Assembly: GCF_004216665.1 (NCBI RefSeq)
Contig: NZ_SGWY01000003.1
Location: 496,001-560,000 of the forward strand
DNA length: 64,000 bases
From: Agromyces ramosus
GTDB lineage: Bacteria > Actinomycetota > Actinomycetes > Actinomycetales > Microbacteriaceae
Direction of reading: 5' to 3'
Shown: one piece after another, positions 1-64,000 of the stretch
Layout: each line of letters opens with the position of its first letter
Numbering within the stretch: position 1 is the stretch's first letter
Translations under genes and position numbers: made by a program
Notes under the pieces: model-generated
The model's database searches: none
What the model saw: only the letters and a program-made list of their open reading frames with translations
What the model was told of the DNA's origin: nothing

Positions 1-1889
1 AGGTCGTAGCGCTCCTGCTCCGCGATGGTGCCGAGCGCGGTGCGCGCGACGGCCGCGCCGTCGACGCTCGCGACGAGCGTGCCCGACAGCTGCGTGCCGG
101 CCTCCACCTTGGCGGGGTCGACGGTCAGCTCGACCGACCGCGACTCCCCGGCCGGGATCGTGAGCTCGTCGACGTCCATGGCGAGCACGCCCTCGGCGGC
201 GCCGTCGAGCGAGGCGGCCAGATCGAGCACGACCTCCGCGGCACCGCGGTTCGCGTACTCGATCGTCCTCACGACCGGCTCGGCCTCCTCGCCCCACGCG
301 AGCATGCCGAAGTCGCCGGAGCCCGACGCGATGAGGCCGGCGTCGACGGCGGAGTCGACGTCGACGACGCCCGACCCGCCCTGGTACGAGGTCAGCCCGA
401 CATCCGTCGCCGTGCTGATGAGGGCGGCGCGCAGCTGGTCGGCCGTGTACTCGGGGTGCTGCGACTTCAGGATCGCGGCGGCGCCGGCGACGTGCGGCGT
501 GGCCATCGAGGTTCCGCTCATCCCCACGTAGGCACCCTCGCCGGGGCTGTCGGAGGAGCGGGCGGCAGTGACGTCGCTGCCCGGAGCGACGAGCTCGGGC
601 TTGAGCGCGCCCGAGAAGGCGAGCGGACCCTGGTTGGAGAAGTACGAGAGCGCACCCGTCGGGTCCTCCACGGAGCCGACGGTGAGCGCCTGCGCTGCCG
701 CGCCCGGTGCGCCGATCGCCTCGGGTGCGCCGTTGTTGCCCGCGGCCACCACGAAGAGCGCGCCGGTCTCCTCGGAGATCGCATCGAGCGCCTCCGACAT
801 GACGTCGGTGCCGTCCGACGGCTGCGACGAGCCGAGGCTCATCGACACGATGTCGGCCCGTTCGCCGGCCCACTGCATGGCCTCGATGATCCAGGAGTCC
901 TGCCCGGAGCCGTCGGCGCCGAGCACCTTGCCGACGAGCAGGTCGGCGCCGTCGGCGACGCCACGGTGCGTGCCTCCGCTCGCCGCGCCGGAGCCCGCGA
1001 TCGTCGAGGCGACGTGCGTGCCGTGCCCGTGCAGGTCGGACGCGGGGTCGCTTTCGCTTGGCACGAAGCTCGCCGATTCGGCGGCGAGCACGCGGCCCGC
1101 GAGATCGGGGTGGGTGTCGTCGTAGCCGGTGTCGAGCACGGCGACCGTGACACCCGCGCCGGTGTACCCGTCGGCCCACGCCTCGGGCGCGCCGATCCAC
1201 GGCACGCTCGAGTCGAGCGTGGCCTGCACCTTGCCGTCGAGGTGGATCGCCTCGATGCCGCCGGCGAGCGAGACCTCCGAGCTGAAGGTGCCGACGCCGG
1301 ATGCCGCGGTGAGCGCACTCCACGTCGATGCGGCGGTGGCGTGGTCGGCGGTCGCGGCGGCGCCGCCGATGCTCTCGAGGGCGGCGCCGATCTCGACGCC
1401 GGGCAGCGGCGCGCTGAACGCGGCGGGGCCGTCGGCGAACTCGACGATCACGGGCGTCGCGCTCACGGATGCGTCGTCGTAGCCGTACTCGATGAGCTGC
1501 GAGACGTTGAAGAGGTCGCGATCGACGACGCCTGCGGCGAGGTAGGGCATGGCCGCCTGCGGCAGCACGTGCAGGTCGCCGGCGACCTCCACGGTCTGCA
1601 CGGCGGCGCCGGGCACCGCGGACTCCACGTCGACGGTGTGGGTGCCGTCGGGCAGGTCGGTCACGCGAACCCGGTCGCCGGTGATCAGGGTGACGGTGCG
1701 CGTTCCGCCCGCGACGGCGGCCGGGGAGGGGCCTGCGGTCGCGGGCGGGGCACCTCCCCCGTCGGTCGGGTCGGCGACCGCGGGAAGCGCGGCGATGCCG
1801 ACGCCCGCGACGCCGATCGCGAGGCCGCTGATGGCGGCGGCGATCGAGCGGCGACGGCGTCGTGCGGGTGTTCTGCTGCTTCGTGGCAT
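1..1889 (-). CDS. Subtilisin-family (S8) secreted serine protease, C-terminus cut by window edge
   Basis: This frame is open from an ATG at 1889 to the left edge of the window, giving at least 629 residues with no stop. The N-terminus (MPRSSRTPARRRRRS, then a hydrophobic stretch ending near ALPAVA) looks like a signal peptide. All three subtilase catalytic motifs are visible: Asp253 in VAVLDTGYDD, His289 in HGHGTHVAS and Ser461 in GMSGTSMATPHVAG. The order D-H-S and the spacing fit family S8. The part before Asp253 probably includes a propeptide. A GAGAGG sequence lies just upstream of the start. The gene is divergent from the TrmB-like regulator, with 82 bases between the two starts, so that regulator may control it (inference). 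The substrate is unknown, and domains after the protease core are only partly visible. Confidence 0.93.
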   Translation of the reverse strand, partial: MPRSSRTPARRRRRSIAAAISGLAIGVAGVGIAALPAVADPTDGGGAPPATAGPSPAAVAGGTRTVTLITGDRVRVTDLPDGTHTVDVESAVPGAAVQTVEVAGDLHVLPQAAMPYLAAGVVDRDLFNVSQLIEYGYDDASVSATPVIVEFADGPAAFSAPLPGVEIGAALESIGGAAATADHATAASTWSALTAASGVGTFSSEVSLAGGIEAIHLDGKVQATLDSSVPWIGAPEAWADGYTGAGVTVAVLDTGYDDTHPDLAGRVLAAESASFVPSESDPASDLHGHGTHVASTIAGSGAASGGTHRGVADGADLLVGKVLGADGSGQDSWIIEAMQWAGERADIVSMSLGSSQPSDGTDVMSEALDAISEETGALFVVAAGNNGAPEAIGAPGAAAQALTVGSVEDPTGALSYFSNQGPLAFSGALKPELVAPGSDVTAARSSDSPGEGAYVGMSGTSMATPHVAGAAAILKSQHPEYTADQLRAALISTATDVGLTSYQGGSGVVDVDSAVDAGLIASGSGDFGMLAWGEEAEPVVRTIEYANRGAAEVVLDLAASLDGAAEGVLAMDVDELTIPAGESRSVELTVDPAKVEAGTQLSGTLVASVDGAAVARTALGTIAEQERYD

Positions 1890-1971
1890 GGGGGAACCTC
1901 TCGCATGGTTGTGCTGGCTTGCTCAGCAACCTGTCATACGGCCGTGGCTATCGTGGTGGCGGAGAGATGCC

Positions 1972-2979
1972 ATGGCTGCCATCCGCCACGGCCCCGTCGA
2001 TGGAGAGGTGCCCGTGCTCGAGGCGATCGGACTGGACGACGAGCACACGTCGGTCTACCGGCTGCTGCTGACGACGCCGTCGGCGGATGTCGGCGAGATC
2101 GCCCGCGCCGCCTCGATGCCGGTGCCGCGCGTGCAGGCGGTCGTCGACGAGCTCGAGCGGCTCGGACTGCTGGCCCGTCAGGCCTCCGCGCAGGATCGCG
2201 TGGTCGCCTCCCCACCGTCGCTGGCGCTGCGGCCGATGCTCCTCGAGCGGGAGCGTCGACTCACCGAGGCGCACGAGGCGCTCGTGCAGCTCAGCGAGCT
2301 CTACCGCCGGGGTGCCGTGCAGCGCGACGTGCCCGACGTGGTCGACGTGGTGCTCGGCCCCGATGCGGTGCGTCAGCGGCTGGGCCAGCTGCAGGCCGCG
2401 GCGGCGAGCCGCGTCGACGCGTTCGTGCTCCGGGACATCGCCCTGTTCGACGGCAGCGAGAACACCGAGGAGGATCGCGCCCTCGCGCGCGGGGTCCGCT
2501 ACCGGGTGGTCGTGGAGGCTCCCGTGCTCGAGCGTCCGGGGTTCCTCGACCAGGCACGTTCGGTGATGCCGCTCGGCGAGGAGATCCGCGTGCGGCCGGG
2601 CCTGCCGACCCGGCTGTTCGTGGCCGACGGCGACCTCGCCCTCCTGCCGATGCACTCGCACGGCGAGCAGAAGGTCTCGGGTGCGCTGCTGGTGCATCCG
2701 AGCGGCCTCCTCGACCTGGTGAACGCGATGTTCGAGGAGACCTGGCGCACGTCGATCCGGGTGGTGGAGGGCGACACCGGGCTCGCGCCCGACGAGGACG
2801 CCGTCGACCGCGACCTGCTGAACCTGCTGATGATCGGCATGACGGATGCCGCGGCCGGCGCGCAGCTGGGCATCTCGGTGCGCACGGTGCAGCGACGGGT
2901 CGCCGAGCTCATGGAGAAGGCCGGCGTGACGACCCGAATCCAGCTCGGCGCGGAGGCAGTCCGACGCGCCTGGATCTGA
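1972..2979 (+). CDS. TrmB-like / LuxR-type helix-turn-helix regulator
   Basis: This 335-residue protein has two DNA-binding-like ends. Residues about 10-65 (LEAIGLDDEHTSVYRLLL..., GEIARAASMPVPRVQAVVDELERLGLL) form a TrmB/MarR-like winged helix. The last 60 residues (MTDAAAGAQLGISVRTVQRRVAELMEKAGV) resemble a LuxR-type helix-turn-helix. The middle part resembles the PLD-like effector region seen in actinobacterial TrmB-like regulators. The ATG at 1972 was chosen because GGAGAG lies five bases upstream; the frame is open further upstream without a comparable site. It is divergent from the S8 protease, which is its most likely target. The ligand is unknown. Confidence 0.85.
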   Translation: MAAIRHGPVDGEVPVLEAIGLDDEHTSVYRLLLTTPSADVGEIARAASMPVPRVQAVVDELERLGLLARQASAQDRVVASPPSLALRPMLLERERRLTEAHEALVQLSELYRRGAVQRDVPDVVDVVLGPDAVRQRLGQLQAAAASRVDAFVLRDIALFDGSENTEEDRALARGVRYRVVVEAPVLERPGFLDQARSVMPLGEEIRVRPGLPTRLFVADGDLALLPMHSHGEQKVSGALLVHPSGLLDLVNAMFEETWRTSIRVVEGDTGLAPDEDAVDRDLLNLLMIGMTDAAAGAQLGISVRTVQRRVAELMEKAGVTTRIQLGAEAVRRAWI

Positions 2980-3163
2980 TCGAGCGCTCGGCGGCGGCGG
3001 GGGCAGCTCCAGAGGAACCCTCAGCATTCCCTTGACACGCGCGGCCGGTCGCAGGAGGCTATGCCCTAGGGTCCGCAGTGAGCTCCAGAGACGTGGCGAG
3101 CATCGGGCATTCACGACGACAAGTCACGACGATTCTGGCCGGGGACGGACCGGAGGAGTCGTC

Positions 3164-6100
3164 ATGACTGGAACGCGTTCCCTCTCCCATCGCCTGGTCT
3201 TCGGTGTCGCCGCGCTGGCGGTGGTGTTCTCGATGCTGGGACCCGTCGGCGCGAATGCTGCGCAGGATGACGCCGGCGCCCTGGACATGTACACCGCGGA
3301 CGTCACTGCGGCCCAGGCGGCGGAGTTGTCCGCGGCAGGCTTCGACGTCGCCGCGAGCCGGGCGACCGAGGACGGTCTCAGCATCGACGTCGTGCTCACC
3401 GAGCAGGAGGCGAAGGGCCTTCAGCAGCGCGGTGTGAACGTCCACGTCAAGAAGAACAAGGACGGCAAGTCCGCGAAGCAGCTGGCGGCGGAGCAGGCCG
3501 CGTCGGGCTTCGACGTGTGGCGGTCGTGGGACGAGCCCGGCGGCATCCGCGACGAGCTGTACCAGGTCGCGAAGGACAACCCGCAGCTCGTGAAGCTCGT
3601 GGTGCTCGGGCACACCTACCAGGGGCGCGAGATCATCGCGATGAAGCTCACGCAGGGCGCCAGGGGCATCGCCGACGGAAGCCGGCCGGCCGTGCTGCAC
3701 AGCTCGACGCAGCACGCCCGGGAGTGGATCTCCACCGAGGTGAACCGGCGGCTGATGCACTGGTACATCGACGAGTGGCGGGCCAACGACAAGGAGACCA
3801 GGAACCTCCTCAGGAACAACGAGCTCTGGTTCGTGCTCGTGGCCAACCCCGACGGATACCAGTACACGTTCGACCACGAGCGACTGTGGCGCAAGAACCT
3901 GCGCGACAACGATGGCGACAACCAGATCACGCGGGCCGACGGCGTCGACCCGAACCGCAACTTCCCCGAGCACTTCGGGTACGACGAGGAGGGCTCGTCG
4001 TCGCAGACCTCGAGCGACACCTACCGCGGTCCGTCCGCGGCATCCGAGCCCGAGACACAGGCGATGATCTCGCTGCTCGACCGCGGCGACTTCGAGTTCC
4101 AGATCAACTGGCACTCCTTCGGGCAGTGGCTGCTGTATGCGGAGGGCTGGCAGACGGGCACGCCCACCGCGGACGACCCGATCTACTACGCGCTGTCGGG
4201 CAACCGCGACAACCCGGCGATCCCCGACTTCGAGCCGGGCCTGTCGTCGGACGTGCTGTACGTGACGAACGGCGAGACGACCGACTTCGCACACGTGCAG
4301 CGCGGGACGCTCGCCTGGACGCCCGAGCTCGGCGAGGGCGACGACGAGGGCGGGTTCGTATTCCCCGACGACGAGGCGCAGGTGCAGGCGGAGTTCGAGC
4401 GCGTGCTGCCCTACTCGCTCGACGTGGCGAAGTCGGCGGCCGACCCCGACGACCCGGTGTCGCACCTCGGCCTCGAGACGAAGCCGTTCTACCTGAAGAG
4501 CGACGACACCTACAAGTACGGGCTGCCGCTCTCGAACTTCACGTTCGACTACTCGTACGGCGACCCGCAGGAGGTGCGCGTGCTCGCCAAGCGCAGCCTC
4601 GGCGACGTCACGCTGAAGTACTCCATCAACGGCGGCGACCCCGTCAGCGCGACGACCGGAGAATGGAACGGCGGCGACCGCTACGGCGGCAGGACCGACG
4701 TCTACTATCGCGTCGTGAGCGGCCTCGTCACCGGGACCCAACCCGGCGACAGCGTCGAGGTCTGGTTCGAGGGCGGCGGAGAGACGAGCGACTCGTTCAC
4801 CTACCAGGCGGTCGAGGAATCGGCCGACGACGTGCTGATCGTGGCGAACGAGGATTACACCGGCGCCTCGCCGGTGCAGGGCGTCGCGGCCCCGAATTAC
4901 CTCTCGTACTACGAGGATGCACTCGCGGCCAACGGCGTCGGATACGACGTCTACGACGTCGACGCCCGCGGGCGGATCGCGTCGGACAACCTGGGCGTCC
5001 TCTCGCATTACGACGCCGTGATCTGGTACACCGGCGACGACATCATCACGCGCACGGCCGGGTGGGCCGGCGGCAACGCCTCACGGCGGGCGATGGACCA
5101 GATCCTCGAGGTGCGCGACTTCCTGAACGAGGGCGGCACGGTGCTCTACACGGGCAAGTACGCGGGATTCCAGTTCTCCGCGAACACCGAGCAGCTCTAC
5201 GACCCGACCGCGGCGGATGAGCAATGCTCGGCGAGCCCGGACGTTGCGGCCCGCTGTCGCCTGCTCGGGGGTTCGCCGTCGAGCGATCTCACGAACGACA
5301 CTCTGCAGTACTGGCTCGGGGCGTACCTCCTCGTCGACGACGCGGGCACGACGGACGAGGGCCTGCTCGACGTCCTCGGCGTGGACACGCCGTTCACCGG
5401 TCTCGACTGGGGCTTCAACGGCGCGGACAGCGCGGGGAACCAGGACCACAGCGACTCGTTCATCACGACCAGCGGCATCCTGCCAGTGGCGCAGTACCCG
5501 CAGTTCGAGAGCTGGGTCGCGGGACGATGGGACCGCGAGGGCGGACCGTTCGAGCCTCACACCGGCGACGCGTACGCCTACTCGCAGATCGGTGACGTGT
5601 CGTACAAGCGGCTGACGCGCACGATCGACGTCCCGGCCGGCGGCGCCACGCTGTCGTTCTGGACGTCGTACGACACCGAGGCCGACTGGGACCACCTGAT
5701 CGTCGAGGCCCGCACCGCAGGCGGCGACGACTGGACGACGCTGCCCGATGCGAACGCGAACACGACGCAGAGCACCGGCGACAGCTGCCCGGAGGGGTGG
5801 CGCGAACTGCACCCGCAACTCGATCACTACCAGACGGTCGTCGACGCGACGACGTGCGACCCGACCGGCACGACCGGCGAGTGGAACGCGGCATCCGGCA
5901 ACTCGAGCGGCTGGCAGCAGTGGTCGGTCGACCTGTCGGCGTACGCCGGCGGCCAGGCGGAGGTCTCGATCGGGTACGTCAGCGACTGGGCCTTCCAGGG
6001 GCTCGGCGTCTTCGTCGACGACATCGAGGTGTCGACCGGCCAGGGCACGACCTCGTTCGAGAACGGCGACACCGGCGGCTGGGAGATCACCGGGCCGCCG

Positions 6101-6277
6101 CCGGGCAGCGCGCCGAACCCGAACAACTTCATCATCACGACGGCTGCGGGATTCCCCGAGGCCGCAGTGGTGGCCACGCCGCACTCGCTGACGAGCGGCT
6201 TCGGGTTCGAGGGCATCACCGATGCGGCCACCCGTGCCGCATGGATGGACCGCGCACTGGATCACCTGCTCGACTGA
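3164..6277 (+). CDS. Secreted M14-family zinc carboxypeptidase with C-terminal accessory domains
   Basis: The protein has 1037 residues. A signal peptide (hydrophobic VFGVAALAVVFSMLGPV, cleavage near ANA-AQ) is followed by a short propeptide-like segment. The peptidase domain carries the M14 zinc ligands His184 and Glu187 (QHAREW), His317 (NWHSFGQW) and the catalytic Glu388 (TPELGEG). It should cut C-terminal residues from peptides outside the cell. After residue 440 come a beta-rich domain, a flavodoxin/ThuA-like region (YLSYYEDALAANGVGYDVYD...) and a C-terminal MAM-like or immune-inhibitor-A-like region (TLSFWTSYDTEADWDHLIVE). The ATG at 3164 follows GGAGGAG at 3152-3158 and starts the signal peptide exactly, although the frame is open upstream to 3032. 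The C-terminal assignments are by resemblance only. Confidence 0.93.
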   Translation: MTGTRSLSHRLVFGVAALAVVFSMLGPVGANAAQDDAGALDMYTADVTAAQAAELSAAGFDVAASRATEDGLSIDVVLTEQEAKGLQQRGVNVHVKKNKDGKSAKQLAAEQAASGFDVWRSWDEPGGIRDELYQVAKDNPQLVKLVVLGHTYQGREIIAMKLTQGARGIADGSRPAVLHSSTQHAREWISTEVNRRLMHWYIDEWRANDKETRNLLRNNELWFVLVANPDGYQYTFDHERLWRKNLRDNDGDNQITRADGVDPNRNFPEHFGYDEEGSSSQTSSDTYRGPSAASEPETQAMISLLDRGDFEFQINWHSFGQWLLYAEGWQTGTPTADDPIYYALSGNRDNPAIPDFEPGLSSDVLYVTNGETTDFAHVQRGTLAWTPELGEGDDEGGFVFPDDEAQVQAEFERVLPYSLDVAKSAADPDDPVSHLGLETKPFYLKSDDTYKYGLPLSNFTFDYSYGDPQEVRVLAKRSLGDVTLKYSINGGDPVSATTGEWNGGDRYGGRTDVYYRVVSGLVTGTQPGDSVEVWFEGGGETSDSFTYQAVEESADDVLIVANEDYTGASPVQGVAAPNYLSYYEDALAANGVGYDVYDVDARGRIASDNLGVLSHYDAVIWYTGDDIITRTAGWAGGNASRRAMDQILEVRDFLNEGGTVLYTGKYAGFQFSANTEQLYDPTAADEQCSASPDVAARCRLLGGSPSSDLTNDTLQYWLGAYLLVDDAGTTDEGLLDVLGVDTPFTGLDWGFNGADSAGNQDHSDSFITTSGILPVAQYPQFESWVAGRWDREGGPFEPHTGDAYAYSQIGDVSYKRLTRTIDVPAGGATLSFWTSYDTEADWDHLIVEARTAGGDDWTTLPDANANTTQSTGDSCPEGWRELHPQLDHYQTVVDATTCDPTGTTGEWNAASGNSSGWQQWSVDLSAYAGGQAEVSIGYVSDWAFQGLGVFVDDIEVSTGQGTTSFENGDTGGWEITGPPPGSAPNPNNFIITTAAGFPEAAVVATPHSLTSGFGFEGITDAATRAAWMDRALDHLLD

Positions 6278-6347
6278 GCGATGATCGGATGTCGCGTGGC
6301 GGGTCGCCCGCCGCGCGGCATCCGCATGCACCGGGTACCGTACTCGC

Positions 6348-7169
6348 ATGCAGGTGACCCGCCTCCGCGTGTATCCCGTCAAGTCGTTCGCCGGCGCCGA
6401 CGTCGGTTCGGCGACCGTGCTGCCGTGGGGGCTCGAGGCCGATCGGCGGTGGGCCGTCGTCGACCCCGAGGGGGAGCTGGTCACCGCTCGCGAGGCCAAC
6501 GGCCTGCTCGCGCTCACGGCGGAGGTGCTCGCCGACGGCGGGCTCCTGCTCGCCGATCGCGACGCCGGGGGCGAGCCGCTGCGGGTCGACGTCCCGACGG
6601 ATGCCGCGCCCGTCGCCGTGGGGCAGTCGCGCCAGGGCACGGCATTGCCCGCGGGTTCGGAGGCCGATGACTGGCTCGGCATCCGCCTGGGCCGGCGGGT
6701 GCGGCTGATCTGGCAGCCGGATCCCCGAGCGCGTCCGGTGGACCCGGCCAGAGGCGGCCTGCCGGGCGATCGGATGACGCTCGCCGACGCCGCGCCGCTG
6801 CTGCTCGCGAGCGAGTCCTCCCTCGCCCAGCTCGACCGCTGGACCGACGAGTCGACGCCCCCGATCGACATGCTGCGCTTCCGGCCGAACGTGATCATCG
6901 ACGGCGACCCCGACGCGCCGTTCGCCGAGGACGGCTGGCCGTTCGTGCAGCTCGGCGACGTGCGGTTCCGCGTGAGCGGCACGTGCGACCGCTGCGTGAT
7001 GACGACGATCGACCCGATCACGCTGGCGCGTGGCAAGGAACCGATCCGCACGCTCGCGAAGCACCGCAAGTGGGACGGCAAGACCTGGTTCGGCGTCTGG
7101 CTCGTGCCCGACCTCGCGGGTTCACCGGCCGACGTGATCGCCGTCGGCGACGAGGTGCGCCCGGGCTGA
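6348..7169 (+). CDS. MOSC domain-containing protein (mARC-like)
   Basis: This protein of 273 residues has a MOSC N-terminal beta-barrel (MQVTRLRVYPVKSFAGADVGSA, residues 1 to about 110) and a C-terminal MOSC domain with the conserved CDRCVMTTIDP motif near residue 213. The family binds molybdenum cofactor; eukaryotic relatives and bacterial YcbX reduce N-hydroxylated compounds. Nothing in the sequence indicates the substrate. The gene ends five bases before the convergent ZIP transporter gene, so no separate terminator fits between them. Confidence 0.9.
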   Translation: MQVTRLRVYPVKSFAGADVGSATVLPWGLEADRRWAVVDPEGELVTAREANGLLALTAEVLADGGLLLADRDAGGEPLRVDVPTDAAPVAVGQSRQGTALPAGSEADDWLGIRLGRRVRLIWQPDPRARPVDPARGGLPGDRMTLADAAPLLLASESSLAQLDRWTDESTPPIDMLRFRPNVIIDGDPDAPFAEDGWPFVQLGDVRFRVSGTCDRCVMTTIDPITLARGKEPIRTLAKHRKWDGKTWFGVWLVPDLAGSPADVIAVGDEVRPG

Positions 7170-7174
7170 CGTTC

Positions 7175-7966
7175 TCACGCCAGCGAGAGCACGAACGACA
7201 GCACGAACCCCGCCGCCGTGCTCAGCGCCACCGCCGGCCCGCCGTGCTCATAGGCCTCGGGCATGATCGTGTCGGCGAGGGCCGCGATGACGGCGCCGGC
7301 CGCGAAGGCCAGCGGCAGCGAGACGAGCTCGGGGTCGCTGCCCGAGAGCGGACCGGCGCCGACGACCACGGCGAAGACGAGCAGCACTCCGCAGGCGGTC
7401 CACAGGCCCATGATCTGCAGGATGGAACGGCCCTGTTCGCGCATCGATGCCGATCCCACCAGCGCCTCCGGCAGGTTGGAGACGAAGATGGCGGCGAGCA
7501 GGGCGATGCCGCCGGTCCCCTCGGTCAACGAGATGCCGAGGGCGAGGTTCTCGGGGGCGCCGTCGAGGGTGGCGGCCGCGAGCAGCGCCAGGCCCGCCGA
7601 GCCGCGCACCGACACCGCCGTCGCCGGGCGGTCGGCGGCAGCGGCATCCGTGTCGAGCTTCGCGCTGCCGCGATACTCGTCGGCCGGTTTCGGGCTCGAC
7701 GTCGGCTGCGCCCATCGGTCGAGCAGGGCGCTGAGTCCCGTGAACACGGCCGCGCCCGCGAACAGGCCGATGCCCGCCCGCCAGATCCCGCCGCGCTCGT
7801 AGGCGTCCTCGAAGAGCTCGAAGGCCAGCGCCGTGATCAGGGCGCCCGCCGCGAACGACAGCATCACCGCGAGGAACCGCTTCGGCAGCTTGAAGCGCGC
7901 TCCGATGAACGCCCCGATGACCAGGGCGCTCGAGGCCACCACGCCGTAGAGGAGCGCCGTCCACAT
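7175..7966 (-). CDS. ZIP-family divalent metal transporter
   Basis: This membrane protein of 263 residues has about eight predicted hydrophobic helices. ZIP-like stretches include SFAAGALITALAFELFEDAYE and GAPENLALGISL, whose acidic and histidine-equivalent positions fit helices IV and V of the family. A variable loop rich in charged and Ala residues separates the first three helices from the rest, as is usual for ZIP proteins. It probably moves zinc or a similar metal across the cytoplasmic membrane, but the metal cannot be read from the sequence. The ATG at 7966 (MWTALLYGVVASS) was chosen because it starts directly at the first helix; the open frame extends to 8179 but that part is Arg-rich and not helix-like. 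Confidence 0.87.
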   Translation of the reverse strand: MWTALLYGVVASSALVIGAFIGARFKLPKRFLAVMLSFAAGALITALAFELFEDAYERGGIWRAGIGLFAGAAVFTGLSALLDRWAQPTSSPKPADEYRGSAKLDTDAAAADRPATAVSVRGSAGLALLAAATLDGAPENLALGISLTEGTGGIALLAAIFVSNLPEALVGSASMREQGRSILQIMGLWTACGVLLVFAVVVGAGPLSGSDPELVSLPLAFAAGAVIAALADTIMPEAYEHGGPAVALSTAAGFVLSFVLSLA

Positions 7967-8100
7967 GCGCCCAGTATCGCCACGCTCGGCTGCGGCGGCA
8001 CCGGCTTGCGCCCGACCGCCGCGCTGTGCTGCGCGCGGCACGGCGCCGCCGCGCGGCGTCGCTCCTCGACATCCGCTCGGCGCCGTCGTACGGTTCAGGA

Positions 8101-9561
8101 ATGGACAGCGCCGTCGCCGCGATCGCCGAGTGGATGCCGCGGCAGCGGTGGTTCGGAGGCAAGGGCCATGCGCCCGCACTCCGCCTCATCGGCGCGTTCG
8201 ACCTGCCCACGGCCGAGGAGGACGCGCGCGTCCGCACGCTGCTCGTGATGGACGATGCCGCGGAACCGCCGATCCTTTACCAGGTGCCGGTCGTCGAGCG
8301 CGCGGTGCGGCAGCATTCGCCCGCGGCATCCGACCACCTCATCGGACGGCTGTCCGAGGGCGGCTTCCTCTACGACGGACCGCACGACCGGGCCTACACC
8401 GACGCGCTGCTCGACCTCATCGTGGGCGAGGGACGCGCCGCCTCGGCAGGCGCGGTTGCCTCGGGCCGGTACTCGGGCGGCGAGGAGGATCGCGGCGGCG
8501 GCGCCGCGGCATCCGCTCGACCGCCGCTGAGCGCCCCGGCGACGGTACTCGGCGGCGAGCAGTCGAACACGTCGATCATCTACCGCCCTGCGGAGTCGGC
8601 GCCGGTGATCTGCAAGGTGTTCCGGCAGCTGCACCACGGCGACAACCCGGATGTCACGCTGCAGACCGCGCTCGCGGCGTCCGGCTCCCCGCACGTACCG
8701 GCGAGCGTGGGCGACGTGCACGGCGAGTGGGACGACGTCGGGCAGCCCACCGGGCGAGCCCGGGGACACCTCGCGTTCGCGCAGGAGTTCCTGCCGGGCG
8801 TCGAGGACGCGTGGCGCGTGGCGCTCACTGCGGCCGCCACCGACTCCGCGTTCACCGACGAGGCCCGAGCGCTCGGCGCCGCGGTCGCCGAGGTGCACCT
8901 CTCACTGCGCGAGCTGTTCCCTCGCGAGCAGCCGTCGGAGGAGCTCGTCGACCGCATCACCGCCGCGTGGAGCCGGCGCCTCGGCATCGCCGTGGCGGAG
9001 GTGCCCGAGCTCGGCGCGCAGCGCGCCGCGATCGAGGCGGTCTACGCCCGAGCGCAGGCCGGCGCGTGGCCCGAGCTGCAGCGGATCCACGGCGACCTGC
9101 ACCTCGGACAGGTGCTGCTCGTGCCCGGCCGCGGCTGGGTGCTGCTCGACTTCGAGGGCGAACCGCTGCGCCCCATGCACGAGCGCTGCCGTCCCGACCT
9201 GCCCGCGCGCGACGTCGCCGGCATGCTCCGGTCGTTCGACTACGTGGCCGGCTCGACCGCGATCGCCCTGCCGGAGCGCGCCGAGGCGGCGGTGGCCTGG
9301 GCGGATGCCGCCCGGCACGCGTTCATCGACGGCTACGTCGCGGCATCCGGTCTCGACCTGTCGGCCTACCGCGACTTGCTCGCCGCGTTCGAGCTCGACA
9401 AGGCCGTGTACGAGGCGATCTACGAGGCCCGCAACCGCCCGACATGGGCGGCGATCCCGCTGCACGCGATCATGAGCCTGCTCGAGTCGGGCCCGCTGCG
9501 GGCGTCACCGGATGCCTCGGCGCCCGACAGACCCGAGCCGTCCACGCCCTCGATGGCATAG
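8101..9561 (+). CDS. mak: Maltokinase
   Basis: This protein of 486 residues matches actinobacterial maltokinases (Mak/Pep2), which phosphorylate maltose to maltose 1-phosphate with ATP, feeding GlgE-type alpha-glucan synthesis. The N-terminal cap starts MDSAVAAIAEWMPRQRWFGGK, with the typical RWFGGK. The kinase lobe has the aminoglycoside-phosphotransferase-like catalytic loop IHGDLHLGQVL (Asp332) and the metal-binding LDFEGEP. The ATG at 8101 is the only start that begins the conserved cap. In many actinobacteria mak is fused or adjacent to treS or glgE; neither is seen here, so the gene is an orphan in this window. Confidence 0.9.
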   Translation: MDSAVAAIAEWMPRQRWFGGKGHAPALRLIGAFDLPTAEEDARVRTLLVMDDAAEPPILYQVPVVERAVRQHSPAASDHLIGRLSEGGFLYDGPHDRAYTDALLDLIVGEGRAASAGAVASGRYSGGEEDRGGGAAASARPPLSAPATVLGGEQSNTSIIYRPAESAPVICKVFRQLHHGDNPDVTLQTALAASGSPHVPASVGDVHGEWDDVGQPTGRARGHLAFAQEFLPGVEDAWRVALTAAATDSAFTDEARALGAAVAEVHLSLRELFPREQPSEELVDRITAAWSRRLGIAVAEVPELGAQRAAIEAVYARAQAGAWPELQRIHGDLHLGQVLLVPGRGWVLLDFEGEPLRPMHERCRPDLPARDVAGMLRSFDYVAGSTAIALPERAEAAVAWADAARHAFIDGYVAASGLDLSAYRDLLAAFELDKAVYEAIYEARNRPTWAAIPLHAIMSLLESGPLRASPDASAPDRPEPSTPSMA

Positions 9562-9574
9562 CGATCGTCGGCCG

Positions 9575-10003
9575 ATGGCGCGGCGGATGGGCCCGATCAA
9601 GCGGGCGTGGCTGTGGACGATGAAGCACACCCTCAACCCCCTCACGCTGCAGATGGCCCGGCAGGGGTTCGGGCCGTTTTCGCTGGTGCGGCACACCGGG
9701 CGGAAGTCGGGCGCCGTGTTCGAGACGCCGCTCATCCTCGCCCGGGTGCCCGACGGCTTCGTCGCCGAGCTGACCTACGGCACCGCCGTGAACTGGTACC
9801 GCAACGTCGAGGCGGCCCACGGCCACTGCACGGTCACCTGGCACGGACGCGAGCACGCGATCGACGGCGTCGCCCCGTGCACGACGGAGGCGGGACTCGC
9901 GGCGTTCGGGCCGCCGGCCAGCGTGGTGCTGCGGCTGCTTCGACGGCACGAGTTCCGGTTGCTGCACGAGGCGGCGGAGGAGACGCCCGGCCGGAGCGCG
10001 TGA
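9575..10003 (+). CDS. Nitroreductase-family deazaflavin (F420)-dependent oxidoreductase
   Basis: This 142-residue protein resembles the DUF385/Ddn-like split-barrel enzymes of actinobacteria (GFGPFSLVRHTGRKSGAVFETPL, then NWYRNVEAA). These use cofactor F420 for hydride transfer to small organic substrates. The conserved HTGRKSG loop is the cofactor-binding signature. It begins 13 bases after the maltokinase stop, with a second possible ATG at 9587. The stop is followed at once by an 8-bp tandem repeat. The substrate is unknown. Confidence 0.85.
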   Translation: MARRMGPIKRAWLWTMKHTLNPLTLQMARQGFGPFSLVRHTGRKSGAVFETPLILARVPDGFVAELTYGTAVNWYRNVEAAHGHCTVTWHGREHAIDGVAPCTTEAGLAAFGPPASVVLRLLRRHEFRLLHEAAEETPGRSA

Positions 10004-10008
10004 CCGCG

Positions 10009-10160
10009 CAACCGCACAACCGCACCACCGCACCACCGCACCACCGCACCACCGCACCACCGCACAACCGCACCACCGCACCACCGCACCACCGCACCAC
10101 CGCACCACCGCACAACCGCACCACCGCACCACCGCACACCCGCACTACCGCACAATCGCA
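10009..10160. repeat. 8-bp tandem repeat, about 19 units of CCGCACCA
   Basis: The sequence is an almost pure run of the octamer CCGCACCA with regular variants CCGCACAA and, at the right end, CCGCACAC and CCGCACTA. The variant CCGCACAA recurs every three to four units, which suggests a higher-order duplication. It fills the space between the oxidoreductase stop and the convergent ICMT-like gene. Because 8 is not a multiple of 3, all three frames stay open in it. There are no spacers, so it is not a CRISPR. Copy number could vary by slippage. Confidence 0.93.
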
Positions 10161-10183
10161 CGGCCGGCGTCCCAGCGGAGGTC

Positions 10184-10636
10184 TCAGCGGATCCCTCGGC
10201 GGAACAGCAGCAGCGGGGTCTGCGCCGCGTACTCGCGGTACTCGTCCCCGAACGCGTCGACGAGCCGGTGCTGCTCGACGCGGGCCTTGACGACGAGCAC
10301 GGTCACGAGCAGCAGCCACACCACGATGAGCTCGAACCGCCCGCGCCAGAGCACCCACCCGGCCGTGCCGACGATGAGGCCGAGGTAGATCGGGTTGCGG
10401 GTCAGCCGGTACACGCCGGTCGTGCGCAGCGTGGCGCCCTCCTTCGGCGCGACCCACACGACGAGGTCGCGCCCGAGTGCCGCGAATCCGGCGACGGCGA
10501 GCACGATGCCGTCGATCACGAGCAGCGCGGCCAGCACGGTGATCCACGGCGCGCTCCACATGGGGTCGCCGGGCAGGAGCAGCAGGGCGAGCAGCAGGAA
10601 CTGCGCCAACACCAGCCAGTTCGCACGGTCCCTCAT
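10184..10636 (-). CDS. Isoprenylcysteine carboxyl methyltransferase (ICMT)-family membrane protein
   Basis: This 150-residue protein has about four hydrophobic helices and the family signature TGVYRLTRNPIYLGLI, followed by RVEQHRLVDAFGDEYREYA. The SAM-binding ICMT/PEMT-like family methylates lipids or protein C-termini in the membrane, but bacterial members mostly have no known substrate. The ATG at 10636 follows AGGAGG by nine bases; an upstream ATG at 10684 would add a charged, non-conserved tail. Its end lies close to the octamer repeat. Confidence 0.86.
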   Translation of the reverse strand: MRDRANWLVLAQFLLLALLLLPGDPMWSAPWITVLAALLVIDGIVLAVAGFAALGRDLVVWVAPKEGATLRTTGVYRLTRNPIYLGLIVGTAGWVLWRGRFELIVVWLLLVTVLVVKARVEQHRLVDAFGDEYREYAAQTPLLLFRRGIR

Positions 10637-10775
10637 CGGCGCTCGCCTCCTGGGACCATCCTCCTCCCCGAGAGGTGGCGGCATCCGTAGTGCCTGACCG
10701 ACGGTGCGCCGACCCGCCGCGGTCGATCCCGAGTCAGCTCCTTGGGCGCTGTTCGCGGCGACCGACCAGCCCCGC

Positions 10776-11522
10776 CTACGAGCGCCGGTCGCCCACGAGC
10801 TCCGCGCGGTTGGCCTCGTACTTCGGCTTGCCGACCCACCGCCAGAGGAGCCGCACCGGCGGAGGCAGGTGCTCGCGCTGCCATTCGGCGCCGCCGTCGG
10901 GCTGTGCGGCGAGGATGGCGCCGAGCTGGAGGAACATCCTGCCCTTGGGCGTCGCCTTGCGTCCGTGCTCGGAGAGTGCGTCGACCTCCTTCTGGGTGAT
11001 CACGGTCTCCATGACCGGCACGATGTTGGCCTCCTCGTCGGGCAGGTGCGCGGCGAGCGCGGCGTTGATCCCGTCGAGCGCGGACACGACGCCCGCGGCA
11101 TCCGTCGCCGTGGCGCTCGCGCGCCAGGCGGGCAGTGCGGCGTCGAGCTCCTCGAGGTGCACGAGCATCCGGGCGTGCTGCGCCTTCATGCGCTCGACGT
11201 GCACCGCGCACGAGGGGGCGCGCTGCTCGAGGGGGTCCCACAGCATGGTGTCCTCGCCCTCGTGATGGGCATGGAGCCCGGTCGAGAGCATCGCGAGGTG
11301 GTCGGCGACGACCTCGGCGTGCACCGTGTCGCCCTCGGCGACCCCTTCGATCAGCGTGCGGCCCTCACCGAACCCCGCCTTGAACATGCGGTGGATCTCG
11401 GCCATTCCGCGTGCGTCGCAGGTCTTGGCTGCGCCCGGCATGCCCGGTGAGCCGGCGCCCGCCGAACCCCCTGGCGCCCGCTCGGGCTGGTCGCCACTCG
11501 AGGGAAGCGCGGTCGCGGGCAT
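10776..11522 (-). CDS. Hemerythrin/HHE-type domain protein
   Basis: This 248-residue, largely helical protein shows spaced His and Glu residues of the hemerythrin cation-binding fold: VADHLAMLSTGLHAHHEGEDTMLW, then HVERMKAQHARMLVHLEEL, then AHLPDEEANIVPVM. Such domains bind a di-iron centre and sense or store oxygen, NO or iron. The first 40 residues (Pro, Gly and Ala rich) are low-complexity, so a start at the internal ATG of GMAEIHRMF near 11405 is also possible. No strong ribosome binding site decides between them. Confidence 0.82.
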   Translation of the reverse strand: MPATALPSSGDQPERAPGGSAGAGSPGMPGAAKTCDARGMAEIHRMFKAGFGEGRTLIEGVAEGDTVHAEVVADHLAMLSTGLHAHHEGEDTMLWDPLEQRAPSCAVHVERMKAQHARMLVHLEELDAALPAWRASATATDAAGVVSALDGINAALAAHLPDEEANIVPVMETVITQKEVDALSEHGRKATPKGRMFLQLGAILAAQPDGGAEWQREHLPPPVRLLWRWVGKPKYEANRAELVGDRRS

Positions 11523-11625
11523 GTCGGCTCCGATCGTCGGTGAGGGAACACGTCGCTCGCGACCCTACGACCAGGCGGGCGGCACGACAAGACCCCGGTC
11601 GGGCGTCACGGCAACGGACGCAGAG

Positions 11626-11657
11626 GACGGGCCGGGAGCGCACGCTCCCGGCCCGTC
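11626..11657 (-). terminator. Perfect hairpin, probable terminator
   Basis: GACGGGCCGGGAGCG at 11626-11640 is exactly complementary to CGCTCCCGGCCCGTC at 11643-11657, a 15-bp GC-rich stem with only two bases between the arms. It lies 19 bases after the stop of the small lipoprotein gene and before the hemerythrin gene. No T-run follows, so it may act as an intrinsic terminator of the T-poor actinobacterial type or as an mRNA 3' stabiliser. Confidence 0.7.
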
Positions 11658-11675
11658 GGGTGAGACGACCGGTGC

Positions 11676-11933
11676 TCACGGCCCCCTGAGGGGCGAGAGG
11701 TCGTCGTTCACGGTGTCCGAGCTCGAGGAGCCCTGGTCGGTGGAGTCGCAGAAGCCTTCCGGCGCCCGTTCGCGGATGTAGGCGGGCGCACTGCAGACCC
11801 ATGTCGACGGCGCCTTCAGGTGCGCCGAGCCGGAGCCGGAACCGGAACCGGAGTCGCCCCCGGTCTGGCCACACCCCGCCAGTATGCCCACGGCCAGTAC
11901 GGCCGGGACGACGAGGAACACGCGTACGTTCAT
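11676..11933 (-). CDS. Small lipoprotein, function unknown
   Basis: The 85-residue product begins MNVRVFLVVPAVLAVGILAGCG. This is a signal peptide with a lipobox LAGC, so the mature protein should start at Cys21 and be anchored to the outer face of the membrane. The mature part is Ser/Gly rich with two further cysteines (WVCSAPAYIRER and GFCDSTDQ). I do not recognise a family. The gene is followed by the hairpin at 11626-11657. Confidence 0.75.
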   Translation of the reverse strand: MNVRVFLVVPAVLAVGILAGCGQTGGDSGSGSGSGSAHLKAPSTWVCSAPAYIRERAPEGFCDSTDQGSSSSDTVNDDLSPLRGP

Positions 11934-12153
11934 GATCCAGTCCTTTCGATGATGGAGCCACGGGGGAACTTCGTGGTCCTCACGCTAGAAAGGCGGGTGC
12001 TTCGCCACATGACGCGGGTCGCCCATCTTCGGTGGGCGTGGGAGTAGTCAATTCGGACCATCGCCCCCGCTGATCCGGGCGATCGCGGACACGGCTGAGC
12101 GGCCGGCGCCCGGAGTCCGGGTCGTCGGTCGGCGTGTCAGGCGTCGCGCGCGG

Positions 12154-12426
12154 TCAGGCGACCGGCGTGAGGATGCCGCTCGGCATCACGCGTCCGGTCA
12201 CCTCGGTGACGACGTCGGCCGGCAGCCCGGCGCGCACCGCGGCCGCGCGGATCGCCTCGATCGACGGCGCTTCGTAGAGGCAGTAGCTCTTGCGGCGATC
12301 GATCGAGAGGAACGAGTACAGCCACCGAACCTCTTCCTCGTCGTTGATGAGGTTGATGTCGGCCGCGGCCTCGACCGGCGTCACGACCTCTTCGGCGTAG
12401 TTGCGCTCGATGATGTAGTACGGCAT
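12154..12426 (-). CDS. DUF4242-family small protein
   Basis: This 90-residue protein (MPYYIIERNYAEEV..., INDEEEVRWLYSFLSIDRRKSYCLYEAPS) matches the DUF4242 family, ferredoxin-like small proteins some of which are described as nickel-binding. The SFLSxDRRKxYCLYEAP core is typical. The ATG at 12426 lies after a GAGGGGGG stretch. Role unknown. It stands alone between two gaps of about 130-220 bases. Confidence 0.82.
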   Translation of the reverse strand: MPYYIIERNYAEEVVTPVEAAADINLINDEEEVRWLYSFLSIDRRKSYCLYEAPSIEAIRAAAVRAGLPADVVTEVTGRVMPSGILTPVA

Positions 12427-12561
12427 CGGCGGATTCCCCCCTCGCCCCCGTGTCTGCCAGACCAGAGTACTCCTCATGTTCCGTCTCGGCAGGTGCGCTC
12501 GGCGGCGGAGCGGATGCGACGGGGGCTGCCGTCGCGTCGGAAGCCGGGTTAGGGTTCGGGA

Positions 12562-12852
12562 ATGACTGATGTGAACTCGGCTCCTGCTCCGCTGCCGGAG
12601 GACATCCGCGCGCAGATCCTCAACGCCGAGGTGGCGAAGTACGCGAAGAACGGATGGACCGTTGAGACGGCCTCGGGCGGCCAGGCGGTGCTGTCGAAGA
12701 ACAAGCGGATCGGATGGTTCTGGAACCTCATCCTCGTCATCCTCACGGGCGGCCTGTGGCTGATCTACGTGATCTACCGGGCGCTGAACCGCAAGAAGCT
12801 CACGGCGATCATCACCGTCGACCCGTACGGGAAGGTCCGCACGGCGGGCTGA
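12562..12852 (+). CDS. Small membrane protein with one transmembrane segment
   Basis: This 96-residue protein has a soluble N-terminal half (VAKYAKNGWTVETASGGQAVLSKNK), one strong hydrophobic helix (IGWFWNLILVILTGGLWLIYVIY, residues about 53-75) and a basic tail with a short strand pattern. Similar small proteins are common and unnamed in Microbacteriaceae. No enzyme motif is visible. It is convergent with the kinase-like gene that follows nine bases later. Confidence 0.78.
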   Translation: MTDVNSAPAPLPEDIRAQILNAEVAKYAKNGWTVETASGGQAVLSKNKRIGWFWNLILVILTGGLWLIYVIYRALNRKKLTAIITVDPYGKVRTAG

Positions 12853-12861
12853 TTCGGGCGC

Positions 12862-13587
12862 TCACGCGCGCCGGCGGTCGGCGACGACCGCCCAGGTGAC
12901 GCCCGACACGACGAGGTCGGCCCGCTCGCGCGACGGCGCGATTCTCCGCGCGTTCGCGCCGTCGACCTCGCTCGCCCATGCCCGTGCCGCCGCCGGCGAG
13001 CGACCGGACTCGGTGTGCCGGTGCACCAGCCGCGACATCCGCTCGTCGTCGTCGGCATCGCAGAACCACGACTCGTCGAGCAGGTCGCGCACGCGCCGCC
13101 ACGGCTCGGCCTCGCTGAGCAGGTAATTGCCCTCGACCACCACGACGCGGGCGGATGCCTCGATTGCGATCTCCCCCGCGACCGGCTCGTCGACCGCCCG
13201 CTCGAACGCGGGGGCGTACACCGTGTGGTCGACCTCGCGGCGGACCCGCTCGAGCAGCGCGACGAAGCCCCATCCGTCGAAGGTCTCGATCGCGCCCTTG
13301 CGCTGCCGCAGCCCGAGCTCGTCGAGGGTCGCGTTCGCCAGGTGGAAGCCGTCCATCGGCAGGTGCACCGCGACGGGGCCGACGCCGGGGTCGGCGGTTC
13401 CGCCGGCGCCCTCGTTCAGCGCCTCGACGAGCGACCGGGCGAGCGTCGTCTTTCCCGCACCGGGGCTGCCCGTGATCCCGAGCACGATGCGTCCGGCGGA
13501 TGTCGCGAGCCGGTCGAGCACCCGATCGGCGAGCACGCCGACCGCGGCGAGCGCCTCGGGTGACGGGGACGGCTCGGTCGCGGACAT
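12862..13587 (-). CDS. P-loop nucleoside/nucleotide kinase family protein (uridine kinase-like)
   Basis: This 241-residue protein carries a Walker A loop GITGSPGAGKTTLARSL near residues 38-48. It has the phosphoribulokinase/uridine kinase-like substrate segment PVAVHLPMDGFHLAN and the strand VVVVEGNYLLSE, then the lid-like DDDERMSRLVHRHTESGRS. It resembles the YggC/FrcK branch of the uridine kinase superfamily, whose members phosphorylate sugars or nucleosides. The exact substrate is not readable. The ATG at 13587 has GGAGG only two bases away, closer than usual, so the start is slightly uncertain. Confidence 0.83.
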   Translation of the reverse strand: MSATEPSPSPEALAAVGVLADRVLDRLATSAGRIVLGITGSPGAGKTTLARSLVEALNEGAGGTADPGVGPVAVHLPMDGFHLANATLDELGLRQRKGAIETFDGWGFVALLERVRREVDHTVYAPAFERAVDEPVAGEIAIEASARVVVVEGNYLLSEAEPWRRVRDLLDESWFCDADDDERMSRLVHRHTESGRSPAAARAWASEVDGANARRIAPSRERADLVVSGVTWAVVADRRRA

Positions 13588-13704
13588 GCCTCCAGCATGT
13601 CGCACCCGCGGCATCCGCTCGCGACGCGCCCCGCGGCATCCGCTCGCCGACCCGCCCGCCTCTGGCCGATCCACCCCGCAACGGTGCACCATAGGGGAAC
13701 GTGA

Positions 13705-14583
<879 letters not shown>

Positions 14584-14694
14584 GCGGATGCCCCGTGGCG
14601 GCCGTCACCCGGCGGCCCCGCGCCCGGGCGGCCCCGCGCCCCGCCGTCCTTCTCCTGCCCGTGCCCCCGCTCCCCTGGCCTGCTCCGCGAGCGC

Positions 14695-15207
14695 TCAGAA
14701 CAACCGCGCCTGCGCGACGACCGGTGCACCCTCGAGCTCGAGCAGGAATCGCTTGCGCTCGAGCCCGCCCGCGTAGCCGGTGAGCGAGCCGTGGGCGCCG
14801 ACGACGCGGTGGCACGGCACGAGGATGCTCAGCGGGTTGCGCCCGACCGCGTTGCCGACGCGGCGCGCCAGGTTGCGGTCGCCGAGGCGCAGGGCCAGCT
14901 CGCCGTACGACGTCGTCTCGCCGTACGGGATCTCGCGCAGCATCGCCCACACCGCGTGCTGGAACTCGTCGCCCGCCGGCGACATCGGGAGGTCGAACCC
15001 GGTGCGGCGCCCCTCGAGGTACTCGCCGAGCTGCGCGCCCAGCGCCGCGAAGAGCCTGTCGTCGTGCGCCTCCACCTCGACGCCGATCGACCCGGCGGCC
15101 GGCGGGTGCCAGTGCCCCGGGAAGTAGATCCCGGTCAGGCCGTCGTCATCGGCGACGACCAGCAGCTCGCCGAGCGCGGTCGGCAGTGCGGCGTGACGGC
15201 TGGGCAT
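14695..15207 (-). CDS. ogt: Methylated-DNA--protein-cysteine S-methyltransferase
   Basis: This 170-residue protein removes O6-alkyl groups from guanine in DNA by transferring them to its own cysteine. The acceptor motif is VPCHRVVGAHGSLTGYAGG with Cys133, and the DNA-binding recognition segment SYGELALRLGDRNLARRVGNA precedes it, with the arginine finger of RRVG. The N-terminal domain is short, which fits Ogt rather than Ada. It is followed by about 620 bases of repeat-rich gap on its upstream side. Confidence 0.94.
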   Translation of the reverse strand: MPSRHAALPTALGELLVVADDDGLTGIYFPGHWHPPAAGSIGVEVEAHDDRLFAALGAQLGEYLEGRRTGFDLPMSPAGDEFQHAVWAMLREIPYGETTSYGELALRLGDRNLARRVGNAVGRNPLSILVPCHRVVGAHGSLTGYAGGLERKRFLLELEGAPVVAQARLF

Positions 15208-15367
15208 GCCTCCATCCTCACCCCGCGGCGGGTTCGCGCGCGCGTGCCAGATGGCGGATTCCGGACCTCGACGCCGCCGGGATCCACCGTCCTGACCGTG
15301 CGGCCGCAGCTGGGCGCCCGCGTGGGCACCGGTCGCACTCGCGCTGCGCCGACCTCTGCCACACTCT

Positions 15368-15423
15368 GCAGGATGAGCGGCCCCTCACCTCCATATTTGA
15401 GCCTCAGCCGCCTCTCATCATGC
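15368..15423. repeat. REP-like palindromic element, copy 1
   Basis: The element runs from GCAGGATGAGCGGCCCCTCA to CAGCCGCCTCTCATCATG. Its two ends are imperfectly complementary (ATGAG.GGC..CT.A), so it could form a hairpin. It aligns with copy 2 at 15580-15637 in the same direction over its whole length, with shared blocks GCAGGA, CCTC, ACCT, ATT, AGCCGCC and TC.TC.TG. Confidence 0.55.
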
Positions 15424-15579
15424 GTTCGGTCAGCCGGGCGGATGCCCCGTCCGCGCGTGGGCGCGCAGACGCCGCCAAGGGGCGAGGCGAAGGGGCGGCG
15501 TGAAGCGGTGGCGCGAAGGGGCGGCGTCTGGGTGCAGCAGGCTCGCGGCCGACATCGGGCGGCGGGATCCGCCCACAAC

Positions 15580-15637
15580 GCAGGAGATTCGCCGCCTCGA
15601 CCTGGAATTCGGGGCTGAGCCGCCCATTCTCCTGAGT
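15580..15637. repeat. REP-like palindromic element, copy 2
   Basis: The arms AGGAGATTCGCCGCCTC and GAGCCGCCCATTCTCCT pair at 13 of 17 positions around a central CGACCTGGAATTCG-type loop. It is related to copy 1 about 210 bases to the left. It may be a non-coding mobile or structural element; no gene is inside. Confidence 0.55.
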
Positions 15638-15658
15638 TGCGTCAGCCCGAGCCGCGGA

Positions 15659-15819
15659 GATGCCGCCGCGCGGGCGCCGGGCCGAACGGATGCCGCCGCG
15701 CGGGCGCGGGGCCGAACGGATGCCGCCGCGCGGGTGCGGGCCGAACGGATGCCGCCGCGCGGGTGCGGGCCGAACGGACGCCGCCGCGCGGGCGCGGGCC
15801 GAACGGATGCCGCCGGCGT
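15659..15819. repeat. Tandem repeat, 29-30 bp unit, about 5.4 copies
   Basis: Units begin at 15659, 15689, 15719, 15748, 15777 and (partial) 15806. Each reads GATGCCGCCGCGCGGG followed by a variable GYGCSGG and CCGAACG. The first two are 30 bp, the next three 29 bp. The array ends about ten bases after the 3' end of the DUF2207-like gene on the minus strand, so it lies in that gene's likely 3' untranslated region. It contains the heptamer GGATGCC that is common genome-wide here. Confidence 0.9.
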
Positions 15820-15830
15820 ACGTGCGGCCC

Positions 15831-17114
15831 TCAGAACCCGCCGCCGTCGCCCCCGCCACCGCCGTCGAATCCCCCGATGCCCCCGCCGTCGAACCCGCCA
15901 CCGCCACCGCCGCCGTCGCCGCCGCCGCCAGAGCCCGGGCCCCCGCCGTCGCCGGCGAAGTACGCGCCACCCCACACCTTGGTGTCGCCGATCATCGGCA
16001 CGCCGAACCGGGAGTCCTCGCTCCGTCGCAGCAGCCCGCCGCCGACGCGAACCGGCTGCGACAGCTCGGTCGCGACGAGGGTGATGCACGACGCGAGGCG
16101 AGCCGCGGAGAACGGGACCAGCGAGCGGTACCAGGCGGGCGCGGCTCCCGACTCCTCCGCCAGCTCCGCGAACCGCCGGATCACGGATGCCTCGTCGAAC
16201 AGCACCGCCCAGGGCAGGAGCCGCTCGCCCGCGGCCACGTTGGCGACATCCGTGCCCGCGACGACCTCGCGCCACTCGTTGGCCCGCTCGCGGAGCTGCA
16301 GGCCGTCCGCGTTCAGCGGGATCCATCGGGGCAGGATCACGCGCAGCCCGAGCGACAGCGCCCCGATGCCGATCGCGCTCCACGCGATCGAGGTCGCCGC
16401 GTCATCGAGCAAGGCGAGGGTGAGGAAGCCCAGCACGACCCCGAGCACGCCGGCGATGGTGGCGGCGCGGAACCGCCGTTCGGGCCGCGGTTCGCGATAC
16501 CACGCGGCCGCGTCGCGGAACCCGCGCTGCGTGAGCGCGCGGAGGCGCTCGTTGTCTCTGACAACGCGATCCGCGTCGACACTCGCGCCTCGACCGACCG
16601 TGAGTGCACCACCGGCGATTTCCGGCGACAGCATCGCGAGCACCGTGTCGTCGGCGGAGTCGCGCGACTCCTCGTCCCACCCCACGGACAGCAGGTGGTC
16701 CCCGTCGAAGACGAGGTGCACGTCCTGGGGGCGCTCCGCCTCGCTGTCGCCGACGGCGCGCCGATCCTGGATCGCGATGACGCCGCCGGCCGCGAGCAGC
16801 ATGACCGTCGCGGGCAGCCAGCGCGCCGACGCGCTGCCCGACACGAAGCCGACCGAGAGCAGCCCCGCGGACTCGGGGTCGGTGACCGCGAGGGGGGTGC
16901 CGACCTCGGGCTTCCGCAGCCACTCGACGAGGAGCGACCCGACGCAGACCGCGGCCGTCAGGGCGGCGGCGATTGCGAACACGGGCAGCACGATGGTGCC
17001 GAGGCCGCCCGTTGCGGATGACCCGAACGCCTCGCTGCCCGCGGCAGCGCCGGTGCCGGCGTCCGCCCGGTCGACGATGACCTGCCGCAGCGCCGCGACG
17101 ATGGGTCGTTCCAT
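15831..17114 (-). CDS. DUF2207-like membrane protein with Gly-rich C-terminus
   Basis: The protein has 427 residues. Hydrophobic helices lie near residues 38-62, about 100-120 and at two positions near 215-255. The C-terminal half (ADGLQLRERANEWREVVAGTD, LLPWAVLFDEASVIRRFAELAEE, APAWYRSLVPFSAARLAS) matches the C-terminal region of DUF2207/TPM-type proteins. The tail is the typical Gly-rich run with a few Phe and Asp residues. The N-terminal beta domain usual in DUF2207 proteins is not seen, so this is a short form. Function unknown; probably at the cell envelope. Confidence 0.75.
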   Translation of the reverse strand: MERPIVAALRQVIVDRADAGTGAAAGSEAFGSSATGGLGTIVLPVFAIAAALTAAVCVGSLLVEWLRKPEVGTPLAVTDPESAGLLSVGFVSGSASARWLPATVMLLAAGGVIAIQDRRAVGDSEAERPQDVHLVFDGDHLLSVGWDEESRDSADDTVLAMLSPEIAGGALTVGRGASVDADRVVRDNERLRALTQRGFRDAAAWYREPRPERRFRAATIAGVLGVVLGFLTLALLDDAATSIAWSAIGIGALSLGLRVILPRWIPLNADGLQLRERANEWREVVAGTDVANVAAGERLLPWAVLFDEASVIRRFAELAEESGAAPAWYRSLVPFSAARLASCITLVATELSQPVRVGGGLLRRSEDSRFGVPMIGDTKVWGGAYFAGDGGGPGSGGGGDGGGGGGGFDGGGIGGFDGGGGGDGGGF

Positions 17115-17221
17115 GAGCGGAGGCTACTCCGCTGACAGCGCGGGGGGCAGGTCAGCGGCACCCCCTGTTCGGGCCACGCCGTCGCTCGCGTTCGGGAAGG
17201 GGCGAGCGGATGCCCCGACCT

Positions 17222-17313
17222 GAGCCGTGCCGGCACCCGCGTCGCAGTCGAGCGGATGCCGCGACGGGAGCCGTGCCGGCACCCGCGTCGCAGTCGAGCG
17301 GATGCTGCGACGC
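17222..17313. repeat. Direct duplication of a 46-bp unit
   Basis: A 46-bp unit starting GAGCCGTGCCGGCACCCGCG and containing GAGCGGATGCCGCGACGG is present at 17222-17267 and again from 17268 with a single C-to-T change (GATGCTGCGAC). GTGCCGGCAC inside it is a perfect 10-bp palindrome. It sits just after the stop of the small minus-strand gene at 17316-17534. Confidence 0.9.
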
Positions 17314-17315
17314 GA

Positions 17316-17534
17316 TCAGTGCGCGACCGGCAGGCCGTGGATGCGACGGGTCGCACGCGCGTGCCGCCACTCGCTGAACCGGTGGCCGAGGCCCGGGCGG
17401 CGGCCGGCGTCGGCGCGCTCTCCCTTGTCGGCGCGGCGCTCGGCGGCGATACGGCGCTGCTCATTGATGCGGACCGCGAGCTGCTCGTCGTGGGTCTGGA
17501 GCGTCTGGCTGACGTAGCCGTGTGCGAGGTTCAT
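17316..17534 (-). CDS. Small basic protein, paralogue of the 30367-30612 gene
   Basis: The 72-residue product begins MNLAHGYVSQTLQTHDEQLAVRINEQRRIAAERR. It aligns at its N-terminus with the product of 30367-30612 (M-LA--Y----, then RIN--RR--AERR). The rest is Arg/His/Gly rich and does not align. A helical, basic, soluble protein is likely. The start is set by AAGGGATC upstream and by the leader shared with the paralogue. I do not recognise the family. Confidence 0.7.
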   Translation of the reverse strand: MNLAHGYVSQTLQTHDEQLAVRINEQRRIAAERRADKGERADAGRRPGLGHRFSEWRHARATRRIHGLPVAH

Positions 17535-17540
17535 GAGTCC

Positions 17541-17577
17541 GATCCCTTCGGGGCGGTGCAGGGCCGGCGTTCCGGCC
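17541..17577 (-). promoter_or_regulatory. Conserved 5' leader: ribosome binding site plus hairpin
   Basis: Read on the minus strand, the hairpin GGCCGGAACGCCGGCC (17577-17562) is followed by CGAAGGGATCGGA and then the start codon at 17534. The paralogous gene at 30612 has GGCCGGAAACACGGCC at nearly the same distance (28 versus 27-28 bases) and the same CGAAGGGATCGGA. A TCTCA sequence precedes both hairpins. This is more conserved than the coding tails, which suggests a regulatory role in mRNA. Confidence 0.6.
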
Positions 17578-18013
17578 GTTGAGATCAGATTCCTCGCTGA
17601 GGCGGGGGTGCCGTATCGGGTGGGTGCCCTATCTTCCGGGCTCCTGGGCACCTCAGATGGCTCCGGCTACCTCGGGCCGCGCCTAGGTACCTCAGACGGC
17701 AGGCGGCACCGCAGGCAGGCGGCACCCCAGACCTCGACGCCACGTGCGCGAAGCACGGTGACGAGCGCCCGAGGCAGGGTGACGAGCGTCCGGCGGCGGG
17801 TGGGACCAGCCGTGGTCTGCTTGGCGCTACCTCCGTGGGGAGGGCGAAGGAGGCCGCCTGAAACCCAGTGCTCCCGCTCTTATCTCACGACTCGACCGGA
17901 CCTGTCCTCAGCTCTGATAAAGATGCGTACGGTGTTGTGACGGCGTCGGATGCCGGGCGCCAGACTCGTTGCGCGCGTCGAACGGCATGCCGACATCCCG
18001 CACCGACATCCGC
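17578..18013. other. Gap without a recognised gene
   Basis: These 436 bases hold short imperfect repeats (GGCAGGCGGCACC twice near 17700-17730; GGTGACGAGCG twice near 17757-17790) and CACCTCAG/TACCTCAG motifs near 17650-17695. No frame has a convincing start site and sensible composition. It may contain the promoter for the minus-strand gene at 17534. Confidence 0.5.
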
Positions 18014-18232
18014 TCAGTCGCGCGGAGTGCGGTGCCCGCCGCCGGTGTCGAGGTCGTCGCCGGCCTCGAGGTCGGGACCGTCGCTCTCGGTGATGTTCGC
18101 GCCCTCGAAGAACGGATCGACGCCGAGCTCGCGGTCGTGCTCCTCGCGCAGCCGCGCCTGCTCGTTCGCGCTGTCGGCGAACCTCCGATCGTCCCGAAGC
18201 GGTGCGCCGTCGCGTCCAGTGGTGTCGCTCAT
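18014..18232 (-). CDS. Small acidic protein, function unknown
   Basis: The 72-residue protein begins [21 protein letters not shown] and is rich in Asp and Glu with no hydrophobic segment ([21 protein letters not shown]). It is likely soluble and partly disordered. The ATG at 18232 has GGAGGGG eight bases upstream, which favours it over upstream starts. Unnamed proteins of this kind are common in Microbacteriaceae. Confidence 0.7.
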
Positions 18233-18352
18233 GGTCGTTCCCCTCCACTCGATGCGTTCAGGGTAGTTCGCCGGATGCCGCGCCGCATCCGGGTTGCGAA
18301 AGCTCGGCGCGCTCGGTACCGCCACAGCGGGTTACGGCTCGATCGGATGCCG

Positions 18353-19126
18353 CTACGGGGAGCGCCGGATCGGCAGGAGCGTCTGCGGCGGCTCCGGCCC
18401 CTGGAGGAAGTCGGTGATGATCGCGGCCACGAGCCGTGGCTGCTCGAGCACGACCGCGTGCGAGGCGCCGGGGACGACGCAGAGCCGCCCGGCCGGAAGC
18501 GCCTCGTAGAGGGCGACCGTGTGGTCGAGGCGCACGAGGTCGTCGTCGCCGACGAGCACCAGCGTCGGGTGCTCGAGGCGAGCGAGGTCGCCGGGGGTGA
18601 GCGTCGGCTCGCTGGTGGCCATCGCCATGAACTTCTCGGCCACGACCGGATAGTGGTCGGCACCGTCGGGTGAGCGCTTCGCGTAGGCCTCGAGCATGAG
18701 CGCGGGCGGTGCACCGTCGCCCGGATCGAGTTCGTGGATGCCCTCGAAGTGGAAGTTGGTGCCGATGAGCACGAGGCGATCGACGAGATCGGGCCGGCGC
18801 AGCGCGACGAGCATCGCCACGATGCCACCGTCGCTCCATCCGACGAGGTGGGGCTTCGGTGCGGCGTCGAGGTGCTCGAGCACCCCGATCGCATGCGTGG
18901 CCATGTCGTCGTAGTGGAACGGCTCGTCGGTGTCGGCGGTGTAGCCGTGGCCGCGACGGTCGAAGGCGACGACCCGGAAGCTCGCGACGAGGTCTGCTGC
19001 GCCGAGCGAGTCGAGGAGGTCGTCGCTGTTGCCGAGACCGCCGTGAAGGAGCACGAGGGTGTGTTCGCCGCTTCCGCGCGTCTCGGTCCAGGTGTCCACC
19101 CCGTCGATGTCGATGCGTTCCGCCAT
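18353..19126 (-). CDS. Alpha/beta-hydrolase
   Basis: This 257-residue protein has the alpha/beta-hydrolase order: oxyanion region LLHGGLGNSDD, RGHGYT, nucleophile elbow VGWSDGGIVAM (Ser), and late acid and His in VLVGDDDLVRL and PGASHAVVLEQP. It may hydrolyse an ester, lactone or similar bond; the substrate is unknown. The start at 19126 follows GGAGG by seven bases. It is divergent from the CBS protein gene. Confidence 0.88.
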   Translation of the reverse strand: MAERIDIDGVDTWTETRGSGEHTLVLLHGGLGNSDDLLDSLGAADLVASFRVVAFDRRGHGYTADTDEPFHYDDMATHAIGVLEHLDAAPKPHLVGWSDGGIVAMLVALRRPDLVDRLVLIGTNFHFEGIHELDPGDGAPPALMLEAYAKRSPDGADHYPVVAEKFMAMATSEPTLTPGDLARLEHPTLVLVGDDDLVRLDHTVALYEALPAGRLCVVPGASHAVVLEQPRLVAAIITDFLQGPEPPQTLLPIRRSP

Positions 19127-19285
19127 TGCTGCCTCCGTTCCAGTCCCACGTCCACCGGAGCCGACCTGAGAACCAGTACCCAACGGATCCCGCCGACGAG
19201 TCAACCCCCGCGCGGCACGCGGTGATCGTGCGTAGCCTGCCGACATCGAACCGAGCAGGACCCGACTCGAACGAGAGGACGCGCC

Positions 19286-19702
19286 ATGACCGTCGCACGC
19301 GAGCTCATGACACCCGACCCCACCTGCGTGAAGGAGGACCAGACGCTCGTCGAGGCGGCGCGGATGATGCGCGACCTCGACGTGGGCGCCCTGCCGATCT
19401 GCGGCAATGACGATCGGCTCAAGGGCATGCTCACCGACCGCGACATCGTGGTGAAGTGCATCGCCGACGGCGGCGACCCGACCACCGCGACCGCCGGCAG
19501 CCTCGCCGAGGGCAAGCCGCTCACGATCGGCGCCGACGTCGACATCCGCGAGGCCCTCGAGGTCATGCAGGACCAGCAGGTGCGCCGCCTGCCCGTGATC
19601 GACGACCACCGCCTCGTCGGCATCATCAGCCAGGCCGACATCGCCCGCGAGCTCTCCGCCGTGCAGACCGGCGAGACCGTCGCCGAGATCTCCGAGGACT
19701 GA
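19286..19702 (+). CDS. CBS-domain pair protein
   Basis: This 138-residue protein is a tandem CBS (Bateman) module: the first CBS MTPDPTCVKEDQTLVEAARMM ... LKGMLTDRDIV, the second GADVDIREALEVMQDQQVRRLPVIDD ... LVGIISQADIA. Such modules bind adenine nucleotides and act as energy sensors. No other domain is attached, so it would act on a separate partner. A short acidic-protein gene follows after 45 bases, possibly in the same transcript. Confidence 0.92.
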   Translation: MTVARELMTPDPTCVKEDQTLVEAARMMRDLDVGALPICGNDDRLKGMLTDRDIVVKCIADGGDPTTATAGSLAEGKPLTIGADVDIREALEVMQDQQVRRLPVIDDHRLVGIISQADIARELSAVQTGETVAEISED

Positions 19703-19747
19703 CCCCTCACCGCAGCACCGTCCCAGTAATCCGCGAAGGAGCACATC

Positions 19748-19951
19748 ATGACCGATTCGACATTCTCCGACGACAGGTCCCCCGTTCCCGAGGACGACGA
19801 GCGGCGGGATGCCGCGGGGCGGGCCGACGACCGATCCGACTCGAGCGCCCAGCCCGCCGGCGACAAGCCCGGCGCGCCCGGCAACGACGAGCCGATGACC
19901 GACTCGACCGACGGCGGCCTCGAGGGCGGCGACCCCGGCGTCGAGGAGTAG
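19748..19951 (+). CDS. Small acidic disordered protein
   Basis: The 67-residue product (MTDSTFSDDRSPVPEDDERRDAAGR...) is rich in Asp, Glu, Ser, Gly and Pro with no hydrophobic core, so it is probably disordered. GAAGGAG lies seven bases before the ATG, a strong initiation site. It follows the CBS gene in the same direction. Function unknown. Confidence 0.72.
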   Translation: MTDSTFSDDRSPVPEDDERRDAAGRADDRSDSSAQPAGDKPGAPGNDEPMTDSTDGGLEGGDPGVEE

Positions 19952-20090
19952 GCGCGCGCCCGCCCGAACTCGCCCGAGCTCGCCCCGCGACACTCGCACC
20001 CCGCCCGCGGGTGTCGATCCGGCGTCGTGCCCGTTCGACGTCCTCAGTGAGGGCGACACCGACGCCGCCCACGACGAGAGGATCGACCCG

Positions 20091-20468
20091 ATGACGCAGT
20101 ACTTCCTGACCCTGCCCCACGACTCCGCGACCGAGCCGACGATGGCGTCGATGCAGGAGCTCGACCCCGCCGAGCTCGCCGCCGTCATCGCCGCGGTCGA
20201 CGAGTTCAATGCCGCCCTGCAGGACTCGGGCGCATGGGTGTTCGCCGGCGGCCTCAACCCGCCCTCGACGGCGAAGACCGTCGACGTCACGTCGGGCGAG
20301 ACGCGCGTGCTCGACGAGCCGTTCGTAGAGGCGCCGGCGTACGTCGGCGGCTTCTGGGTGATCGAGGCGGCCGACGAGGCCGCGGCAATCTACTGGGCGA
20401 CGAAGGCGTCCGCCGCCCTGCAGTCCCGCGTCGAGGTGCGTGCGCTGCAGGAGCGTCCCGCCGAATAG
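20091..20468 (+). CDS. YCII-related domain protein
   Basis: This 125-residue protein fits the YCII/DGPF fold: MTQYFLTLPHDSATEP, then LNPPSTAKTVDVTSGETRVLDEPF and FWVIEAADEAAAIYWATKA. Actinobacterial members are often linked to sigma factors or stand alone and have no firm biochemical role. AGAGGATCG precedes the ATG. No sigma factor gene is nearby. Confidence 0.88.
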   Translation: MTQYFLTLPHDSATEPTMASMQELDPAELAAVIAAVDEFNAALQDSGAWVFAGGLNPPSTAKTVDVTSGETRVLDEPFVEAPAYVGGFWVIEAADEAAAIYWATKASAALQSRVEVRALQERPAE

Positions 20469-20562
20469 GACCGTGAACCCGAGCCCGCCCGCGGACCGGC
20501 CATCGTGCCGTCCGAACTGAGCTCCGAGGCGATCCCCGTGGGTGAGCGGATGCCGCCGCGGG

Positions 20563-21234
20563 TCAGCTCTCAGGGACCCCGATGCGGCGATCGGCGGCAG
20601 CAGGATGCGACTCGGGAATCGGCCCTTGGAACGTGGCGCGCTCGATTTTCGCGGGGTTCCACGTCGGTGCGACGAGTCGGGTGGCGACCGCATCGAAGAA
20701 GTTGTCGAGTCCCCAGTACGCCCTTGCGCGCGACTCCTTGTACTTCTTCCTGAGCCGATCGCCCGACGAACGCCGCCATTCGTCGACCTCCGAATCCGCC
20801 TGAGCGGCGAACTCGGCGTAGAAGGTCTCAGCGGTCTCGAGGGCCGCACGCAGGTACGCCAGCGTGCACCTGGACCACTCGGCAGGCCACGACTTGGGGT
20901 GGAAGTCCAGGCGGATACTCGCTCGTTCCACCCGCACCTCGTCGATCGCTCGACGGCAGGTCTTGAGCGCGCGCTCGCGAGCGGCGACATCCTCGAGCAA
21001 TCGCTCGTTCCGGTGGACTGCCGTGCCCGGCCCACTCCGCTTCGGCGGCGTGACGCTCCGTAACGCGGCGAGCGCGGTGATGGCGGCTCGTGCGAAACGC
21101 TCCGACGACTGCAGGAGGAACGTTCGCGCCTGCTGCTGACGGTCGTGGCGCCGCGCGAGCGCCGCACCAGCCAAGGCGATCGCCGCCCCGACGAGCGCCA
21201 CGAGCAACGGAACCGACGCGATCAGGTCCACCAT
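20563..21234 (-). CDS. Hypothetical membrane-anchored protein
   Basis: The 223-residue protein begins with one hydrophobic helix (LIASVPLLVALVGAAIALAGAAL, residues 4-26) and continues as a charged, mainly helical soluble domain (RTFLLQSSERFARAAITALAALRS, ERALKTCRRAIDEVRVERASIR, YWGLDNFFDAVATRLVAP). I do not recognise the family. The N-terminal anchor plus cytoplasmic helical domain is all that can be said. It is convergent with the YCII gene. Confidence 0.72.
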   Translation of the reverse strand: MVDLIASVPLLVALVGAAIALAGAALARRHDRQQQARTFLLQSSERFARAAITALAALRSVTPPKRSGPGTAVHRNERLLEDVAARERALKTCRRAIDEVRVERASIRLDFHPKSWPAEWSRCTLAYLRAALETAETFYAEFAAQADSEVDEWRRSSGDRLRKKYKESRARAYWGLDNFFDAVATRLVAPTWNPAKIERATFQGPIPESHPAAADRRIGVPES

Positions 21235-21383
21235 GGCCCACCCTCCATCACGAGGCCGACAGTACTGGATTCGCGATCACGCGCCCGCTCTTCGCCCGGT
21301 TTGTCGGGCGCACCGGGCGCACTCGCGGAGCGACAAGGGGCCGGAGGCATCCGCCCCCGACCCCTCGCGCAGCGGTGAATCCG

Positions 21384-24300
21384 CTACTTCACGGTCACCT
21401 TCACCGGCTTCGACGCCGTCTCGCCGTTCGCGTTCGCGAACACCGCCACGAGCGTGTGCTCTCCGGATGCCACGCCGGTGAGCTTCACCGAAGCGGCCTG
21501 CGCCGACGGCGTGGCCGCCGCCAGTTCACCCGATCCGACGACCACGCCGTCGAGCTCGAACCGGTAGGACGTTGCGTTCGTGCCCCACCACAGGTTCGCG
21601 GTGGCGGTGAACGACGAGGCGCCCTTCTTCTGGTCGGTGCTGACCACGGGCACGCCCGGCGCGGCATCCGTCACCTTCACCGTGGTCGACGTGGTCGCCG
21701 TCGTGCCTCGGGCGTTGATGAGCTCACCCGTGTAGACGTAGGTGCCGTTCGGCTTGCCCTCGAACGTCACGCCGGTCGTCTGCGACAGCTCAGCGGTGTC
21801 GCCCAGCACGCGAGTCGACACGAGGGCGCCATTCTCGTACAGGCGGAAGATGCTGCCCGGCGTGCCGTGCCAGAGGTTCATCACCACGTCGTAATTGCCG
21901 TCGTGCAGCCCGTACTCCCAGCCGCTCGTGTTCGAGAGCGTGCCGCGACCCGGTGCGGTCGTCGCCGACGTCGCCGGCACCACGAGCAGCGTCGACGACG
22001 CCGTCGACGTGAGTCCGGCGTGGTTCGTCGCGGTCACGGTCACCACGACGTCGCCGGCGAGCCCGAGCGCGGCGAGGTCCACCGCGGCATCCGGTGCCAC
22101 GACCTCGTCGCCGATCGTGACCGACACCGAACGGATGCCGCTCTCGGCATCGTCGGCCGTCACGCCCAGCTGCAGCGGGGCATCCGCCACCACCGTGCCC
22201 GACGGCAGGCCGCCGATGGCCGGCGCGGTCTCGTCGAGCGCCGGAGCACCGAGGTACGCGATCGACGGCACCGGCGGTTCCGCCATGCCCGCGCCGATGA
22301 AGTACGACGGGTGCGGCGGCTGGTTGTACGCCGAGTTCTGCCCGGCCACGCCGACGCGGTACTGCGAGTCGTGCATCAGGGTCGGGATGCGCGCAGCCGT
22401 GACCTCCGTCGTCGTGTACACCCGGATGCCGCTGCCGTCGGCCAACCGCACCGCGAGCTCCTCGCGCCAGTCGCCGAACAGGTCGGCCTGCAGCACGGGG
22501 TTGCCCTTGGTGGTGTTGTTCGTGAGCGTGCCGTCGAGGCGCAGCAGCTCGACCTCTGCCTTGGCGGCCGGGTCCCACTTCGAGATCGTGGGCACGCCCG
22601 AGGCGTTCGCCTCGGAGTAGTCGTGGTCGGTGATCTCGCGGGTCAGGTCGCCGTCCCACCAGGTGACGAAGTTCGCCGCCGGGATGTCGGTCGAGAGCAC
22701 CTCGCCGGATGCCGCGTTCAGCGTGCCGACCGGCGAGTTCCACGCGAAGTCGCCGCCGATGTTCCACGCCTCGGCACCGGGGTGCGCCGGGTCGATGTCC
22801 GCGGCGGCGCCGCGTCCGGTGTCCTTGTTGCCGGGGTTCGACCAGATCACTGCGCCGGTCTCGGCGTCGCGCATCGACGCGATGATGCCGCCGTTGCCGG
22901 TGGGGCTCTCGTGCACCGCGTACACCTCGAGGCCCTGGCGGTCGGTGACGAAGTCGCTCACGTGCAGCGCGTCGCCGTGGTGGAGCCGGGTGTTGTAGAG
23001 CGGCGTGCCGTCGTCGTCGATGGTCATCGAGCCGAACACGATCTCGTCGAGGCCGTCGCGGTCGACGTCGGCGGGCACGAACTGGTGGTTGCCCTGGCCC
23101 TCGTAGGTCGAGCCGGCCACGTTCGAGTCGAACGTCCAGCGCTCCACGAGCTCGCCGTCGACGAGGTCCCACGCCACGATCACCGTGCGCGTGTAGTACC
23201 CACGGCTCGTGACGAGCGACGGGTGCTCGCCGTCGAGGTACGCGACGCCGGCGAGGAACCGGTCGACCCGGTTGCCGTACGTGTCTCCCCAGGCGCCGAC
23301 GTTGCCGCGGCCCGGCTTGTAGTCGACGGTGTCGATCGCGGCACCGGTCAGCCCGTCGAAGACGGTCAGGTACTCGGGCCCGCTGAGGATGTAGCCGCTG
23401 GAGTTGCGGTGGTCGGCGCTCGGGTTGCCGATGACCGTGCCGACGCCGTCGACGGTGCCATCCGCCGTCTTGAACGCCACTTCCGCACGGCCGTCGCCGT
23501 CGAAGTCGAACACCTCGAGCTGCGTGTAGTGGGCGCCGGCGCGGATGTTCACGCCCAGGTCGATGCGCCACAGGCTCGTGCCGTCGAACTTCACCGCCTC
23601 GGCGTAGACCTTGCCGGTGTAGCCCGACTGCGAGTTGTCCTTCGAGATCGACGGGTTCCAGAGGAACACGAGCTCGTACTCGCCGTCGCCGTCGAGGTCG
23701 CCGACGGTGCCGTCGCCCGGCCAGTAGGTGACCGTCTTGCCCTCGGGCAGCACGGCGTCGGCCGGCTTGTCGAGCGGGATGTCGAGGAACTGGTCGCTCC
23801 ACACGCCGAAGCCCTCGGCGACGGTGATCTCGCGGTCGCCCTGGATGGCCGTGACGAGGTAGGTCGACTCGGTCGTGCCGTCGGCGTCGACGAGGTTCGT
23901 CGCGCCGGTGATCGGCTCGTCGTTGACCCGCTCGCCGTCGCGGTACACGTTGAAGCCGAGGTCGCGCGCGTCGAGGCCGAGCAGGCGCCAGCCGACGTAC
24001 ACGCCGCCGTCGGCGTTCGCGACGGCCACCGGTGCGCGGTCGAGGTACTCGGCCTGGCGCACGAGCGTGGTCGCGACCGCGGTCGCGTAGGTGGCGGATG
24101 CCTCGGACACACCGCCCGCGTTCAGCGCCACGAGCCGGTACAGGTACGGCCGCGTGGTGAGCACGTCGGAGTCGGTGAACGTCGGCTCGGTGGTGGTGCC
24201 GACCTCCTCGAAGGGGAGGTCCTCGCGCGTGGTGCGGAACACCTTCCACAGCACGGCGTCGCCCGGGTCGGCCCAGCTCAGCGTCACGCTGTCGCGGTCG

Positions 24301-25175
24301 ATCGCGTCGGTCCCGATGCCGGTGGGCGCCGCGGGCTTCGCGACGTCGGGGTCGACGACTGATGCCGCGACGCGGTCGCTCGGCTTCGACACGCGCGTGC
24401 CCTTCACGGTCGCGACCGCGTAGTCGTAGGACTCGCCGAGGTCCACGTCGGCGTCGGTGAACGTCGTCGTCGCGGCATCCGTCACCCGGCCGATCTCGGC
24501 GAGCTCGCCGCCGGGTGCCGAGCGGTAGACGACGTAGCCCGTGGCATCCGTCACCGGCTGCCAGCCGAGCGTGATGGTCTCGTTCACGGCGTCGATGTCG
24601 GATGCCGCGAGGCCGGCCGGTGCGGCCAGCGGGGTCTGCACGCGGATGCCGTTGACGCGCCCGTCGCCGCCCGTGACGCGCACGTTGAGCTGCCCGTCGC
24701 TGACGGTGATGGCGGGGAAGTACTGCTCGTGCACGACACCCGTGCTCGTGCGCGGACCCGCGAACGCGGTGCCCTCGATGTCGAAGTTGGTGCCGTTGCC
24801 GGCGATGAGGTCGCCCGCCCAGGTGGTGACCTCGTAGGTGCCGTTCGGCACGTCGACGGCGAACGCCTGGTTGTTGGCGATGGTGAAGTCGCGCTTGAGG
24901 AGGTCGTCGCCGCCGCGGTCGCGGAACCCGTTGCTGGCCGGCGCGGTGGTGAACCCGTAGCCCTGGGTCGCGTTGTAGGTGGTACCGGGGTGCACGCCGA
25001 TGAAGCCGGCGGCGACCGGGGTCGCCGGCCCGCCGAAGTCGAACGAGAAGTCGACGTTCGTGGCGTCGGCGGCGGCTGCGGGTGAGGCGGTGAGGACGGC
25101 GCCGGCGACGAGCGCCGCCCCGGTGAGGGCGGCGACGAGTGTTCGCGCGCGGCCATGTCGGACGTCTGGACCCAC
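21384..25175 (-). CDS. Secreted rhamnogalacturonan lyase, polysaccharide lyase family 11
   Basis: The protein has 1263 residues. A signal peptide (LVAALTGAALVAGAVLTASPAAA) is followed by a beta-sandwich (FSFDFGGPATPVAAGFIGVH) and two fibronectin III-like domains to about residue 360. The PL11 beta-propeller (about 360-950) has repeated DxDGDG calcium-type motifs (GDLDGDGEYELVF, DFDGDGRAEVAFK, DVDRDGLDEIVFG) and the family stretches TYWPGDGTVGDLDGDG and HHGDALHVSDF. Ig-like domains form the C-terminus. It should cleave the rhamnose-galacturonate backbone of pectin outside the cell, like YesW. The GTG at 25175 follows AAGGAGA by five bases. No transporter or other pectin gene lies nearby. Confidence 0.93.
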   Translation of the reverse strand: MGPDVRHGRARTLVAALTGAALVAGAVLTASPAAAADATNVDFSFDFGGPATPVAAGFIGVHPGTTYNATQGYGFTTAPASNGFRDRGGDDLLKRDFTIANNQAFAVDVPNGTYEVTTWAGDLIAGNGTNFDIEGTAFAGPRTSTGVVHEQYFPAITVSDGQLNVRVTGGDGRVNGIRVQTPLAAPAGLAASDIDAVNETITLGWQPVTDATGYVVYRSAPGGELAEIGRVTDAATTTFTDADVDLGESYDYAVATVKGTRVSKPSDRVAASVVDPDVAKPAAPTGIGTDAIDRDSVTLSWADPGDAVLWKVFRTTREDLPFEEVGTTTEPTFTDSDVLTTRPYLYRLVALNAGGVSEASATYATAVATTLVRQAEYLDRAPVAVANADGGVYVGWRLLGLDARDLGFNVYRDGERVNDEPITGATNLVDADGTTESTYLVTAIQGDREITVAEGFGVWSDQFLDIPLDKPADAVLPEGKTVTYWPGDGTVGDLDGDGEYELVFLWNPSISKDNSQSGYTGKVYAEAVKFDGTSLWRIDLGVNIRAGAHYTQLEVFDFDGDGRAEVAFKTADGTVDGVGTVIGNPSADHRNSSGYILSGPEYLTVFDGLTGAAIDTVDYKPGRGNVGAWGDTYGNRVDRFLAGVAYLDGEHPSLVTSRGYYTRTVIVAWDLVDGELVERWTFDSNVAGSTYEGQGNHQFVPADVDRDGLDEIVFGSMTIDDDGTPLYNTRLHHGDALHVSDFVTDRQGLEVYAVHESPTGNGGIIASMRDAETGAVIWSNPGNKDTGRGAAADIDPAHPGAEAWNIGGDFAWNSPVGTLNAASGEVLSTDIPAANFVTWWDGDLTREITDHDYSEANASGVPTISKWDPAAKAEVELLRLDGTLTNNTTKGNPVLQADLFGDWREELAVRLADGSGIRVYTTTEVTAARIPTLMHDSQYRVGVAGQNSAYNQPPHPSYFIGAGMAEPPVPSIAYLGAPALDETAPAIGGLPSGTVVADAPLQLGVTADDAESGIRSVSVTIGDEVVAPDAAVDLAALGLAGDVVVTVTATNHAGLTSTASSTLLVVPATSATTAPGRGTLSNTSGWEYGLHDGNYDVVMNLWHGTPGSIFRLYENGALVSTRVLGDTAELSQTTGVTFEGKPNGTYVYTGELINARGTTATTSTTVKVTDAAPGVPVVSTDQKKGASSFTATANLWWGTNATSYRFELDGVVVGSGELAAATPSAQAASVKLTGVASGEHTLVAVFANANGETASKPVKVTVK

Positions 25176-25256
25176 GTGGATCTCCTTCGATCGTGTGCTG
25201 ATGCCGGGTCGCAGCGTCCGTGCTCGCCGCGGGTGATTCGAGTCGAGATCGTGCGG

Positions 25257-25268
25257 GAAAGCGCTTTC
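25257..25268. promoter_or_regulatory. LacI-family type operator GAAAGCGCTTTC
   Basis: The perfect 12-bp palindrome GAAAGCGCTTTC with the central CG pair is the typical half-site arrangement of LacI/CcpA-family operators. It lies 82 bases upstream of the lyase start, where such an operator would act on promoter access. Control by a sugar-responsive LacI-type repressor encoded elsewhere is inferred. Confidence 0.75.
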
Positions 25269-25424
25269 TTGATGAATCGTCTCAATCCTGACTCACGGGA
25301 TGGAGGTGCGTCAAGGGGTGTGAGGAGTGTGACGCCTCGGCGTCGTTCGCGTCAGGTGGTTACACCGCAGCGCCGGGCGCGCTCGAGGCGCTCGAGCCTC
25401 AGCACTGCCCCGGCTGAAACGCAG

Positions 25425-25934
25425 TCACGCCTCGACGCCGTCCGCGGGCGACCGGCGAGCCGAACGCGGCGGCCGCGATCGCATGTGCCGGAGGACGCGG
25501 CGGAGCAGGCGCGTGAGCTCCTCGCGGTCGCCGGTGTCGAGGGCATCGACGAGCACGTCGCGCACCTCCTCGGCATGGCCGGGAAGCACCCGCTCGAGCA
25601 CGGCGGCGCCCTTGGGAGAGAGCGTCACGTTCACGCCGCGTTCGTCCGCTTCCGACGGCGCACGCACCACCAGCCCGGCCCGCTCGAGCCGGTCGACCTG
25701 GTAGGTCAGGCCGCTCCTGCTGTGCACCAGCCGGTCGGCGAGATCGGTCATGCTGCGCGGCGACGATGGATCCTCACCGAGGATCGCGAGGATCTGGAAC
25801 TGCACGAAGCTGAGGCCGCCATCGCGACGCAGCTGGCCCTCCACGCCGTGCTGCACGAGGGCGCTCACCTCGAGCAGCGCGAAGTACACGCCGAACTCCC
25901 GGGGCAGGCTCGGCGGAACGGTGGGGTCCGTCAT
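25425..25934 (-). CDS. MarR-family transcriptional regulator
   Basis: This 169-residue protein has the MarR winged helix: LSFVQFQILAILGEDPSSPRSMTDLADRLVHSRSGLTYQVDRLERAGLVVRAPSEADERGVNVTLSPKG, with the wing at DERGVNVTL. Helices at both ends should form the dimer interface. It is divergent from the oxidoreductase gene at 26040, and the intervening 105 bases hold two palindromes, so it probably represses both genes and releases on a phenolic or oxidant ligand (inference from the family). Confidence 0.92.
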   Translation of the reverse strand: MTDPTVPPSLPREFGVYFALLEVSALVQHGVEGQLRRDGGLSFVQFQILAILGEDPSSPRSMTDLADRLVHSRSGLTYQVDRLERAGLVVRAPSEADERGVNVTLSPKGAAVLERVLPGHAEEVRDVLVDALDTGDREELTRLLRRVLRHMRSRPPRSARRSPADGVEA

Positions 25935-25951
25935 GCCCGAATCCTATGGCA

Positions 25952-25970
25952 CCAATTTGGTTCGAATTGG
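25952..25970. promoter_or_regulatory. Palindromic operator candidate 1 (MarR)
   Basis: CCAATTTGGTTCGAATTGG contains the inverted arms CCAATT and AATTGG with seven bases between. It is 18 bases upstream of the MarR start and contains TTCGAA, also found in the second site. AT-rich sequence of this kind is rare in the surrounding DNA. Confidence 0.65.
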
Positions 25971-26014
25971 AAATAGATGGGGCGTGGCGCACGTTGCCCG
26001 ATCGTGACAGGTAG

Positions 26015-26026
26015 TTCGAATTCGAA
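26015..26026. promoter_or_regulatory. Palindromic operator candidate 2 (MarR)
   Basis: TTCGAATTCGAA is a perfect 12-bp palindrome immediately before the GAAGGAG ribosome binding site of the oxidoreductase gene. Bound regulator here would block transcription of that gene. Confidence 0.68.
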
Positions 26027-26039
26027 GGAGTTATTCCAC

Positions 26040-27104
26040 ATGTCCGTCTCAGACACCACCACTTCCGGCTCCGCAATCCGAGGACTCACCCCGACGCCCA
26101 CCACGAACGGACCCACCACCATGCGTGCCATCCAGTTCACCCGGTACGGTCAGCCCACCGTGCTCGAGACCGTCGAGCTCCCCCGACCCGAGGCCGGCCC
26201 CGGCGAGGCGCTCGTCCGGGTCGCCGGCACGACCTTCAACCCGGTCGACGCCACGTTGCGCGCTGGCTTCCTGGCGGAGGTGTTCCCCGTCGACCTGCCG
26301 CACGTGCCAGGCATCGACGTGAGCGGCACCGTCATCGCCGTCGGTGAGGGGGTCTCGCTCGACCTGGTCGGCCGAGACGTCGTCGCGTTCCTGCCGATGA
26401 CCCGGCCCGGCGCCTCCGCCGAGTACGCCATCGTGCCCGCCGAGCTGATCGCCGCTGCGCCGCAGTCCATTCCGTTGGCGGATGCCGCGGCGCTGGCCTC
26501 GAGCGGGCTCACCGCCTGGCAGGCCGTCGTCGAGCACGCCGATGTTCGTGCTGGGCAGCGTGTGCTCGTGAACGGCGCGGGCGGCGGTGTCGGCGGCATC
26601 GCCGTGCAGCTCGCCGCCGCGGCCGGCGCGACGGTGATCGCCACCGCCAGCGCCCGAAGCCGTGACGCGGTCGCGGCTCGGGGCGCCGCGCAGGTGATCG
26701 ACTACACGGCCACGCCCGTGGTCGACGCCGTGAGCGAGCCGGTCGACGTCGTCGTGAACCTCGTGCGCACGTCGCCCGAGGAGACCGCGACGCTCGTCTC
26801 GCTCGTGAAGCCCGGCGGCGTCTTCGTCTCCACGACGACGCCCGGCGTGGCGCCCGCGGGCACCGACGTCCGCGCGGTGAGCCTGTTCGTGCGCAGCGAT
26901 GCCGCGCAGCTGGCGCGCCTGGTGCAGCTCGTCGACTCCGGCGACCTGCGGGTCGACGTGAGTGCGCGCTACCCGCTCGAGGAACTCGCCTCGGTGCACC
27001 GCCTCGGCGAGGCCGGCGAGCTCCGCGGCAAGGTGGTGCTCACGCCGTCGCGTGACAGCGACGGCGACCGCGAGCGCAACGGCGACGGCGGCGACCCGCG
27101 GTAG
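26040..27104 (+). CDS. NADP-dependent quinone oxidoreductase-like protein (MDR superfamily)
   Basis: This protein of 354 residues belongs to the zinc-free quinone-oxidoreductase branch of the medium-chain reductases. The catalytic-domain start is MRAIQFTRYGQPTVLETVELPRPEAGPGEALVRVAGTTFNPVD, and the Rossmann nucleotide site is VLVNGAGGGVGGIAVQLAAAAGA. No zinc-ligand cysteines are seen. A 28-residue, Thr/Ser-rich leader precedes the conserved part; an alternative ATG lies at 26121. GAAGGAG is seven bases before the chosen ATG. It probably reduces quinones or enones and is likely regulated by the divergent MarR gene. Confidence 0.9.
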   Translation: MSVSDTTTSGSAIRGLTPTPTTNGPTTMRAIQFTRYGQPTVLETVELPRPEAGPGEALVRVAGTTFNPVDATLRAGFLAEVFPVDLPHVPGIDVSGTVIAVGEGVSLDLVGRDVVAFLPMTRPGASAEYAIVPAELIAAAPQSIPLADAAALASSGLTAWQAVVEHADVRAGQRVLVNGAGGGVGGIAVQLAAAAGATVIATASARSRDAVAARGAAQVIDYTATPVVDAVSEPVDVVVNLVRTSPEETATLVSLVKPGGVFVSTTTPGVAPAGTDVRAVSLFVRSDAAQLARLVQLVDSGDLRVDVSARYPLEELASVHRLGEAGELRGKVVLTPSRDSDGDRERNGDGGDPR

Positions 27105-27164
27105 GGCGACGCTGACCGGGCCCGGTGCAGCGTGGAGGCTGCCGCGCCGGGCCCGAACAACGTC

Positions 27165-27190
27165 GCCTGAATGCACGCACGCGTTCAGGC
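27165..27190. terminator. Hairpin between convergent genes
   Basis: GCCTGAA at 27165-27171 pairs with TTCAGGC at 27184-27190 around a 12-base loop. It lies between the convergent oxidoreductase and DUF222 genes and overlaps the stop codon of the latter. No T-run is present, so terminator function is only likely by position. Confidence 0.4.
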
Positions 27191-28597
27191 AGCCGGCTGG
27201 CTGCGCTCGCGTCGTCGTCGCAGTTGATCGGCGATGCGTGTCGGTGACTTCGTCGCAATGCGCCAGGTGCCGCCGGGGTCGAGCCACGCCGGGGGCCGGA
27301 TGTGCGGTACGCCCCGCAGCATCCGGATCTGCCACCCCGACGTGTCGATCGTTCGGTGGTGGAACCAGCAGAGCATCACCCCGTTGTCGGGGTGGGTCGG
27401 CCCGCCCGATTCGTCGGGGATGACGTGGTGGATCTCACACCACGCCGCCGGAACGGTGCACCCGGGGATGATGCATCCGCCGTCGCGGAGCGTGATCGCG
27501 CGACGTTGATGCGGCGTGAAGCACCGCTCGGGAGAACCGAGCTGCAGGATGGCTCCTGCGTCGTCGACGACGACCGTCTGGATGCCGCCCGTGCACATCA
27601 GGTGCCGCGCGGCGCGCAGGGAGACGGGAATCTCCACGCCGTCGGCGTGGGCGACGCCATGGCCCGATTCCAGGTCGGCGGCCCTGACACTCACGAGCAC
27701 GGTGGGCGGCGCGCCCCCGATCTTGGGATGCTCCCCAGAGCGCGCCGCGGACGCCACGATCACGGCGATCACGTCATGTCGTTGCTGGTCGGGCGTTCGC
27801 GTCTCGGCCTGGGTGGCCGGATCGGCACGCTCCTCATCGGTGAGGAACCCGCCACCCGCGCGGGGCGCGAGGTGTGCATCGAAGAGGCGGGTGAGCCCGG
27901 CAGCGACCTCGGGCATGAGCTCGCCGCTCACGGCGATGAGCCCATCGCGTGCACGCCCGACGCGGAAGCCGCGGCGGCGCATCGCCCGTTCGTCGTCGGG
28001 CTCGGGTCCGTCTGCGTCGAGGTATGCCGCCCACGCCCGCGCCTGGATGCGAAGCTCGTCGGCCGTGCAGCGCACCGGCCCGCCTTCGCCTGCGCCGATC
28101 GCCTCGGCGACGAGCGACCGCTCGGCGGCCTCGCGCGCCGTGGGGTCGGCCACGGTGCCCGCGCGACCCAGCTCGCGAACGATGACGGATGCCGCGTCCG
28201 CCCCGAGCTCGCCCGCCATCAGCCACGTGGAGACGATGGGGAACTGCGCCTCGACCGGCTCGCCCGAGAACCCGACCCGGGCCCGCGTGGCTGCGCCGAC
28301 CGCAACGCGTCGCCGCGCCTCGGCGCCGGACACCTGCGTGACCCGCTCGACGAGCTCGGACGCGGACCGGCAGCCCATGCGAGCCGACAGTCGCTCGCCG
28401 CCGAGCTCGCGCCGCGACCGCTCGGCGACCTCGCCCGCGAACTCGAGGCGTCGTGCATCGACCAGGCGGCCGAGCGACTCGAGTTCTCGCATCGCGCCCA
28501 GCAGCTCGGTGTCGGAGTACAACCCGGGAGGGGCCGCCTCCGATGCGGCGAGCAGCACCGAGCGGACCTGCTCGAGTGCGTCGCGGAAGCCTTCCAT
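27185..28597 (-). CDS. DUF222 domain HNH endonuclease (13E12-repeat family)
   Basis: This protein of 470 residues has an N-terminal DUF222 helical region (residues 1 to about 330) and a C-terminal HNH nuclease with RDGGCIIPGCTVPAAWCEIHHVIPDESGGPTHPDNGVMLCWFHHR: zinc cysteines, the catalytic HH pair and the Asn. The family is heavily expanded in Microbacteriaceae and mycobacteria. Whether it nicks DNA in vivo is unknown. One copy is seen here. An upstream palindrome is listed separately. Confidence 0.93.
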   Translation of the reverse strand: MEGFRDALEQVRSVLLAASEAAPPGLYSDTELLGAMRELESLGRLVDARRLEFAGEVAERSRRELGGERLSARMGCRSASELVERVTQVSGAEARRRVAVGAATRARVGFSGEPVEAQFPIVSTWLMAGELGADAASVIVRELGRAGTVADPTAREAAERSLVAEAIGAGEGGPVRCTADELRIQARAWAAYLDADGPEPDDERAMRRRGFRVGRARDGLIAVSGELMPEVAAGLTRLFDAHLAPRAGGGFLTDEERADPATQAETRTPDQQRHDVIAVIVASAARSGEHPKIGGAPPTVLVSVRAADLESGHGVAHADGVEIPVSLRAARHLMCTGGIQTVVVDDAGAILQLGSPERCFTPHQRRAITLRDGGCIIPGCTVPAAWCEIHHVIPDESGGPTHPDNGVMLCWFHHRTIDTSGWQIRMLRGVPHIRPPAWLDPGGTWRIATKSPTRIADQLRRRRERSQPAA

Positions 28598-28960
28598 ACC
28601 GCCATCGTGCCAGCACCCACCGACATTGAACGAGCGAGAACTGCCTGATCAGGCTGTGAATAACTGCAGTCCATGCGAGCCTGTTGAGGACAAGTGACGG
28701 GCCCGGGCATGATGAGGCCATGAGCGATGGCGGAGCCCTCAGCGTGCCCGCTCCGAGTCATGGGCGAGGCGCTCTGAGAGGGTCCGCCCCGCCGATCGAT
28801 CACGGCGTCTGCCGGCCATCGGCTGCCGAGGAGGAGCATCTCGTCAGCGACATCCGCCGCCCGCTTTACCGGCCAGCCCGCATGATCCTGAACCCTCGCC
28901 GCGGGCGCGGGAGGTCGGTACGCTGAACGTGGAACCAGACCGGGGAGGGTGGTGAGTTCC
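28598..28960. other. Gap with a palindrome upstream of the HNH gene
   Basis: These 363 bases hold no gene I can support. GCCTGATCAGGC at 28643-28654 is a perfect 12-bp palindrome, 46 bases upstream of the DUF222/HNH start, and could be an operator. The remainder should contain promoters for the HNH gene and the DUF1876 gene. Confidence 0.45.
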
Positions 28961-29230
28961 ATGTCTGCGACGAAGCAGTGGAGCATCACCGTCGACATCG
29001 ACGAGCTCGAAGACACCACGTTGGCGCACGTCAGCCTGACGACACCCGGCGGTCAGGATGTGACCGGCGTCGGCCAGGCGCAGCGCAACCCGCTCGATCC
29101 GAGCGTGCCCGAGATCGGCGACGAGCTCGCCGTCGCGCGCGCGCTGCGCAACCTCGCCGAGCGACTGCTGCACACGACGGAGAAGGACATCGAGGGCGCC
29201 ACGGGCGAGTCGGCGCACCTGCACCGGTAG
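28961..29230 (+). CDS. DUF1876 (dsRBD-like) small protein
   Basis: The 89-residue protein (MSATKQWSITVDIDELEDTTLAHV..., GVGQAQRNPLDPSVPEIGDELAVARALRNLAERLL) matches DUF1876, an actinobacterial family with a double-stranded-RNA-binding-like alpha/beta fold and no assigned role. The ATG at 28961 was chosen over a GTG at 28949 because conserved sequence starts here and GGGGAGGG lies at 28942-28949. Confidence 0.85.
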   Translation: MSATKQWSITVDIDELEDTTLAHVSLTTPGGQDVTGVGQAQRNPLDPSVPEIGDELAVARALRNLAERLLHTTEKDIEGATGESAHLHR

Positions 29231-29244
29231 CGCGTGCGGCCCGG

Positions 29245-29389
29245 GCGAAGCGAGCGGATGCCGCGCCCGATTGCGCGAGCGCCGCGTTGTTGCGATTCCG
29301 CGTGTGCCGAGCGAAGCGCGCGGATGCCCCGTCCGATTGCGATGCCGTGCGGGCCAAAGCGAAGCGAGCGGATGCTCCGCCCGATTTGC
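29245..29389. repeat. Three imperfect copies of a 30-bp unit
   Basis: Copies at 29245-29274, 29311-29340 and 29359-29389 follow the pattern GCGAAGCGNGCGGATGCCNC followed by GNCCGATTGC. They lie in the gap (29231-29524) before the methyltransferase gene, together with a short GAGCAGCT(A/T)-like run near 29427-29462. The same core GAGCGGATGCC recurs in gaps at 13.6 and 17.2 kb. Confidence 0.8.
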
Positions 29390-29524
29390 AGCGCCGCGCA
29401 GCCCGAGCGGCAGCCGCGCGGATGCCGAGCAGCTTCGAGCAGCTACGAGCAGTTAGGAGCAGCACCCCACCACCCGGCGACCCGCCGGTTGACGCACCCA
29501 CGCCGCCGCGACGAGGCTGGCGGC

Positions 29525-30199
29525 ATGGCTGACTCCACCCCTGAGAACTGGCGTCGGGTCGACGACTACCTCGCCGCGACCCTGCTCGACGACGACCAGG
29601 CCCTGACCGAGGCGCAAACCGATTCCCTCGCTGCGGGCCTCCCCGCGATCGAGGTCACGCCGCTCGCCGGCAAGCTCCTGCACCTGCTCGCGCGCATGAC
29701 GGGGGCGCGCCGCGTGCTCGAGGTGGGCACGCTCGGCGGCTACTCGACGATCTGGCTCGCCCGAGGCATCCGCGGCGATGGTCGCGTGGTGACGCTGGAG
29801 CTCGAGCAGCGCCACGCCGACGTGGCCCGCGCCAACCTCGAACGGGCCGGCGTGTCAGACCGGGTCGAGATCATCGTGGGCCGTGCCGCCGACACGCTGC
29901 CGCGCATCGCGGAGCGTGGCGGCGAGCCCTTCGACCTGGTGTTCATCGACGCCGACAAGGAGTCGAACACGATCTACCTCGACTGGGCGATCCGCCTGGG
30001 GCATCCGGGCACCGTCATCGTCGTCGACAACGTCGGCCGCTCGGGCGACGTCGCCGACCCGGGTGCCGACGACCCGATGGTCGTCGGCACCCAGCGGGCG
30101 CTCGAGCTCCTGGGCAGCGACCCGCGGGTGGATGCCACCGCCCTGCAGACCGTCGGCGCGAAGGGGTGGGACGGGGTCGCGATCGCGATCGTCGTGTGA
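29525..30199 (+). CDS. SAM-dependent O-methyltransferase, family 3
   Basis: This 224-residue protein is a catechol-O-methyltransferase-like class I enzyme. Motif I is RVLEVGTLGGYSTIWLARGI, motif II is GRVVTLELEQRHADVA, and the metal-binding stretch is FDLVFIDADKESNTIYLDWA, then VIVVDNVGRSG. It would transfer methyl groups to a hydroxyl of a small aromatic compound, using a divalent metal. The ATG at 29525 (MADSTPENWRRVDDYLA) is the first in the conserved part. Confidence 0.93.
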   Translation: MADSTPENWRRVDDYLAATLLDDDQALTEAQTDSLAAGLPAIEVTPLAGKLLHLLARMTGARRVLEVGTLGGYSTIWLARGIRGDGRVVTLELEQRHADVARANLERAGVSDRVEIIVGRAADTLPRIAERGGEPFDLVFIDADKESNTIYLDWAIRLGHPGTVIVVDNVGRSGDVADPGADDPMVVGTQRALELLGSDPRVDATALQTVGAKGWDGVAIAIVV

Positions 30200-30207
30200 A
30201 GGAGCCG

Positions 30208-30312
30208 CTAGATGGCGGGCGTGCGGCGGTAGCCGTCACGTGAGAACTGCACCAGCGCCGACGTGATCGCCGTCGCTGCAAGCAGTCCGAGCATGAGCAT
30301 GGTTGCGAACAT
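30208..30312 (-). CDS. 34-residue single-helix membrane protein
   Basis: A perfect ribosome binding site, AAAGGAGGTG at 30326-30317, precedes an ATG at 30312 by four bases. The product starts MFATMLMLGLLAATAITSAL, one hydrophobic helix, and ends with a basic tail SRDGYRRTPAI. It lies 54 bases after the small gene 30367-30612 on the same strand, so both may be on one transcript. The frame is short, but the initiation site and the helix-plus-basic-tail design support it. Function unknown. Confidence 0.68.
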   Translation of the reverse strand: MFATMLMLGLLAATAITSALVQFSRDGYRRTPAI

Positions 30313-30366
30313 CGCGCACCTCCTTTCGGTCAGAGTCGTCATCGAGTCGTGCGTGGGCGTCTGCCG

Positions 30367-30612
30367 TCACGGCTGACTTGGGAGCGCGGCGTCGTGCCCG
30401 TGCGAGTGGCTCGGGGTGAGCGCCCGCAGCGCCCGAGACCAGGTGGAGTGCCCGGTCTGGGCCGACGTACGGTCGGGCGACGTGTTCGCGCTCGACGCGG
30501 CGTCGAGCGCCCGGCGCTCCGCCACCCGGCGGCGATACGCGTTGATGCGGTCCGCCGCTGCGACGTTGCGCTCATGCGTGGTGAGGGCCAGGTAGTCGTA
30601 GGCGAGGTCCAT
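30367..30612 (-). CDS. Small basic protein, paralogue of the 17316-17534 gene
   Basis: The 81-residue product begins MDLAYDYLALTTHERNVAAADRINAYRRRVAERR, aligned over its first 35 residues with the product of 17316-17534. The rest is Ser/Thr/His-rich and not conserved. The shared leader (hairpin plus CGAAGGGATCGGA) fixes the start at 30612. Likely soluble, helical N-terminus and disordered tail. I do not recognise it. Confidence 0.7.
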   Translation of the reverse strand: MDLAYDYLALTTHERNVAAADRINAYRRRVAERRALDAASSANTSPDRTSAQTGHSTWSRALRALTPSHSHGHDAALPSQP

Positions 30613-30618
30613 GATTCC

Positions 30619-30656
30619 GATCCCTTCGGATACGAGTGGTGGCCGTGTTTCCGGCC
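30619..30656 (-). promoter_or_regulatory. Conserved 5' leader: ribosome binding site plus hairpin
   Basis: On the minus strand the hairpin GGCCGGAAACACGGCC (30656-30641) is preceded by GGTCTCA and followed by CGAAGGGATCGGA and the start at 30612. It matches the leader of the paralogue at 17541-17577 in sequence and in spacing to the start codon. Confidence 0.6.
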
Positions 30657-30826
30657 TGAGACCACACTCCTCTCGCAGGGGCTCGCGGGAATCCGCAACG
30701 ACTACCGAGATCTCGGCGGCACGGTACCGAGGTCACGGATGCCGCGGCTGATCACCTACCGAGACGGCATGCTGCCGGGGATGAGTACTCCGGATGCCGC
30801 GGGCGGCGTCGCCGGACGCTCGATCC

Positions 30827-31588
30827 TCACTGCTGGAACACCAACGAGTCGATGACCGGCTGCAGCTGGGATCGGAACTCCTCGGGGCTGTGCTGCGCCA
30901 CGGCGTTGGTGATCTCGAGCGTCACGTTGCCGTCGCCCCATTCGAGGAGGACGAGCCGAACGTCGAGGTCGTGGAGGATCACGTGATGAAGATCCGAGAC
31001 GCCGTCCCCGATGATGAGCGGGATCCCCACGTTGCCATCGAAGCTGCAGGTCGCCACGCCCGGCTCGAGCGAGAGGTCGACCTGGAGCCCTTCGAGCCCC
31101 CCGACGGTGACCGGCAGCGGCTCGGACACGATGAGACCTGGGACCGACTGGTACCAGTCCACCAGCTCCGTCGGCGTGATCCCGACGCCGTCCTGCCACG
31201 CCTCCCTGCAGTCGATCGCAGCCGCGTGGATGTTGCTGTAGATGCCGAGGTAGCTGCCACCACGTGCGCTCTCCTGGCTGTCCTGCTGCTGGAAGAGCCA
31301 GAAGTTGCCCGGCAGGTCCTCGAAGTTCGTCCACCCGTCGGGAACGGTGTAGTCGATCTGCGGTTCGAACGTGGTCGTGCGGTATTCGCCGGCGGTGAGC
31401 GGGCCGAGGCAACTGCCGCCGTGGGGGTTCGGGCAGAACGACGCGCCCGACGAGTTCGATCCGGAGCCGTCGACGGCTGGTCCTGAACTCGGGGCGGCGG
31501 CGTCGGAGCTCGGCGACGAGCACCCGCTGAGCAGTGCGATGAAGGCCGCGGCGACGAGGGCGCCGGATGCGGCGGTGCGCGTGTACAT
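30827..31588 (-). CDS. Secreted lipoprotein, function unknown
   Basis: This 253-residue protein begins with a lipoprotein signal (ALVAAAFIALLSGCSS, lipobox LSGC). The mature part has a Ser/Ala-rich linker and then a folded domain (GEYRTTTFEPQIDYTVPDGWTNFEDLPGNFWLF, PVTVGGLEGLQVDLSL, LRLVLLEWGDGNVTLEI-type strands). Such domains occur in actinobacterial lipoproteins without a known role. It is divergent from the BTAD-STAND-WD40 regulator with 132 bases between the starts, so it may be its target or part of the same sensing system (inference). Confidence 0.8.
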   Translation of the reverse strand: MYTRTAASGALVAAAFIALLSGCSSPSSDAAAPSSGPAVDGSGSNSSGASFCPNPHGGSCLGPLTAGEYRTTTFEPQIDYTVPDGWTNFEDLPGNFWLFQQQDSQESARGGSYLGIYSNIHAAAIDCREAWQDGVGITPTELVDWYQSVPGLIVSEPLPVTVGGLEGLQVDLSLEPGVATCSFDGNVGIPLIIGDGVSDLHHVILHDLDVRLVLLEWGDGNVTLEITNAVAQHSPEEFRSQLQPVIDSLVFQQ

Positions 31589-31720
31589 GAGGTTGTCCTT
31601 CCCGGGTGAATCGGCTGTGGTATCCCACTCTCTGCGGCACGGTTTCCCCGCGGCTTCCGCCGGTATCCATCCGGTTTCCGCCGCATTGACGCGAGCACAC
31701 CGCAGGCGGATGATCGTCGC

Positions 31721-34700
31721 GTGAGCATCCGCGTGCTCGGTCCGGTCGAGGTCGACGGCGGTCAGGCACTCCGGCCACGCGACCGGAACGTGCTGGCCGC
31801 ACTGGTCGTGCGAGGCGGCCGGACGGTGTACCCCGCTGACCTCGCGGAGGCGGCATGGGGCGAGAACCCGCCGACGACGTGGAGCAAGCAGGTGCAGATC
31901 TGCATCGTCCGCCTGCGAAAGGCCCTCTCTCACGATGCGATCCAGACTTCGCGCGACGGCGGCTATCTCCTGGCCATGGACCGGGTGACGGTCGATGCCG
32001 ATCGACTCGAGGAGCTCATCGCACGCGGACGTGAGTTCCTCGCGACCGGCGAAGCGGACCGCGCCGCGACCGCACTGGCACGGGCGCTCGCCCTGGTGCG
32101 CGGCGAGCCGTATCGTGCGATCGAGCACTGGCCACCGGCCGCGACCGAAGCCGAACGGCTCATCGAAGTCATCCGCTCCGCCGAGGACGACCTGCTCGAT
32201 GCGCACCTCGCGCTCGGCCAGCACCGGGAAGCCGTCGGCGAGGCCGGCGCCTTGGTCGCGCAGGATCCGCTGCGGGAACGCCGATGGGCAGGGCTCGCGC
32301 TCGCGCAGTATCGGTGCGGCCGCCAGGCCGACGCGCTCGAGTCCATCCATCGGGCCCGGATGCTGCTTCGCGAGCAGCTCGGCATCGATCCGGGTCCCGA
32401 TCTGCTGGGCCTCGAGCAGCGGATCCTCCATCAGGACGCCTCGCTCGACGACATCGCGGAGCCACGCCCGGTCTCGACGTCCTGCCCGTACAAGGGGCTC
32501 GCGCCGTTGGGCGTCGGGGACCAGCTCTTCGGCCGCGACGCCGACGTCGCCGAGTTGCTCGAGCGAAGCGGGGCGACGGGACTCCTGGTCATCGCCGGGC
32601 CCTCTGGATCCGGGAAGTCGTCGCTCGTCCGGGCTGGGCTCGTGCCCGCGCTCGAGCGCCGGGGCCGCCGGTGCCGCGTGACCGTCCCGGGCCCCACCGG
32701 CGCGATCGAGGTGCCGGACGGATCGGATGCGTCGACCGTGCTCATCATCGATCAGTTCGAGCACGCCCTTCTGGGGGATCGACCGCCCGACACGGTGCGG
32801 TCGGATCTCTCCGCGCTCGCTCAGCATGCGGCATCCCGAGCGCTCATGATCATCGTCGTGCGCGCGGACCAGCTCGCGGCCCTCGGCATCGAACCGGCGA
32901 TCGGCCGGCTCGCCGAGGAGAACCTCCACTTCGTCACGGCGCCGATCGGACCGGCGTTGCGCGAGGCGATCGAACGCCCCGCGATCGAGGCCGGCCTACG
33001 CGTGGAGCCGGGTCTGGTCGACCTCGTGATGCGCGACACCGAGGACGAGCCCGGGGCACTGCCCATGATGTCGCACGCCCTCGCCGAGACGTGGCAACGC
33101 CGCGACGGGAACGTGCTCACCGTGGAGGCGTACCGTGCGTCGGGCGGCATCCGGGGGGCCGTGGCTCGCACGGCCGACCGGGTGTACGAGAGCCTGGCGG
33201 AACCGCAGCGTCGCGCCGTCCGTTCGGTGCTGTTGCGTCTCGTCGTCCCCTCGGTCGACGGGCTGCCGATGCGGTCCCGGGTGGCGAGCGGCGCGCTGCA
33301 GAAGAACCCGGAATGGGACGAGGTCGTCTCTCGACTCATCGCCGCCCGACTCGTCACGGCCGAGGACGGCGCATTGGAGATCTCCCACGAGGCCCTCGCG
33401 CGGGCGTGGCCAAGACTCCGGTCGTGGCTGGACGAGGATGCTGCCGGCCTCCGCCTCCTCCGCCATCTCTCGGCGGCCGCGGAGGGATGGGAGAGCCTCG
33501 GGCGGCCCGACAGCGAGCTCTATCGCGGCGCTCGCCTGCAGGCGGCTGAGGAGTATCGGGAGGCCGGTTCGCCCGATCTCACCGCGGCGGAGCGCGACTT
33601 CCTCGATGCATCGATGGCTCGTTCGGCATCCGAGCAGGACGCGATGCGCGAGCAGGCCAGGCGCGAAGCGCGGCAGAACCGTCGCCTGCGCATCCTCCTC
33701 GCTGCGTCCGCCGCCCTGCTCCTCGTGACGGTGGGTGCGGTCGTCGTCGCCCAGCGACAGGGAGCCGACGCGCGCGACCAGGCGGAGCAGGCCACGATCG
33801 AGGCGATCGTGAACCGCTCACTGGCACTCCGCAGCACCGACCGCGACATCGCGGCGCTCCTCGCAGTGGAAGCGCACCGTCGCTGGCCGGATGACCCGCG
33901 AGTGACCGGCGCACTCCTGGGCACGTTCACGACGGATGTGGGGATCGTCGGGAACGACTACCTCGACGATGCCAGGTCGCTTCGCGGCGCGATGCTCCCC
34001 GGAGGAAGCCTGGCGCTCGTGGCGCGAGACGGGACGCGTCCGGCGATCGTGGACGTCGCAACGGGACGGGTGGTCGCGGCCATCGAGATGCCGGAAGGCC
34101 ACGGGCCCGTGCACGGCAGCGGGGTGTCGGTCAGCGCGGACGGGAGCCGGGCGGCGGTGCTCGTCGCCGTTCCGCAGGCCGAGTGCGGCGACGACGGCGG
34201 GATCACCGAAGGCGGGACCTGCGGCGCGTTCGTGGTGTACGACCTGGAATCCGGCGAGGCGCTGGTCGGGCCGATCGTGACGCCCGACGGTCCCGGAGGT
34301 GTTGCGATCTCGCCGGATGGCACGTCGGTCGGCGTCGTAGGAGGCGGGAGTGGCGTCGTCATGCTCTACGACGTCGAGGAGCAACGCCTCGTCGGAGTAG
34401 TTCCGGGACTCCCGGTTCCCTCCGCTGGTCCCGGCTGGGCGGCGACCAGTGCGGTGACCTTCGGGCAGGACGGACGCCTGTACGCCGGATCGGCAGCCGG
34501 ACCCATCCGTGCCTTCCGCGCCGACACGGGGGAGCTGGACGCGACACTGGACGTCCCGACCGGGCACTCGAACCGGCACCTCGCGATCGGGTCCGACGGC
34601 GTGCTCGTCGCCGCCGGGACTGCGGGGCTCGTCGCCCTCGACTCCACGTCTGGAACGCCGCGCTGGACGGTCGGCCTCGGGGGCGTCAACCCGGATCCGT

Positions 34701-35941
34701 GCCCGTGGTTCGCCGCGTCCGTCGCGACCGAGCGCCTCTACTGCGGCAGCCACTACGGAGAGATCGAGGAACGCGACCGTCTCACCGGTCAGCGCACCGG
34801 CCGAATCCTCGACACGCAACTCGGCGATGTGGGCGACCTCGCCGTCACGCCTGACGGATCGGAGCTGGTCGTCTTCGGCGCGGAGACCCCGGCCATCACC
34901 AGGTGGCGACTCGACGGCAGCGGGCCGGTGACCACCCGCATCGCGGACGGCTACGCGGCGATGGACCGCTTCGGGTACGAAGATGACACGCTGCTGGTGG
35001 CCCGACGGCCGGCGGAGGCCACGATCGACGACGACTTCACCGATTACGCGCTGTGGGATGTCGATGAGGATCGGATGCTCGACGACATCCCGCAGGATCT
35101 GCAGAACCAACTCCAGGGCATCGGCTGGGTCGGACGCGGCCTGCTCAGCGGGATGGACACGTCGGCTGGTCTCCTCCGCTGGTACGACACCGACGGCCGA
35201 TCGCTCGTCGACGGCCCTCGCATCGGGGGCGAGTGCGATCACATCTGGCCCTCCGCTGACGGGAGCCGCGCGTACTGCGGCGGCGCCAACGGGCAGGTTC
35301 AGGCGATCGATGCCGTCAGCCGGACCCTCGTCGGTCCGACGATGCAGGTGGATGGTCACGTCTGGTCGGTCTCGGCGACCCGCGGAGGCGAGCGGGTGGT
35401 GGTGAGCTCGGCGACGGAGAGTGGATCCCGAACGGTCGTCTTCGATGCGGCGGGGCGCGTGCTCGCGGGCCCCGCCCCAGGGGCATTCCTCACCAGCGTC
35501 AGCCTGGACGGCACGCTGATGGGCACGTCGGGCGGTGCGATCACGCGCTACGACCTCGACACCCTCGAGCCGCTGGGCGAACTCGCCGGGGCGAGCGGCG
35601 AGGTCAACACCCTGCAGTTCAGCGACGACGGCGCACTCCTGCTCGCGACGTCCAACGATCAGACCGCCTCGCTCTACGACGTCGCGACCGGCACGCGCCT
35701 GGGCGATCCGATCTCGACGAGCGCGCCCTTCATCTACCCGGCCTTCATGCAACCGGATGGCACGGCACTGGTCGTCACCGATGCGAACGGCATCGTCCGC
35801 TGGGACCTCGAGCCCGACCACCTCGCGACCGCCGCCTGCCACGTCGCAGGCCGCGATCTCTCGCCCACGGAATGGTCGACCTACCTCGCCGATCTCGGCG
35901 AGTACCGCGAGACATGCGGAGACGCGGTGCACGCCAGGTAG
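31721..35941 (+). CDS. BTAD/SARP-type regulator fused to STAND NTPase, transmembrane helix and beta-propeller
   Basis: The protein has 1406 residues. Residues 1-95 form an OmpR-like winged helix (MSIRVLGPVEVDGG, ADLAEAAWGENPPTTWSKQVQICIVRLRKAL). Residues about 95-240 are a bacterial transcriptional activation domain. Then comes an nSTAND NTPase (about 255-640) with CPYKGLAPLGVGDQLFGRD, Walker A AGPSGSGKSSL (292-301) and Walker B VLIIDQFEHAL. A hydrophobic helix (ILLAASAALLLVTVGAVVVA, about 657-677) precedes WD40-type propeller blades to the end. It should be a membrane-tethered, ATP-switch regulator that senses something through the propeller and binds DNA with its N-terminus. The start is GTG. 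Divergent from the lipoprotein gene. Confidence 0.9.
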   Translation: MSIRVLGPVEVDGGQALRPRDRNVLAALVVRGGRTVYPADLAEAAWGENPPTTWSKQVQICIVRLRKALSHDAIQTSRDGGYLLAMDRVTVDADRLEELIARGREFLATGEADRAATALARALALVRGEPYRAIEHWPPAATEAERLIEVIRSAEDDLLDAHLALGQHREAVGEAGALVAQDPLRERRWAGLALAQYRCGRQADALESIHRARMLLREQLGIDPGPDLLGLEQRILHQDASLDDIAEPRPVSTSCPYKGLAPLGVGDQLFGRDADVAELLERSGATGLLVIAGPSGSGKSSLVRAGLVPALERRGRRCRVTVPGPTGAIEVPDGSDASTVLIIDQFEHALLGDRPPDTVRSDLSALAQHAASRALMIIVVRADQLAALGIEPAIGRLAEENLHFVTAPIGPALREAIERPAIEAGLRVEPGLVDLVMRDTEDEPGALPMMSHALAETWQRRDGNVLTVEAYRASGGIRGAVARTADRVYESLAEPQRRAVRSVLLRLVVPSVDGLPMRSRVASGALQKNPEWDEVVSRLIAARLVTAEDGALEISHEALARAWPRLRSWLDEDAAGLRLLRHLSAAAEGWESLGRPDSELYRGARLQAAEEYREAGSPDLTAAERDFLDASMARSASEQDAMREQARREARQNRRLRILLAASAALLLVTVGAVVVAQRQGADARDQAEQATIEAIVNRSLALRSTDRDIAALLAVEAHRRWPDDPRVTGALLGTFTTDVGIVGNDYLDDARSLRGAMLPGGSLALVARDGTRPAIVDVATGRVVAAIEMPEGHGPVHGSGVSVSADGSRAAVLVAVPQAECGDDGGITEGGTCGAFVVYDLESGEALVGPIVTPDGPGGVAISPDGTSVGVVGGGSGVVMLYDVEEQRLVGVVPGLPVPSAGPGWAATSAVTFGQDGRLYAGSAAGPIRAFRADTGELDATLDVPTGHSNRHLAIGSDGVLVAAGTAGLVALDSTSGTPRWTVGLGGVNPDPCPWFAASVATERLYCGSHYGEIEERDRLTGQRTGRILDTQLGDVGDLAVTPDGSELVVFGAETPAITRWRLDGSGPVTTRIADGYAAMDRFGYEDDTLLVARRPAEATIDDDFTDYALWDVDEDRMLDDIPQDLQNQLQGIGWVGRGLLSGMDTSAGLLRWYDTDGRSLVDGPRIGGECDHIWPSADGSRAYCGGANGQVQAIDAVSRTLVGPTMQVDGHVWSVSATRGGERVVVSSATESGSRTVVFDAAGRVLAGPAPGAFLTSVSLDGTLMGTSGGAITRYDLDTLEPLGELAGASGEVNTLQFSDDGALLLATSNDQTASLYDVATGTRLGDPISTSAPFIYPAFMQPDGTALVVTDANGIVRWDLEPDHLATAACHVAGRDLSPTEWSTYLADLGEYRETCGDAVHAR

Positions 35942-36003
35942 CGCGTGCCGTTGCGGTGGCGCTGGTCACGGAACCCGGCTTTCTTCCACGATCCGGCCGG
36001 CGC

Positions 36004-37536
36004 TCACGCCCCGGTGGTGACCGACCCGTCGTCGTCGAGCGCACCCGGGTAGAGGTCGTCGAGCAGGCCGAGCGCGATATCGCCGAGCACCTCCTCGAGC
36101 TCCCGTTGCAGCGCTTCCGACCCCTCGCCGCGTCGCGACCAGAGCACCGCCAGCCGATCCTGGTCGGCCACCACCGCCTCGACGACCATCGGCCTCCAGT
36201 GCGGCGGATACTCGCCCTCGTGCCAAGCGCCCCGGCCGCGGCCGTAGTGCGCGACCGCCAGGTAGCGCAGCAGGGCTGAGGTCACCAGCCCGTCGAGGAA
36301 CGCCGCCTCCCACCGCAGGCTCGACTCGTCGCGGCCGCGCACGACGTTGACACCTTCCGCGACGCCCGCGCCCCCGAGCGCACCGAGGATCGCGCCGACG
36401 ATCATGCCGGCACCGAACGTGAGCCCGCCGGCGATGAGGTCGGCGCCGAGGCCCGTGAGCGCGCCCGAGATGATGCCACCGACGGCGGCCGTGCGCGTCG
36501 TGTCGAGCGGCGCATCGACGTGCATGTCGCCCGCCACCCGCTCGAGCACCTCGTCGGCGGCCCGCCCCTCGAGTCGGTGGATCGCGATGAGCCGCTCCAT
36601 GCCCTGCCGCAGGTCGGCCTGCAGGCGAGCGGCCATCTGCTCCGCGGCATCCGCTCGCGACTGCGTTCGCGCCGGGCTCGGCAGGCCGAGCGAGCCGCCC
36701 ACCCGCTTCGCGAGCGGCTCCGTCGGCAGCGTCACCCGATCGGCGGCCGCCCGCGCGATCGGCCCGGCGAGCGCGGCGATGGCGGCGTCGAACTCGTCCA
36801 TGCGGAGGTCGCGCCAGGCGGCCGACAATCGGGTGAAGGCCGGCCGCGAGGCATCCGGCACCAGCGGTTCGATCGCCGCGAAGAGCGTGAACTCCTGCAC
36901 CCAGCAGCGGGCGAACGCGTCGAAGGCGAGCACCTCGCGCACGTGGCCGGATGCGGCGAGCGCGGCACGCCAGCGCGCGGCATCCGCTTCTTCAGCGGTC
37001 CGCTCGCGCGGCGGACCGGTCTGGTTCAGCAGCACGAGCACGGGCTTGCCGATCCAGTCGAGCACCTCGAGCTCGGGGGCGAGGTAGCCGGCGTCGGCGG
37101 GCGCCTCGGCCGCGTTCACGAGGTAGAGCACCACGTCGGCCTGCTCGGCGACGTTGCGCACGGCGAGCTGGCTGAGCCACAGCACGCGGTCCTGGTAGCG
37201 GTCCCACACCTGCGACAGGAACCACCCGATGGGGTTCCCGTCCTGCCGCAGCCGGCGCGCGAGCCGCACGCTGTCACCGAAGCCCGGGGTGTCCCACAGC
37301 GTGAGCAGGTCGCCGTCGGTCGTCTGCACGAGCGGGAACGGCGTCGCCTCGGCGGTGACGTGCGGGGCGTCGCGCACCTCGCCGACGTCGCGTCCGAGCA
37401 GCGTGCGCGCGAGCGTCGTCTTGCCCGCGTTGGTGTGCGAGATGAGCGAGAGCGACACGGCGCCGGCGTCGAGGCCGGGTATCTCGCGCCCGCTCGCCTG
37501 CTGATTCAGCCCAGCGGATGCCGCGTGCTCGCTCAT
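36004..37536 (-). CDS. GTPase with DUF3482 domain
   Basis: This 510-residue protein has a G domain at its N-terminus: G1 SHTNAGKTTLARTLLG (about 34-47), G3 LWDTPGFGDSVRL and the G4-like VLLNQTGPP. The C-terminal half is the DUF3482 region, with hydrophobic, Gly-rich hairpins (GGIISGALTGLGADLIAGGLTFGAGMIVGAILGALGGAGVAEG) that look membrane-inserting. Its ATG overlaps the TGA of the DUF2868 gene (ATGA), so the two are translated together. The pair is known from proteobacteria; its role is not established. Confidence 0.9.
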   Translation of the reverse strand: MSEHAASAGLNQQASGREIPGLDAGAVSLSLISHTNAGKTTLARTLLGRDVGEVRDAPHVTAEATPFPLVQTTDGDLLTLWDTPGFGDSVRLARRLRQDGNPIGWFLSQVWDRYQDRVLWLSQLAVRNVAEQADVVLYLVNAAEAPADAGYLAPELEVLDWIGKPVLVLLNQTGPPRERTAEEADAARWRAALAASGHVREVLAFDAFARCWVQEFTLFAAIEPLVPDASRPAFTRLSAAWRDLRMDEFDAAIAALAGPIARAAADRVTLPTEPLAKRVGGSLGLPSPARTQSRADAAEQMAARLQADLRQGMERLIAIHRLEGRAADEVLERVAGDMHVDAPLDTTRTAAVGGIISGALTGLGADLIAGGLTFGAGMIVGAILGALGGAGVAEGVNVVRGRDESSLRWEAAFLDGLVTSALLRYLAVAHYGRGRGAWHEGEYPPHWRPMVVEAVVADQDRLAVLWSRRGEGSEALQRELEEVLGDIALGLLDDLYPGALDDDGSVTTGA

Positions 37537-39044
37537 GCCCGTCGCCTCGGGTCTTGCGTCGTCGCTTCGCCGTCGTGCGCGGATGCCGCGTCGGCGAGCT
37601 GCGCCTCGGCCGCCGCCAGGTCGGGGTCGGCGAGGTCGACGAACACCGGCACGCCGCCGTGTGCCTTGACCAGCTCGCGCCACACGGCGCGACGCTCCTC
37701 GCGGCGGGCGTCACCGCCACCCCAGCGAGCCACGAACGCGGACTCATCGACGAGCACGACGGTGGGTCCAGATGCCGCACCGCCGCCGCCGGTCGCGGCG
37801 CCGAGCTGCCTGAGGAACGCGCCGTGCGCATCGGCTTCGGGCGTGGCCGTGAGGCTGAACAGCGGCAGGCGGATCTCGGGCCCGCCCGCGAACCCCGTGC
37901 CCGCGGCAGCCGTCACCGGACCCACCCATTCGTCGTCGCCCCACCCGACGGGTTCGTCGACGGCCGGGGCGGCGTTGCCGTAGGCCCGCGCGAGGATCGC
38001 CTCGAGCCCCGCCCGCGCCTCGGACGTGAGGGTGTAGCTGTACGGGATGACGCGCACTCGCGCGGGCTCGCCCACCCACGCGGCGACGAGCCGGCGGTAG
38101 TACGGCTCATCGAGCGGCAGCGCGACGTTCTTGGCGCGACGCCGCTCGACCAGCCCCGCGACGATGGCGAGCACCAGCCGCGGGATGATGACGACGACCG
38201 CGACCGTGCCGGCCATGAGGTGCATCCACATCGCGGCGTTCTCGCTCGCGGGCGCGCGGATCGCCTCGATCGCGGCGACGTCGGGCACCGGGATGCCGGT
38301 GAGCCAGGAGCCCGGCGCGAGTGTCACGGAGAGGAGCGCGTGCACCTGCTCGGCGCCGAGGAACGTGCTCTCCCACGACGCGCGGTACTCGAACGCAAGC
38401 CCGCGCGTGTACAGGCCGGCGAGCACGCCGAGCGCGGTCGCGGCCGCCGCGAGGTGCAGCGCCCGCGCGGCGCGCGCGCCGTACAGCGGTGCGGCGACGC
38501 GCGCCCACTCGCGGGGCAGCGCGGCGAGCACGGTGCGGCGGGCGGCGGTCCCGGCATCCGCTCGGCTGCTGTCGCCGAGGCCGCCGCGCACCGACGCGAT
38601 GCGGATCACGAGCGCTCGCAGCGGGCCGACCGCCCCGCCGCGGAGCACCAGCGGACGCACGAGCAGCCAGACGTACACGACCAGGTTCCACGCGACGAGC
38701 GCGAACACGGGCGGGGCGAGCAGGTTGATGCTCGACCCGCCACCGACCCGGTCGATGAGCACGCCGAACGCGAACGCGGCGACCACCGTCACGACGCCCA
38801 CCCACGGCCGCCACCGGATGCCGCGCACCGTGCGCGTCACGGCGGGCTGGCGCGTGCCGATGCGCTCGAGCACGAGCTGCGCGCGCCGCCCGAGGAACAC
38901 CTCGGCGCTCGCCCGCTCCCCCACGATGGCCGCCGCCGCCCGACTCGCCCACTCGCGGTCGGCATCCGTCCACAGCACGCGATCGCGGTCGGCCGTCTCG
39001 ACGGCGCGCGCCGCGGTCGTGTCGAGGGCGGCGGACTCGTCCAT
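37533..39044 (-). CDS. DUF2868 membrane protein, partner of the DUF3482 GTPase
   Basis: This protein of 503 residues has a helical N-terminus (VFLGRRAQLVLERIG), three to five transmembrane helices between residues about 75 and 310 (VGVVTVVAAFAFGVLI, LLAPPVFALVAWNLVVYVWLL, ALHLAAAATALGVLAGLY, AAMWMHLMAGTVAVVVIIPRLVLAIV) and a soluble C-terminal alpha/beta domain. It matches DUF2868. Its stop codon overlaps the start of the GTPase gene. The ATG at 39044 (MDESAALDTT) was preferred to one ten codons upstream. The two proteins probably form a membrane complex driven by GTP (inference). Confidence 0.85.
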   Translation of the reverse strand: MDESAALDTTAARAVETADRDRVLWTDADREWASRAAAAIVGERASAEVFLGRRAQLVLERIGTRQPAVTRTVRGIRWRPWVGVVTVVAAFAFGVLIDRVGGGSSINLLAPPVFALVAWNLVVYVWLLVRPLVLRGGAVGPLRALVIRIASVRGGLGDSSRADAGTAARRTVLAALPREWARVAAPLYGARAARALHLAAAATALGVLAGLYTRGLAFEYRASWESTFLGAEQVHALLSVTLAPGSWLTGIPVPDVAAIEAIRAPASENAAMWMHLMAGTVAVVVIIPRLVLAIVAGLVERRRAKNVALPLDEPYYRRLVAAWVGEPARVRVIPYSYTLTSEARAGLEAILARAYGNAAPAVDEPVGWGDDEWVGPVTAAAGTGFAGGPEIRLPLFSLTATPEADAHGAFLRQLGAATGGGGAASGPTVVLVDESAFVARWGGGDARREERRAVWRELVKAHGGVPVFVDLADPDLAAAEAQLADAASAHDGEATTQDPRRRA

Positions 39045-39209
39045 ATCGCGGAGTCTATTCCGGGGTAGCCACATTGCGGTGTGATGGCTGCCCGCGATCA
39101 GCCATGTACAGACTGCCGAGTTGATGCGCAGCTGAAGTTGAGGATCCGAGTTAACGCAACGAGCTACTGGCGGCTAAGCGCAGCGAGACTCACGGAATGC
39201 GACGCGCCT

Positions 39210-39917
39210 ATGCTGAGCGGCGTGACAGACGATCGGCACAACGAGCAACGGTTTGAGTTCGGGTTGGTTCCCGACTCGCCCGAGACGCGTCTCTTCGTCG
39301 AGCTGAGCCACTTCGCAGGGGGAGATCTCTCACCCGCGGCGACCGCTCTAGGGCTCGCGACCGAGTTCTATGAACGCGAGGAGGCAGACACCGCTGGATT
39401 CCTTGTCGACTCGGCTGTTGTCGCCTACTGCCGGGCATTCGTCACCTCATCGGTGCGCGGAACTCGATCGCTGGAGAGCCACATCGCCACCCCTGCAGAG
39501 TTCACCGCACTCCACCAGACCATTCGTACGTACCGCAACACCACAGTCGCTCACTCGCAAAGTGAGCTCTCCATGACGTGGCCCCTCGTCGTCATCGACC
39601 GGAGTCAGGGCGGAAAGCCAACCGTGTGGGGGCCGACATTGGGCCAGCCGCTTCCGTGGACCATCGTCGAGGACTTCCGGCGCCTCGTCGATAGACTGCT
39701 CGATCTGCTCCACGAGATGATCGAGGATCTTCGGGTGCGGCTGGAGGCTGACATCCGATTGATGAGTGGCCGCACTCAGATTCCTGCCGAAGCACCATTC
39801 GTGGCGGCGTTGGATCGCGACTTCACCGCCCGAACGCAGCGGCAGCCCTACCCACTCCGGCAGACTCTCTACTGGTCGCGTACGGAGGCTCGGGTCGAGC
39901 CTGACAAGGGCGCATAG
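39210..39917 (+). CDS. Uncharacterised protein with HEPN-like RX5H motif
   Basis: The product of about 235 residues is largely helical. The segment IRTYRNTTVAHSQSEL contains Arg109 and His115 in an R-N-X4-H arrangement, close to the RX4-6H motif of HEPN ribonucleases and of AbiU2-like proteins; helices on both sides fit a HEPN bundle. No partner nucleotidyltransferase gene is adjacent. The start is unsure: ATG at 39210 and GTG at 39222 are both possible, and the frame is open to 39081. This is the first gene after the ordinary chromosomal block and may be part of the defence region (inference). Confidence 0.6.
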   Translation: MLSGVTDDRHNEQRFEFGLVPDSPETRLFVELSHFAGGDLSPAATALGLATEFYEREEADTAGFLVDSAVVAYCRAFVTSSVRGTRSLESHIATPAEFTALHQTIRTYRNTTVAHSQSELSMTWPLVVIDRSQGGKPTVWGPTLGQPLPWTIVEDFRRLVDRLLDLLHEMIEDLRVRLEADIRLMSGRTQIPAEAPFVAALDRDFTARTQRQPYPLRQTLYWSRTEARVEPDKGA

Positions 39918-40046
39918 AGCGCCATTGGACCGCGTCCACCCTCGTTACCCGGCGAAATGCATCACGGCTCCACCACATCCGACCGACACAGCCACTTCCA
40001 GCCCAGAGGCGAGCGCGGCGTCGCGCTTTGTCCGTCGTGCTCAGCC

Positions 40047-41615
40047 CTAACTGGAGATTGGGAGAAGGGAACCGCCACTCAGCAGCGGGTCGGTACGCCG
40101 CTCGCTTTCGGGGAGGTCCATTGCTGCGGCAAGAAGGTTGCCGAGCCGGGAAGCGTCCTCCAACCCTTGGCCGTTTCCCGCCCAGTCGTCGAAGGTGAGC
40201 CTGATGTTCTCCTCCATGGTGATGATGTCCAAGACGGGCCCTCGCTTGTCTCGCTCGCGGAACCGCACGTAGCGTACGTCCGAGAGCGGGAACTCGCGCT
40301 CGATAGCGCCCTGTTTGCGCACTGCGTTCTGTGCCGAGATGAAGAAGCGTTCCGGCGTCACTCCGAGGTAGGCGTTCTCGCCGACGAGGCGGTCGATATT
40401 GACGTCGGCGATGGCCAGTAGCGGTTCCTCGTCGCGCATGGCCCAGCGAAGGATCCGCAGGACCTCCTCGGGCACAGCCTCGCTGAACACCGCGAGAGGC
40501 GGGTCAAGGGGAACAGGTCTCGTGTACGCGACATTGCGAAGCTCTGCAACCCGTTCGGCCAACGCCGCAGCCATGGCAACGGCGTCCCGGATGCTCCGAC
40601 GTTTGGTGGTGAACGGCAGACTGCGCTCGCCCGGCAACTCAGCGATCAGACGACACTGACGTTCAAGACCAGCGAGAAGGTCGGCCACGTCCGTCATGGC
40701 TCGTGTGTGCTCTCGCTCAGTCTCGGCAACCACTTCAGCCAGAAGTCGTTCATTCTCGACGGCACTCGCCTCATCGCGGCTGATGTGTCCGGCACGCAAG
40801 ACCTGCGCTCGGTACCAGGACCACTCCGCCATGAGCATGCCGTGCGAGTCGGCGAGGATCTGTTCGATGTTCTTCTGTATGTGGGCTCGTCGTGTCGCGC
40901 TGTCAGTATCGAGCGCCTTGATGTGGCCGCGCACCAACGACATGAAGAGATGCCGCTGCTTGCGAAGGTCTGCGTCCTTGGTCGCGATTGAGGCGAAGAC
41001 GTGGTCGTTCACGGCGCCCGCCGCTTCGGCTTCACGCACAGCGCGCATCGTCGTCTCGTGAAGGCCGAGCAGCGTCGCCCACTGGTCCTCGTGCAGAGCA
41101 CGGAGTACATCGCGAGTGAGTTCGATGTTCTCGTCCAGACGACGTGAGATCGATGCCAACTGCACCTGAATCGCGAGGAGGGCGGCGGCCGGTCCGATTG
41201 CAGCGAGGATTCCTACGCTCTGCGCGCCTGTCGCCGGTGCCCAGCGCACCGAGTGGGCGATCTTCCCGTCGCTCGTGACGAGCGAACCGAGGTTCCAGCC
41301 ACCCGAGGTCATCGGTTGCGCCGTATTGAGCGCCTCCAAGGTCTCGGGCGCCAAACGCACCAGCCCTTGCACGTCCATCGCATTCTGTATGCCTTGCGCC
41401 GCCAAATTGCCGAGGCCCGACGCCATTGCCAGCTTGTCGGCTAAGCGCTGGGTGGTCTGAGCGCTCAGCATCTCGAAGGGGATCAATTTGAGGTCGTCGG
41501 GTGCGTGGTCTGCGAAGAGCACGGCCACCCCCAGCTCGATCTCAACCAAGCTGACCATCGGCTCATCGATCGGTGCGACTGCTGCTTCGCTGGGTCCTGA
41601 TTCTGACAATGACAC
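40047..41615 (-). CDS. Uncharacterised protein with PH-like C-terminal region
   Basis: This 522-residue protein begins at GTG 41615 after GAGGAAGAG. The middle is mostly alpha-helical and probably coiled-coil (ASISRRLDENIELTRDVLRALHEDQ, NERLLAEVVAETEREHTRAMTD). A weakly hydrophobic stretch (VGILAAIGPAAALLAIQVQL) may touch membrane. The last 100 residues (GENAYLGVTPERFFISAQNAVRKQGAIEREFPLSDVRYVRFRERDKRGPVLDIITMEE) look like a bacterial PH-type beta barrel. I do not recognise the family. Confidence 0.68.
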   Translation of the reverse strand: MSLSESGPSEAAVAPIDEPMVSLVEIELGVAVLFADHAPDDLKLIPFEMLSAQTTQRLADKLAMASGLGNLAAQGIQNAMDVQGLVRLAPETLEALNTAQPMTSGGWNLGSLVTSDGKIAHSVRWAPATGAQSVGILAAIGPAAALLAIQVQLASISRRLDENIELTRDVLRALHEDQWATLLGLHETTMRAVREAEAAGAVNDHVFASIATKDADLRKQRHLFMSLVRGHIKALDTDSATRRAHIQKNIEQILADSHGMLMAEWSWYRAQVLRAGHISRDEASAVENERLLAEVVAETEREHTRAMTDVADLLAGLERQCRLIAELPGERSLPFTTKRRSIRDAVAMAAALAERVAELRNVAYTRPVPLDPPLAVFSEAVPEEVLRILRWAMRDEEPLLAIADVNIDRLVGENAYLGVTPERFFISAQNAVRKQGAIEREFPLSDVRYVRFRERDKRGPVLDIITMEENIRLTFDDWAGNGQGLEDASRLGNLLAAAMDLPESERRTDPLLSGGSLLPISS

Positions 41616-41796
41616 GAATACTCTTCCTCGCTCGGCTCGAGCAATCTACGGGAAGGAGACTCATGCGGTTTGCGATGGTCTCGCGTGCGAACTGACCGTC
41701 GCCTAGTCAGTCTTCTCATACCTGATTGACGACGAGATCCTGCGCGCCTATCGCAACCCGCGCGGGCATCGGCATTCTGCGACGGCTTCACGATGA

Positions 41797-42207
41797 TCAT
41801 AGGAGCAGACCGACCCGCCCTTGGCGAGCGGGACCATCCCGGCGCCGCGCCCGCCGATCGCGGTGCCGGGCATGCCGCTCATCCAGCTGCACGATCCGCC
41901 GTCGCAGCACGGTGAGCAACGCCACCACGTGCCGGCGTCGGTGCGGCTCCAGCGCGCCACCCGCATCGAGCGCGCCGGCCCGGTCGGCGATGGAGCGCAA
42001 GCGGATCACGGTGTCGCGCCGCCACGCCTGGTAGGCGTCGTCGGGGCGGGCTGCGAGCCGATCGAACCGGTCGTCGATGATCGCGAGGCGCAGCTCGAGT
42101 GCCTGTACGTCGGCGAAGAACTGCAGGCGGTCGATGTGATCGACCGGTATGCCGTCGGCGCGAAGCTGCGCGTCCAGGCGTGCGGTGAGGGGTGAGTCCG
42201 AGCCCAT
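41797..42207 (-). CDS. Small helical protein, function unknown
   Basis: The 136-residue product (MGSDSPLTARLDAQLRADGIPVDHIDRLQFFADVQALELRLAIIDDRFDRLAARPDDAYQAWRRDTVIRL) is helical and charged with an Arg-rich tail. AAGGAG lies seven bases before the ATG at 42207, a good initiation site. Its GC content is high, unlike the genes on its right, so it may be the last chromosomal gene before the island. No family recognised. Confidence 0.62.
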   Translation of the reverse strand: MGSDSPLTARLDAQLRADGIPVDHIDRLQFFADVQALELRLAIIDDRFDRLAARPDDAYQAWRRDTVIRLRSIADRAGALDAGGALEPHRRRHVVALLTVLRRRIVQLDERHARHRDRRARRRDGPARQGRVGLLL

Positions 42208-42771
42208 GTCGGTGCTCCTTGCTGACTCCAGCCGTAGCCGAAGATTCCGACGCTAGTGCGCGCCACCGACATCCACTCGCTACGGCAGCAGAGGTGCCTT
42301 ACACCCGCTAGCGCGGATGCTGCAAAATCCGCCGCAAGAGAATGCACCACCATCAGCATCTTCCGCGAACCAGGCGCAATTGCGCTCCCATGCAAATAGC
42401 GCCAGAGACCACCCGAGGCACCGTCAAGTGGGACGCTGCGGCAAGGTCGCGCTCAACTGCCGACCCAAAGGGGCCGCGCTCGATTGGCCCCACCCACCCA
42501 CGGGAACGAGGCGCAATAGGCGATTCCAAGCATGCATCGCAGCAGGCGTGGAATCGCCCGCACCGCTCTCAAGCCGGTAGGAGGCCGCGGGTGCGGGGCC
42601 TGAGAAGGGGTCAGACACACAGCACTACTGGGACACAATGAGGGGTGCACATCTCTCACGAAAACCGGCAGATGCAGCATGCCCCGCATGCGGGATTCGT
42701 CGGGTCGCGAGGTGGGGTCAACCGCGTCGATCGCCCGGGAGCCGCTCGCAAGCTCGTCTATCTTTGGTGAC
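42208..42771. other. Gap at the left border of the island, with an inverted repeat
   Basis: I see no gene in these 564 bases. GGCGATTCCA at 42519-42528 is repeated in inverse as TGGAATCGCC at 42549-42558 with 20 bases between, a possible hairpin or protein-binding site. GCATGCCCCGCATGC near 42676-42691 is another short dyad. TATCTTTGGTGACATG just before the next gene may include its -10 region. No tRNA gene or integrase is visible. Confidence 0.5.
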
Positions 42772-44766
42772 ATGCGGAACGATGCCGACCTGGTTAGCCT
42801 GCTCACCCCGTCCACGGAGACGAGTCCGGAGGACCGGCTCTACGAACTTGCCAACACAATCTCGAACATCGTCAGTAGCTATGACGATCCTTACGACGCG
42901 TTCGCGGAATTGCTGCAGAACGCACTCGACGCAGTTGCCGAACGCTCGACCCGCGGAGAGAAGGACTATGTCCCAAGGGTTCAGGTGAGTGTCGACAGGA
43001 GTAACCGAACCCTCTCGGTCGAGGACAATGGCACTGGGATCGCGTGGCAGGATCACCAAGCGGCAGTGCGTCCCAATTACTCGCTCAAGAGGCGCCTCGG
43101 CCAGAGCACCTCGCGCGGCGAGAAGGGAGCCGCGCTGACGTTCTTGCAATTCGGCGGTGCTGAGTTCAGCCTTTCGAGTCGTTCCGGAGGAGAACAAGGC
43201 TGGTCCTACACGCTCAGCGACGGGCGCGACTGGTTCGAAGAGACGGTCAAACTCCTCGAGGACGGGCGCGTGTTCGACGATAAATTGGGAGAGTTCCCCG
43301 TTTCAAGCTTTTCTCTTGGGCCTCTGGATGAGAAGGACACTCTCACTCAAGGCACCAGAGCCTCGGTTAAGTTCATCGACGACCGGCTTACGGACCTGTT
43401 GGGGGAAGACTACAAAGTGGCCTTCTCGCGCCTCGAGTACTTACTCCGCACTCGTACCGGGCTGGGGTTCATGGTCCCCGATGACGACCGCGACCGTCTC
43501 GAAGAATGGCAGAAGAGTCTCGTCGTCTCGATCACGCTCGACGCCGACGACGATGCGCTCACCCCTGGGTTCCTATATCCACACGAGCTCGCCAAGCGCA
43601 GCGGATCGCGAAAGGCCTCGATGCTGACCTCTCCGACCGCGAATAGCGAATTGATGTACGACCACTTCGATAAGGCATGGCTCAAGCGCTACGTGCCCAA
43701 GGTAGTTGGGAACCCGAAGCACGCAGAGGTCATCGATCGCTTCGATGTGACCGGCTACGTCGCGTACGCCTTCAAGAATGACTGGTACGAAGAAGTCACT
43801 CAACAGCATCTTTCGCTTCCCGAGGATGCCGGCGACAGTTCGCTCTCAGAGACACTCATCCAAGTCAATGGCGGGTTCCTCGTTGCGGTCAAAGATTTCC
43901 CCACCGGTCGCCGCAAGGCGTTTCTCCACCGTTCTGGTGCAGAGCACAAGAGCCGCACGTTTGTCTGCGTGAACCTCGCTGGCGACTATAAGCCAGACTA
44001 CGGCCGGAAGAATCTGGCGTCTGACGCACATGCCTTCGTCCTAGATCTCTGTAAGGAGTTAATCGCCTTCGCTTCCGGAAAGAAGTCCAACCTCTACCGC
44101 GGAACAGCGCAGTCCACCCATTCGGCGAAGAACGCCGCCGACGCACTTGAATCTCTCAAGGAAGACGCGGTGCGCTTAACCAAGAGAGGAGTGCTGCTCG
44201 TGTCCGGCGAGCCAGACCTCCGGCGCGCGCCCGCGACCGAAACGGAGGTCGTGGCGGAGTTCCTGCGACTGGTCGCGATTGACTCTTTGCCAGGATTCCA
44301 TGTCTACGGACTCCTCGCCCGTGGAATGTTGGACGGCTACTTTGACTACACGTTGATCGACAAGGCCCATGCCTTCGATGAGTTGGACCGGCCACTCGGC
44401 GTCGCCTTCGCGGACGGCCAACCCATGAAGTACCGGGGCCAATGGATGGAGTTCAAGATCACATCGGACGGGCTGACGGACGATTTTGATCGGGACCCGG
44501 GCCAACCTGGCAAGAAGTACTTCGGTCAAGTGGACCTGCTGGTCTGCGAGTCGGTCGACAGCGCGACCGACAACTACGACATCCTCGAGGTCACTTCAGA
44601 TAACTACGAGGAGCGAAAGTACTACGGGGTCACACACATTCTCCGCAGCGCAACCAACAACGACCATGCAGTGCAGGTCATCTGCCTTCGGTCACTCCGT
44701 GCCACAATCGCCGCCCAAGTTGGTGGGTCACCACTGACGCCCGTCGAGCCGGTCGAAGGCGAGTAG
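42772..44766 (+). CDS. GHKL-type (Hsp90/MutL-like) ATPase
   Basis: This 664-residue protein shows the Bergerat ATP-binding fold at its N-terminus: Glu46 and Asn50 in AELLQNALDAV, the DXGXG-type motif EDNGTGI (Asp85, Gly87, Gly89) and the lid GEKGAALTFLQFG (116-128). The remaining 500 residues are not recognised; the end (YDILEVTSDNYEERKYYGVTHILRS) is alpha/beta. GHKL ATPases of this kind occur in several phage defence systems. The ATG at 42772 was chosen because the conserved part starts shortly after; the frame is open to 42679. Codon use is AT-richer than in the left half of the window. It is convergent with the preQ0 operon. Confidence 0.8.
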   Translation: MRNDADLVSLLTPSTETSPEDRLYELANTISNIVSSYDDPYDAFAELLQNALDAVAERSTRGEKDYVPRVQVSVDRSNRTLSVEDNGTGIAWQDHQAAVRPNYSLKRRLGQSTSRGEKGAALTFLQFGGAEFSLSSRSGGEQGWSYTLSDGRDWFEETVKLLEDGRVFDDKLGEFPVSSFSLGPLDEKDTLTQGTRASVKFIDDRLTDLLGEDYKVAFSRLEYLLRTRTGLGFMVPDDDRDRLEEWQKSLVVSITLDADDDALTPGFLYPHELAKRSGSRKASMLTSPTANSELMYDHFDKAWLKRYVPKVVGNPKHAEVIDRFDVTGYVAYAFKNDWYEEVTQQHLSLPEDAGDSSLSETLIQVNGGFLVAVKDFPTGRRKAFLHRSGAEHKSRTFVCVNLAGDYKPDYGRKNLASDAHAFVLDLCKELIAFASGKKSNLYRGTAQSTHSAKNAADALESLKEDAVRLTKRGVLLVSGEPDLRRAPATETEVVAEFLRLVAIDSLPGFHVYGLLARGMLDGYFDYTLIDKAHAFDELDRPLGVAFADGQPMKYRGQWMEFKITSDGLTDDFDRDPGQPGKKYFGQVDLLVCESVDSATDNYDILEVTSDNYEERKYYGVTHILRSATNNDHAVQVICLRSLRATIAAQVGGSPLTPVEPVEGE

Positions 44767-44824
44767 CGAGGGACGCTTTGGCAGGGGCATTCGTTTCGGG
44801 CTGGAGGCGAAGTGAAGTGAACCC

Positions 44825-45415
44825 TTACTCGATCAAGCCGCCAGTCGGAGTCGGCTCTCGATTCGCCATACGCTCGTTTCGTGCTCTACGCAGGGCCCGA
44901 ACGCCAACATAGATTGCGAGCGGCACGATCGTCGCCCATAGGATCTTGCCGACCATCTGGCCCACGATGCTCTCGAACGTCAGCGGGAATCCCGCGATCC
45001 AAAGGAAGAGCACCGTGTCTACCGGCGCGGAGACGCAGTTCGAGATGAGCGCAGCCCGAACGAAACCGCGCGGGCGAGCCCAAAGGAACACGAGCATGTC
45101 TGCGACTTCAGCGACGAGGAAGGCAACCGCAGAGGCCAACGCGAGCGCGGGCGTCGCGAGGAACCACGAAAGCGCCAAACCGACTGCCATTCCGAGGAGC
45201 ACACCGCGGACGCCGAGGTAGGTGTGGACGAAGTCGCGCGATAGGAGCGCGAATCCGGCCGCATACGTTCCCGCCGAGACTACAAGCCCGAACCCCACCG
45301 GAACCAGACCAAAGTTCGCGGAGAGGATATTCGCGGCAACGATGGCTCCAATGTAGACGGCGAGCGCGATCGCTCCACGGAACACATTGCGACGGTCATA
45401 GACCTTGGCGTTCAA
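44825..45415 (-). CDS. VUT-family (DUF165/YhhQ-like) queuosine precursor transporter
   Basis: This 196-residue protein has about six hydrophobic helices (AIALAVYIGAIVAANILSANFG, GFGLVVSAGTYAAGFALLSRDFVHTYLG, ASAVAFLVAEVADMLVFLW, AALISNCVSAPVDTVLFLWIAG). The SRDFVHTYLG and SNCVSAPVDT segments are typical of YhhQ/VUT proteins, which import preQ0 or preQ1. The start is probably TTG at 45415, with AGGAG five bases upstream, overlapping the end of folE2 by 20 bases. As the last gene of the preQ0 operon it could scavenge preQ0 for the Dpd system. Confidence 0.87.
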   Translation of the reverse strand: MNAKVYDRRNVFRGAIALAVYIGAIVAANILSANFGLVPVGFGLVVSAGTYAAGFALLSRDFVHTYLGVRGVLLGMAVGLALSWFLATPALALASAVAFLVAEVADMLVFLWARPRGFVRAALISNCVSAPVDTVLFLWIAGFPLTFESIVGQMVGKILWATIVPLAIYVGVRALRRARNERMANREPTPTGGLIE

Positions 45416-46235
45416 AACTGCTCCTGCTAGTTGGTCCTGGCGACCATGACAGTGATGCGACTGCATCATGGCTGTGAATGCTCTCGAAGTTGCGAACGTG
45501 GATCGAGTGCCGAAGACCGCGGGCGCGGCATGTTGAGGAGAGATCTCGAACCATATCCTCAACGAAGGCGGGGCGGTCGTACGCCTCCATCGTGATCCAA
45601 CGCTCGTCCGGGCGTTTGATCACGGGGTAAATGGGGCACGAGCCAACTTGACGCGCGAGCGAGAACATCTCGCTCAGAGTGAGCGGATACAGGTCATCGG
45701 CGTCGCCCGTTACCGACAGCGTCACGGCACTTCGCTGATTGTGTGCGCCGTACTCACTAATCGCTTTGCTGCAAGGGCAAAGACTCGTGACGTGCGTTGT
45801 CAAGGTCGTCGTCATCGTCGCTGACTCTGCCGAGCCTTCAATGGAGAATCGGACATCGGCGGCCTGCCAGGCCGCCACATCCGAGACAGGCGCTCGAACC
45901 TCGAACGAAACTGCAAGATCGAACGAGATACGAGCTTCCGTTGCGTCGAGGCGATCGGCTGCGGTCGCGATCAACGCGTGGGCGCGCCGAGGATCGAACT
46001 CACGCAGCTGGACGGCGAGCGTCTCGACCATGCGACTCATGTGTGTACCGCGCCGGTCTGGCGCTAAGGGGACGACGAAGTCCGCAGAGCCCACGCCGGC
46101 GGCATCCACTTCGCCATCAATGATGCGGATGGGAGTGCGTACACCCGCGACTCCTACCGCATCCAGTTCAATCCCGCGTCGGTCAACTTCGTCCTGGATG
46201 TCGGGCAGCGCATGGGCCAACTCGGGGAGCATCAT
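45396..46235 (-). CDS. folE2: GTP cyclohydrolase, type IB
   Basis: This 279-residue protein matches FolE2 (COG1469), which turns GTP into dihydroneopterin triphosphate, the first step toward preQ0. The signature THVTSLCPCSKAISEYGAHNQRS (Cys153 and Cys155) and the N-terminal GVRTPIRI and GTHMSRM segments are characteristic. FolE2 replaces the zinc-dependent FolE. Its start overlaps the queD stop (ATGATG), so it is translationally coupled. Confidence 0.95.
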   Translation of the reverse strand: MMLPELAHALPDIQDEVDRRGIELDAVGVAGVRTPIRIIDGEVDAAGVGSADFVVPLAPDRRGTHMSRMVETLAVQLREFDPRRAHALIATAADRLDATEARISFDLAVSFEVRAPVSDVAAWQAADVRFSIEGSAESATMTTTLTTHVTSLCPCSKAISEYGAHNQRSAVTLSVTGDADDLYPLTLSEMFSLARQVGSCPIYPVIKRPDERWITMEAYDRPAFVEDMVRDLSSTCRARGLRHSIHVRNFESIHSHDAVASLSWSPGPTSRSSFERQGL

Positions 46236-46615
46236 TGGCCTCCGTTCGATTCACCGCGATACGTACACCGTGAACGCGGGGTTTCGCTCACAACGATCGC
46301 GTGGAGGAGTGGGAGTGCGACGCTGAGCCTGTCCCACATCCAACGCGCGAGGTGCTCGCTGGTCGGATTCTCGAGGCCTTCGATGTCGTTCAAGAGGCGA
46401 TGATCGAGCTGTGCAGAGATCGGTGCAAACGCAGTTGAGAGGTCACCGAAGTCCTGGACGAAGCCGCTCTCGTCATCAACGGCGCCGCGCACATGGACCT
46501 CGACCGTGTAGGAGTGCCCGTGCATGCGACCGCACTTGTGCCCGGCGGGGACATTCGGGAGAAAGTGGGCGGACTCGAACGAGAACTCGCGGGAAAGTTC
46601 GGCGTAGAAGGTCAT
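46232..46615 (-). CDS. queD: 6-carboxy-5,6,7,8-tetrahydropterin synthase
   Basis: The 127-residue protein converts dihydroneopterin triphosphate to 6-carboxytetrahydropterin. Zinc ligands His17 (FESAHFLPN), His32 and His34 (MHGHSY) and the catalytic Cys28 are present, and the late Glu-containing SEHLARWMWD is typical. The start ATG overlaps the queE stop (ATGA). It is the second step of the preQ0 branch. Confidence 0.95.
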   Translation of the reverse strand: MTFYAELSREFSFESAHFLPNVPAGHKCGRMHGHSYTVEVHVRGAVDDESGFVQDFGDLSTAFAPISAQLDHRLLNDIEGLENPTSEHLARWMWDRLSVALPLLHAIVVSETPRSRCTYRGESNGGQ

Positions 46616-47247
46616 GCGATTCCCAAGTATTTGTGTGTCTGGAGGCTGAGCTGCCACGTCGGGTGGTTCAGGCAGTATTCGACTGCGAGCGCGGTGTTTA
46701 CGCTGATGTCGGGGCCGTCCATGGGCTGAACTCGATAAGTTCCGAAGTCGAGATGCTCGAAGCTCGACGGATCCACGCCCTTTTGTGGATAGACGAACTT
46801 GAGTTCGTCCCCACGCGTAACCACGAGATCGGCCCCGATTTTCGGACTAACGCAAAGCCAGTCGACACCCGCCGGAGGGATCCGCGTGCCGTTCGTCTCA
46901 ACGGCTACGTAGAAACCCCGTCGGTGGAGCGCCTCGATGGCTGGCTCGTCAAGTTGAAGCAGCGGCTCGCCGCCTGTGCAGACGACCATCCGATTGGATG
47001 CCCAACCGACCGGCCACGCGGCTTCAACCGCGTCAGCAAGCTCATCGGCCGTGGCGAACTTGCCTCCACCCGGACCATCCGTTCCGACAAAGTCCGTGTC
47101 GCAGAACTGGCAGATAGCGCGAGGGCGGTCGCGCTCACGCCCGGTCCAGAGGTTGCAGAGGCTGAACCGGCAGAAGACTGCTGGACGACCGGCGTGCGTT
47201 CCCTCCCCCTGGAGGGTGTAGAAGATCTCCTTGACCTTGTACGACAT
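46612..47247 (-). CDS. queE: 7-carboxy-7-deazaguanine synthase (radical SAM)
   Basis: The 211-residue protein makes CDG from carboxytetrahydropterin. It begins with FYTLQGEGTHAGRPAVFCRF and carries the unusual iron-sulfur motif CX14CX2C (Cys31, Cys46, Cys49), the variant known from Burkholderia QueE, rather than CX3CX2C. VCTGGEPLLQLD follows. The start ATG at 47247 shares one base with the queC stop (TGATG). Confidence 0.95.
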   Translation of the reverse strand: MSYKVKEIFYTLQGEGTHAGRPAVFCRFSLCNLWTGRERDRPRAICQFCDTDFVGTDGPGGGKFATADELADAVEAAWPVGWASNRMVVCTGGEPLLQLDEPAIEALHRRGFYVAVETNGTRIPPAGVDWLCVSPKIGADLVVTRGDELKFVYPQKGVDPSSFEHLDFGTYRVQPMDGPDISVNTALAVEYCLNHPTWQLSLQTHKYLGIA

Positions 47248-47942
47248 CAGGCAGCTTGATAGGAAACGGGGTCGGCGAACCCAGCCTCCTGAAATCCACG
47301 GATCCGCAGCAGACACGAGTCGCAGTGTCCGCACGAACGGCCCTCGTCATCGGGGTCATAGCATGACAGCGTCAGCGAGTAGTCGACTCCGAGCTCTGTG
47401 CCGGTCTGGACGATGTCGGCCTTCGTCATTGAGATCAGCGGAGTGTGGATCTTCAGTCGTGCACCCTCGACGCCGGCGCGCGTGGCAAGGTTCGCCATCG
47501 TCTCGTACGCTTCGATGTACTCGGGCCGGCAGTCGGGGTAGCCCGAGTAGTCGAGCGCGTTGACACCGATGAACACATCAGTTGCTCCGACCACTTCGGC
47601 GAACGCAAGAGCGAAAGAGAGGAAGATGGTGTTCCGAGCGGGGACGTAGGTGACTGGAATTTCCTCCGCGGAGAGGTCTCCAGCATTTTCGTGCTTGGGA
47701 ACCTCTGTCTCCGACGTGAGTGCCGAACCACCAAAAGTCCTCAGGTCGATGTCACAGACGACGTGCTGTGCAACACCCTGAGCCTTCGCCACACGCTTCG
47801 CTGCTTCAAGTTCCACGACGTGACGCTGGCCGTAACGGAAGCTCAGCGCATACGGCTCGTAACCCTGGTTCTTAGCCAGTGCGAGAACGGTGGTTGAATC
47901 GAGGCCTCCACTGAGGAGAACAATTGCCTTGCGCTTGGACAC
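47247..47942 (-). CDS. queC: 7-cyano-7-deazaguanine (preQ0) synthase
   Basis: This 231-residue protein catalyses the ATP-dependent conversion of CDG and ammonia to preQ0. The PP-loop LSGGLDSTT (11-17), the [17 protein letters not shown] segment and the zinc cysteines [18 protein letters not shown] are present. The GTG at 47942 follows GGAGG. It is the first gene of the queC-E-D-folE2-transporter operon and is divergent from the candidate dpdC gene. No queF is present, so the pathway stops at preQ0, the base used by the Dpd system. Confidence 0.95.
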
Positions 47943-47993
47943 GTGAGCCTCCGCTCTTTCTGACGTTTGCACGCACCGCAATGATAGATCGAA

Positions 47994-48008
47994 ACTGTCG
48001 CGTACAGT
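47994..48008. promoter_or_regulatory. Dyad ACTGT-N5-ACAGT between the divergent Dpd operons
   Basis: The inverted arms ACTGT and ACAGT flank CGCGT, a 15-bp dyad in the 89-base space between queC and the candidate dpdC. It overlaps the sequence TACAGTAG, which could be a -10 element. An autoregulatory repressor site is possible, but no regulator gene is recognised in the island. Confidence 0.5.
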
Positions 48009-48031
48009 AGCATCGAATCACGCGCAGTTAG

Positions 48032-48937
48032 GTGGTGTTACTGTTGGAGAAACTCACGATCGTCGTGACCTGCACCGACCGTAAGTCACTTGTAGTTCCC
48101 GAGCAGCGGATGCTCCGCTCGCTGCCTAACTCAGTTTCCAAAGCGCCCGTGTGGACCCAGCGGATCGAGTCCGCTGATACGGTCACCCTCCTGAGGAACC
48201 TCTACCAAGGCGACGCCTGGGCTCAACTTCCGCGCCTCGAGGACGCCTCACGCGCCATCGGATTCGAGCCAACGACATACGTTGCGTCGGCTGGACTGGG
48301 GTTGCGCCCGGTTTCAACCCCAGGACCAGCCTACGGCGCAACATTCACTCCGAATTCGCCGGACTCCGTGCCAGGTTCCGCAATACAGCAACGAGCGTGG
48401 TGGGACCACTTGAATAGATGGAACGGATCCGGGGGGCATCTTCCCGACGGCATTCCAACGCTCTTCGTCTTGTCTCGTCGCTATGCCGACGTGTTGGCGC
48501 CGCTCGTCGCGAAGACCGCCGTCGCCAGCCCGGTACTCGTCATCGGGGGGTCGGAGGCAATCGCACCCTCGCTGCGATTGCCAGCCGACGCCAAACTCCG
48601 TTCCGCACTAGGGGGCACACTCGGTGCGCTCAACATGCGTACGGCTGTCGCGTGGATGGAGAGACTAACCTCTACCGTCATCGATTCCACTCGCCATCGA
48701 GAGTTATGGCACAACTGGGCGACGCGAGCCAGCCGACATGAGCGCCACGAGAGAATTCCGCTTGCGGACCACGAGGTCCTTAAAGCGGTCCGTCGGATCC
48801 GCACTCAGGAACCGACCATCAGCAAGACTCGCGCGCTCCGGTCACTACGCGAGAACGGCTATGCGTGCGAGCAGAAGCGTTTCGGGCAACTGTTTGAAGC
48901 GTTCGAGGAGGAGCATCGTGGCACAAGAGTGGATTGA
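48032..48937 (+). CDS. YaaA-like protein, candidate DpdC
   Basis: This 301-residue protein starts with the pattern LTIVVTCTDRKS, and later has TYVASAGLGLRP and AYGATFTPN. This echoes DUF328/YaaA-like proteins (ISPAK-type start, then a conserved small-residue turn). In the Salmonella Dpd system dpdC is needed to turn preQ0 in DNA into the amide form. Position at the head of the dpdB-dpdA operon and the fold-like pattern suggest that role here, but this is inference. GTG at 48032 was used; GTG 48035 and TTG 48044 are alternatives. The end overlaps the next gene by 20 bases. Confidence 0.6.
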   Translation: MVLLLEKLTIVVTCTDRKSLVVPEQRMLRSLPNSVSKAPVWTQRIESADTVTLLRNLYQGDAWAQLPRLEDASRAIGFEPTTYVASAGLGLRPVSTPGPAYGATFTPNSPDSVPGSAIQQRAWWDHLNRWNGSGGHLPDGIPTLFVLSRRYADVLAPLVAKTAVASPVLVIGGSEAIAPSLRLPADAKLRSALGGTLGALNMRTAVAWMERLTSTVIDSTRHRELWHNWATRASRHERHERIPLADHEVLKAVRRIRTQEPTISKTRALRSLRENGYACEQKRFGQLFEAFEEEHRGTRVD

Positions 48938-50048
48938 ACGGCGGGCTCTTCGTGTGCTCCAGGGCGAGATCCCGCTTTACCTCTTCACGCTTGCGGCGGA
49001 AGAAGTGGATCAAGTCGCCGACGTGGCCAGGATCTCACGTGATCAGGCCGGCAAGCTCATTGGCTACCAACGGCCGGAGAAGCGCAAACATGTGAAACAG
49101 ATCCAGGACTACCTGGATAGTGAAGACGTGCTCTTCCCCAACGGGCTCATTCTTGCCCTGCCTAGGGAAGTCCGGTTCAAGTCCAGCCGAGGTCCCGGTG
49201 TAAGCGATGGCCTCGCGACGGCGGGCACATTGGAGATTCCTGTCGTCAATGGTGAGGGAGGGCCGCGGCCCGCTTGGATCGTGGACGGCCAGCAGCGCAG
49301 TCTCGCTCTCGCCCGGACCCGGAACCGGCGTCTCCCCGTTCCTGTCGCGGGCTTCGTTTCGGATGACCTGGAAGTGCAACGCGAGCAGTTCCTCAGGGTG
49401 AACACCGTGCAACCGCTGCCCGTTGGGCTGGTCACTGAATTGCTGCCCGAGATTGCGCGCGTGCCGTCAACGCGAATGTCGACGCGACAACTGCCTTCCG
49501 CCCTCGTTGACATGCTCAACTCCGACCCGGACTCCCCCTTCTTTGGGCTAATCCGACGTGCGTCGACGGCAACCGAAGCCCGCCCGAGTGCGATCGTGAC
49601 TGACACCGGACTGGTCGAGGCGTTGCGCGAGTCTGTTGAGTCTCCATCAGGGGTGTTGTTCCCCTATCGGAACATCGCGGCCGGCACCACAGATACCGAA
49701 GGAATCCGACGAACTCTGCTGGTCTATTGGAACGCTGTTCGCGAGACGTTCCCGTCCGCGTGGGGCAAGAACCCGACGGAGTCACGTCTCATGGGTGGCG
49801 TCGGCATTCGTGCGATGGGACGCCTGATGGAACGCGTCATGGCGCACGTGGATGTCGACTCTGCGGATGCCGCCGCGCAAGCGCGCCTCGAAGTCGGCCG
49901 CATTGCCTCTCAATGCCACTGGACAAGCGGCACCTGGACCGATCTGGGGCTTCCGTGGAATGAGCTGCAGAACACTCCTCGGCACATCAGTGCGCTCTCC
50001 AACTTCCTCGCTCGCGCCTATCTTGCAGAGAGAGCGGCCGCGCGTTGA
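48918..50048 (+). CDS. dpdB: DGQHR-domain DpdB-type protein (first copy)
   Basis: This 376-residue protein carries the DndB/DpdB-type motif WIVDGQQRS (Asp123-Arg127), preceded by GYQRPEKRKHVKQIQDYL. DpdB is a ParB/DndB-like ATPase that works with DpdA to place preQ0 in DNA. It begins with GTG at 48918, just after GAGGAGGAGC inside the end of the upstream gene. Its stop overlaps the TTG start of dpdA (TTGA). It is a clear paralogue of 51273-52406: both have GYQRPE and DGQQRS at the same positions. Confidence 0.82.
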   Translation: MAQEWIERRALRVLQGEIPLYLFTLAAEEVDQVADVARISRDQAGKLIGYQRPEKRKHVKQIQDYLDSEDVLFPNGLILALPREVRFKSSRGPGVSDGLATAGTLEIPVVNGEGGPRPAWIVDGQQRSLALARTRNRRLPVPVAGFVSDDLEVQREQFLRVNTVQPLPVGLVTELLPEIARVPSTRMSTRQLPSALVDMLNSDPDSPFFGLIRRASTATEARPSAIVTDTGLVEALRESVESPSGVLFPYRNIAAGTTDTEGIRRTLLVYWNAVRETFPSAWGKNPTESRLMGGVGIRAMGRLMERVMAHVDVDSADAAAQARLEVGRIASQCHWTSGTWTDLGLPWNELQNTPRHISALSNFLARAYLAERAAAR

Positions 50049-51280
50049 AGTTCTACTTCCCTGACAGCCAGGACCTCGTGAGTCCGACGTATGACTTCGA
50101 GCATGATGAATACCTGCCGACGCGCGTTCGGCAGCGTGACGATCGCTACGCTCATGAAGTTCTGGACTCGTCTCCGTACCACGGCTTCCTCGTCAGCAAG
50201 GCGATCGTCGATGGCAGCGTGTCAGGCTCTGGGAAGTACACCTCGTCGCAGAGAGCCCGTCTCTACCGCATGGGTGCCAGACGCTTCTTCCGCCTCCCGG
50301 ATGAGATCGCGACTCTCGGCGACAACGGCGCGTTCAATTACGTGGCCGAGGAGGTGCCGCCGGTTACTGTCGACGACACTCTCGATTTCTACGAAGAGTG
50401 CGGGTTCGACGCGGGAGTCAGTGTCGACCACATCATCTTCGGGTACGACGGCACGGCCGGACTGGACAACGCGGACCCCGCGTGGATCCGACGCCGAGAA
50501 CTAACGCTGGAACTCGCCGCTGACTTCCGTCGACGAGTCGAGGAACGAGGCTCGCGGATCGAACCTGTCGGCGCCGCGCAGGGCTGGAGTCCCGCGAGCT
50601 ACGCCGACAGCGTCGCGCGACTCCAGGAGTTTGGTTACACCCGCGTTGCGCTCGGAGGCATGGTTCCGCTGAGGACGAAAGACGTGCTCTCATGCCTTCA
50701 TGAGATCGACAAGGTGCGGCACCCGTCGACCGAGCTGCATTTGCTCGGCCTGACCCGTGTAGATGCGATGGACGAGTTCTCCCAACTCGGCGTGACGAGC
50801 TTCGACAGCACCTCGCCCTTTCGGCAAGCGTTCATGGACGACCGGAACAACTTCCACACACCGAATGGTGCTCACGTTGCGTTACGCGTGCCGCAGGTCG
50901 ATGGCAACCCGACTCTTCGCCGAGCGATCCTCGCAGGCACAGTCTCCCAGCAGGATGCCATCGCAGCGGAACGCCGAGCGCTGCGAGCGCTGCGGGCGCT
51001 CGACGGCTCCCGTTTCGGAATCGACGACGCGCTTGATGCACTCGGGCACTACGAAACGGTCATGGGCGCAAAGAAGAGTTACCTCCCGGCGTACGAGCAA
51101 ACTCTCGTCGCCGCACCGTGGGCCGCCTGCCGGTGCAGCCTGTGCCGTGAGCACGGTATCGAGATCGCAATCTTCCGAGGCACCGAGCGGAACAAGCGCC
51201 GCGGCTTCCACAACTTGACAGTTCTCGCCAGCAAGGTATCTGCCCTCACCGACCGGAGTTCTTCGCCCACTTATGTCTAA
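50045..51280 (+). CDS. dpdA: DpdA, TGT-like DNA guanine transglycosylase
   Basis: This 411-residue protein belongs to the tRNA-guanine transglycosylase superfamily. ATLGDNGAFNY (Asp93) matches the DSGGF motif, VALGGMVPL (204-205) the GG base-binding motif, and TSFDSTSPFRQ (Asp254) the FDCVxPTR nucleophile region. A zinc site Cys362-X-Cys364-X2-Cys367 with His389 closes the enzyme. DpdA swaps guanine in DNA for preQ0. The start is TTG at 50045, overlapping the dpdB stop. It is flanked by two DGQQR proteins. Confidence 0.93.
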   Translation: MKFYFPDSQDLVSPTYDFEHDEYLPTRVRQRDDRYAHEVLDSSPYHGFLVSKAIVDGSVSGSGKYTSSQRARLYRMGARRFFRLPDEIATLGDNGAFNYVAEEVPPVTVDDTLDFYEECGFDAGVSVDHIIFGYDGTAGLDNADPAWIRRRELTLELAADFRRRVEERGSRIEPVGAAQGWSPASYADSVARLQEFGYTRVALGGMVPLRTKDVLSCLHEIDKVRHPSTELHLLGLTRVDAMDEFSQLGVTSFDSTSPFRQAFMDDRNNFHTPNGAHVALRVPQVDGNPTLRRAILAGTVSQQDAIAAERRALRALRALDGSRFGIDDALDALGHYETVMGAKKSYLPAYEQTLVAAPWAACRCSLCREHGIEIAIFRGTERNKRRGFHNLTVLASKVSALTDRSSSPTYV

Positions 51281-52406
51281 GCTGCCAATCGTTCTCCCTG
51301 CGATCCGGATTCGTCAGGGCAATCAGTTCATCTTCGCGTTCGGCATCGACGGAAAGCGCGTACACGAGTTTGCCGCGGTAAGCCGCGTGCACCGCACCGA
51401 TCAGACGCTGGCGGGGTATCAGCGACCCGAAGTGCTGTCGCACATTCGCGCGATTCGTCGCTACCTTGAGTCGGATGCGGCGCTGCTCCCCAACGCGATC
51501 GTCCTCGCATTCGACGACCGGGTCGAATTCAAGGCGTTAGATGCCGGGGCATCCGCGGCCGCGTACTCAACCGTTGGTCACTTGGTCATTCCGGTCGATC
51601 CCGAGTTGGCCGACGATGAAAAGCCCGCATGGCTGGTAGACGGCCAGCAGCGTAGCGCGGCAATTCGCGACGCTGACGTTGATGAGTTTCCCGTGGCAGC
51701 TGTCGGTTTCATCGCACGGGATGAAGCCGAACAACGATCGCAGTTCATCCTCGTGAATAACACGAAGCCACTTCCGAAGGGTTTGATTCACGAACTCCTT
51801 CCGACGACCTCTGCGGAACTACCCGCCGCGTACGCACGTCGCCGACTCCCTGCAACCGTCTTGAACTTCCTGAACTTCGGAGCCGGTGGAGGCGAAGGCC
51901 CATTCACGGGACGGATCAGCACTCCCACAATGGCGAACGGGTTTATCCGCGACAACAGCGTCCTCAAGATGATCGAAAACAGCCTGTACGAGGGAGCGCT
52001 CTATCAGTACCGCGATCCCGAGGATGGCACCGGCGATATCCCATCCATCCTCATGCATTTGAACTACTTCTGGGGTGCGGTCGAGCGTGTCTTCCCGAGC
52101 GCCTGGCGTCTTCCCCCGACCAAATCGCGCCTCACACACGGCGCAGGAATTCAGTCCCTGGGATACGTTATGGACTCGCTCACCGAAGGAGTGCCCGCCG
52201 CGGAACTGCCGGGGCTCGGCATCGAAGAGATCCTCGTTGATCTGCGGGAACACTGCGCCTGGACTGAGGGCACGTGGGACTTCGGGCTAGACCAGACACG
52301 CCGCTGGAACGGCATCCAGAACACGCCGAACGACGTGCGCCTGCTGACGAGCCACCTACTGCGCGCGGTGCGCGGCCATGAGGCGTCAGTAGCTACTCGT
52401 CGGTGA
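51273..52406 (+). CDS. dpdB: DGQHR-domain DpdB-type protein (second copy)
   Basis: This 377-residue protein repeats the design of the first copy: LAGYQRPEVLSHIRAIRRYL, then PAWLVDGQQRSAAIRD with Asp123-Arg127, then the region QFILVNNTKPLPKGLIHELLP that parallels QFLRVNTVQPLPVGLVTELLP. The two copies have diverged widely outside these segments. It starts with ATG inside the end of dpdA (8-base overlap). Its tail overlaps the convergent dpdD-like gene by 14 bases. A heteromeric DpdB complex, or a second regulatory copy, is possible. Confidence 0.82.
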   Translation: MSKLPIVLPAIRIRQGNQFIFAFGIDGKRVHEFAAVSRVHRTDQTLAGYQRPEVLSHIRAIRRYLESDAALLPNAIVLAFDDRVEFKALDAGASAAAYSTVGHLVIPVDPELADDEKPAWLVDGQQRSAAIRDADVDEFPVAAVGFIARDEAEQRSQFILVNNTKPLPKGLIHELLPTTSAELPAAYARRRLPATVLNFLNFGAGGGEGPFTGRISTPTMANGFIRDNSVLKMIENSLYEGALYQYRDPEDGTGDIPSILMHLNYFWGAVERVFPSAWRLPPTKSRLTHGAGIQSLGYVMDSLTEGVPAAELPGLGIEEILVDLREHCAWTEGTWDFGLDQTRRWNGIQNTPNDVRLLTSHLLRAVRGHEASVATRR

Positions 52407-54405
52407 ATCGCAACCCCTTTTCTATTGCACGCATCATCGATCCCGACCCACATCCATCGGCATACGCAATGCGCGCCTCGCGGGCGTGGGCCTGGATGAA
52501 CCCCGTCGCGGCGTGGGTTGCTCGGCGCGTAGCGAGCACGATCAGTCGAGCTCGCCGCGTTTGGTCCCGTAGGGTGTCATTCCCTACTTTTGCCGACGAA
52601 ACGGACACGTGCACACCGGGGTATAGGCGTTCGACAGCCGCCTTCGCACGGGCGAGCACCGCCGTCTCCAAGCTGTAGAGGAGTATCGACTCGGGGAACC
52701 CGTTCGCCTCCGACTCAGCTTCATTCTCGGTGTCGGTGTCGGTGTCGATGCTCCAGTCCCATTGGAGATCGACATCGCTCGTTGCGAGTTCGCCAAGGAC
52801 GCGGTCCGCTTCGGTGAGGCGATGTCGCTGAGCGTGCAGCGAATCCAACGCTGTAGAAACAAACGATTGCTGAACGGTTCGGTCCGCGGAAGGAGACGTG
52901 ACGACCAAGTCAGCGATGTCGATCGCCGCCGGAGCGGTCGCCACTGAGGCCCAGCGACCTCGGAAGTCCTTGTCTGTGAGGTAATCGAGAACGTCGCGAT
53001 ATGCATCGACGTTGGGACCTCCGCGAAGGAAGATTGCCATCAGGGCAGAAATCGCGCCGAGATCGCTGGGGGTCAGGCTGTCGCCGACCAAATGCCGGCG
53101 TATCAGCGCCTCGGAGGTACGCCAAGCAGGCTTCGCGTACTCATCGCAGTCGATGATTGCACCAAGCCCCGCGAAGAGACGAGTGGCTGCTGAGTCGGGG
53201 AGTTCATCGATGGCAGTGGCGAGTTCCGCATCGACCTCACCTGGCGCAGGCCAAGTGGCCGCGAGATCCACCTCCGGGCTATCTGCGTGATCGCTGTGCA
53301 GCGATGCGAGCCAACTGAGCCAAGAATTCACGGCTGGCTTGGTGTCGGTGGCCTCCATCTCAGCCACCGGTTCCGACTCCGGCGATTCCGCCTCAGTGGC
53401 CCGGGAGCGCTCCTCGGCCGGTGCGGCGTATGGCGACGGATGGCGGCTCTTTCTCGCGACCTCATCGAGCAGTCCGCGGAGCGCTTTTGGCGCTTCAACT
53501 TCATTACCTAGGAGGCCGTCCGCGAGCGAAGCGTCGCCCCGGGCGAGAGCAACTATCGCTGCAGCAGCCCACGCGTCTGCACTGTCTGTCATGACGAGGC
53601 TGCCATCGACAAGGAGTGCGATGTCTGCCGGGTACGCGCGCATCCGATCGACCAACTCGGCTGAGTCAGGGCGGTCGCGAGTGCTGGCTCGGTACCAGGC
53701 GGCCAGAATTGCCTCACGGACCATTCGTGGAGGTTCGGTAAGAACGACGGTCGGCAGCGCTGCGTCCTGCAGGATCTCGTCGTCCTCGCCCAACTGACCG
53801 AGCCGACGGATTCGAAGGAAAGCGATGTTCTCGTGTGAGATCCCGCCTGTTCGCTCGATGTCTTCTAGCAATTCCAAGGATGTCGCGGCCTGGCCCGCCG
53901 CCAACGATGTCTCGAAGTCCCGGAGCAACCGTCCGACAGGGCGGACAATCCGAGAGATTCGCGGCGGGCGATGCTCAAGGGTTGAAACGAGCCGGTTGAG
54001 GGCGGTGAACATGCCTTGTTGCGCCGACGGGGTCGGCGGACGCAGGACGTAGGTGGTGCTTGCTCCGAAGGCCGCAAGCACCGCAGCATCGATCGGATCG
54101 TCCGCCCTGAGCCGCGCGAGGCGCCCATCGAATTCAGCCCAGTTCTGAGCTACCGCTGCGTAAATGAGGGTTCGCATTCGCGCGGCGTGGCTCGGCGTCC
54201 AGCAGACGATGTACGCACAGGCCGTCGGCCATCCTGAGTCCTTCCGGGGAAGGACCAGCGGCGCTTCGCCCCGTTCGTCAAGTGCGCCTAGAAATCGCTC
54301 GAGGTACGTGGCCGATGGGTGACTACCTTCCCGATTGGGCCATGTGGTGTTCGGAACCGAGAAAAAGGCATCGAGGAAATGGTCGTTCGAAGGCATCGTG
54401 CTCAT
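52393..54405 (-). CDS. dpdD: DpdD-like protein (assignment by context)
   Basis: This 670-residue protein has no classical enzyme motif. It is mainly helical (ILAAWYRASTRDRPDSAELVDRMR, AWAAAAIVALARGDASLADGLL) with an acidic low-complexity linker near residues 340-380. It ends in an alpha/beta domain (VSVSSAKVGNDTLRDQTRRARLIVLATRRATHAATGFI), which would fit a nucleotide- or nuclease-like Rossmann fold. Size and place in the cluster suit dpdD, one of the genes linked to the restriction-like phenotype. The ATG at 54405 overlaps the dpdK stop (ATGA), after GGAGG. The assignment is tentative. Confidence 0.55.
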   Translation of the reverse strand: MSTMPSNDHFLDAFFSVPNTTWPNREGSHPSATYLERFLGALDERGEAPLVLPRKDSGWPTACAYIVCWTPSHAARMRTLIYAAVAQNWAEFDGRLARLRADDPIDAAVLAAFGASTTYVLRPPTPSAQQGMFTALNRLVSTLEHRPPRISRIVRPVGRLLRDFETSLAAGQAATSLELLEDIERTGGISHENIAFLRIRRLGQLGEDDEILQDAALPTVVLTEPPRMVREAILAAWYRASTRDRPDSAELVDRMRAYPADIALLVDGSLVMTDSADAWAAAAIVALARGDASLADGLLGNEVEAPKALRGLLDEVARKSRHPSPYAAPAEERSRATEAESPESEPVAEMEATDTKPAVNSWLSWLASLHSDHADSPEVDLAATWPAPGEVDAELATAIDELPDSAATRLFAGLGAIIDCDEYAKPAWRTSEALIRRHLVGDSLTPSDLGAISALMAIFLRGGPNVDAYRDVLDYLTDKDFRGRWASVATAPAAIDIADLVVTSPSADRTVQQSFVSTALDSLHAQRHRLTEADRVLGELATSDVDLQWDWSIDTDTDTENEAESEANGFPESILLYSLETAVLARAKAAVERLYPGVHVSVSSAKVGNDTLRDQTRRARLIVLATRRATHAATGFIQAHAREARIAYADGCGSGSMMRAIEKGLRFTDE

Positions 54406-54917
54406 GCAGTCCTCCACCTGACACCGAACTCAAGTCGACTCTTGGCGGCTTCCGTTCGGTCGACTACCAGTTCGATGCTCTCCTCGTGCAGGTTCAGCCC
54501 ATTCCACGTGAAGTTCATCGATCCCTTCAACAGCCAGTCGTCTCCGCACAGCACTTTCTCGTGAAGATCGGGACTACTGAACACGGACAACCACTGCTTG
54601 TCGCAGCGACGCCGAATAGTCTCCAGGAACACATCGTTGTGACGGTCCTCCCGAACGGCGACGTTGACGAGAGTTCCTTGCATGGTGAGGTGGGCGAGCA
54701 CGTCGCTCAATATAAGGGCGTTGGCGTCGAGGTCCTCGGCGATGGCGGAGAATTCTCCAGTCCGGTTCTCGATCACGGGGATGTCACTCACCCAGCCGGT
54801 CACGAGCCACAGTTCCTGACTCGGCGCAACGAGTTCCGACACGAGAACCGCACTGAGGACGTCAGAGATCGCGACGCCGTTCCTGGGTCGGGTTCGGATC
54901 GTTCGGTTCAACGTCAC
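54402..54917 (-). CDS. dpdK: DpdK, phospholipase D-like protein
   Basis: The 171-residue protein has a single PLD motif, LHEKVLCGDDWLLKGSMNFT with His119, Lys121 and the following GSMNFT. One HKD motif means it should act as a dimer, like the bacterial PLD nucleases. It is the most likely DNA-cutting subunit of the Dpd restriction arm. Its GTG overlaps the dpdJ stop (GTGA). Confidence 0.85.
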   Translation of the reverse strand: MTLNRTIRTRPRNGVAISDVLSAVLVSELVAPSQELWLVTGWVSDIPVIENRTGEFSAIAEDLDANALILSDVLAHLTMQGTLVNVAVREDRHNDVFLETIRRRCDKQWLSVFSSPDLHEKVLCGDDWLLKGSMNFTWNGLNLHEESIELVVDRTEAAKSRLEFGVRWRTA

Positions 54918-57900
54918 TGATGTCCCTCCGCGAGCACGATCGTGGCGACAAAGTGACGTCCTTGCCGGTCCACCCGTCGGACGACCCCGTAGACCCTGAG
55001 CGGGCCGGTATCGACCGGGAGTGCCGTCAAAGTCCTCAGAGCCTTCGCAAGTTCCGCACGGTGCTCCACGAGGGATCGAAGACGCACGACTCGGTCGCGC
55101 GAAATCACCCGAAGGTAGTCCGAGGTCCACCCATCGGGCATGAGATCGATGAATTCGGATCTGTCCGCCACGACTGCCTCGAGTACACCCCGCTCGCGTA
55201 GACGGTTCGGAACGTAGGGTTGCCAATCATTGAGCGCACTGTTCCGCGCGACCGTTCCACGGAGCCAGAGAGTCGCGTACGCTGAATCGGCGTTCATCGG
55301 CGCGATCGCTCGGCCGAGTGCGCCACTTGCTGCGTGGTACGCGATCACGCGAGCGTCAATCTCGACCCCAAGATGGGCTTCGGCGCCCACCCATTTCTCG
55401 ACGAGGAAGGCGGTGATCTGGTCCGTCACCGAGGTCGCCCCGGGTCGGAGCGCACGTGATCCGAGTGTAGACATCAGCAGGTGCGACGGCACACCGTCGT
55501 GCTCACGGAGTACACCCCGAATGCCCTCAACGGCAATGTCCAAGTCCGACGACGAGGTCCCTGCTCGATACCGATTGATCGCCGCCGTCAGTGACGAACT
55601 CGAGTCCACCAGTTGTCCAACTGCCCAGCGCATCGACGAATCGAGATCGTCGTACTCGCTCCTTTCGCAAATCGCCGACACCAGATCCCAGAACCGTCGC
55701 GGATCTGCGGCGTAGTCGCGCTGGAACTCCTCGAGGAGGCCGAGGCCACCGAGTTCAGTTTCGGAAACGATAATCCGATAGACCTCGGCATCGGTGTCGA
55801 CGATCGTGTCGACGACCAGGTCTGAATCCTGCGCATCAGGTACCCGACGATGAATCGCGGCGAGCACCGCCGAACCGAGGGTGTCCAGCACGGAGCGGGT
55901 GAGGAGATCCTCGGTAGCGATGCGGATGTCCGGATCGATGAGCAGTTGAGCATGCTCATCGAGCACGTCGTTCACCAGTGGGATACGGGCGAAGGATTTG
56001 AGTTCATCGGCACGCTTCGTGCTGACGTGGGCATGGGGATCAGATGAACGGTAGATCGTCTGGAAATACTCGTCAATGTGCGCGCTCCACGCGCCGCGAA
56101 GCGTCGTTTGGAGCGCCATCGTCGGATCCTGATGCGTAAGACCGTTCCGCGCATACGCAACGAGGAAGAGATCCGCAAGCCATTGTCTTGCGAACGCGTT
56201 GGCCACATCGGCGAGTCGCTGATCCTCTGCAATGCGGGTCCGGAACGCAAGCGTGCGCCAAGCCGGTCCTCGCGCGAATTCTTGTAGAAGCAGACTGCGC
56301 ACCGCACGCATACTTCCATTGATCTGGAAGGCGTCCACCTCGAGTTCAAAGCCAAGCGCGGCCGGCGCATCACCGTGGGCGTACCGCGTCATGTGCGACT
56401 CGCGAGCGCCGTTCTTCATAACGATCTCGCCATCGGACCCGATCGCCATACGCCGCACCGTTAACGGGTTGCCCGTGGTGTGAAGTGCAAACCCGCATGA
56501 CTCGACAAACTCCCCCCAGTGTGTCTGATCGGGGAAGTCTGCATCGCTCAGCCCAGTTTCAGGTGCAATGACGGCGGTACGCCACACCGGCATCGCATTC
56601 GATGTGTCTTGGACATCGGGGGACGGCGCAGCGAGTCGCAAGCTGAGTGGCCGCACGACCAAGTAATGTTCACCTTCCTCCGTCGTCCACTCCCCCATGT
56701 TCTGCCCGGCCGCGACGAAGTCCGTCAGTTGGAGCTCACCGGATCTCCCCGGCGGGGCGATCCAGGTCCGGTGGGAGGCGTGCTGGAATCCGAACCGACG
56801 GCTCACGCGCCCCGGTGCTGCTTCGCGCAATCCCGGCAGAATCGGCATAGTGACTTCGTCACTCGTTGACATATTCGACGGAAGTTCGAACCGAATATCA
56901 GGACTGTTCAGCGCGTCGAAGAGCGCGCCCGTCATGAATTCAGGGAGCGGCGATCCACCGGGGGACATCGAGTCTCCGTTGGCCAGGCGCCATTCGGACC
57001 GAAGGCGCTTCAAGGCGGTGGGAACGACCGACAGAAGCAATGACCTGGGCTCGTCCCAGAGAAGTGCCCCTGCCTCTTCCTCAGTGATCCTGAGAGACCA
57101 GGCGAGGAAGGCCTGTAGATGCGACTGCGCCGCAGGGTCGCTCACGATCCGGTCGAGTTCATCTGCGAGCGCGAGGAAGGGCCTCCGTGCCTTGTCGGCA
57201 CTGCGTGGAGGAGAGAGGAGTTCGCGAACATCACTTCGAAGCCGCCGGTGCAGCAAGTCGACAAGCGAGTGCGTGGCCTGAATCTTCTCGACGAAGCGAT
57301 TGCGGATAGGCAACGACCGGATCTCGATCTCGGGATCAAGCAGACGCTCGTACGACTGATACATGACCCTGTCGCGCCCGAAGTCAGAGAGCACGACCAC
57401 GGTGATCGGGCGCATCGTTAGCGAGCGGCCAGCGCGACCTCGCCGCTGGACGAACGATGCCATATCTCGCGGCGCCTTGTGCTGGACAACGAGACCGACC
57501 CTCGGGTCGTTGAAACCCACCTCAAGTGACGCCGTTGCGACGATGACATCCGCCGCAGAGTCGACGCCACGGTCCTGGGACGACGTACGAGCTACGGTCA
57601 GGCCACCAGGAAGTCGGCCGAGTTGCTCCGCCAGGTTCCACGCCTGCCCGTCACGGTACCGAGCCGCTCCCTGCGGCGCACCTTGAACCCGCAGTTCGGC
57701 CAATCGCTTCCTAGCGTTCGGTCGGCCGTTGAAGTAGCCCTCGGCGTCCCGCAGGTCATCAAACAGACGGTTCGTTACATCAAGATCGTCGGTGAAGACA
57801 AACGCCGAGGACCCGAACATCCCCGGTTGCCGATCGAGCATTCGTGCTGTCAGCATCACGGTCTGGATCGTTGTGGAGAGCAATGATCCGCCGGATGATG

Positions 57901-59311
57901 GGTCCCCCCGAAGCACAAGTCCGTACTCGCGCCCGATTGGAACGAGTTCTGTGACCGTGGGAGAAATGACCTGGACATGGGAGCGGTCGACGCCGATGAG
58001 CGACGCGAAGTAGTCACCGGCATCGCGAAGTGTGGCGGAGAGCCCCACGAAAACGGGGCTTGGTGAGCCGAACTGCCCGTTTGCGTGTCGCCACCGACGA
58101 AGCATGAGCGCGACCTGCGCTCCCTGGACACCGGAGTACGTGTGAGCCTCGTCAAGTAGGACCAGTCGTATGCTGCTCGCGCCGCGCCAACCGAGGAGTT
58201 CCCCAAGTTGTGTGGTCGAGTTACGGCTCAACATCTCGGTCGTACTGAACAGGATGTCCGGAGGGTCCCGTCGCATCGAGTCGCGGGTGAGCACGATCTC
58301 GCTGCTGTCGATGATTGTTGAGCATAAATTGCACCTTAGGCGCTCCACTGTGCGCTGGCGATCGGCGTCGGACCAAACGAGATCACCGCGGCACCCGTCG
58401 GTCGGGCAGGGGAAGTACGGCGCGATCCATCCGTCTCGGCGGGCAGTGTTCCTCCAGCCGTGCTTCGCGTTCGGGCTTGAGAGCGCGTGCGCGTTATAGG
58501 GAGTCGCGCCATAGAGCAGCCCGATCCGGATCGGGGGCGACCCTGACGGGAGCGCCGCGTTTGCTCTGCGGCACTGGATCAGGGCCTCTCGAGCCTGGTC
58601 GCGCAAGAGTTCGTTCCTTGGATACAGCGCAAGTGTGTGCGGCGTCTTTGCTTCGGGCTGACGGTTGGCCGCGATATCGAGAAGAGCCGGAAGGTAGAAC
58701 GCGAGCGTCTTGCCGGAGCCCGTGCCAGCCGTGACGATGCGACCACTGGCGCGTTCGGTGCCGATCGCCGAGTAGATGCTCTCCGCAGCATCGACTTGGA
58801 ACCGAGCGAGCGAGCGTTCCCCGATGATCGCACTGGCAACAGCCCCAAGCTCCGCCCGCCATCCCGGGAGCCGTTCGAGGCGCTCTAGGGTGGCGCTACC
58901 GGACTGATCGCGTCTCGGATATTTGCGGGGAATGACACGAAGTCGATAGTCCGCGACCAGCGTCGCTCCCGAACTCCACCACCCGGGGGAGTTCTCGTTC
59001 GACGGGGGCCAGAGTTGGCGAAGAGTGCGAAGCAGTCGGAGTTGTTCTGACAGGCGGGTGCGGAACTGCCGTCTGGGTGCGTCGGGCACCTCGAACAGCA
59101 ACCCGTCCTGGATCAGTCGGTCGACGTACTCATCAACAGTTGGAACCTCCCCGCTCGTCGCGAAGTCGCCTGCGAGTTGTCCCTCGATCGCGTCCCGGAC
59201 CTCATCCTCGCTGAGAAAACCGTCGACAATTCCCCAGGAGAGTCGGGGCAACTCGAGATCCTCCAGCGCCGACAGCACGTCAGGCGCGCGGGCCCAGCGG
59301 TCGCTACTCAC
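54914..59311 (-). CDS. dpdJ: DpdJ, DEAH-box helicase
   Basis: This 1465-residue protein has helicase motif I TAGTGSGKT (195-202), motif II LLDEAH (Asp387-His390), motif V-like VATASLEVGFNDPRVGLVVQ and motif VI QRRGRAGRS near residue 640. A zinc-finger-like set Cys302, Cys307, Cys327, Cys330 lies between motifs I and II. The C-terminal region contains RIIVSETELGGLGLLEEF, which is typical of DUF1998-type helicases. It probably moves along DNA to sense or process unmodified targets. GTG start overlapping the dpdI stop (GTGA). Confidence 0.85.
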   Translation of the reverse strand: MSSDRWARAPDVLSALEDLELPRLSWGIVDGFLSEDEVRDAIEGQLAGDFATSGEVPTVDEYVDRLIQDGLLFEVPDAPRRQFRTRLSEQLRLLRTLRQLWPPSNENSPGWWSSGATLVADYRLRVIPRKYPRRDQSGSATLERLERLPGWRAELGAVASAIIGERSLARFQVDAAESIYSAIGTERASGRIVTAGTGSGKTLAFYLPALLDIAANRQPEAKTPHTLALYPRNELLRDQAREALIQCRRANAALPSGSPPIRIGLLYGATPYNAHALSSPNAKHGWRNTARRDGWIAPYFPCPTDGCRGDLVWSDADRQRTVERLRCNLCSTIIDSSEIVLTRDSMRRDPPDILFSTTEMLSRNSTTQLGELLGWRGASSIRLVLLDEAHTYSGVQGAQVALMLRRWRHANGQFGSPSPVFVGLSATLRDAGDYFASLIGVDRSHVQVISPTVTELVPIGREYGLVLRGDPSSGGSLLSTTIQTVMLTARMLDRQPGMFGSSAFVFTDDLDVTNRLFDDLRDAEGYFNGRPNARKRLAELRVQGAPQGAARYRDGQAWNLAEQLGRLPGGLTVARTSSQDRGVDSAADVIVATASLEVGFNDPRVGLVVQHKAPRDMASFVQRRGRAGRSLTMRPITVVVLSDFGRDRVMYQSYERLLDPEIEIRSLPIRNRFVEKIQATHSLVDLLHRRLRSDVRELLSPPRSADKARRPFLALADELDRIVSDPAAQSHLQAFLAWSLRITEEEAGALLWDEPRSLLLSVVPTALKRLRSEWRLANGDSMSPGGSPLPEFMTGALFDALNSPDIRFELPSNMSTSDEVTMPILPGLREAAPGRVSRRFGFQHASHRTWIAPPGRSGELQLTDFVAAGQNMGEWTTEEGEHYLVVRPLSLRLAAPSPDVQDTSNAMPVWRTAVIAPETGLSDADFPDQTHWGEFVESCGFALHTTGNPLTVRRMAIGSDGEIVMKNGARESHMTRYAHGDAPAALGFELEVDAFQINGSMRAVRSLLLQEFARGPAWRTLAFRTRIAEDQRLADVANAFARQWLADLFLVAYARNGLTHQDPTMALQTTLRGAWSAHIDEYFQTIYRSSDPHAHVSTKRADELKSFARIPLVNDVLDEHAQLLIDPDIRIATEDLLTRSVLDTLGSAVLAAIHRRVPDAQDSDLVVDTIVDTDAEVYRIIVSETELGGLGLLEEFQRDYAADPRRFWDLVSAICERSEYDDLDSSMRWAVGQLVDSSSSLTAAINRYRAGTSSSDLDIAVEGIRGVLREHDGVPSHLLMSTLGSRALRPGATSVTDQITAFLVEKWVGAEAHLGVEIDARVIAYHAASGALGRAIAPMNADSAYATLWLRGTVARNSALNDWQPYVPNRLRERGVLEAVVADRSEFIDLMPDGWTSDYLRVISRDRVVRLRSLVEHRAELAKALRTLTALPVDTGPLRVYGVVRRVDRQGRHFVATIVLAEGHQ

Positions 59312-59994
59312 ACCTGCCGCCGTACGACGAACTGATCGGCAATAGACGGATTCGAGCGCAGGATGTCGAGCTCGTCATCGGTAATGTCGAGCAATGGAAC
59401 GCCGCCTGTGGAGGTAAATCGCTCAAGCACTCTTAGCACTCTCTCTTCAACTTCGATCTGGCCGAGGTCCGTAAGAGCGCGCTGCAAATGGAGCCGGAAG
59501 ATCTTGATCTGATCTACGGACGGAGCGGCACGCCCGGCCTTCCGAACGGCCTCGTCGAGTTCGCCAATCACGGCTCCCACGCGCGAGCGATCGTCGGGCG
59601 CCAGCGCTGAGACCTTGTGGCGTGGAACCGCATCTAGGGCGGTTCGGGACCAAGCTTCCCACCGTGACTTCGACTCCTCCCGGAGCCTCGCAGACTGTTC
59701 GTTTGTCCGTCGGCTGGCCGACTGAATGCGCTGGGTGGTCGGTCGACCGCGGGTAGCCACGAAGTCCCGTAGTTCGGAATGCGCCGTCTGAAGGTCGATC
59801 TGTATCAGGCGTGGCGCGTCAAGGCTGTCCAGGACTCTCCTCGTCTTCAACTCTTCTTCCAGGACTGTCAGCGCGGTGCTTAATCCATCAAGCGCCAGCT
59901 TCAGCTTCTCGATTTCAGCCTGATCGCCCTCTTTGTCGCGTGCAGCCTTTGCCAATCTTTCGAGACTGTTGGCGCGAGTGAGGAGATCACTCAC
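59308..59994 (-). CDS. dpdI: DpdI-like coiled-coil protein (assignment by position)
   Basis: This 228-residue protein is predominantly helical and coiled-coil (NSLERLAKAARDKEGDQAEIEKLKLALDGLSTALTVLEEELKTRR). It ends with an alpha/beta piece (GVPLLDITDDELDILRSNPSI). It may be an adaptor between DpdH and DpdJ. The GTG at 59994, within the end of dpdH, follows GGAGG by seven bases and was preferred to 60012. Its stop overlaps the dpdJ start. The name rests on gene order H-I-J. Confidence 0.58.
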   Translation of the reverse strand: MSDLLTRANSLERLAKAARDKEGDQAEIEKLKLALDGLSTALTVLEEELKTRRVLDSLDAPRLIQIDLQTAHSELRDFVATRGRPTTQRIQSASRRTNEQSARLREESKSRWEAWSRTALDAVPRHKVSALAPDDRSRVGAVIGELDEAVRKAGRAAPSVDQIKIFRLHLQRALTDLGQIEVEERVLRVLERFTSTGGVPLLDITDDELDILRSNPSIADQFVVRRQV

Positions 59995-62900
59995 GATGAC
60001 CCTCCTCGTCACTCGTCAACAGGATTTCATCCCAGCGACTTATTGCAGCATCGATGTCAGCATCGATATCGAGACCTCCAACGAGGTCTCGCCCTTCTGC
60101 ATCCCGAAGACCTGCAGCAAGCCATGAGTCTGTGTATCGGAGGTAGTTCGCGATCGCCACTACCTCACCGCCGTCCGCGCGTCCGACTGCGCTCCACAGG
60201 TCCATCCCCTGAGAATCGCGCGCACCATCGACCGTGCCTTGGAGTCGCCCGACCGACGCGAAGTCCCGCTCCCGAGCCTCCGCGTTCGTCGTTTCGACCT
60301 CCGCGAGATTTGCCTTCACAAAGCCCTGCGTGCTGCCCACCTCTATAGCCGCTTTGATGGCGTCCACCGTCCCGAGATAAGAGACCCCGGCAGGAATCTG
60401 CGTGCGAATCTCCTGCAATACGCGGGCCCACTCGGCGATTTGCGGGACGATCTTCTCTTCGAGTTCGCGACGTGACTTGTCTGACCGTTGCGCCCAAGGT
60501 GGTAGCAGTTCTGATCGGAGTGAATCGACTCCCGAGAGCGCCGATTTCACAACTTGTCGAACTCGAGGATCGTCGACGGCGTGGACAGCACCAATACCCT
60601 GGCTCGCTCCGAGTGCACTGCGGAAGGCGTCGACTGTCGGCTTCCGCTCCGCAAGGTACTTGATCTCGGCTTGAGTCCATTGGCCGATGCGCGAAGCGTC
60701 CGAGCGCGAGAGACCATCGCCACTCCAGAGCACGGCAGCGACGTAGTCGTTCAAACGCGGCTTCACGGGAAGTCGTCCTACTAGGGCGGCGCCCGCCAAG
60801 AGTGAGGCCGCCGCGGCAACCAGATTGGCTTGATCGAAACTCAGGGCCTCAATCACGCGCGTCGTAATCATTGCCCGATACCTGTCGGTGACAGTGCGGA
60901 GGTCGATCAGAGCGTCGGGCGCGATCGACGGGTTCGCCTGGAAATGGAGGAGATTCTTGAACAAGATTCCGTTGGCGGGCGTCTGTTCGAATCGCACGAT
61001 CGGCGCAACACCCTGGGCCAGATTTTCGCTCGCGCCCTCGATCGAGACGGCTCGCGAAATCTGCGTCCCATCAGGGACTGCTCGCGAAAGATCTTGAGTT
61101 CCGGGCGCCTTCATAATCGGATCGATCCATGCAAGATCCGCTACAAGTGCCCTTCGCACAATGTTCCGCACATCCCGCGCGACCGCTTGCGGGAGACTGG
61201 CACCCCGAGCCCAACCGTCTACCTCGTCGAGTTGTCGTTGCAGTGCCGGGGCGATCACCTCAGCCTCCGAGGGCGCCGTCGATTCCTTGTCTGGGCTCTC
61301 AGGAGATGTTGGGCGCTTCGATTCGAAATTGAGATCAGATTGTGGAAGCGAAAACGCAGAGTAAACACCCGGATGGACCTCGAGCGATACGCCACCCCAG
61401 AACTGGAACGCGAGGAGATAGCGTGTGCGCTCAGGTTCGACATAACGCTCGTTGATTTCGCTCAGTTCAGAGAGAGAGAGATCGCTCTGCCTGCGTGACA
61501 GTGCCTGCTCGCTGTCGCGAACTCGCTCGGGACGCAGGAAATCTTCGGATGGGAAGAGACCGTCCTCAATAGAACGTGCTTGCTCGGTCAGAACGCCCCG
61601 AACCATTCGCGCGAGTACACGCCTGGGATTGAAGACCGACTTGCGGTCGGGATCAGCGGTAATCGCCACGGCGCGGCGAAGAGCTGATTCGTTGTAGGGG
61701 TAGAGTCCGAAGCCGTCGTCGGACCTGCCGAAGGTCGCGTGGCATTGCTCGATAAACTCACAACTTTCACACGCATTGGGAATGCTGGGAGCCGCGTCGT
61801 CAAGTTTCGCGTTGCCGAGACGCGCAGCGTTGAGATAGCGACCGACGAAATTGATCGCGGTCCTGTTCGTGCCGCTCGAGATATCAGCGAGATCGACATC
61901 CACCACGTAGATAGGTGAACTCGCCTCTGCACGGGTACGGAAGGTATCGGGTAGCGCACTGTAGTAGCCACTCGTAACTGCCATCATCGTTCGTACGGGT
62001 GCGTATTTTTCCGTGCCGCCAACCGTCCCGACTTCGACGATCGCGTCGAGCAGGTCGCGGCGAATTCCTTGAATCAGTGCGAAGTCCTCAATGAGGAGGA
62101 CGATCTCCTGTCCTACGAGGTGCTCACGGAGTGCCATGAACGCGTTCTGGACGCTTCCCACCCCGAGGTTCGCCGCCCGCATGACAGCGACATCGAGGTG
62201 GTCGTTTAACAACTTGACGGCGGCGACCTGAAGTTGGGGATCAGAACTGATCCGCCGGAATGCCGCGCGTGCCAATTCACTCGCCTCGGCGATATTCTTC
62301 ACGTTCGCAATTGCGAGGGGGAGATCGTCAACCGTGAACATGGGCGGAACATCCTCTTCATCCAGGCCCCGACCCCGGAGAGCGTGTTCGGCTCGCTTTG
62401 GAATGAAGGAATCCGGTTCAAGCAGGTACTGGCGGAAAAGCGGATCGTGCAAGAGAACGTAGAGTCCCCGATCTCCGACGAGCGCCTTTGCCAGAAAGTC
62501 TCGAGGCTCAACCTCAGCCTCGCGCACCGACTCCGCCAGTTCATCAAGGATCTTCCGCTCGAGGGTGGCCTTCGAAACGGCCTCGCTCAAGCCGTCTAGT
62601 TTTGACCGCACCTCTTCGAATTGCGGCCCCGGCAGGTCGCGGAGCAGTCGCTCGATGACGTCTCGCAGGCTTGTCTGCGCCTTCGGGAGATAAATGACAT
62701 GCCTGCCGTGAGACTCCTTGAGTGCGGCATACACCCAGCGCACCAGATGGGATTTCCCAGATCCTGATTCCCCGATGACGGGTGCGACTCGCACGCCCTC
62801 TTTCACGGGCCCGTGCAGGAACTCGTCGATGAACACCTCTTCGGTGATCACCTGGCCTGTTTCACCATCACCGCGTCGCCGGACGCGCAGTGGGGTGTGT

Positions 62901-63001
62901 GTTGCGAGAAGGACGGCGTCCGACGGGCTCGCAGCCTCGGTGGCAATTGTGGCGGTCACCACTTCCGGCGACCAGCAGGTGAAGTTCGTCAGTGTTGTCA
63001 C
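59987..63001 (-). CDS. dpdH: DpdH, large P-loop ATPase
   Basis: This 1004-residue protein has a Walker A motif GESGSGKS (77-84) and a Walker B strand EIVLLIEDFALI near residue 295, followed by a sensor-like VRTMMAVTSGYYSALP, so it is an AAA/STAND-like ATPase. A possible zinc site is CESCEFIEQC. The C-terminal half is helical and not recognised. Size and place agree with DpdH. GTG start overlapping the dpdG stop (GTGA); 8-base overlap with dpdI. Confidence 0.75.
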   Translation of the reverse strand: MTTLTNFTCWSPEVVTATIATEAASPSDAVLLATHTPLRVRRRGDGETGQVITEEVFIDEFLHGPVKEGVRVAPVIGESGSGKSHLVRWVYAALKESHGRHVIYLPKAQTSLRDVIERLLRDLPGPQFEEVRSKLDGLSEAVSKATLERKILDELAESVREAEVEPRDFLAKALVGDRGLYVLLHDPLFRQYLLEPDSFIPKRAEHALRGRGLDEEDVPPMFTVDDLPLAIANVKNIAEASELARAAFRRISSDPQLQVAAVKLLNDHLDVAVMRAANLGVGSVQNAFMALREHLVGQEIVLLIEDFALIQGIRRDLLDAIVEVGTVGGTEKYAPVRTMMAVTSGYYSALPDTFRTRAEASSPIYVVDVDLADISSGTNRTAINFVGRYLNAARLGNAKLDDAAPSIPNACESCEFIEQCHATFGRSDDGFGLYPYNESALRRAVAITADPDRKSVFNPRRVLARMVRGVLTEQARSIEDGLFPSEDFLRPERVRDSEQALSRRQSDLSLSELSEINERYVEPERTRYLLAFQFWGGVSLEVHPGVYSAFSLPQSDLNFESKRPTSPESPDKESTAPSEAEVIAPALQRQLDEVDGWARGASLPQAVARDVRNIVRRALVADLAWIDPIMKAPGTQDLSRAVPDGTQISRAVSIEGASENLAQGVAPIVRFEQTPANGILFKNLLHFQANPSIAPDALIDLRTVTDRYRAMITTRVIEALSFDQANLVAAAASLLAGAALVGRLPVKPRLNDYVAAVLWSGDGLSRSDASRIGQWTQAEIKYLAERKPTVDAFRSALGASQGIGAVHAVDDPRVRQVVKSALSGVDSLRSELLPPWAQRSDKSRRELEEKIVPQIAEWARVLQEIRTQIPAGVSYLGTVDAIKAAIEVGSTQGFVKANLAEVETTNAEARERDFASVGRLQGTVDGARDSQGMDLWSAVGRADGGEVVAIANYLRYTDSWLAAGLRDAEGRDLVGGLDIDADIDAAISRWDEILLTSDEEGHRE

Positions 63002-63798
63002 GACGCCGCCCCCAGGACAGTGACATGCGAGAAATAGTCCTCGCCCTTTGCACCAGCGCCGGCCGGGAATCGAATCACGGACTGTGCATCTGCTGTCCGC
63101 TCGAGTCGAATATGACCACGTGCGGCGAGAGACCGGAGGGCGAATGCGGTCGATGGAAGCACCGTCGCTACCCCGTCGTGTTCGGTGCTGTACAAGATTG
63201 GGAGTTCAGATCTGAGATGCTGTAGCAGGGAGCCGAGTTCCAGAACGCCACCAGGCAAGGGCCCTCCGAAAGGGTAGAAGATGGCGTCGTACACCGCCGC
63301 CGTTGGATCGACACTTCGCTCGCGGGCATCCAATGGCCAATCCCTTGCGAACCCGAGAAATGTCGCCCAGTAAGTGAATGAGTTCCAGCGCGTATCGTTC
63401 ACAAACACACCGTTGCCCGTAGGAAATTCGAGCGTCTTGATGGGCGACTGTTCGACCAGCCATTGGAGAGCCCGGACTAAGTCATCGGGCGAATTGGACT
63501 CATTGCCGCTCACGAGCGTGCGACGGCGCAGTTCCCTCGTGAAGGTTCCGAGATCAAGGTTGCCAATTGATCGGTACGCATTGCCATCATCGGTCACCAG
63601 CATCTCAAACGTGACAAGCGCGTCAATCGCGCGCGAAACATGCGCTGGCTCCTTGAGTTTCTCCCCCAGCATCGAGGACGGGCAAACAGCGTCGATCAAC
63701 TCGGCTCGGTTGAGATCGGGCGTGTCCGCAAGTGCACGAAACACTAGCCACATAGTGCTCGGCAAGTACGGTACCGGACTGATGTTCAGTAGTTCCAC
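62998..63798 (-). CDS. dpdG: DpdG-like protein (assignment by position)
   Basis: This 266-residue protein begins at GTG 63798, one base shared with the TAG of the gene before it. The N-terminal part (STMWLVFRALADTPDLNRAELIDAVCP..., HVSRAIDALVTFEMLVTDDG) looks like a winged-helix domain. A second one may follow near FALRSLAARGHIRLERT. No catalytic motif is visible. Place before dpdH and size fit DpdG, which is linked to the restriction-like phenotype in Salmonella. Confidence 0.6.
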   Translation of the reverse strand: MELLNISPVPYLPSTMWLVFRALADTPDLNRAELIDAVCPSSMLGEKLKEPAHVSRAIDALVTFEMLVTDDGNAYRSIGNLDLGTFTRELRRRTLVSGNESNSPDDLVRALQWLVEQSPIKTLEFPTGNGVFVNDTRWNSFTYWATFLGFARDWPLDARERSVDPTAAVYDAIFYPFGGPLPGGVLELGSLLQHLRSELPILYSTEHDGVATVLPSTAFALRSLAARGHIRLERTADAQSVIRFPAGAGAKGEDYFSHVTVLGAAS

Positions 63799-64000
63799 TA
63801 CAACTCCCTCAACAATGCGGCTGCGCCGACGACCGCGTCATTCGTGTCGCGCAGCATCCATCCGGAACGGTTCGGATCTCGGAGGTCCTCGGGGCCAATT
63901 AGGTAAGTCGGGAGGCCGAGAGCGGCCCTGCCGAGCGCGGCCGCACAGTCACCGTCGTTCGCCATGAAGACGACGCTAGCGCGGTAATAATCTGCAAGCC
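63798..64000 (-). CDS. Unidentified gene of the Dpd operon, N-terminus beyond the window
   Basis: Only the last 66 residues are visible. The frame is open to the right edge and ends at TAG 63800-63798, which overlaps the GTG of dpdG, so it belongs to the same transcript. Readable sequence includes YYRASVVFMANDGDCAAALG, then LGLPTYLIGPEDL, a strand-helix-strand pattern compatible with the end of a Rossmann-like or HAD-like domain. No helicase motif is in this piece, so I cannot say whether it is dpdF. Confidence 0.7.
   Translation of the reverse strand, partial: LADYYRASVVFMANDGDCAAALGRAALGLPTYLIGPEDLRDPNRSGWMLRDTNDAVVGAAALLREL

Follow-up and report, generated by a model that had tools for sequence, protein, structure and literature searches.

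An apparently complete and probably functional Dpd island of Agromyces ramosus for 7-deazapurine modification of DNA and restriction, with its own preQ0 genes

We analyzed a 64,000-nucleotide stretch (the window) of the genome of the soil actinobacterium Agromyces ramosus, in which positions 44825-64000 carry preQ0 genes (VUT-family transporter gene, folE2, queD, queE, queC), a modification block with the order dpdC-dpdB1-dpdA-dpdB2, and restriction genes with the order dpdD-K-J-(I)-H-G. The window end cuts the island within dpdF, and this gene and dpdE, which follows just beyond, were read from the genome. Several program-listed open reading frame (ORF) starts in the island were too long; the starts of dpdB1 and dpdK were reset, most likely to GTG 48918, with GAGGAGG in front, and GTG 54917, respectively. 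The features are as follows.

44825..45400, minus strand: VUT/YhhQ-type transporter gene, probable preQ0 uptake (Pfam Vut_1, 40.6 bits, cut-off 27.2); the ORF reaching 45562 is too long, and the start (~45400) was picked by eye
45396..46235, minus strand: folE2, GTP cyclohydrolase (Pfam PF02649, 4.3e-67; NF010200, 215.4 bits, cut-off 215)
46232..46615, minus strand: queD (TIGR03367, 109.7 bits, cut-off 89.25; Pfam QueD, 1e-37); ORF to 46657, start by eye
46612..47247, minus strand: queE, Cx14CxxC type (TIGR04508, 341.7 bits, cut-off 240, E 1.7e-102); ORF to 47334, start by eye
47247..47942, minus strand: queC (TIGR00364, 219.7 bits, cut-off 150.3; Pfam QueC, 2.5e-80); ORF to 47981, start by eye
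48032..48937, plus strand: dpdC, predicted dPreQ0 hydrolase giving dADG (PADLOC DpdC, 306 bits, 5e-92, residues 6-291 of 301)
48918..50048, plus strand: dpdB1, upstream-class DpdB (DGQQR), class by tree (NF041060, 392.6 bits, cut-off 300)
50045..51280, plus strand: dpdA, predicted DNA-guanine transglycosylase (NF041059, 585 bits, cut-off 200)
51273..52406, plus strand: dpdB2, downstream-class DpdB (DGQQR) (NF041060, 497.3 bits, cut-off 300)
52393..54417, minus strand: dpdD (NF041061, 464.8 bits, cut-off 300)
54402..54917, minus strand: dpdK, PLD-family nuclease with HxK(x4)D and GSxN (NF041068, 176.4 bits, cut-off 100)
54914..59311, minus strand: dpdJ, large DEAH helicase, YprA family by literature (NF041067, 1523 bits, cut-off 800; Walker A and DEAH)
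59308..60012, minus strand: gene at the dpdI position, all-helical predicted protein, I by position only
59987..63001, minus strand: dpdH, AAA/STAND-like ATPase (NF041065, 910 bits, cut-off 450)
62998..63798, minus strand: dpdG (NF041064, 69.2 bits, curated cut-off 80, residues 1-253)
63798..64000 and on to C3:562374, minus strand: dpdF, 3' end in the window (726 bits, cut-off 550)
After dpdF, to C3:565600: dpdE (990.6 bits, cut-off 500)

Nine of the proteins DpdA-K were recognized, eight of them (A, B, D, E, F, H, J, K) over the NCBIfam cut-offs and DpdC by PADLOC, no DpdC model having been matched in the NCBIfam scan of that gene; the remaining two are DpdG, under its own cut-off, and DpdI, without a sequence match. 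A sequence-only reading of the region had proposed a Dpd system, and profile searches against the DpdA-K families together with the gene order bore this out. The genes that it listed match their families except for I, and dpdC and dpdD were left out of the list. The queC, queE, queD and folE2 that it named are all present as ORFs matching their own families, and the DGQQR motif occurs twice, each time in a protein that matches the DpdB model. In its G-H-I-J-K row every ORF exists and H, J and K score over their cut-offs, while G falls short and I is placed by position only. The DpdG alignment spans nearly the whole model and the gene lies where expected; DpdK scored 24.5 bits against Pfam PLDc_2, under the cut-off of 27. 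As an alternative assignment we considered a BRIGADE or BREX-related capture (BRC) system with TGT, as defined in the accessible text of PMC12458937 and PMC12839542. Among the genes scanned from 44825 to dpdE none scored best as a second ARMADA-like YprA helicase or a BREX/HerA component, and this assignment was rejected.

The transglycosylase keeps both catalytic Asp residues (D93, D254), and the zinc site of the TGT-like dpdA that had been read from the letters is there (C362, C364, C367, H389). DpdA aligned over residues 1-399 of 411 with the PDB entry 7ui4, 'DNA-guanine transglycosylase' (E 1.3e-114). We rejected membership in the tRNA TGT family: dpdA scored 15.6 bits against PF01702, with a cut-off of 26.3, and in a tree with three bacterial TGT as comparison (archaeosine enzymes were left out) DpdA and TGT stood on opposite sides of a 100/99 branch. 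In the DpdA alignment the archaeal row L075 was trimmed to 420 residues, so its zinc positions appear as gaps.

In the A. ramosus genome PF01702 had 0 matches at E<=0.001, while 14 of 14 control genomes were positive, and the only QueC match lies inside the island. Because the genome has no TGT match and a single queC, preQ0 is probably made for DNA alone. The transporter protein scored 29.3 bits against the NCBIfam queuosine-precursor transporter model TIGR00697, below its cut-off of 50.95. We also asked how often the supply genes accompany dpdA elsewhere, and found queC, queE, queD and folE2 adjoining it in 10 of 12 actinobacterial loci, the two exceptions being L022, on a short contig, and L024, which has queC-E-D without a folE2 match; queC, queD or queE adjoin dpdA in several plasmid loci too. 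It is generally known that queC/D/E and a GTP cyclohydrolase are part of the tRNA queuosine and 7-deazapurine natural product pathways alike, and 7-deazapurines are described as secondary-metabolite scaffolds in the accessible text of PMC11888242. The idea that the preQ0 genes serve one of those pathways and are chance neighbors of the dpd genes is nevertheless scarcely credible, given the missing TGT match, the sole QueC within the island, and the repeated association with dpdA in both actinobacterial and plasmid loci.

The two DpdBs of A. ramosus belong to two old classes of paralogues with fixed places, one upstream and one downstream of dpdA, and alphaproteobacteria share both classes, as judged from sequence comparison; this is new as far as the literature was searched. 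Plasmid loci with the order dpdB-dpdA-dpdB were found in the alphaproteobacteria Agrobacterium vitis, Sinorhizobium, Skermanella, Bradyrhizobium, Caulobacter and Azospirillum. There the two classes flank dpdA in the same positions as in A. ramosus and the DpdA proteins are 38-43% identical to its DpdA, but where preQ0 genes are annotated they lie downstream on the same strand, unlike those of A. ramosus. We infer that the two classes have different jobs; a DpdB role dispensable in certain clusters is described in the accessible text of PMC12839542. PDB sequence searches with DpdB2 and DpdC returned chance-level rows only, and Foldseek returned nothing at E<=0.001 for a model of DpdB1 (pLDDT 73, pTM 0.51). 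Rows one and three of the Foldseek result for DpdB1 were SspE (E 0.23) and ParB (E 0.85), neither of them significant.

By sequence, the product of the gene at the dpdI position cannot be recognized as DpdI. It had no match to the DpdI model NF041066 at E<=10, and 0 of 8 I-position proteins of actinobacteria matched a DpdI model at E<=0.1 (the alignment has 8 rows; L021, a 34-bit match, was left out). Pfam and NCBIfam scans of the eight gave nothing consistent, and hhalign against two proteobacterial I proteins returned probabilities of 0.95% and 2.3%. The predicted structure (mean pLDDT 78.5) is all helical, and Foldseek found 0 PDB matches for it at E<=0.001, the best being 0.58. According to the accessible text of PMC11888242, dpdD and dpdI are present in fewer islands.

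For comparison with the enterobacterial type of Salmonella Montevideo we took the Enterobacter cloacae plasmid pPOL9A (NZ_CP086409), which carries an unnamed gene at the dpdC position followed by dpdA-dpdB and, on the opposite strand, dpdD-K-J-(unnamed I)-H-G-F-E. The gene order is the same as in A. ramosus save for the one extra dpdB of A. ramosus; pPOL9A has a single DpdB, of the downstream class. The dpdCAB order is given in the accessible text of PMC12707154. DpdA of the plasmid is 44% identical to that of A. ramosus. Unlike A. ramosus, pPOL9A had no preQ0 genes found adjoining, and its I protein matched DpdI at 108.7 bits (below the cut-off of 150), whereas the A. ramosus I-position protein did not.

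The island is sporadic. DpdA was found in 2 of the 60 genomes of the genus, and in the family 2 of the 398 genomes had a DpdA that scored over cut-off; G+C is 60-63% from 44 kb on versus 69-75% before 40 kb. Comparing 28-89 kb of the contig (window numbering) with six same-genus loci picked by the right flank showed no empty site, because no alignment was obtained for the left flank (28-40 kb) with any of these loci and because the gene at 69852-71054 occurs in multiple copies. Neither the window nor L002-L004 contained a tRNA, and Rfam gave no match at the gathering score in 39000-64000. Compared directly with each other, separately from a repeat search within each edge, the two island edges had no exact stretch of >=15 bases in common and no usable att-like repeat; the longest shared stretch was one of 14 bases, in sequence rich in G+C, where simple shuffles gave an expectation of 0.1.

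The same chromosomal site in Agromyces humi (L013, contig G448:C35) holds an island of the same order, whose modification block is 97% identical in DNA to that of A. ramosus, whereas all eight restriction proteins are merely 31-52% identical to their counterparts. Identity drops inside dpdB2, from about 51.73-51.85 kb. This contig had no match to the GHKL gene. Assembly error was rejected as the cause of the difference: although the A. humi genome is split into 810 contigs, a single one of 32 kb carries the island in unbroken order with its flanks, and the matches are near full-length. L018 comes from a metagenome bin. The closest restriction block is that of Leifsonia flava (L015), which forms a dpdD+K+J clade with A. 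ramosus at 100/100; its modification block has 77-91% protein identity to A. ramosus in one comparison and 77-94% in another, and falls outside the A. ramosus and A. humi pair in the modification tree. The two trees are in strong conflict. Both include A. ramosus and 10 of the 15 compared loci; L045 and L047 were left out by choice, and L016, L017 and L024 because dpdD/K/J were not found in their available DNA. One 42-bit helicase match was seen in L024. The modification tree was built without dpdB1, dpdK was entered from its matched part, and the restriction tree carried a warning of a long-branch join (L021 and outgroup) that leaves the clades used unaffected. In a Nocardioides relative, a remnant of the dpdD tail is still present at the junction. 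These comparisons give the restriction genes the appearance of an exchangeable cassette, next to a marking cassette that has hardly changed; this is new as far as the literature was searched.

It stood to reason to ask whether the island might serve for marking only, with modification stopping at dPreQ0 or the restriction half dead or without a restriction role here. The low DpdG score and the unrecognizable DpdI would fit this, as would the islands without a restriction operon or dpdC that the accessible text of PMC11888242 describes. We nonetheless consider it unlikely. None of the restriction ORFs D, E, F, H, J and K is interrupted, and each aligns with almost all of its best model. The HxK(x4)D, Walker A and DEAH motifs have been conserved, and dpdC matches over nearly its length; since all of the restriction genes together differ from those of A. 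humi, exchange of working sets is suggested. The intact dpdC also favors dADG over dPreQ0 as the base.

Taken as a working system, which is how we very probably should regard this complete island with its own preQ0 supply, FolE2, QueD, QueE and QueC would convert GTP to preQ0, which the VUT protein may also import. DpdA, with an Asp nucleophile, would swap some of the guanines in the host's own DNA for preQ0 with help from the DpdB proteins, and DpdC would hydrolyze dPreQ0 to dADG. DpdD, K, J, perhaps I, H, G, F and E (helicases, ATPase, PLD nuclease) would restrict unmarked DNA. Both this chemistry and the view that unmodified DNA is what gets restricted come from literature on relatives, and the roles that the sequence-only reading gave from Salmonella Montevideo (preQ0 insertion by dpdA and dpdB, the amide by dpdC, restriction by the other genes) agree with the accessible text of PMC11888242 and PMC12839542. 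Because the phenotype described is that unmodified DNA transforms or replicates less well (accessible text of PMC12707154 and PMC11888242), phages as targets of the A. ramosus island are something that we infer. Restriction could conceivably follow a type IV logic, attacking foreign DNA that bears the 7-deazaguanine mark; a target exists, since phages with dPreQ0, dADG and related bases are reported in the accessible text of PMC6884629. This is very improbable, as the host itself would bear the mark and inhibition of unmodified DNA is what the accessible text of PMC11888242 reports.

The island is of an already known kind and adds one member to a well-surveyed family; the accessible part of one survey has 333 unique islands from actinobacteria and also lists extra copies of dpdB, preQ0 genes and YhhQ. 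Conserved catalytic residues, sporadic distribution and modular exchange are all seen in it by sequence analysis. We tentatively hypothesize, as a possibility that is somewhat short of even, that the Dpd island of this lineage consists of two independently exchangeable cassettes: a conserved marking cassette, in which two non-equivalent DpdBs flank DpdA, and a restriction cassette with rapid turnover, exchanged where dpdB2 meets dpdD. The restriction machinery would then recognize the mark on the base and would not need pairing with a particular DpdA/B, so that cassettes from different lineages would be compatible with one mark and could be swapped to outrun phage counter-defense; DpdB1 might be a partner, perhaps acting as another ATPase subunit or selecting the target sites.

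That DpdB falls into two fixed classes offers a concrete starting point for work on its role. With no TGT match in the host, all preQ0 may go to DNA, and A. ramosus may serve as a clean background for preQ0 in DNA. Together with A. humi it offers a natural swap experiment: one genus and two strains with near-identical marking enzymes, at the same site, and very different restriction sets.

We identified folE2, queD, queE, queC, dpdC, two copies of dpdB, dpdA, dpdD, dpdK, dpdJ and dpdH in the window (G000:C3:496001-560000 of a 3.84-Mb genome) using NCBIfam, PADLOC and Pfam models, and the same models placed dpdF and dpdE directly beyond its end; dpdG was identified with a profile score under its cut-off. 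The island of dpd and preQ0 genes described in the sequence-only reading was confirmed by these matches. The genes run in the order dpdC-(dpdB1)-dpdA-dpdB2 on the plus strand and dpdD-K-J-I-H-G-F-E on the minus strand, where I is named by position. The Enterobacter cloacae plasmid pPOL9A (NZ_CP086409), which we took as the enterobacterial type, has the same order except for the extra gene dpdB1 of the window; its unnamed gene at the dpdC position matched dpdC of the window with 50 bits, and its unnamed gene between J and H scored 108.7 bits with the DpdI model, short of the 150-bit cut-off. Family models and this shared order support the identification, and we regard it as virtually certain that the island is a Dpd system. 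The G+C content falls from 69-75% in the first 40 kb to 64% in the 40-42 kb bin and stays at 60-63% over the rest of the window. Two features lie to the left of the island:

40047-42207, minus strand: left-edge genes without a Pfam match at E<=0.01
42679-44766, plus strand: GHKL/HSP90-like ATPase gene, 695 aa (HATPase_c_3, 33.4 bits, cut-off 25)

The ATPase gene separates the island from the left flank gene and had no match on the Agromyces humi contig, while Microbacterium sp. B35-30 carries a 29% identical gene at the equivalent place (L023:2874-4748). The left-edge stretch 41831-42334 is 88% identical in A. humi and has matches in several other genomes of the genus. Within the island, the I-position protein (59308-60012) changes fast among actinobacterial Dpd islands, being 25-31% identical to six of the seven relatives compared and 58% to that of Leifsonia flava, and Pfam and NCBIfam scans matched no family consistently to the I-position proteins of these islands.

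DpdA aligned over residues 1-399 to PDB 7ui4 ('DNA-guanine transglycosylase') with an E value of 1.3e-114. The sequence-only reading had named grouping with tRNA-guanine transglycosylase (TGT) as a result that would count against it. We built a tree of 19 proteins, comprising 13 annotated or dpd-linked DpdA, three TGT (one of E. coli, two of the window's own family) and three rows in neither group. One 100/99 branch separated DpdA from these three bacterial TGT, with the ungrouped rows on the DpdA side; this branch is long, and the program issued a warning about long branches joining at it. All 19 aligned rows have aspartate at D93 and D254, and 18 retain C362, C364, C367 and H389, the remaining row having been shortened before alignment. 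In the TGT fold, the two aspartates are catalytic and the three cysteines and the histidine bind zinc.

No TGT-family match was found at E<=0.001 in the window's genome, with 14 of 14 control genomes positive, and the sole QueC match in the whole genome was the island copy; because of this, all preQ0 of the strain likely goes to DNA. In the published scheme, as far as the portions cited of PMC11888242 and PMC12839542 set it out, the pathway product would be inserted into DNA by DpdA/DpdB and then hydrolysed by DpdC. DpdJ is described as a YprA-family helicase, paired in Dpd with a PLD nuclease (PMC12458937). The window's DpdK has one HxK(x4)D and one GSxN motif, and we therefore propose that it would act as a dimer. 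The eight restriction genes, moved into a transplanted setting, are reported to have made transformation less efficient (PMC12707154). Carrying the Salmonella Montevideo scheme over to this strain by analogy, we predict that its DNA very probably carries the 7-deazaguanine mark, that the mark would, with good probability, be mainly dADG, and, with similar probability, that the island restricts unmarked DNA. The earlier interpretation of modification and restriction on that model is supported at the gene-family level, from which we infer function.

DpdA was found in 2 of 60 genomes searched from the genus (the window's own and A. humi) and scored above the cut-off in 2 of 398 drawn from the family (the window's own and G102); two further genomes of the family scored under this threshold, with proteins 37-38% identical to E. 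coli TGT. A single-protein DpdA scan of genome contigs, which detects close relatives only, returned 12 loci, all actinobacterial. Kineococcus radiotolerans is an actinobacterium. 7-Deazapurines have been shown experimentally in its DNA, according to the part of PMC11888242 used here, which also counts 2,335 unique Dpd islands (333 in Actinomycetota), with preQ0 genes beside about 27% and YhhQ in about 9%. Since that survey lists such islands, preQ0 genes and the Kineococcus result, an actinobacterial Dpd island, even with preQ0 genes, is nothing new.

We surveyed DpdB in 21 loci, 12 actinobacterial and 9 plasmid, at E<=1e-10. Copies lay on both sides of dpdA in 17, of which 11 are actinobacterial and 6 are plasmid loci; L024 had the upstream copy only, L044 the downstream copy only, and L048 and L073 had neither beside dpdA at this threshold. 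In a tree of 38 sequences including the window's two, for which the program warned of some long branches, 19 upstream and 19 downstream copies were split by one 100/100 branch, and the position of each class relative to dpdA is conserved. Because all upstream and all downstream copies separate at this branch, the two classes look, from their sequences, older than the split between the sampled actinobacterial and alphaproteobacterial islands. The single enterobacterial DpdB belongs to the downstream class. DGQQR occurred in 35 of 36 DpdB relatives among the motifs listed (two per protein) and in both window DpdBs; the downstream DpdB of L022 lacked it among its two listed motifs. A low-confidence model of DpdB1 (48918-50048) compared with the PDB ranked SspE first and ParB third, neither significantly. 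We lean towards DpdB1 and DpdB2 being non-redundant. The same portion of PMC11888242 reports 801 additional dpdB copies, with no division into classes.

Individual loci departed from this layout. In L024 (Virgisporangium) an upstream-class DpdB stands alone beside dpdA, and the scans found neither dpdC nor a downstream dpdB. An Agrobacterium vitis plasmid has a third DGQHR gene, two IS5 transposases, an HNH endonuclease and a restriction endonuclease between its modification and restriction blocks (L045:26648-32092). A Paenibacillus plasmid locus contains a second, very divergent TGT-like gene (L047:17209-18132) and gave no DpdB match at E<=1e-3. Right of dpdB2, L016 and L017 carry restriction genes E-F-G-H on the plus strand, another layout, 24-35% identical to the window's.

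In A. humi the island occupies the same place, with left-side and right-side stretches 88% and 83.5% identical in DNA to the window. Window positions 44901-52372 are 97.0% identical between the two (96-100% per 250-base step from 45.4 to 51.9 kb), and the drop in identity inside dpdB2 starts at about 51.73-51.85 kb. A. humi encodes the full set of eight restriction proteins in unchanged order, but identity to the window's is only 41% for D, 51% for K, 52% for J, 31% for I, 42% for H, 33% for G, 50% for F and 47% for E. The dpdA+dpdB2 tree paired the window with A. humi (100/99), its other forks being weaker (e.g., 57/57 and 79/99), while in the dpdD+K+J tree the window's partner was Leifsonia flava (100/100) and A. 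humi joined two Microbacterium (100/100). Using constrained groups defined once the trees were known, the restriction data rejected a grouping of the window with A. humi (p-AU 8e-7), and the modification data rejected one of the window with Leifsonia (p-AU 5e-4).

Two Nocardioides loci, L018 and L019, form a second pair repeating this pattern. They were sisters by dpdA+dpdB2 (82/81) and, with better support, by each DpdB (100/99 and 99/97), and their constrained grouping on the restriction data was rejected. A shared stretch of 7.1 kb, reaching position 12514 in each locus, is 90.2% identical, and beyond it the two diverge. At the junction in L018, 194 bases are 94% identical to L019, and the terminal 159 bases of a match to dpdD (L018:12356-12514) adjoin dpdB2 and a complete, different dpdD; we read this C-terminal fragment as the remnant of an earlier cassette.

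Titles and abstract openings yielded nothing on Dpd cassette exchange or DpdB classes, and the primary papers or the 2024 review may contain either. The system itself is ordinary, and its two evolutionary observations, the DpdB classes and the cassette exchange, are worth a specialist's look. Between the window and A. humi the marking block is more similar than the flanking DNA, so that either the marking block or the restriction block may have moved; in both cases the two were separated.
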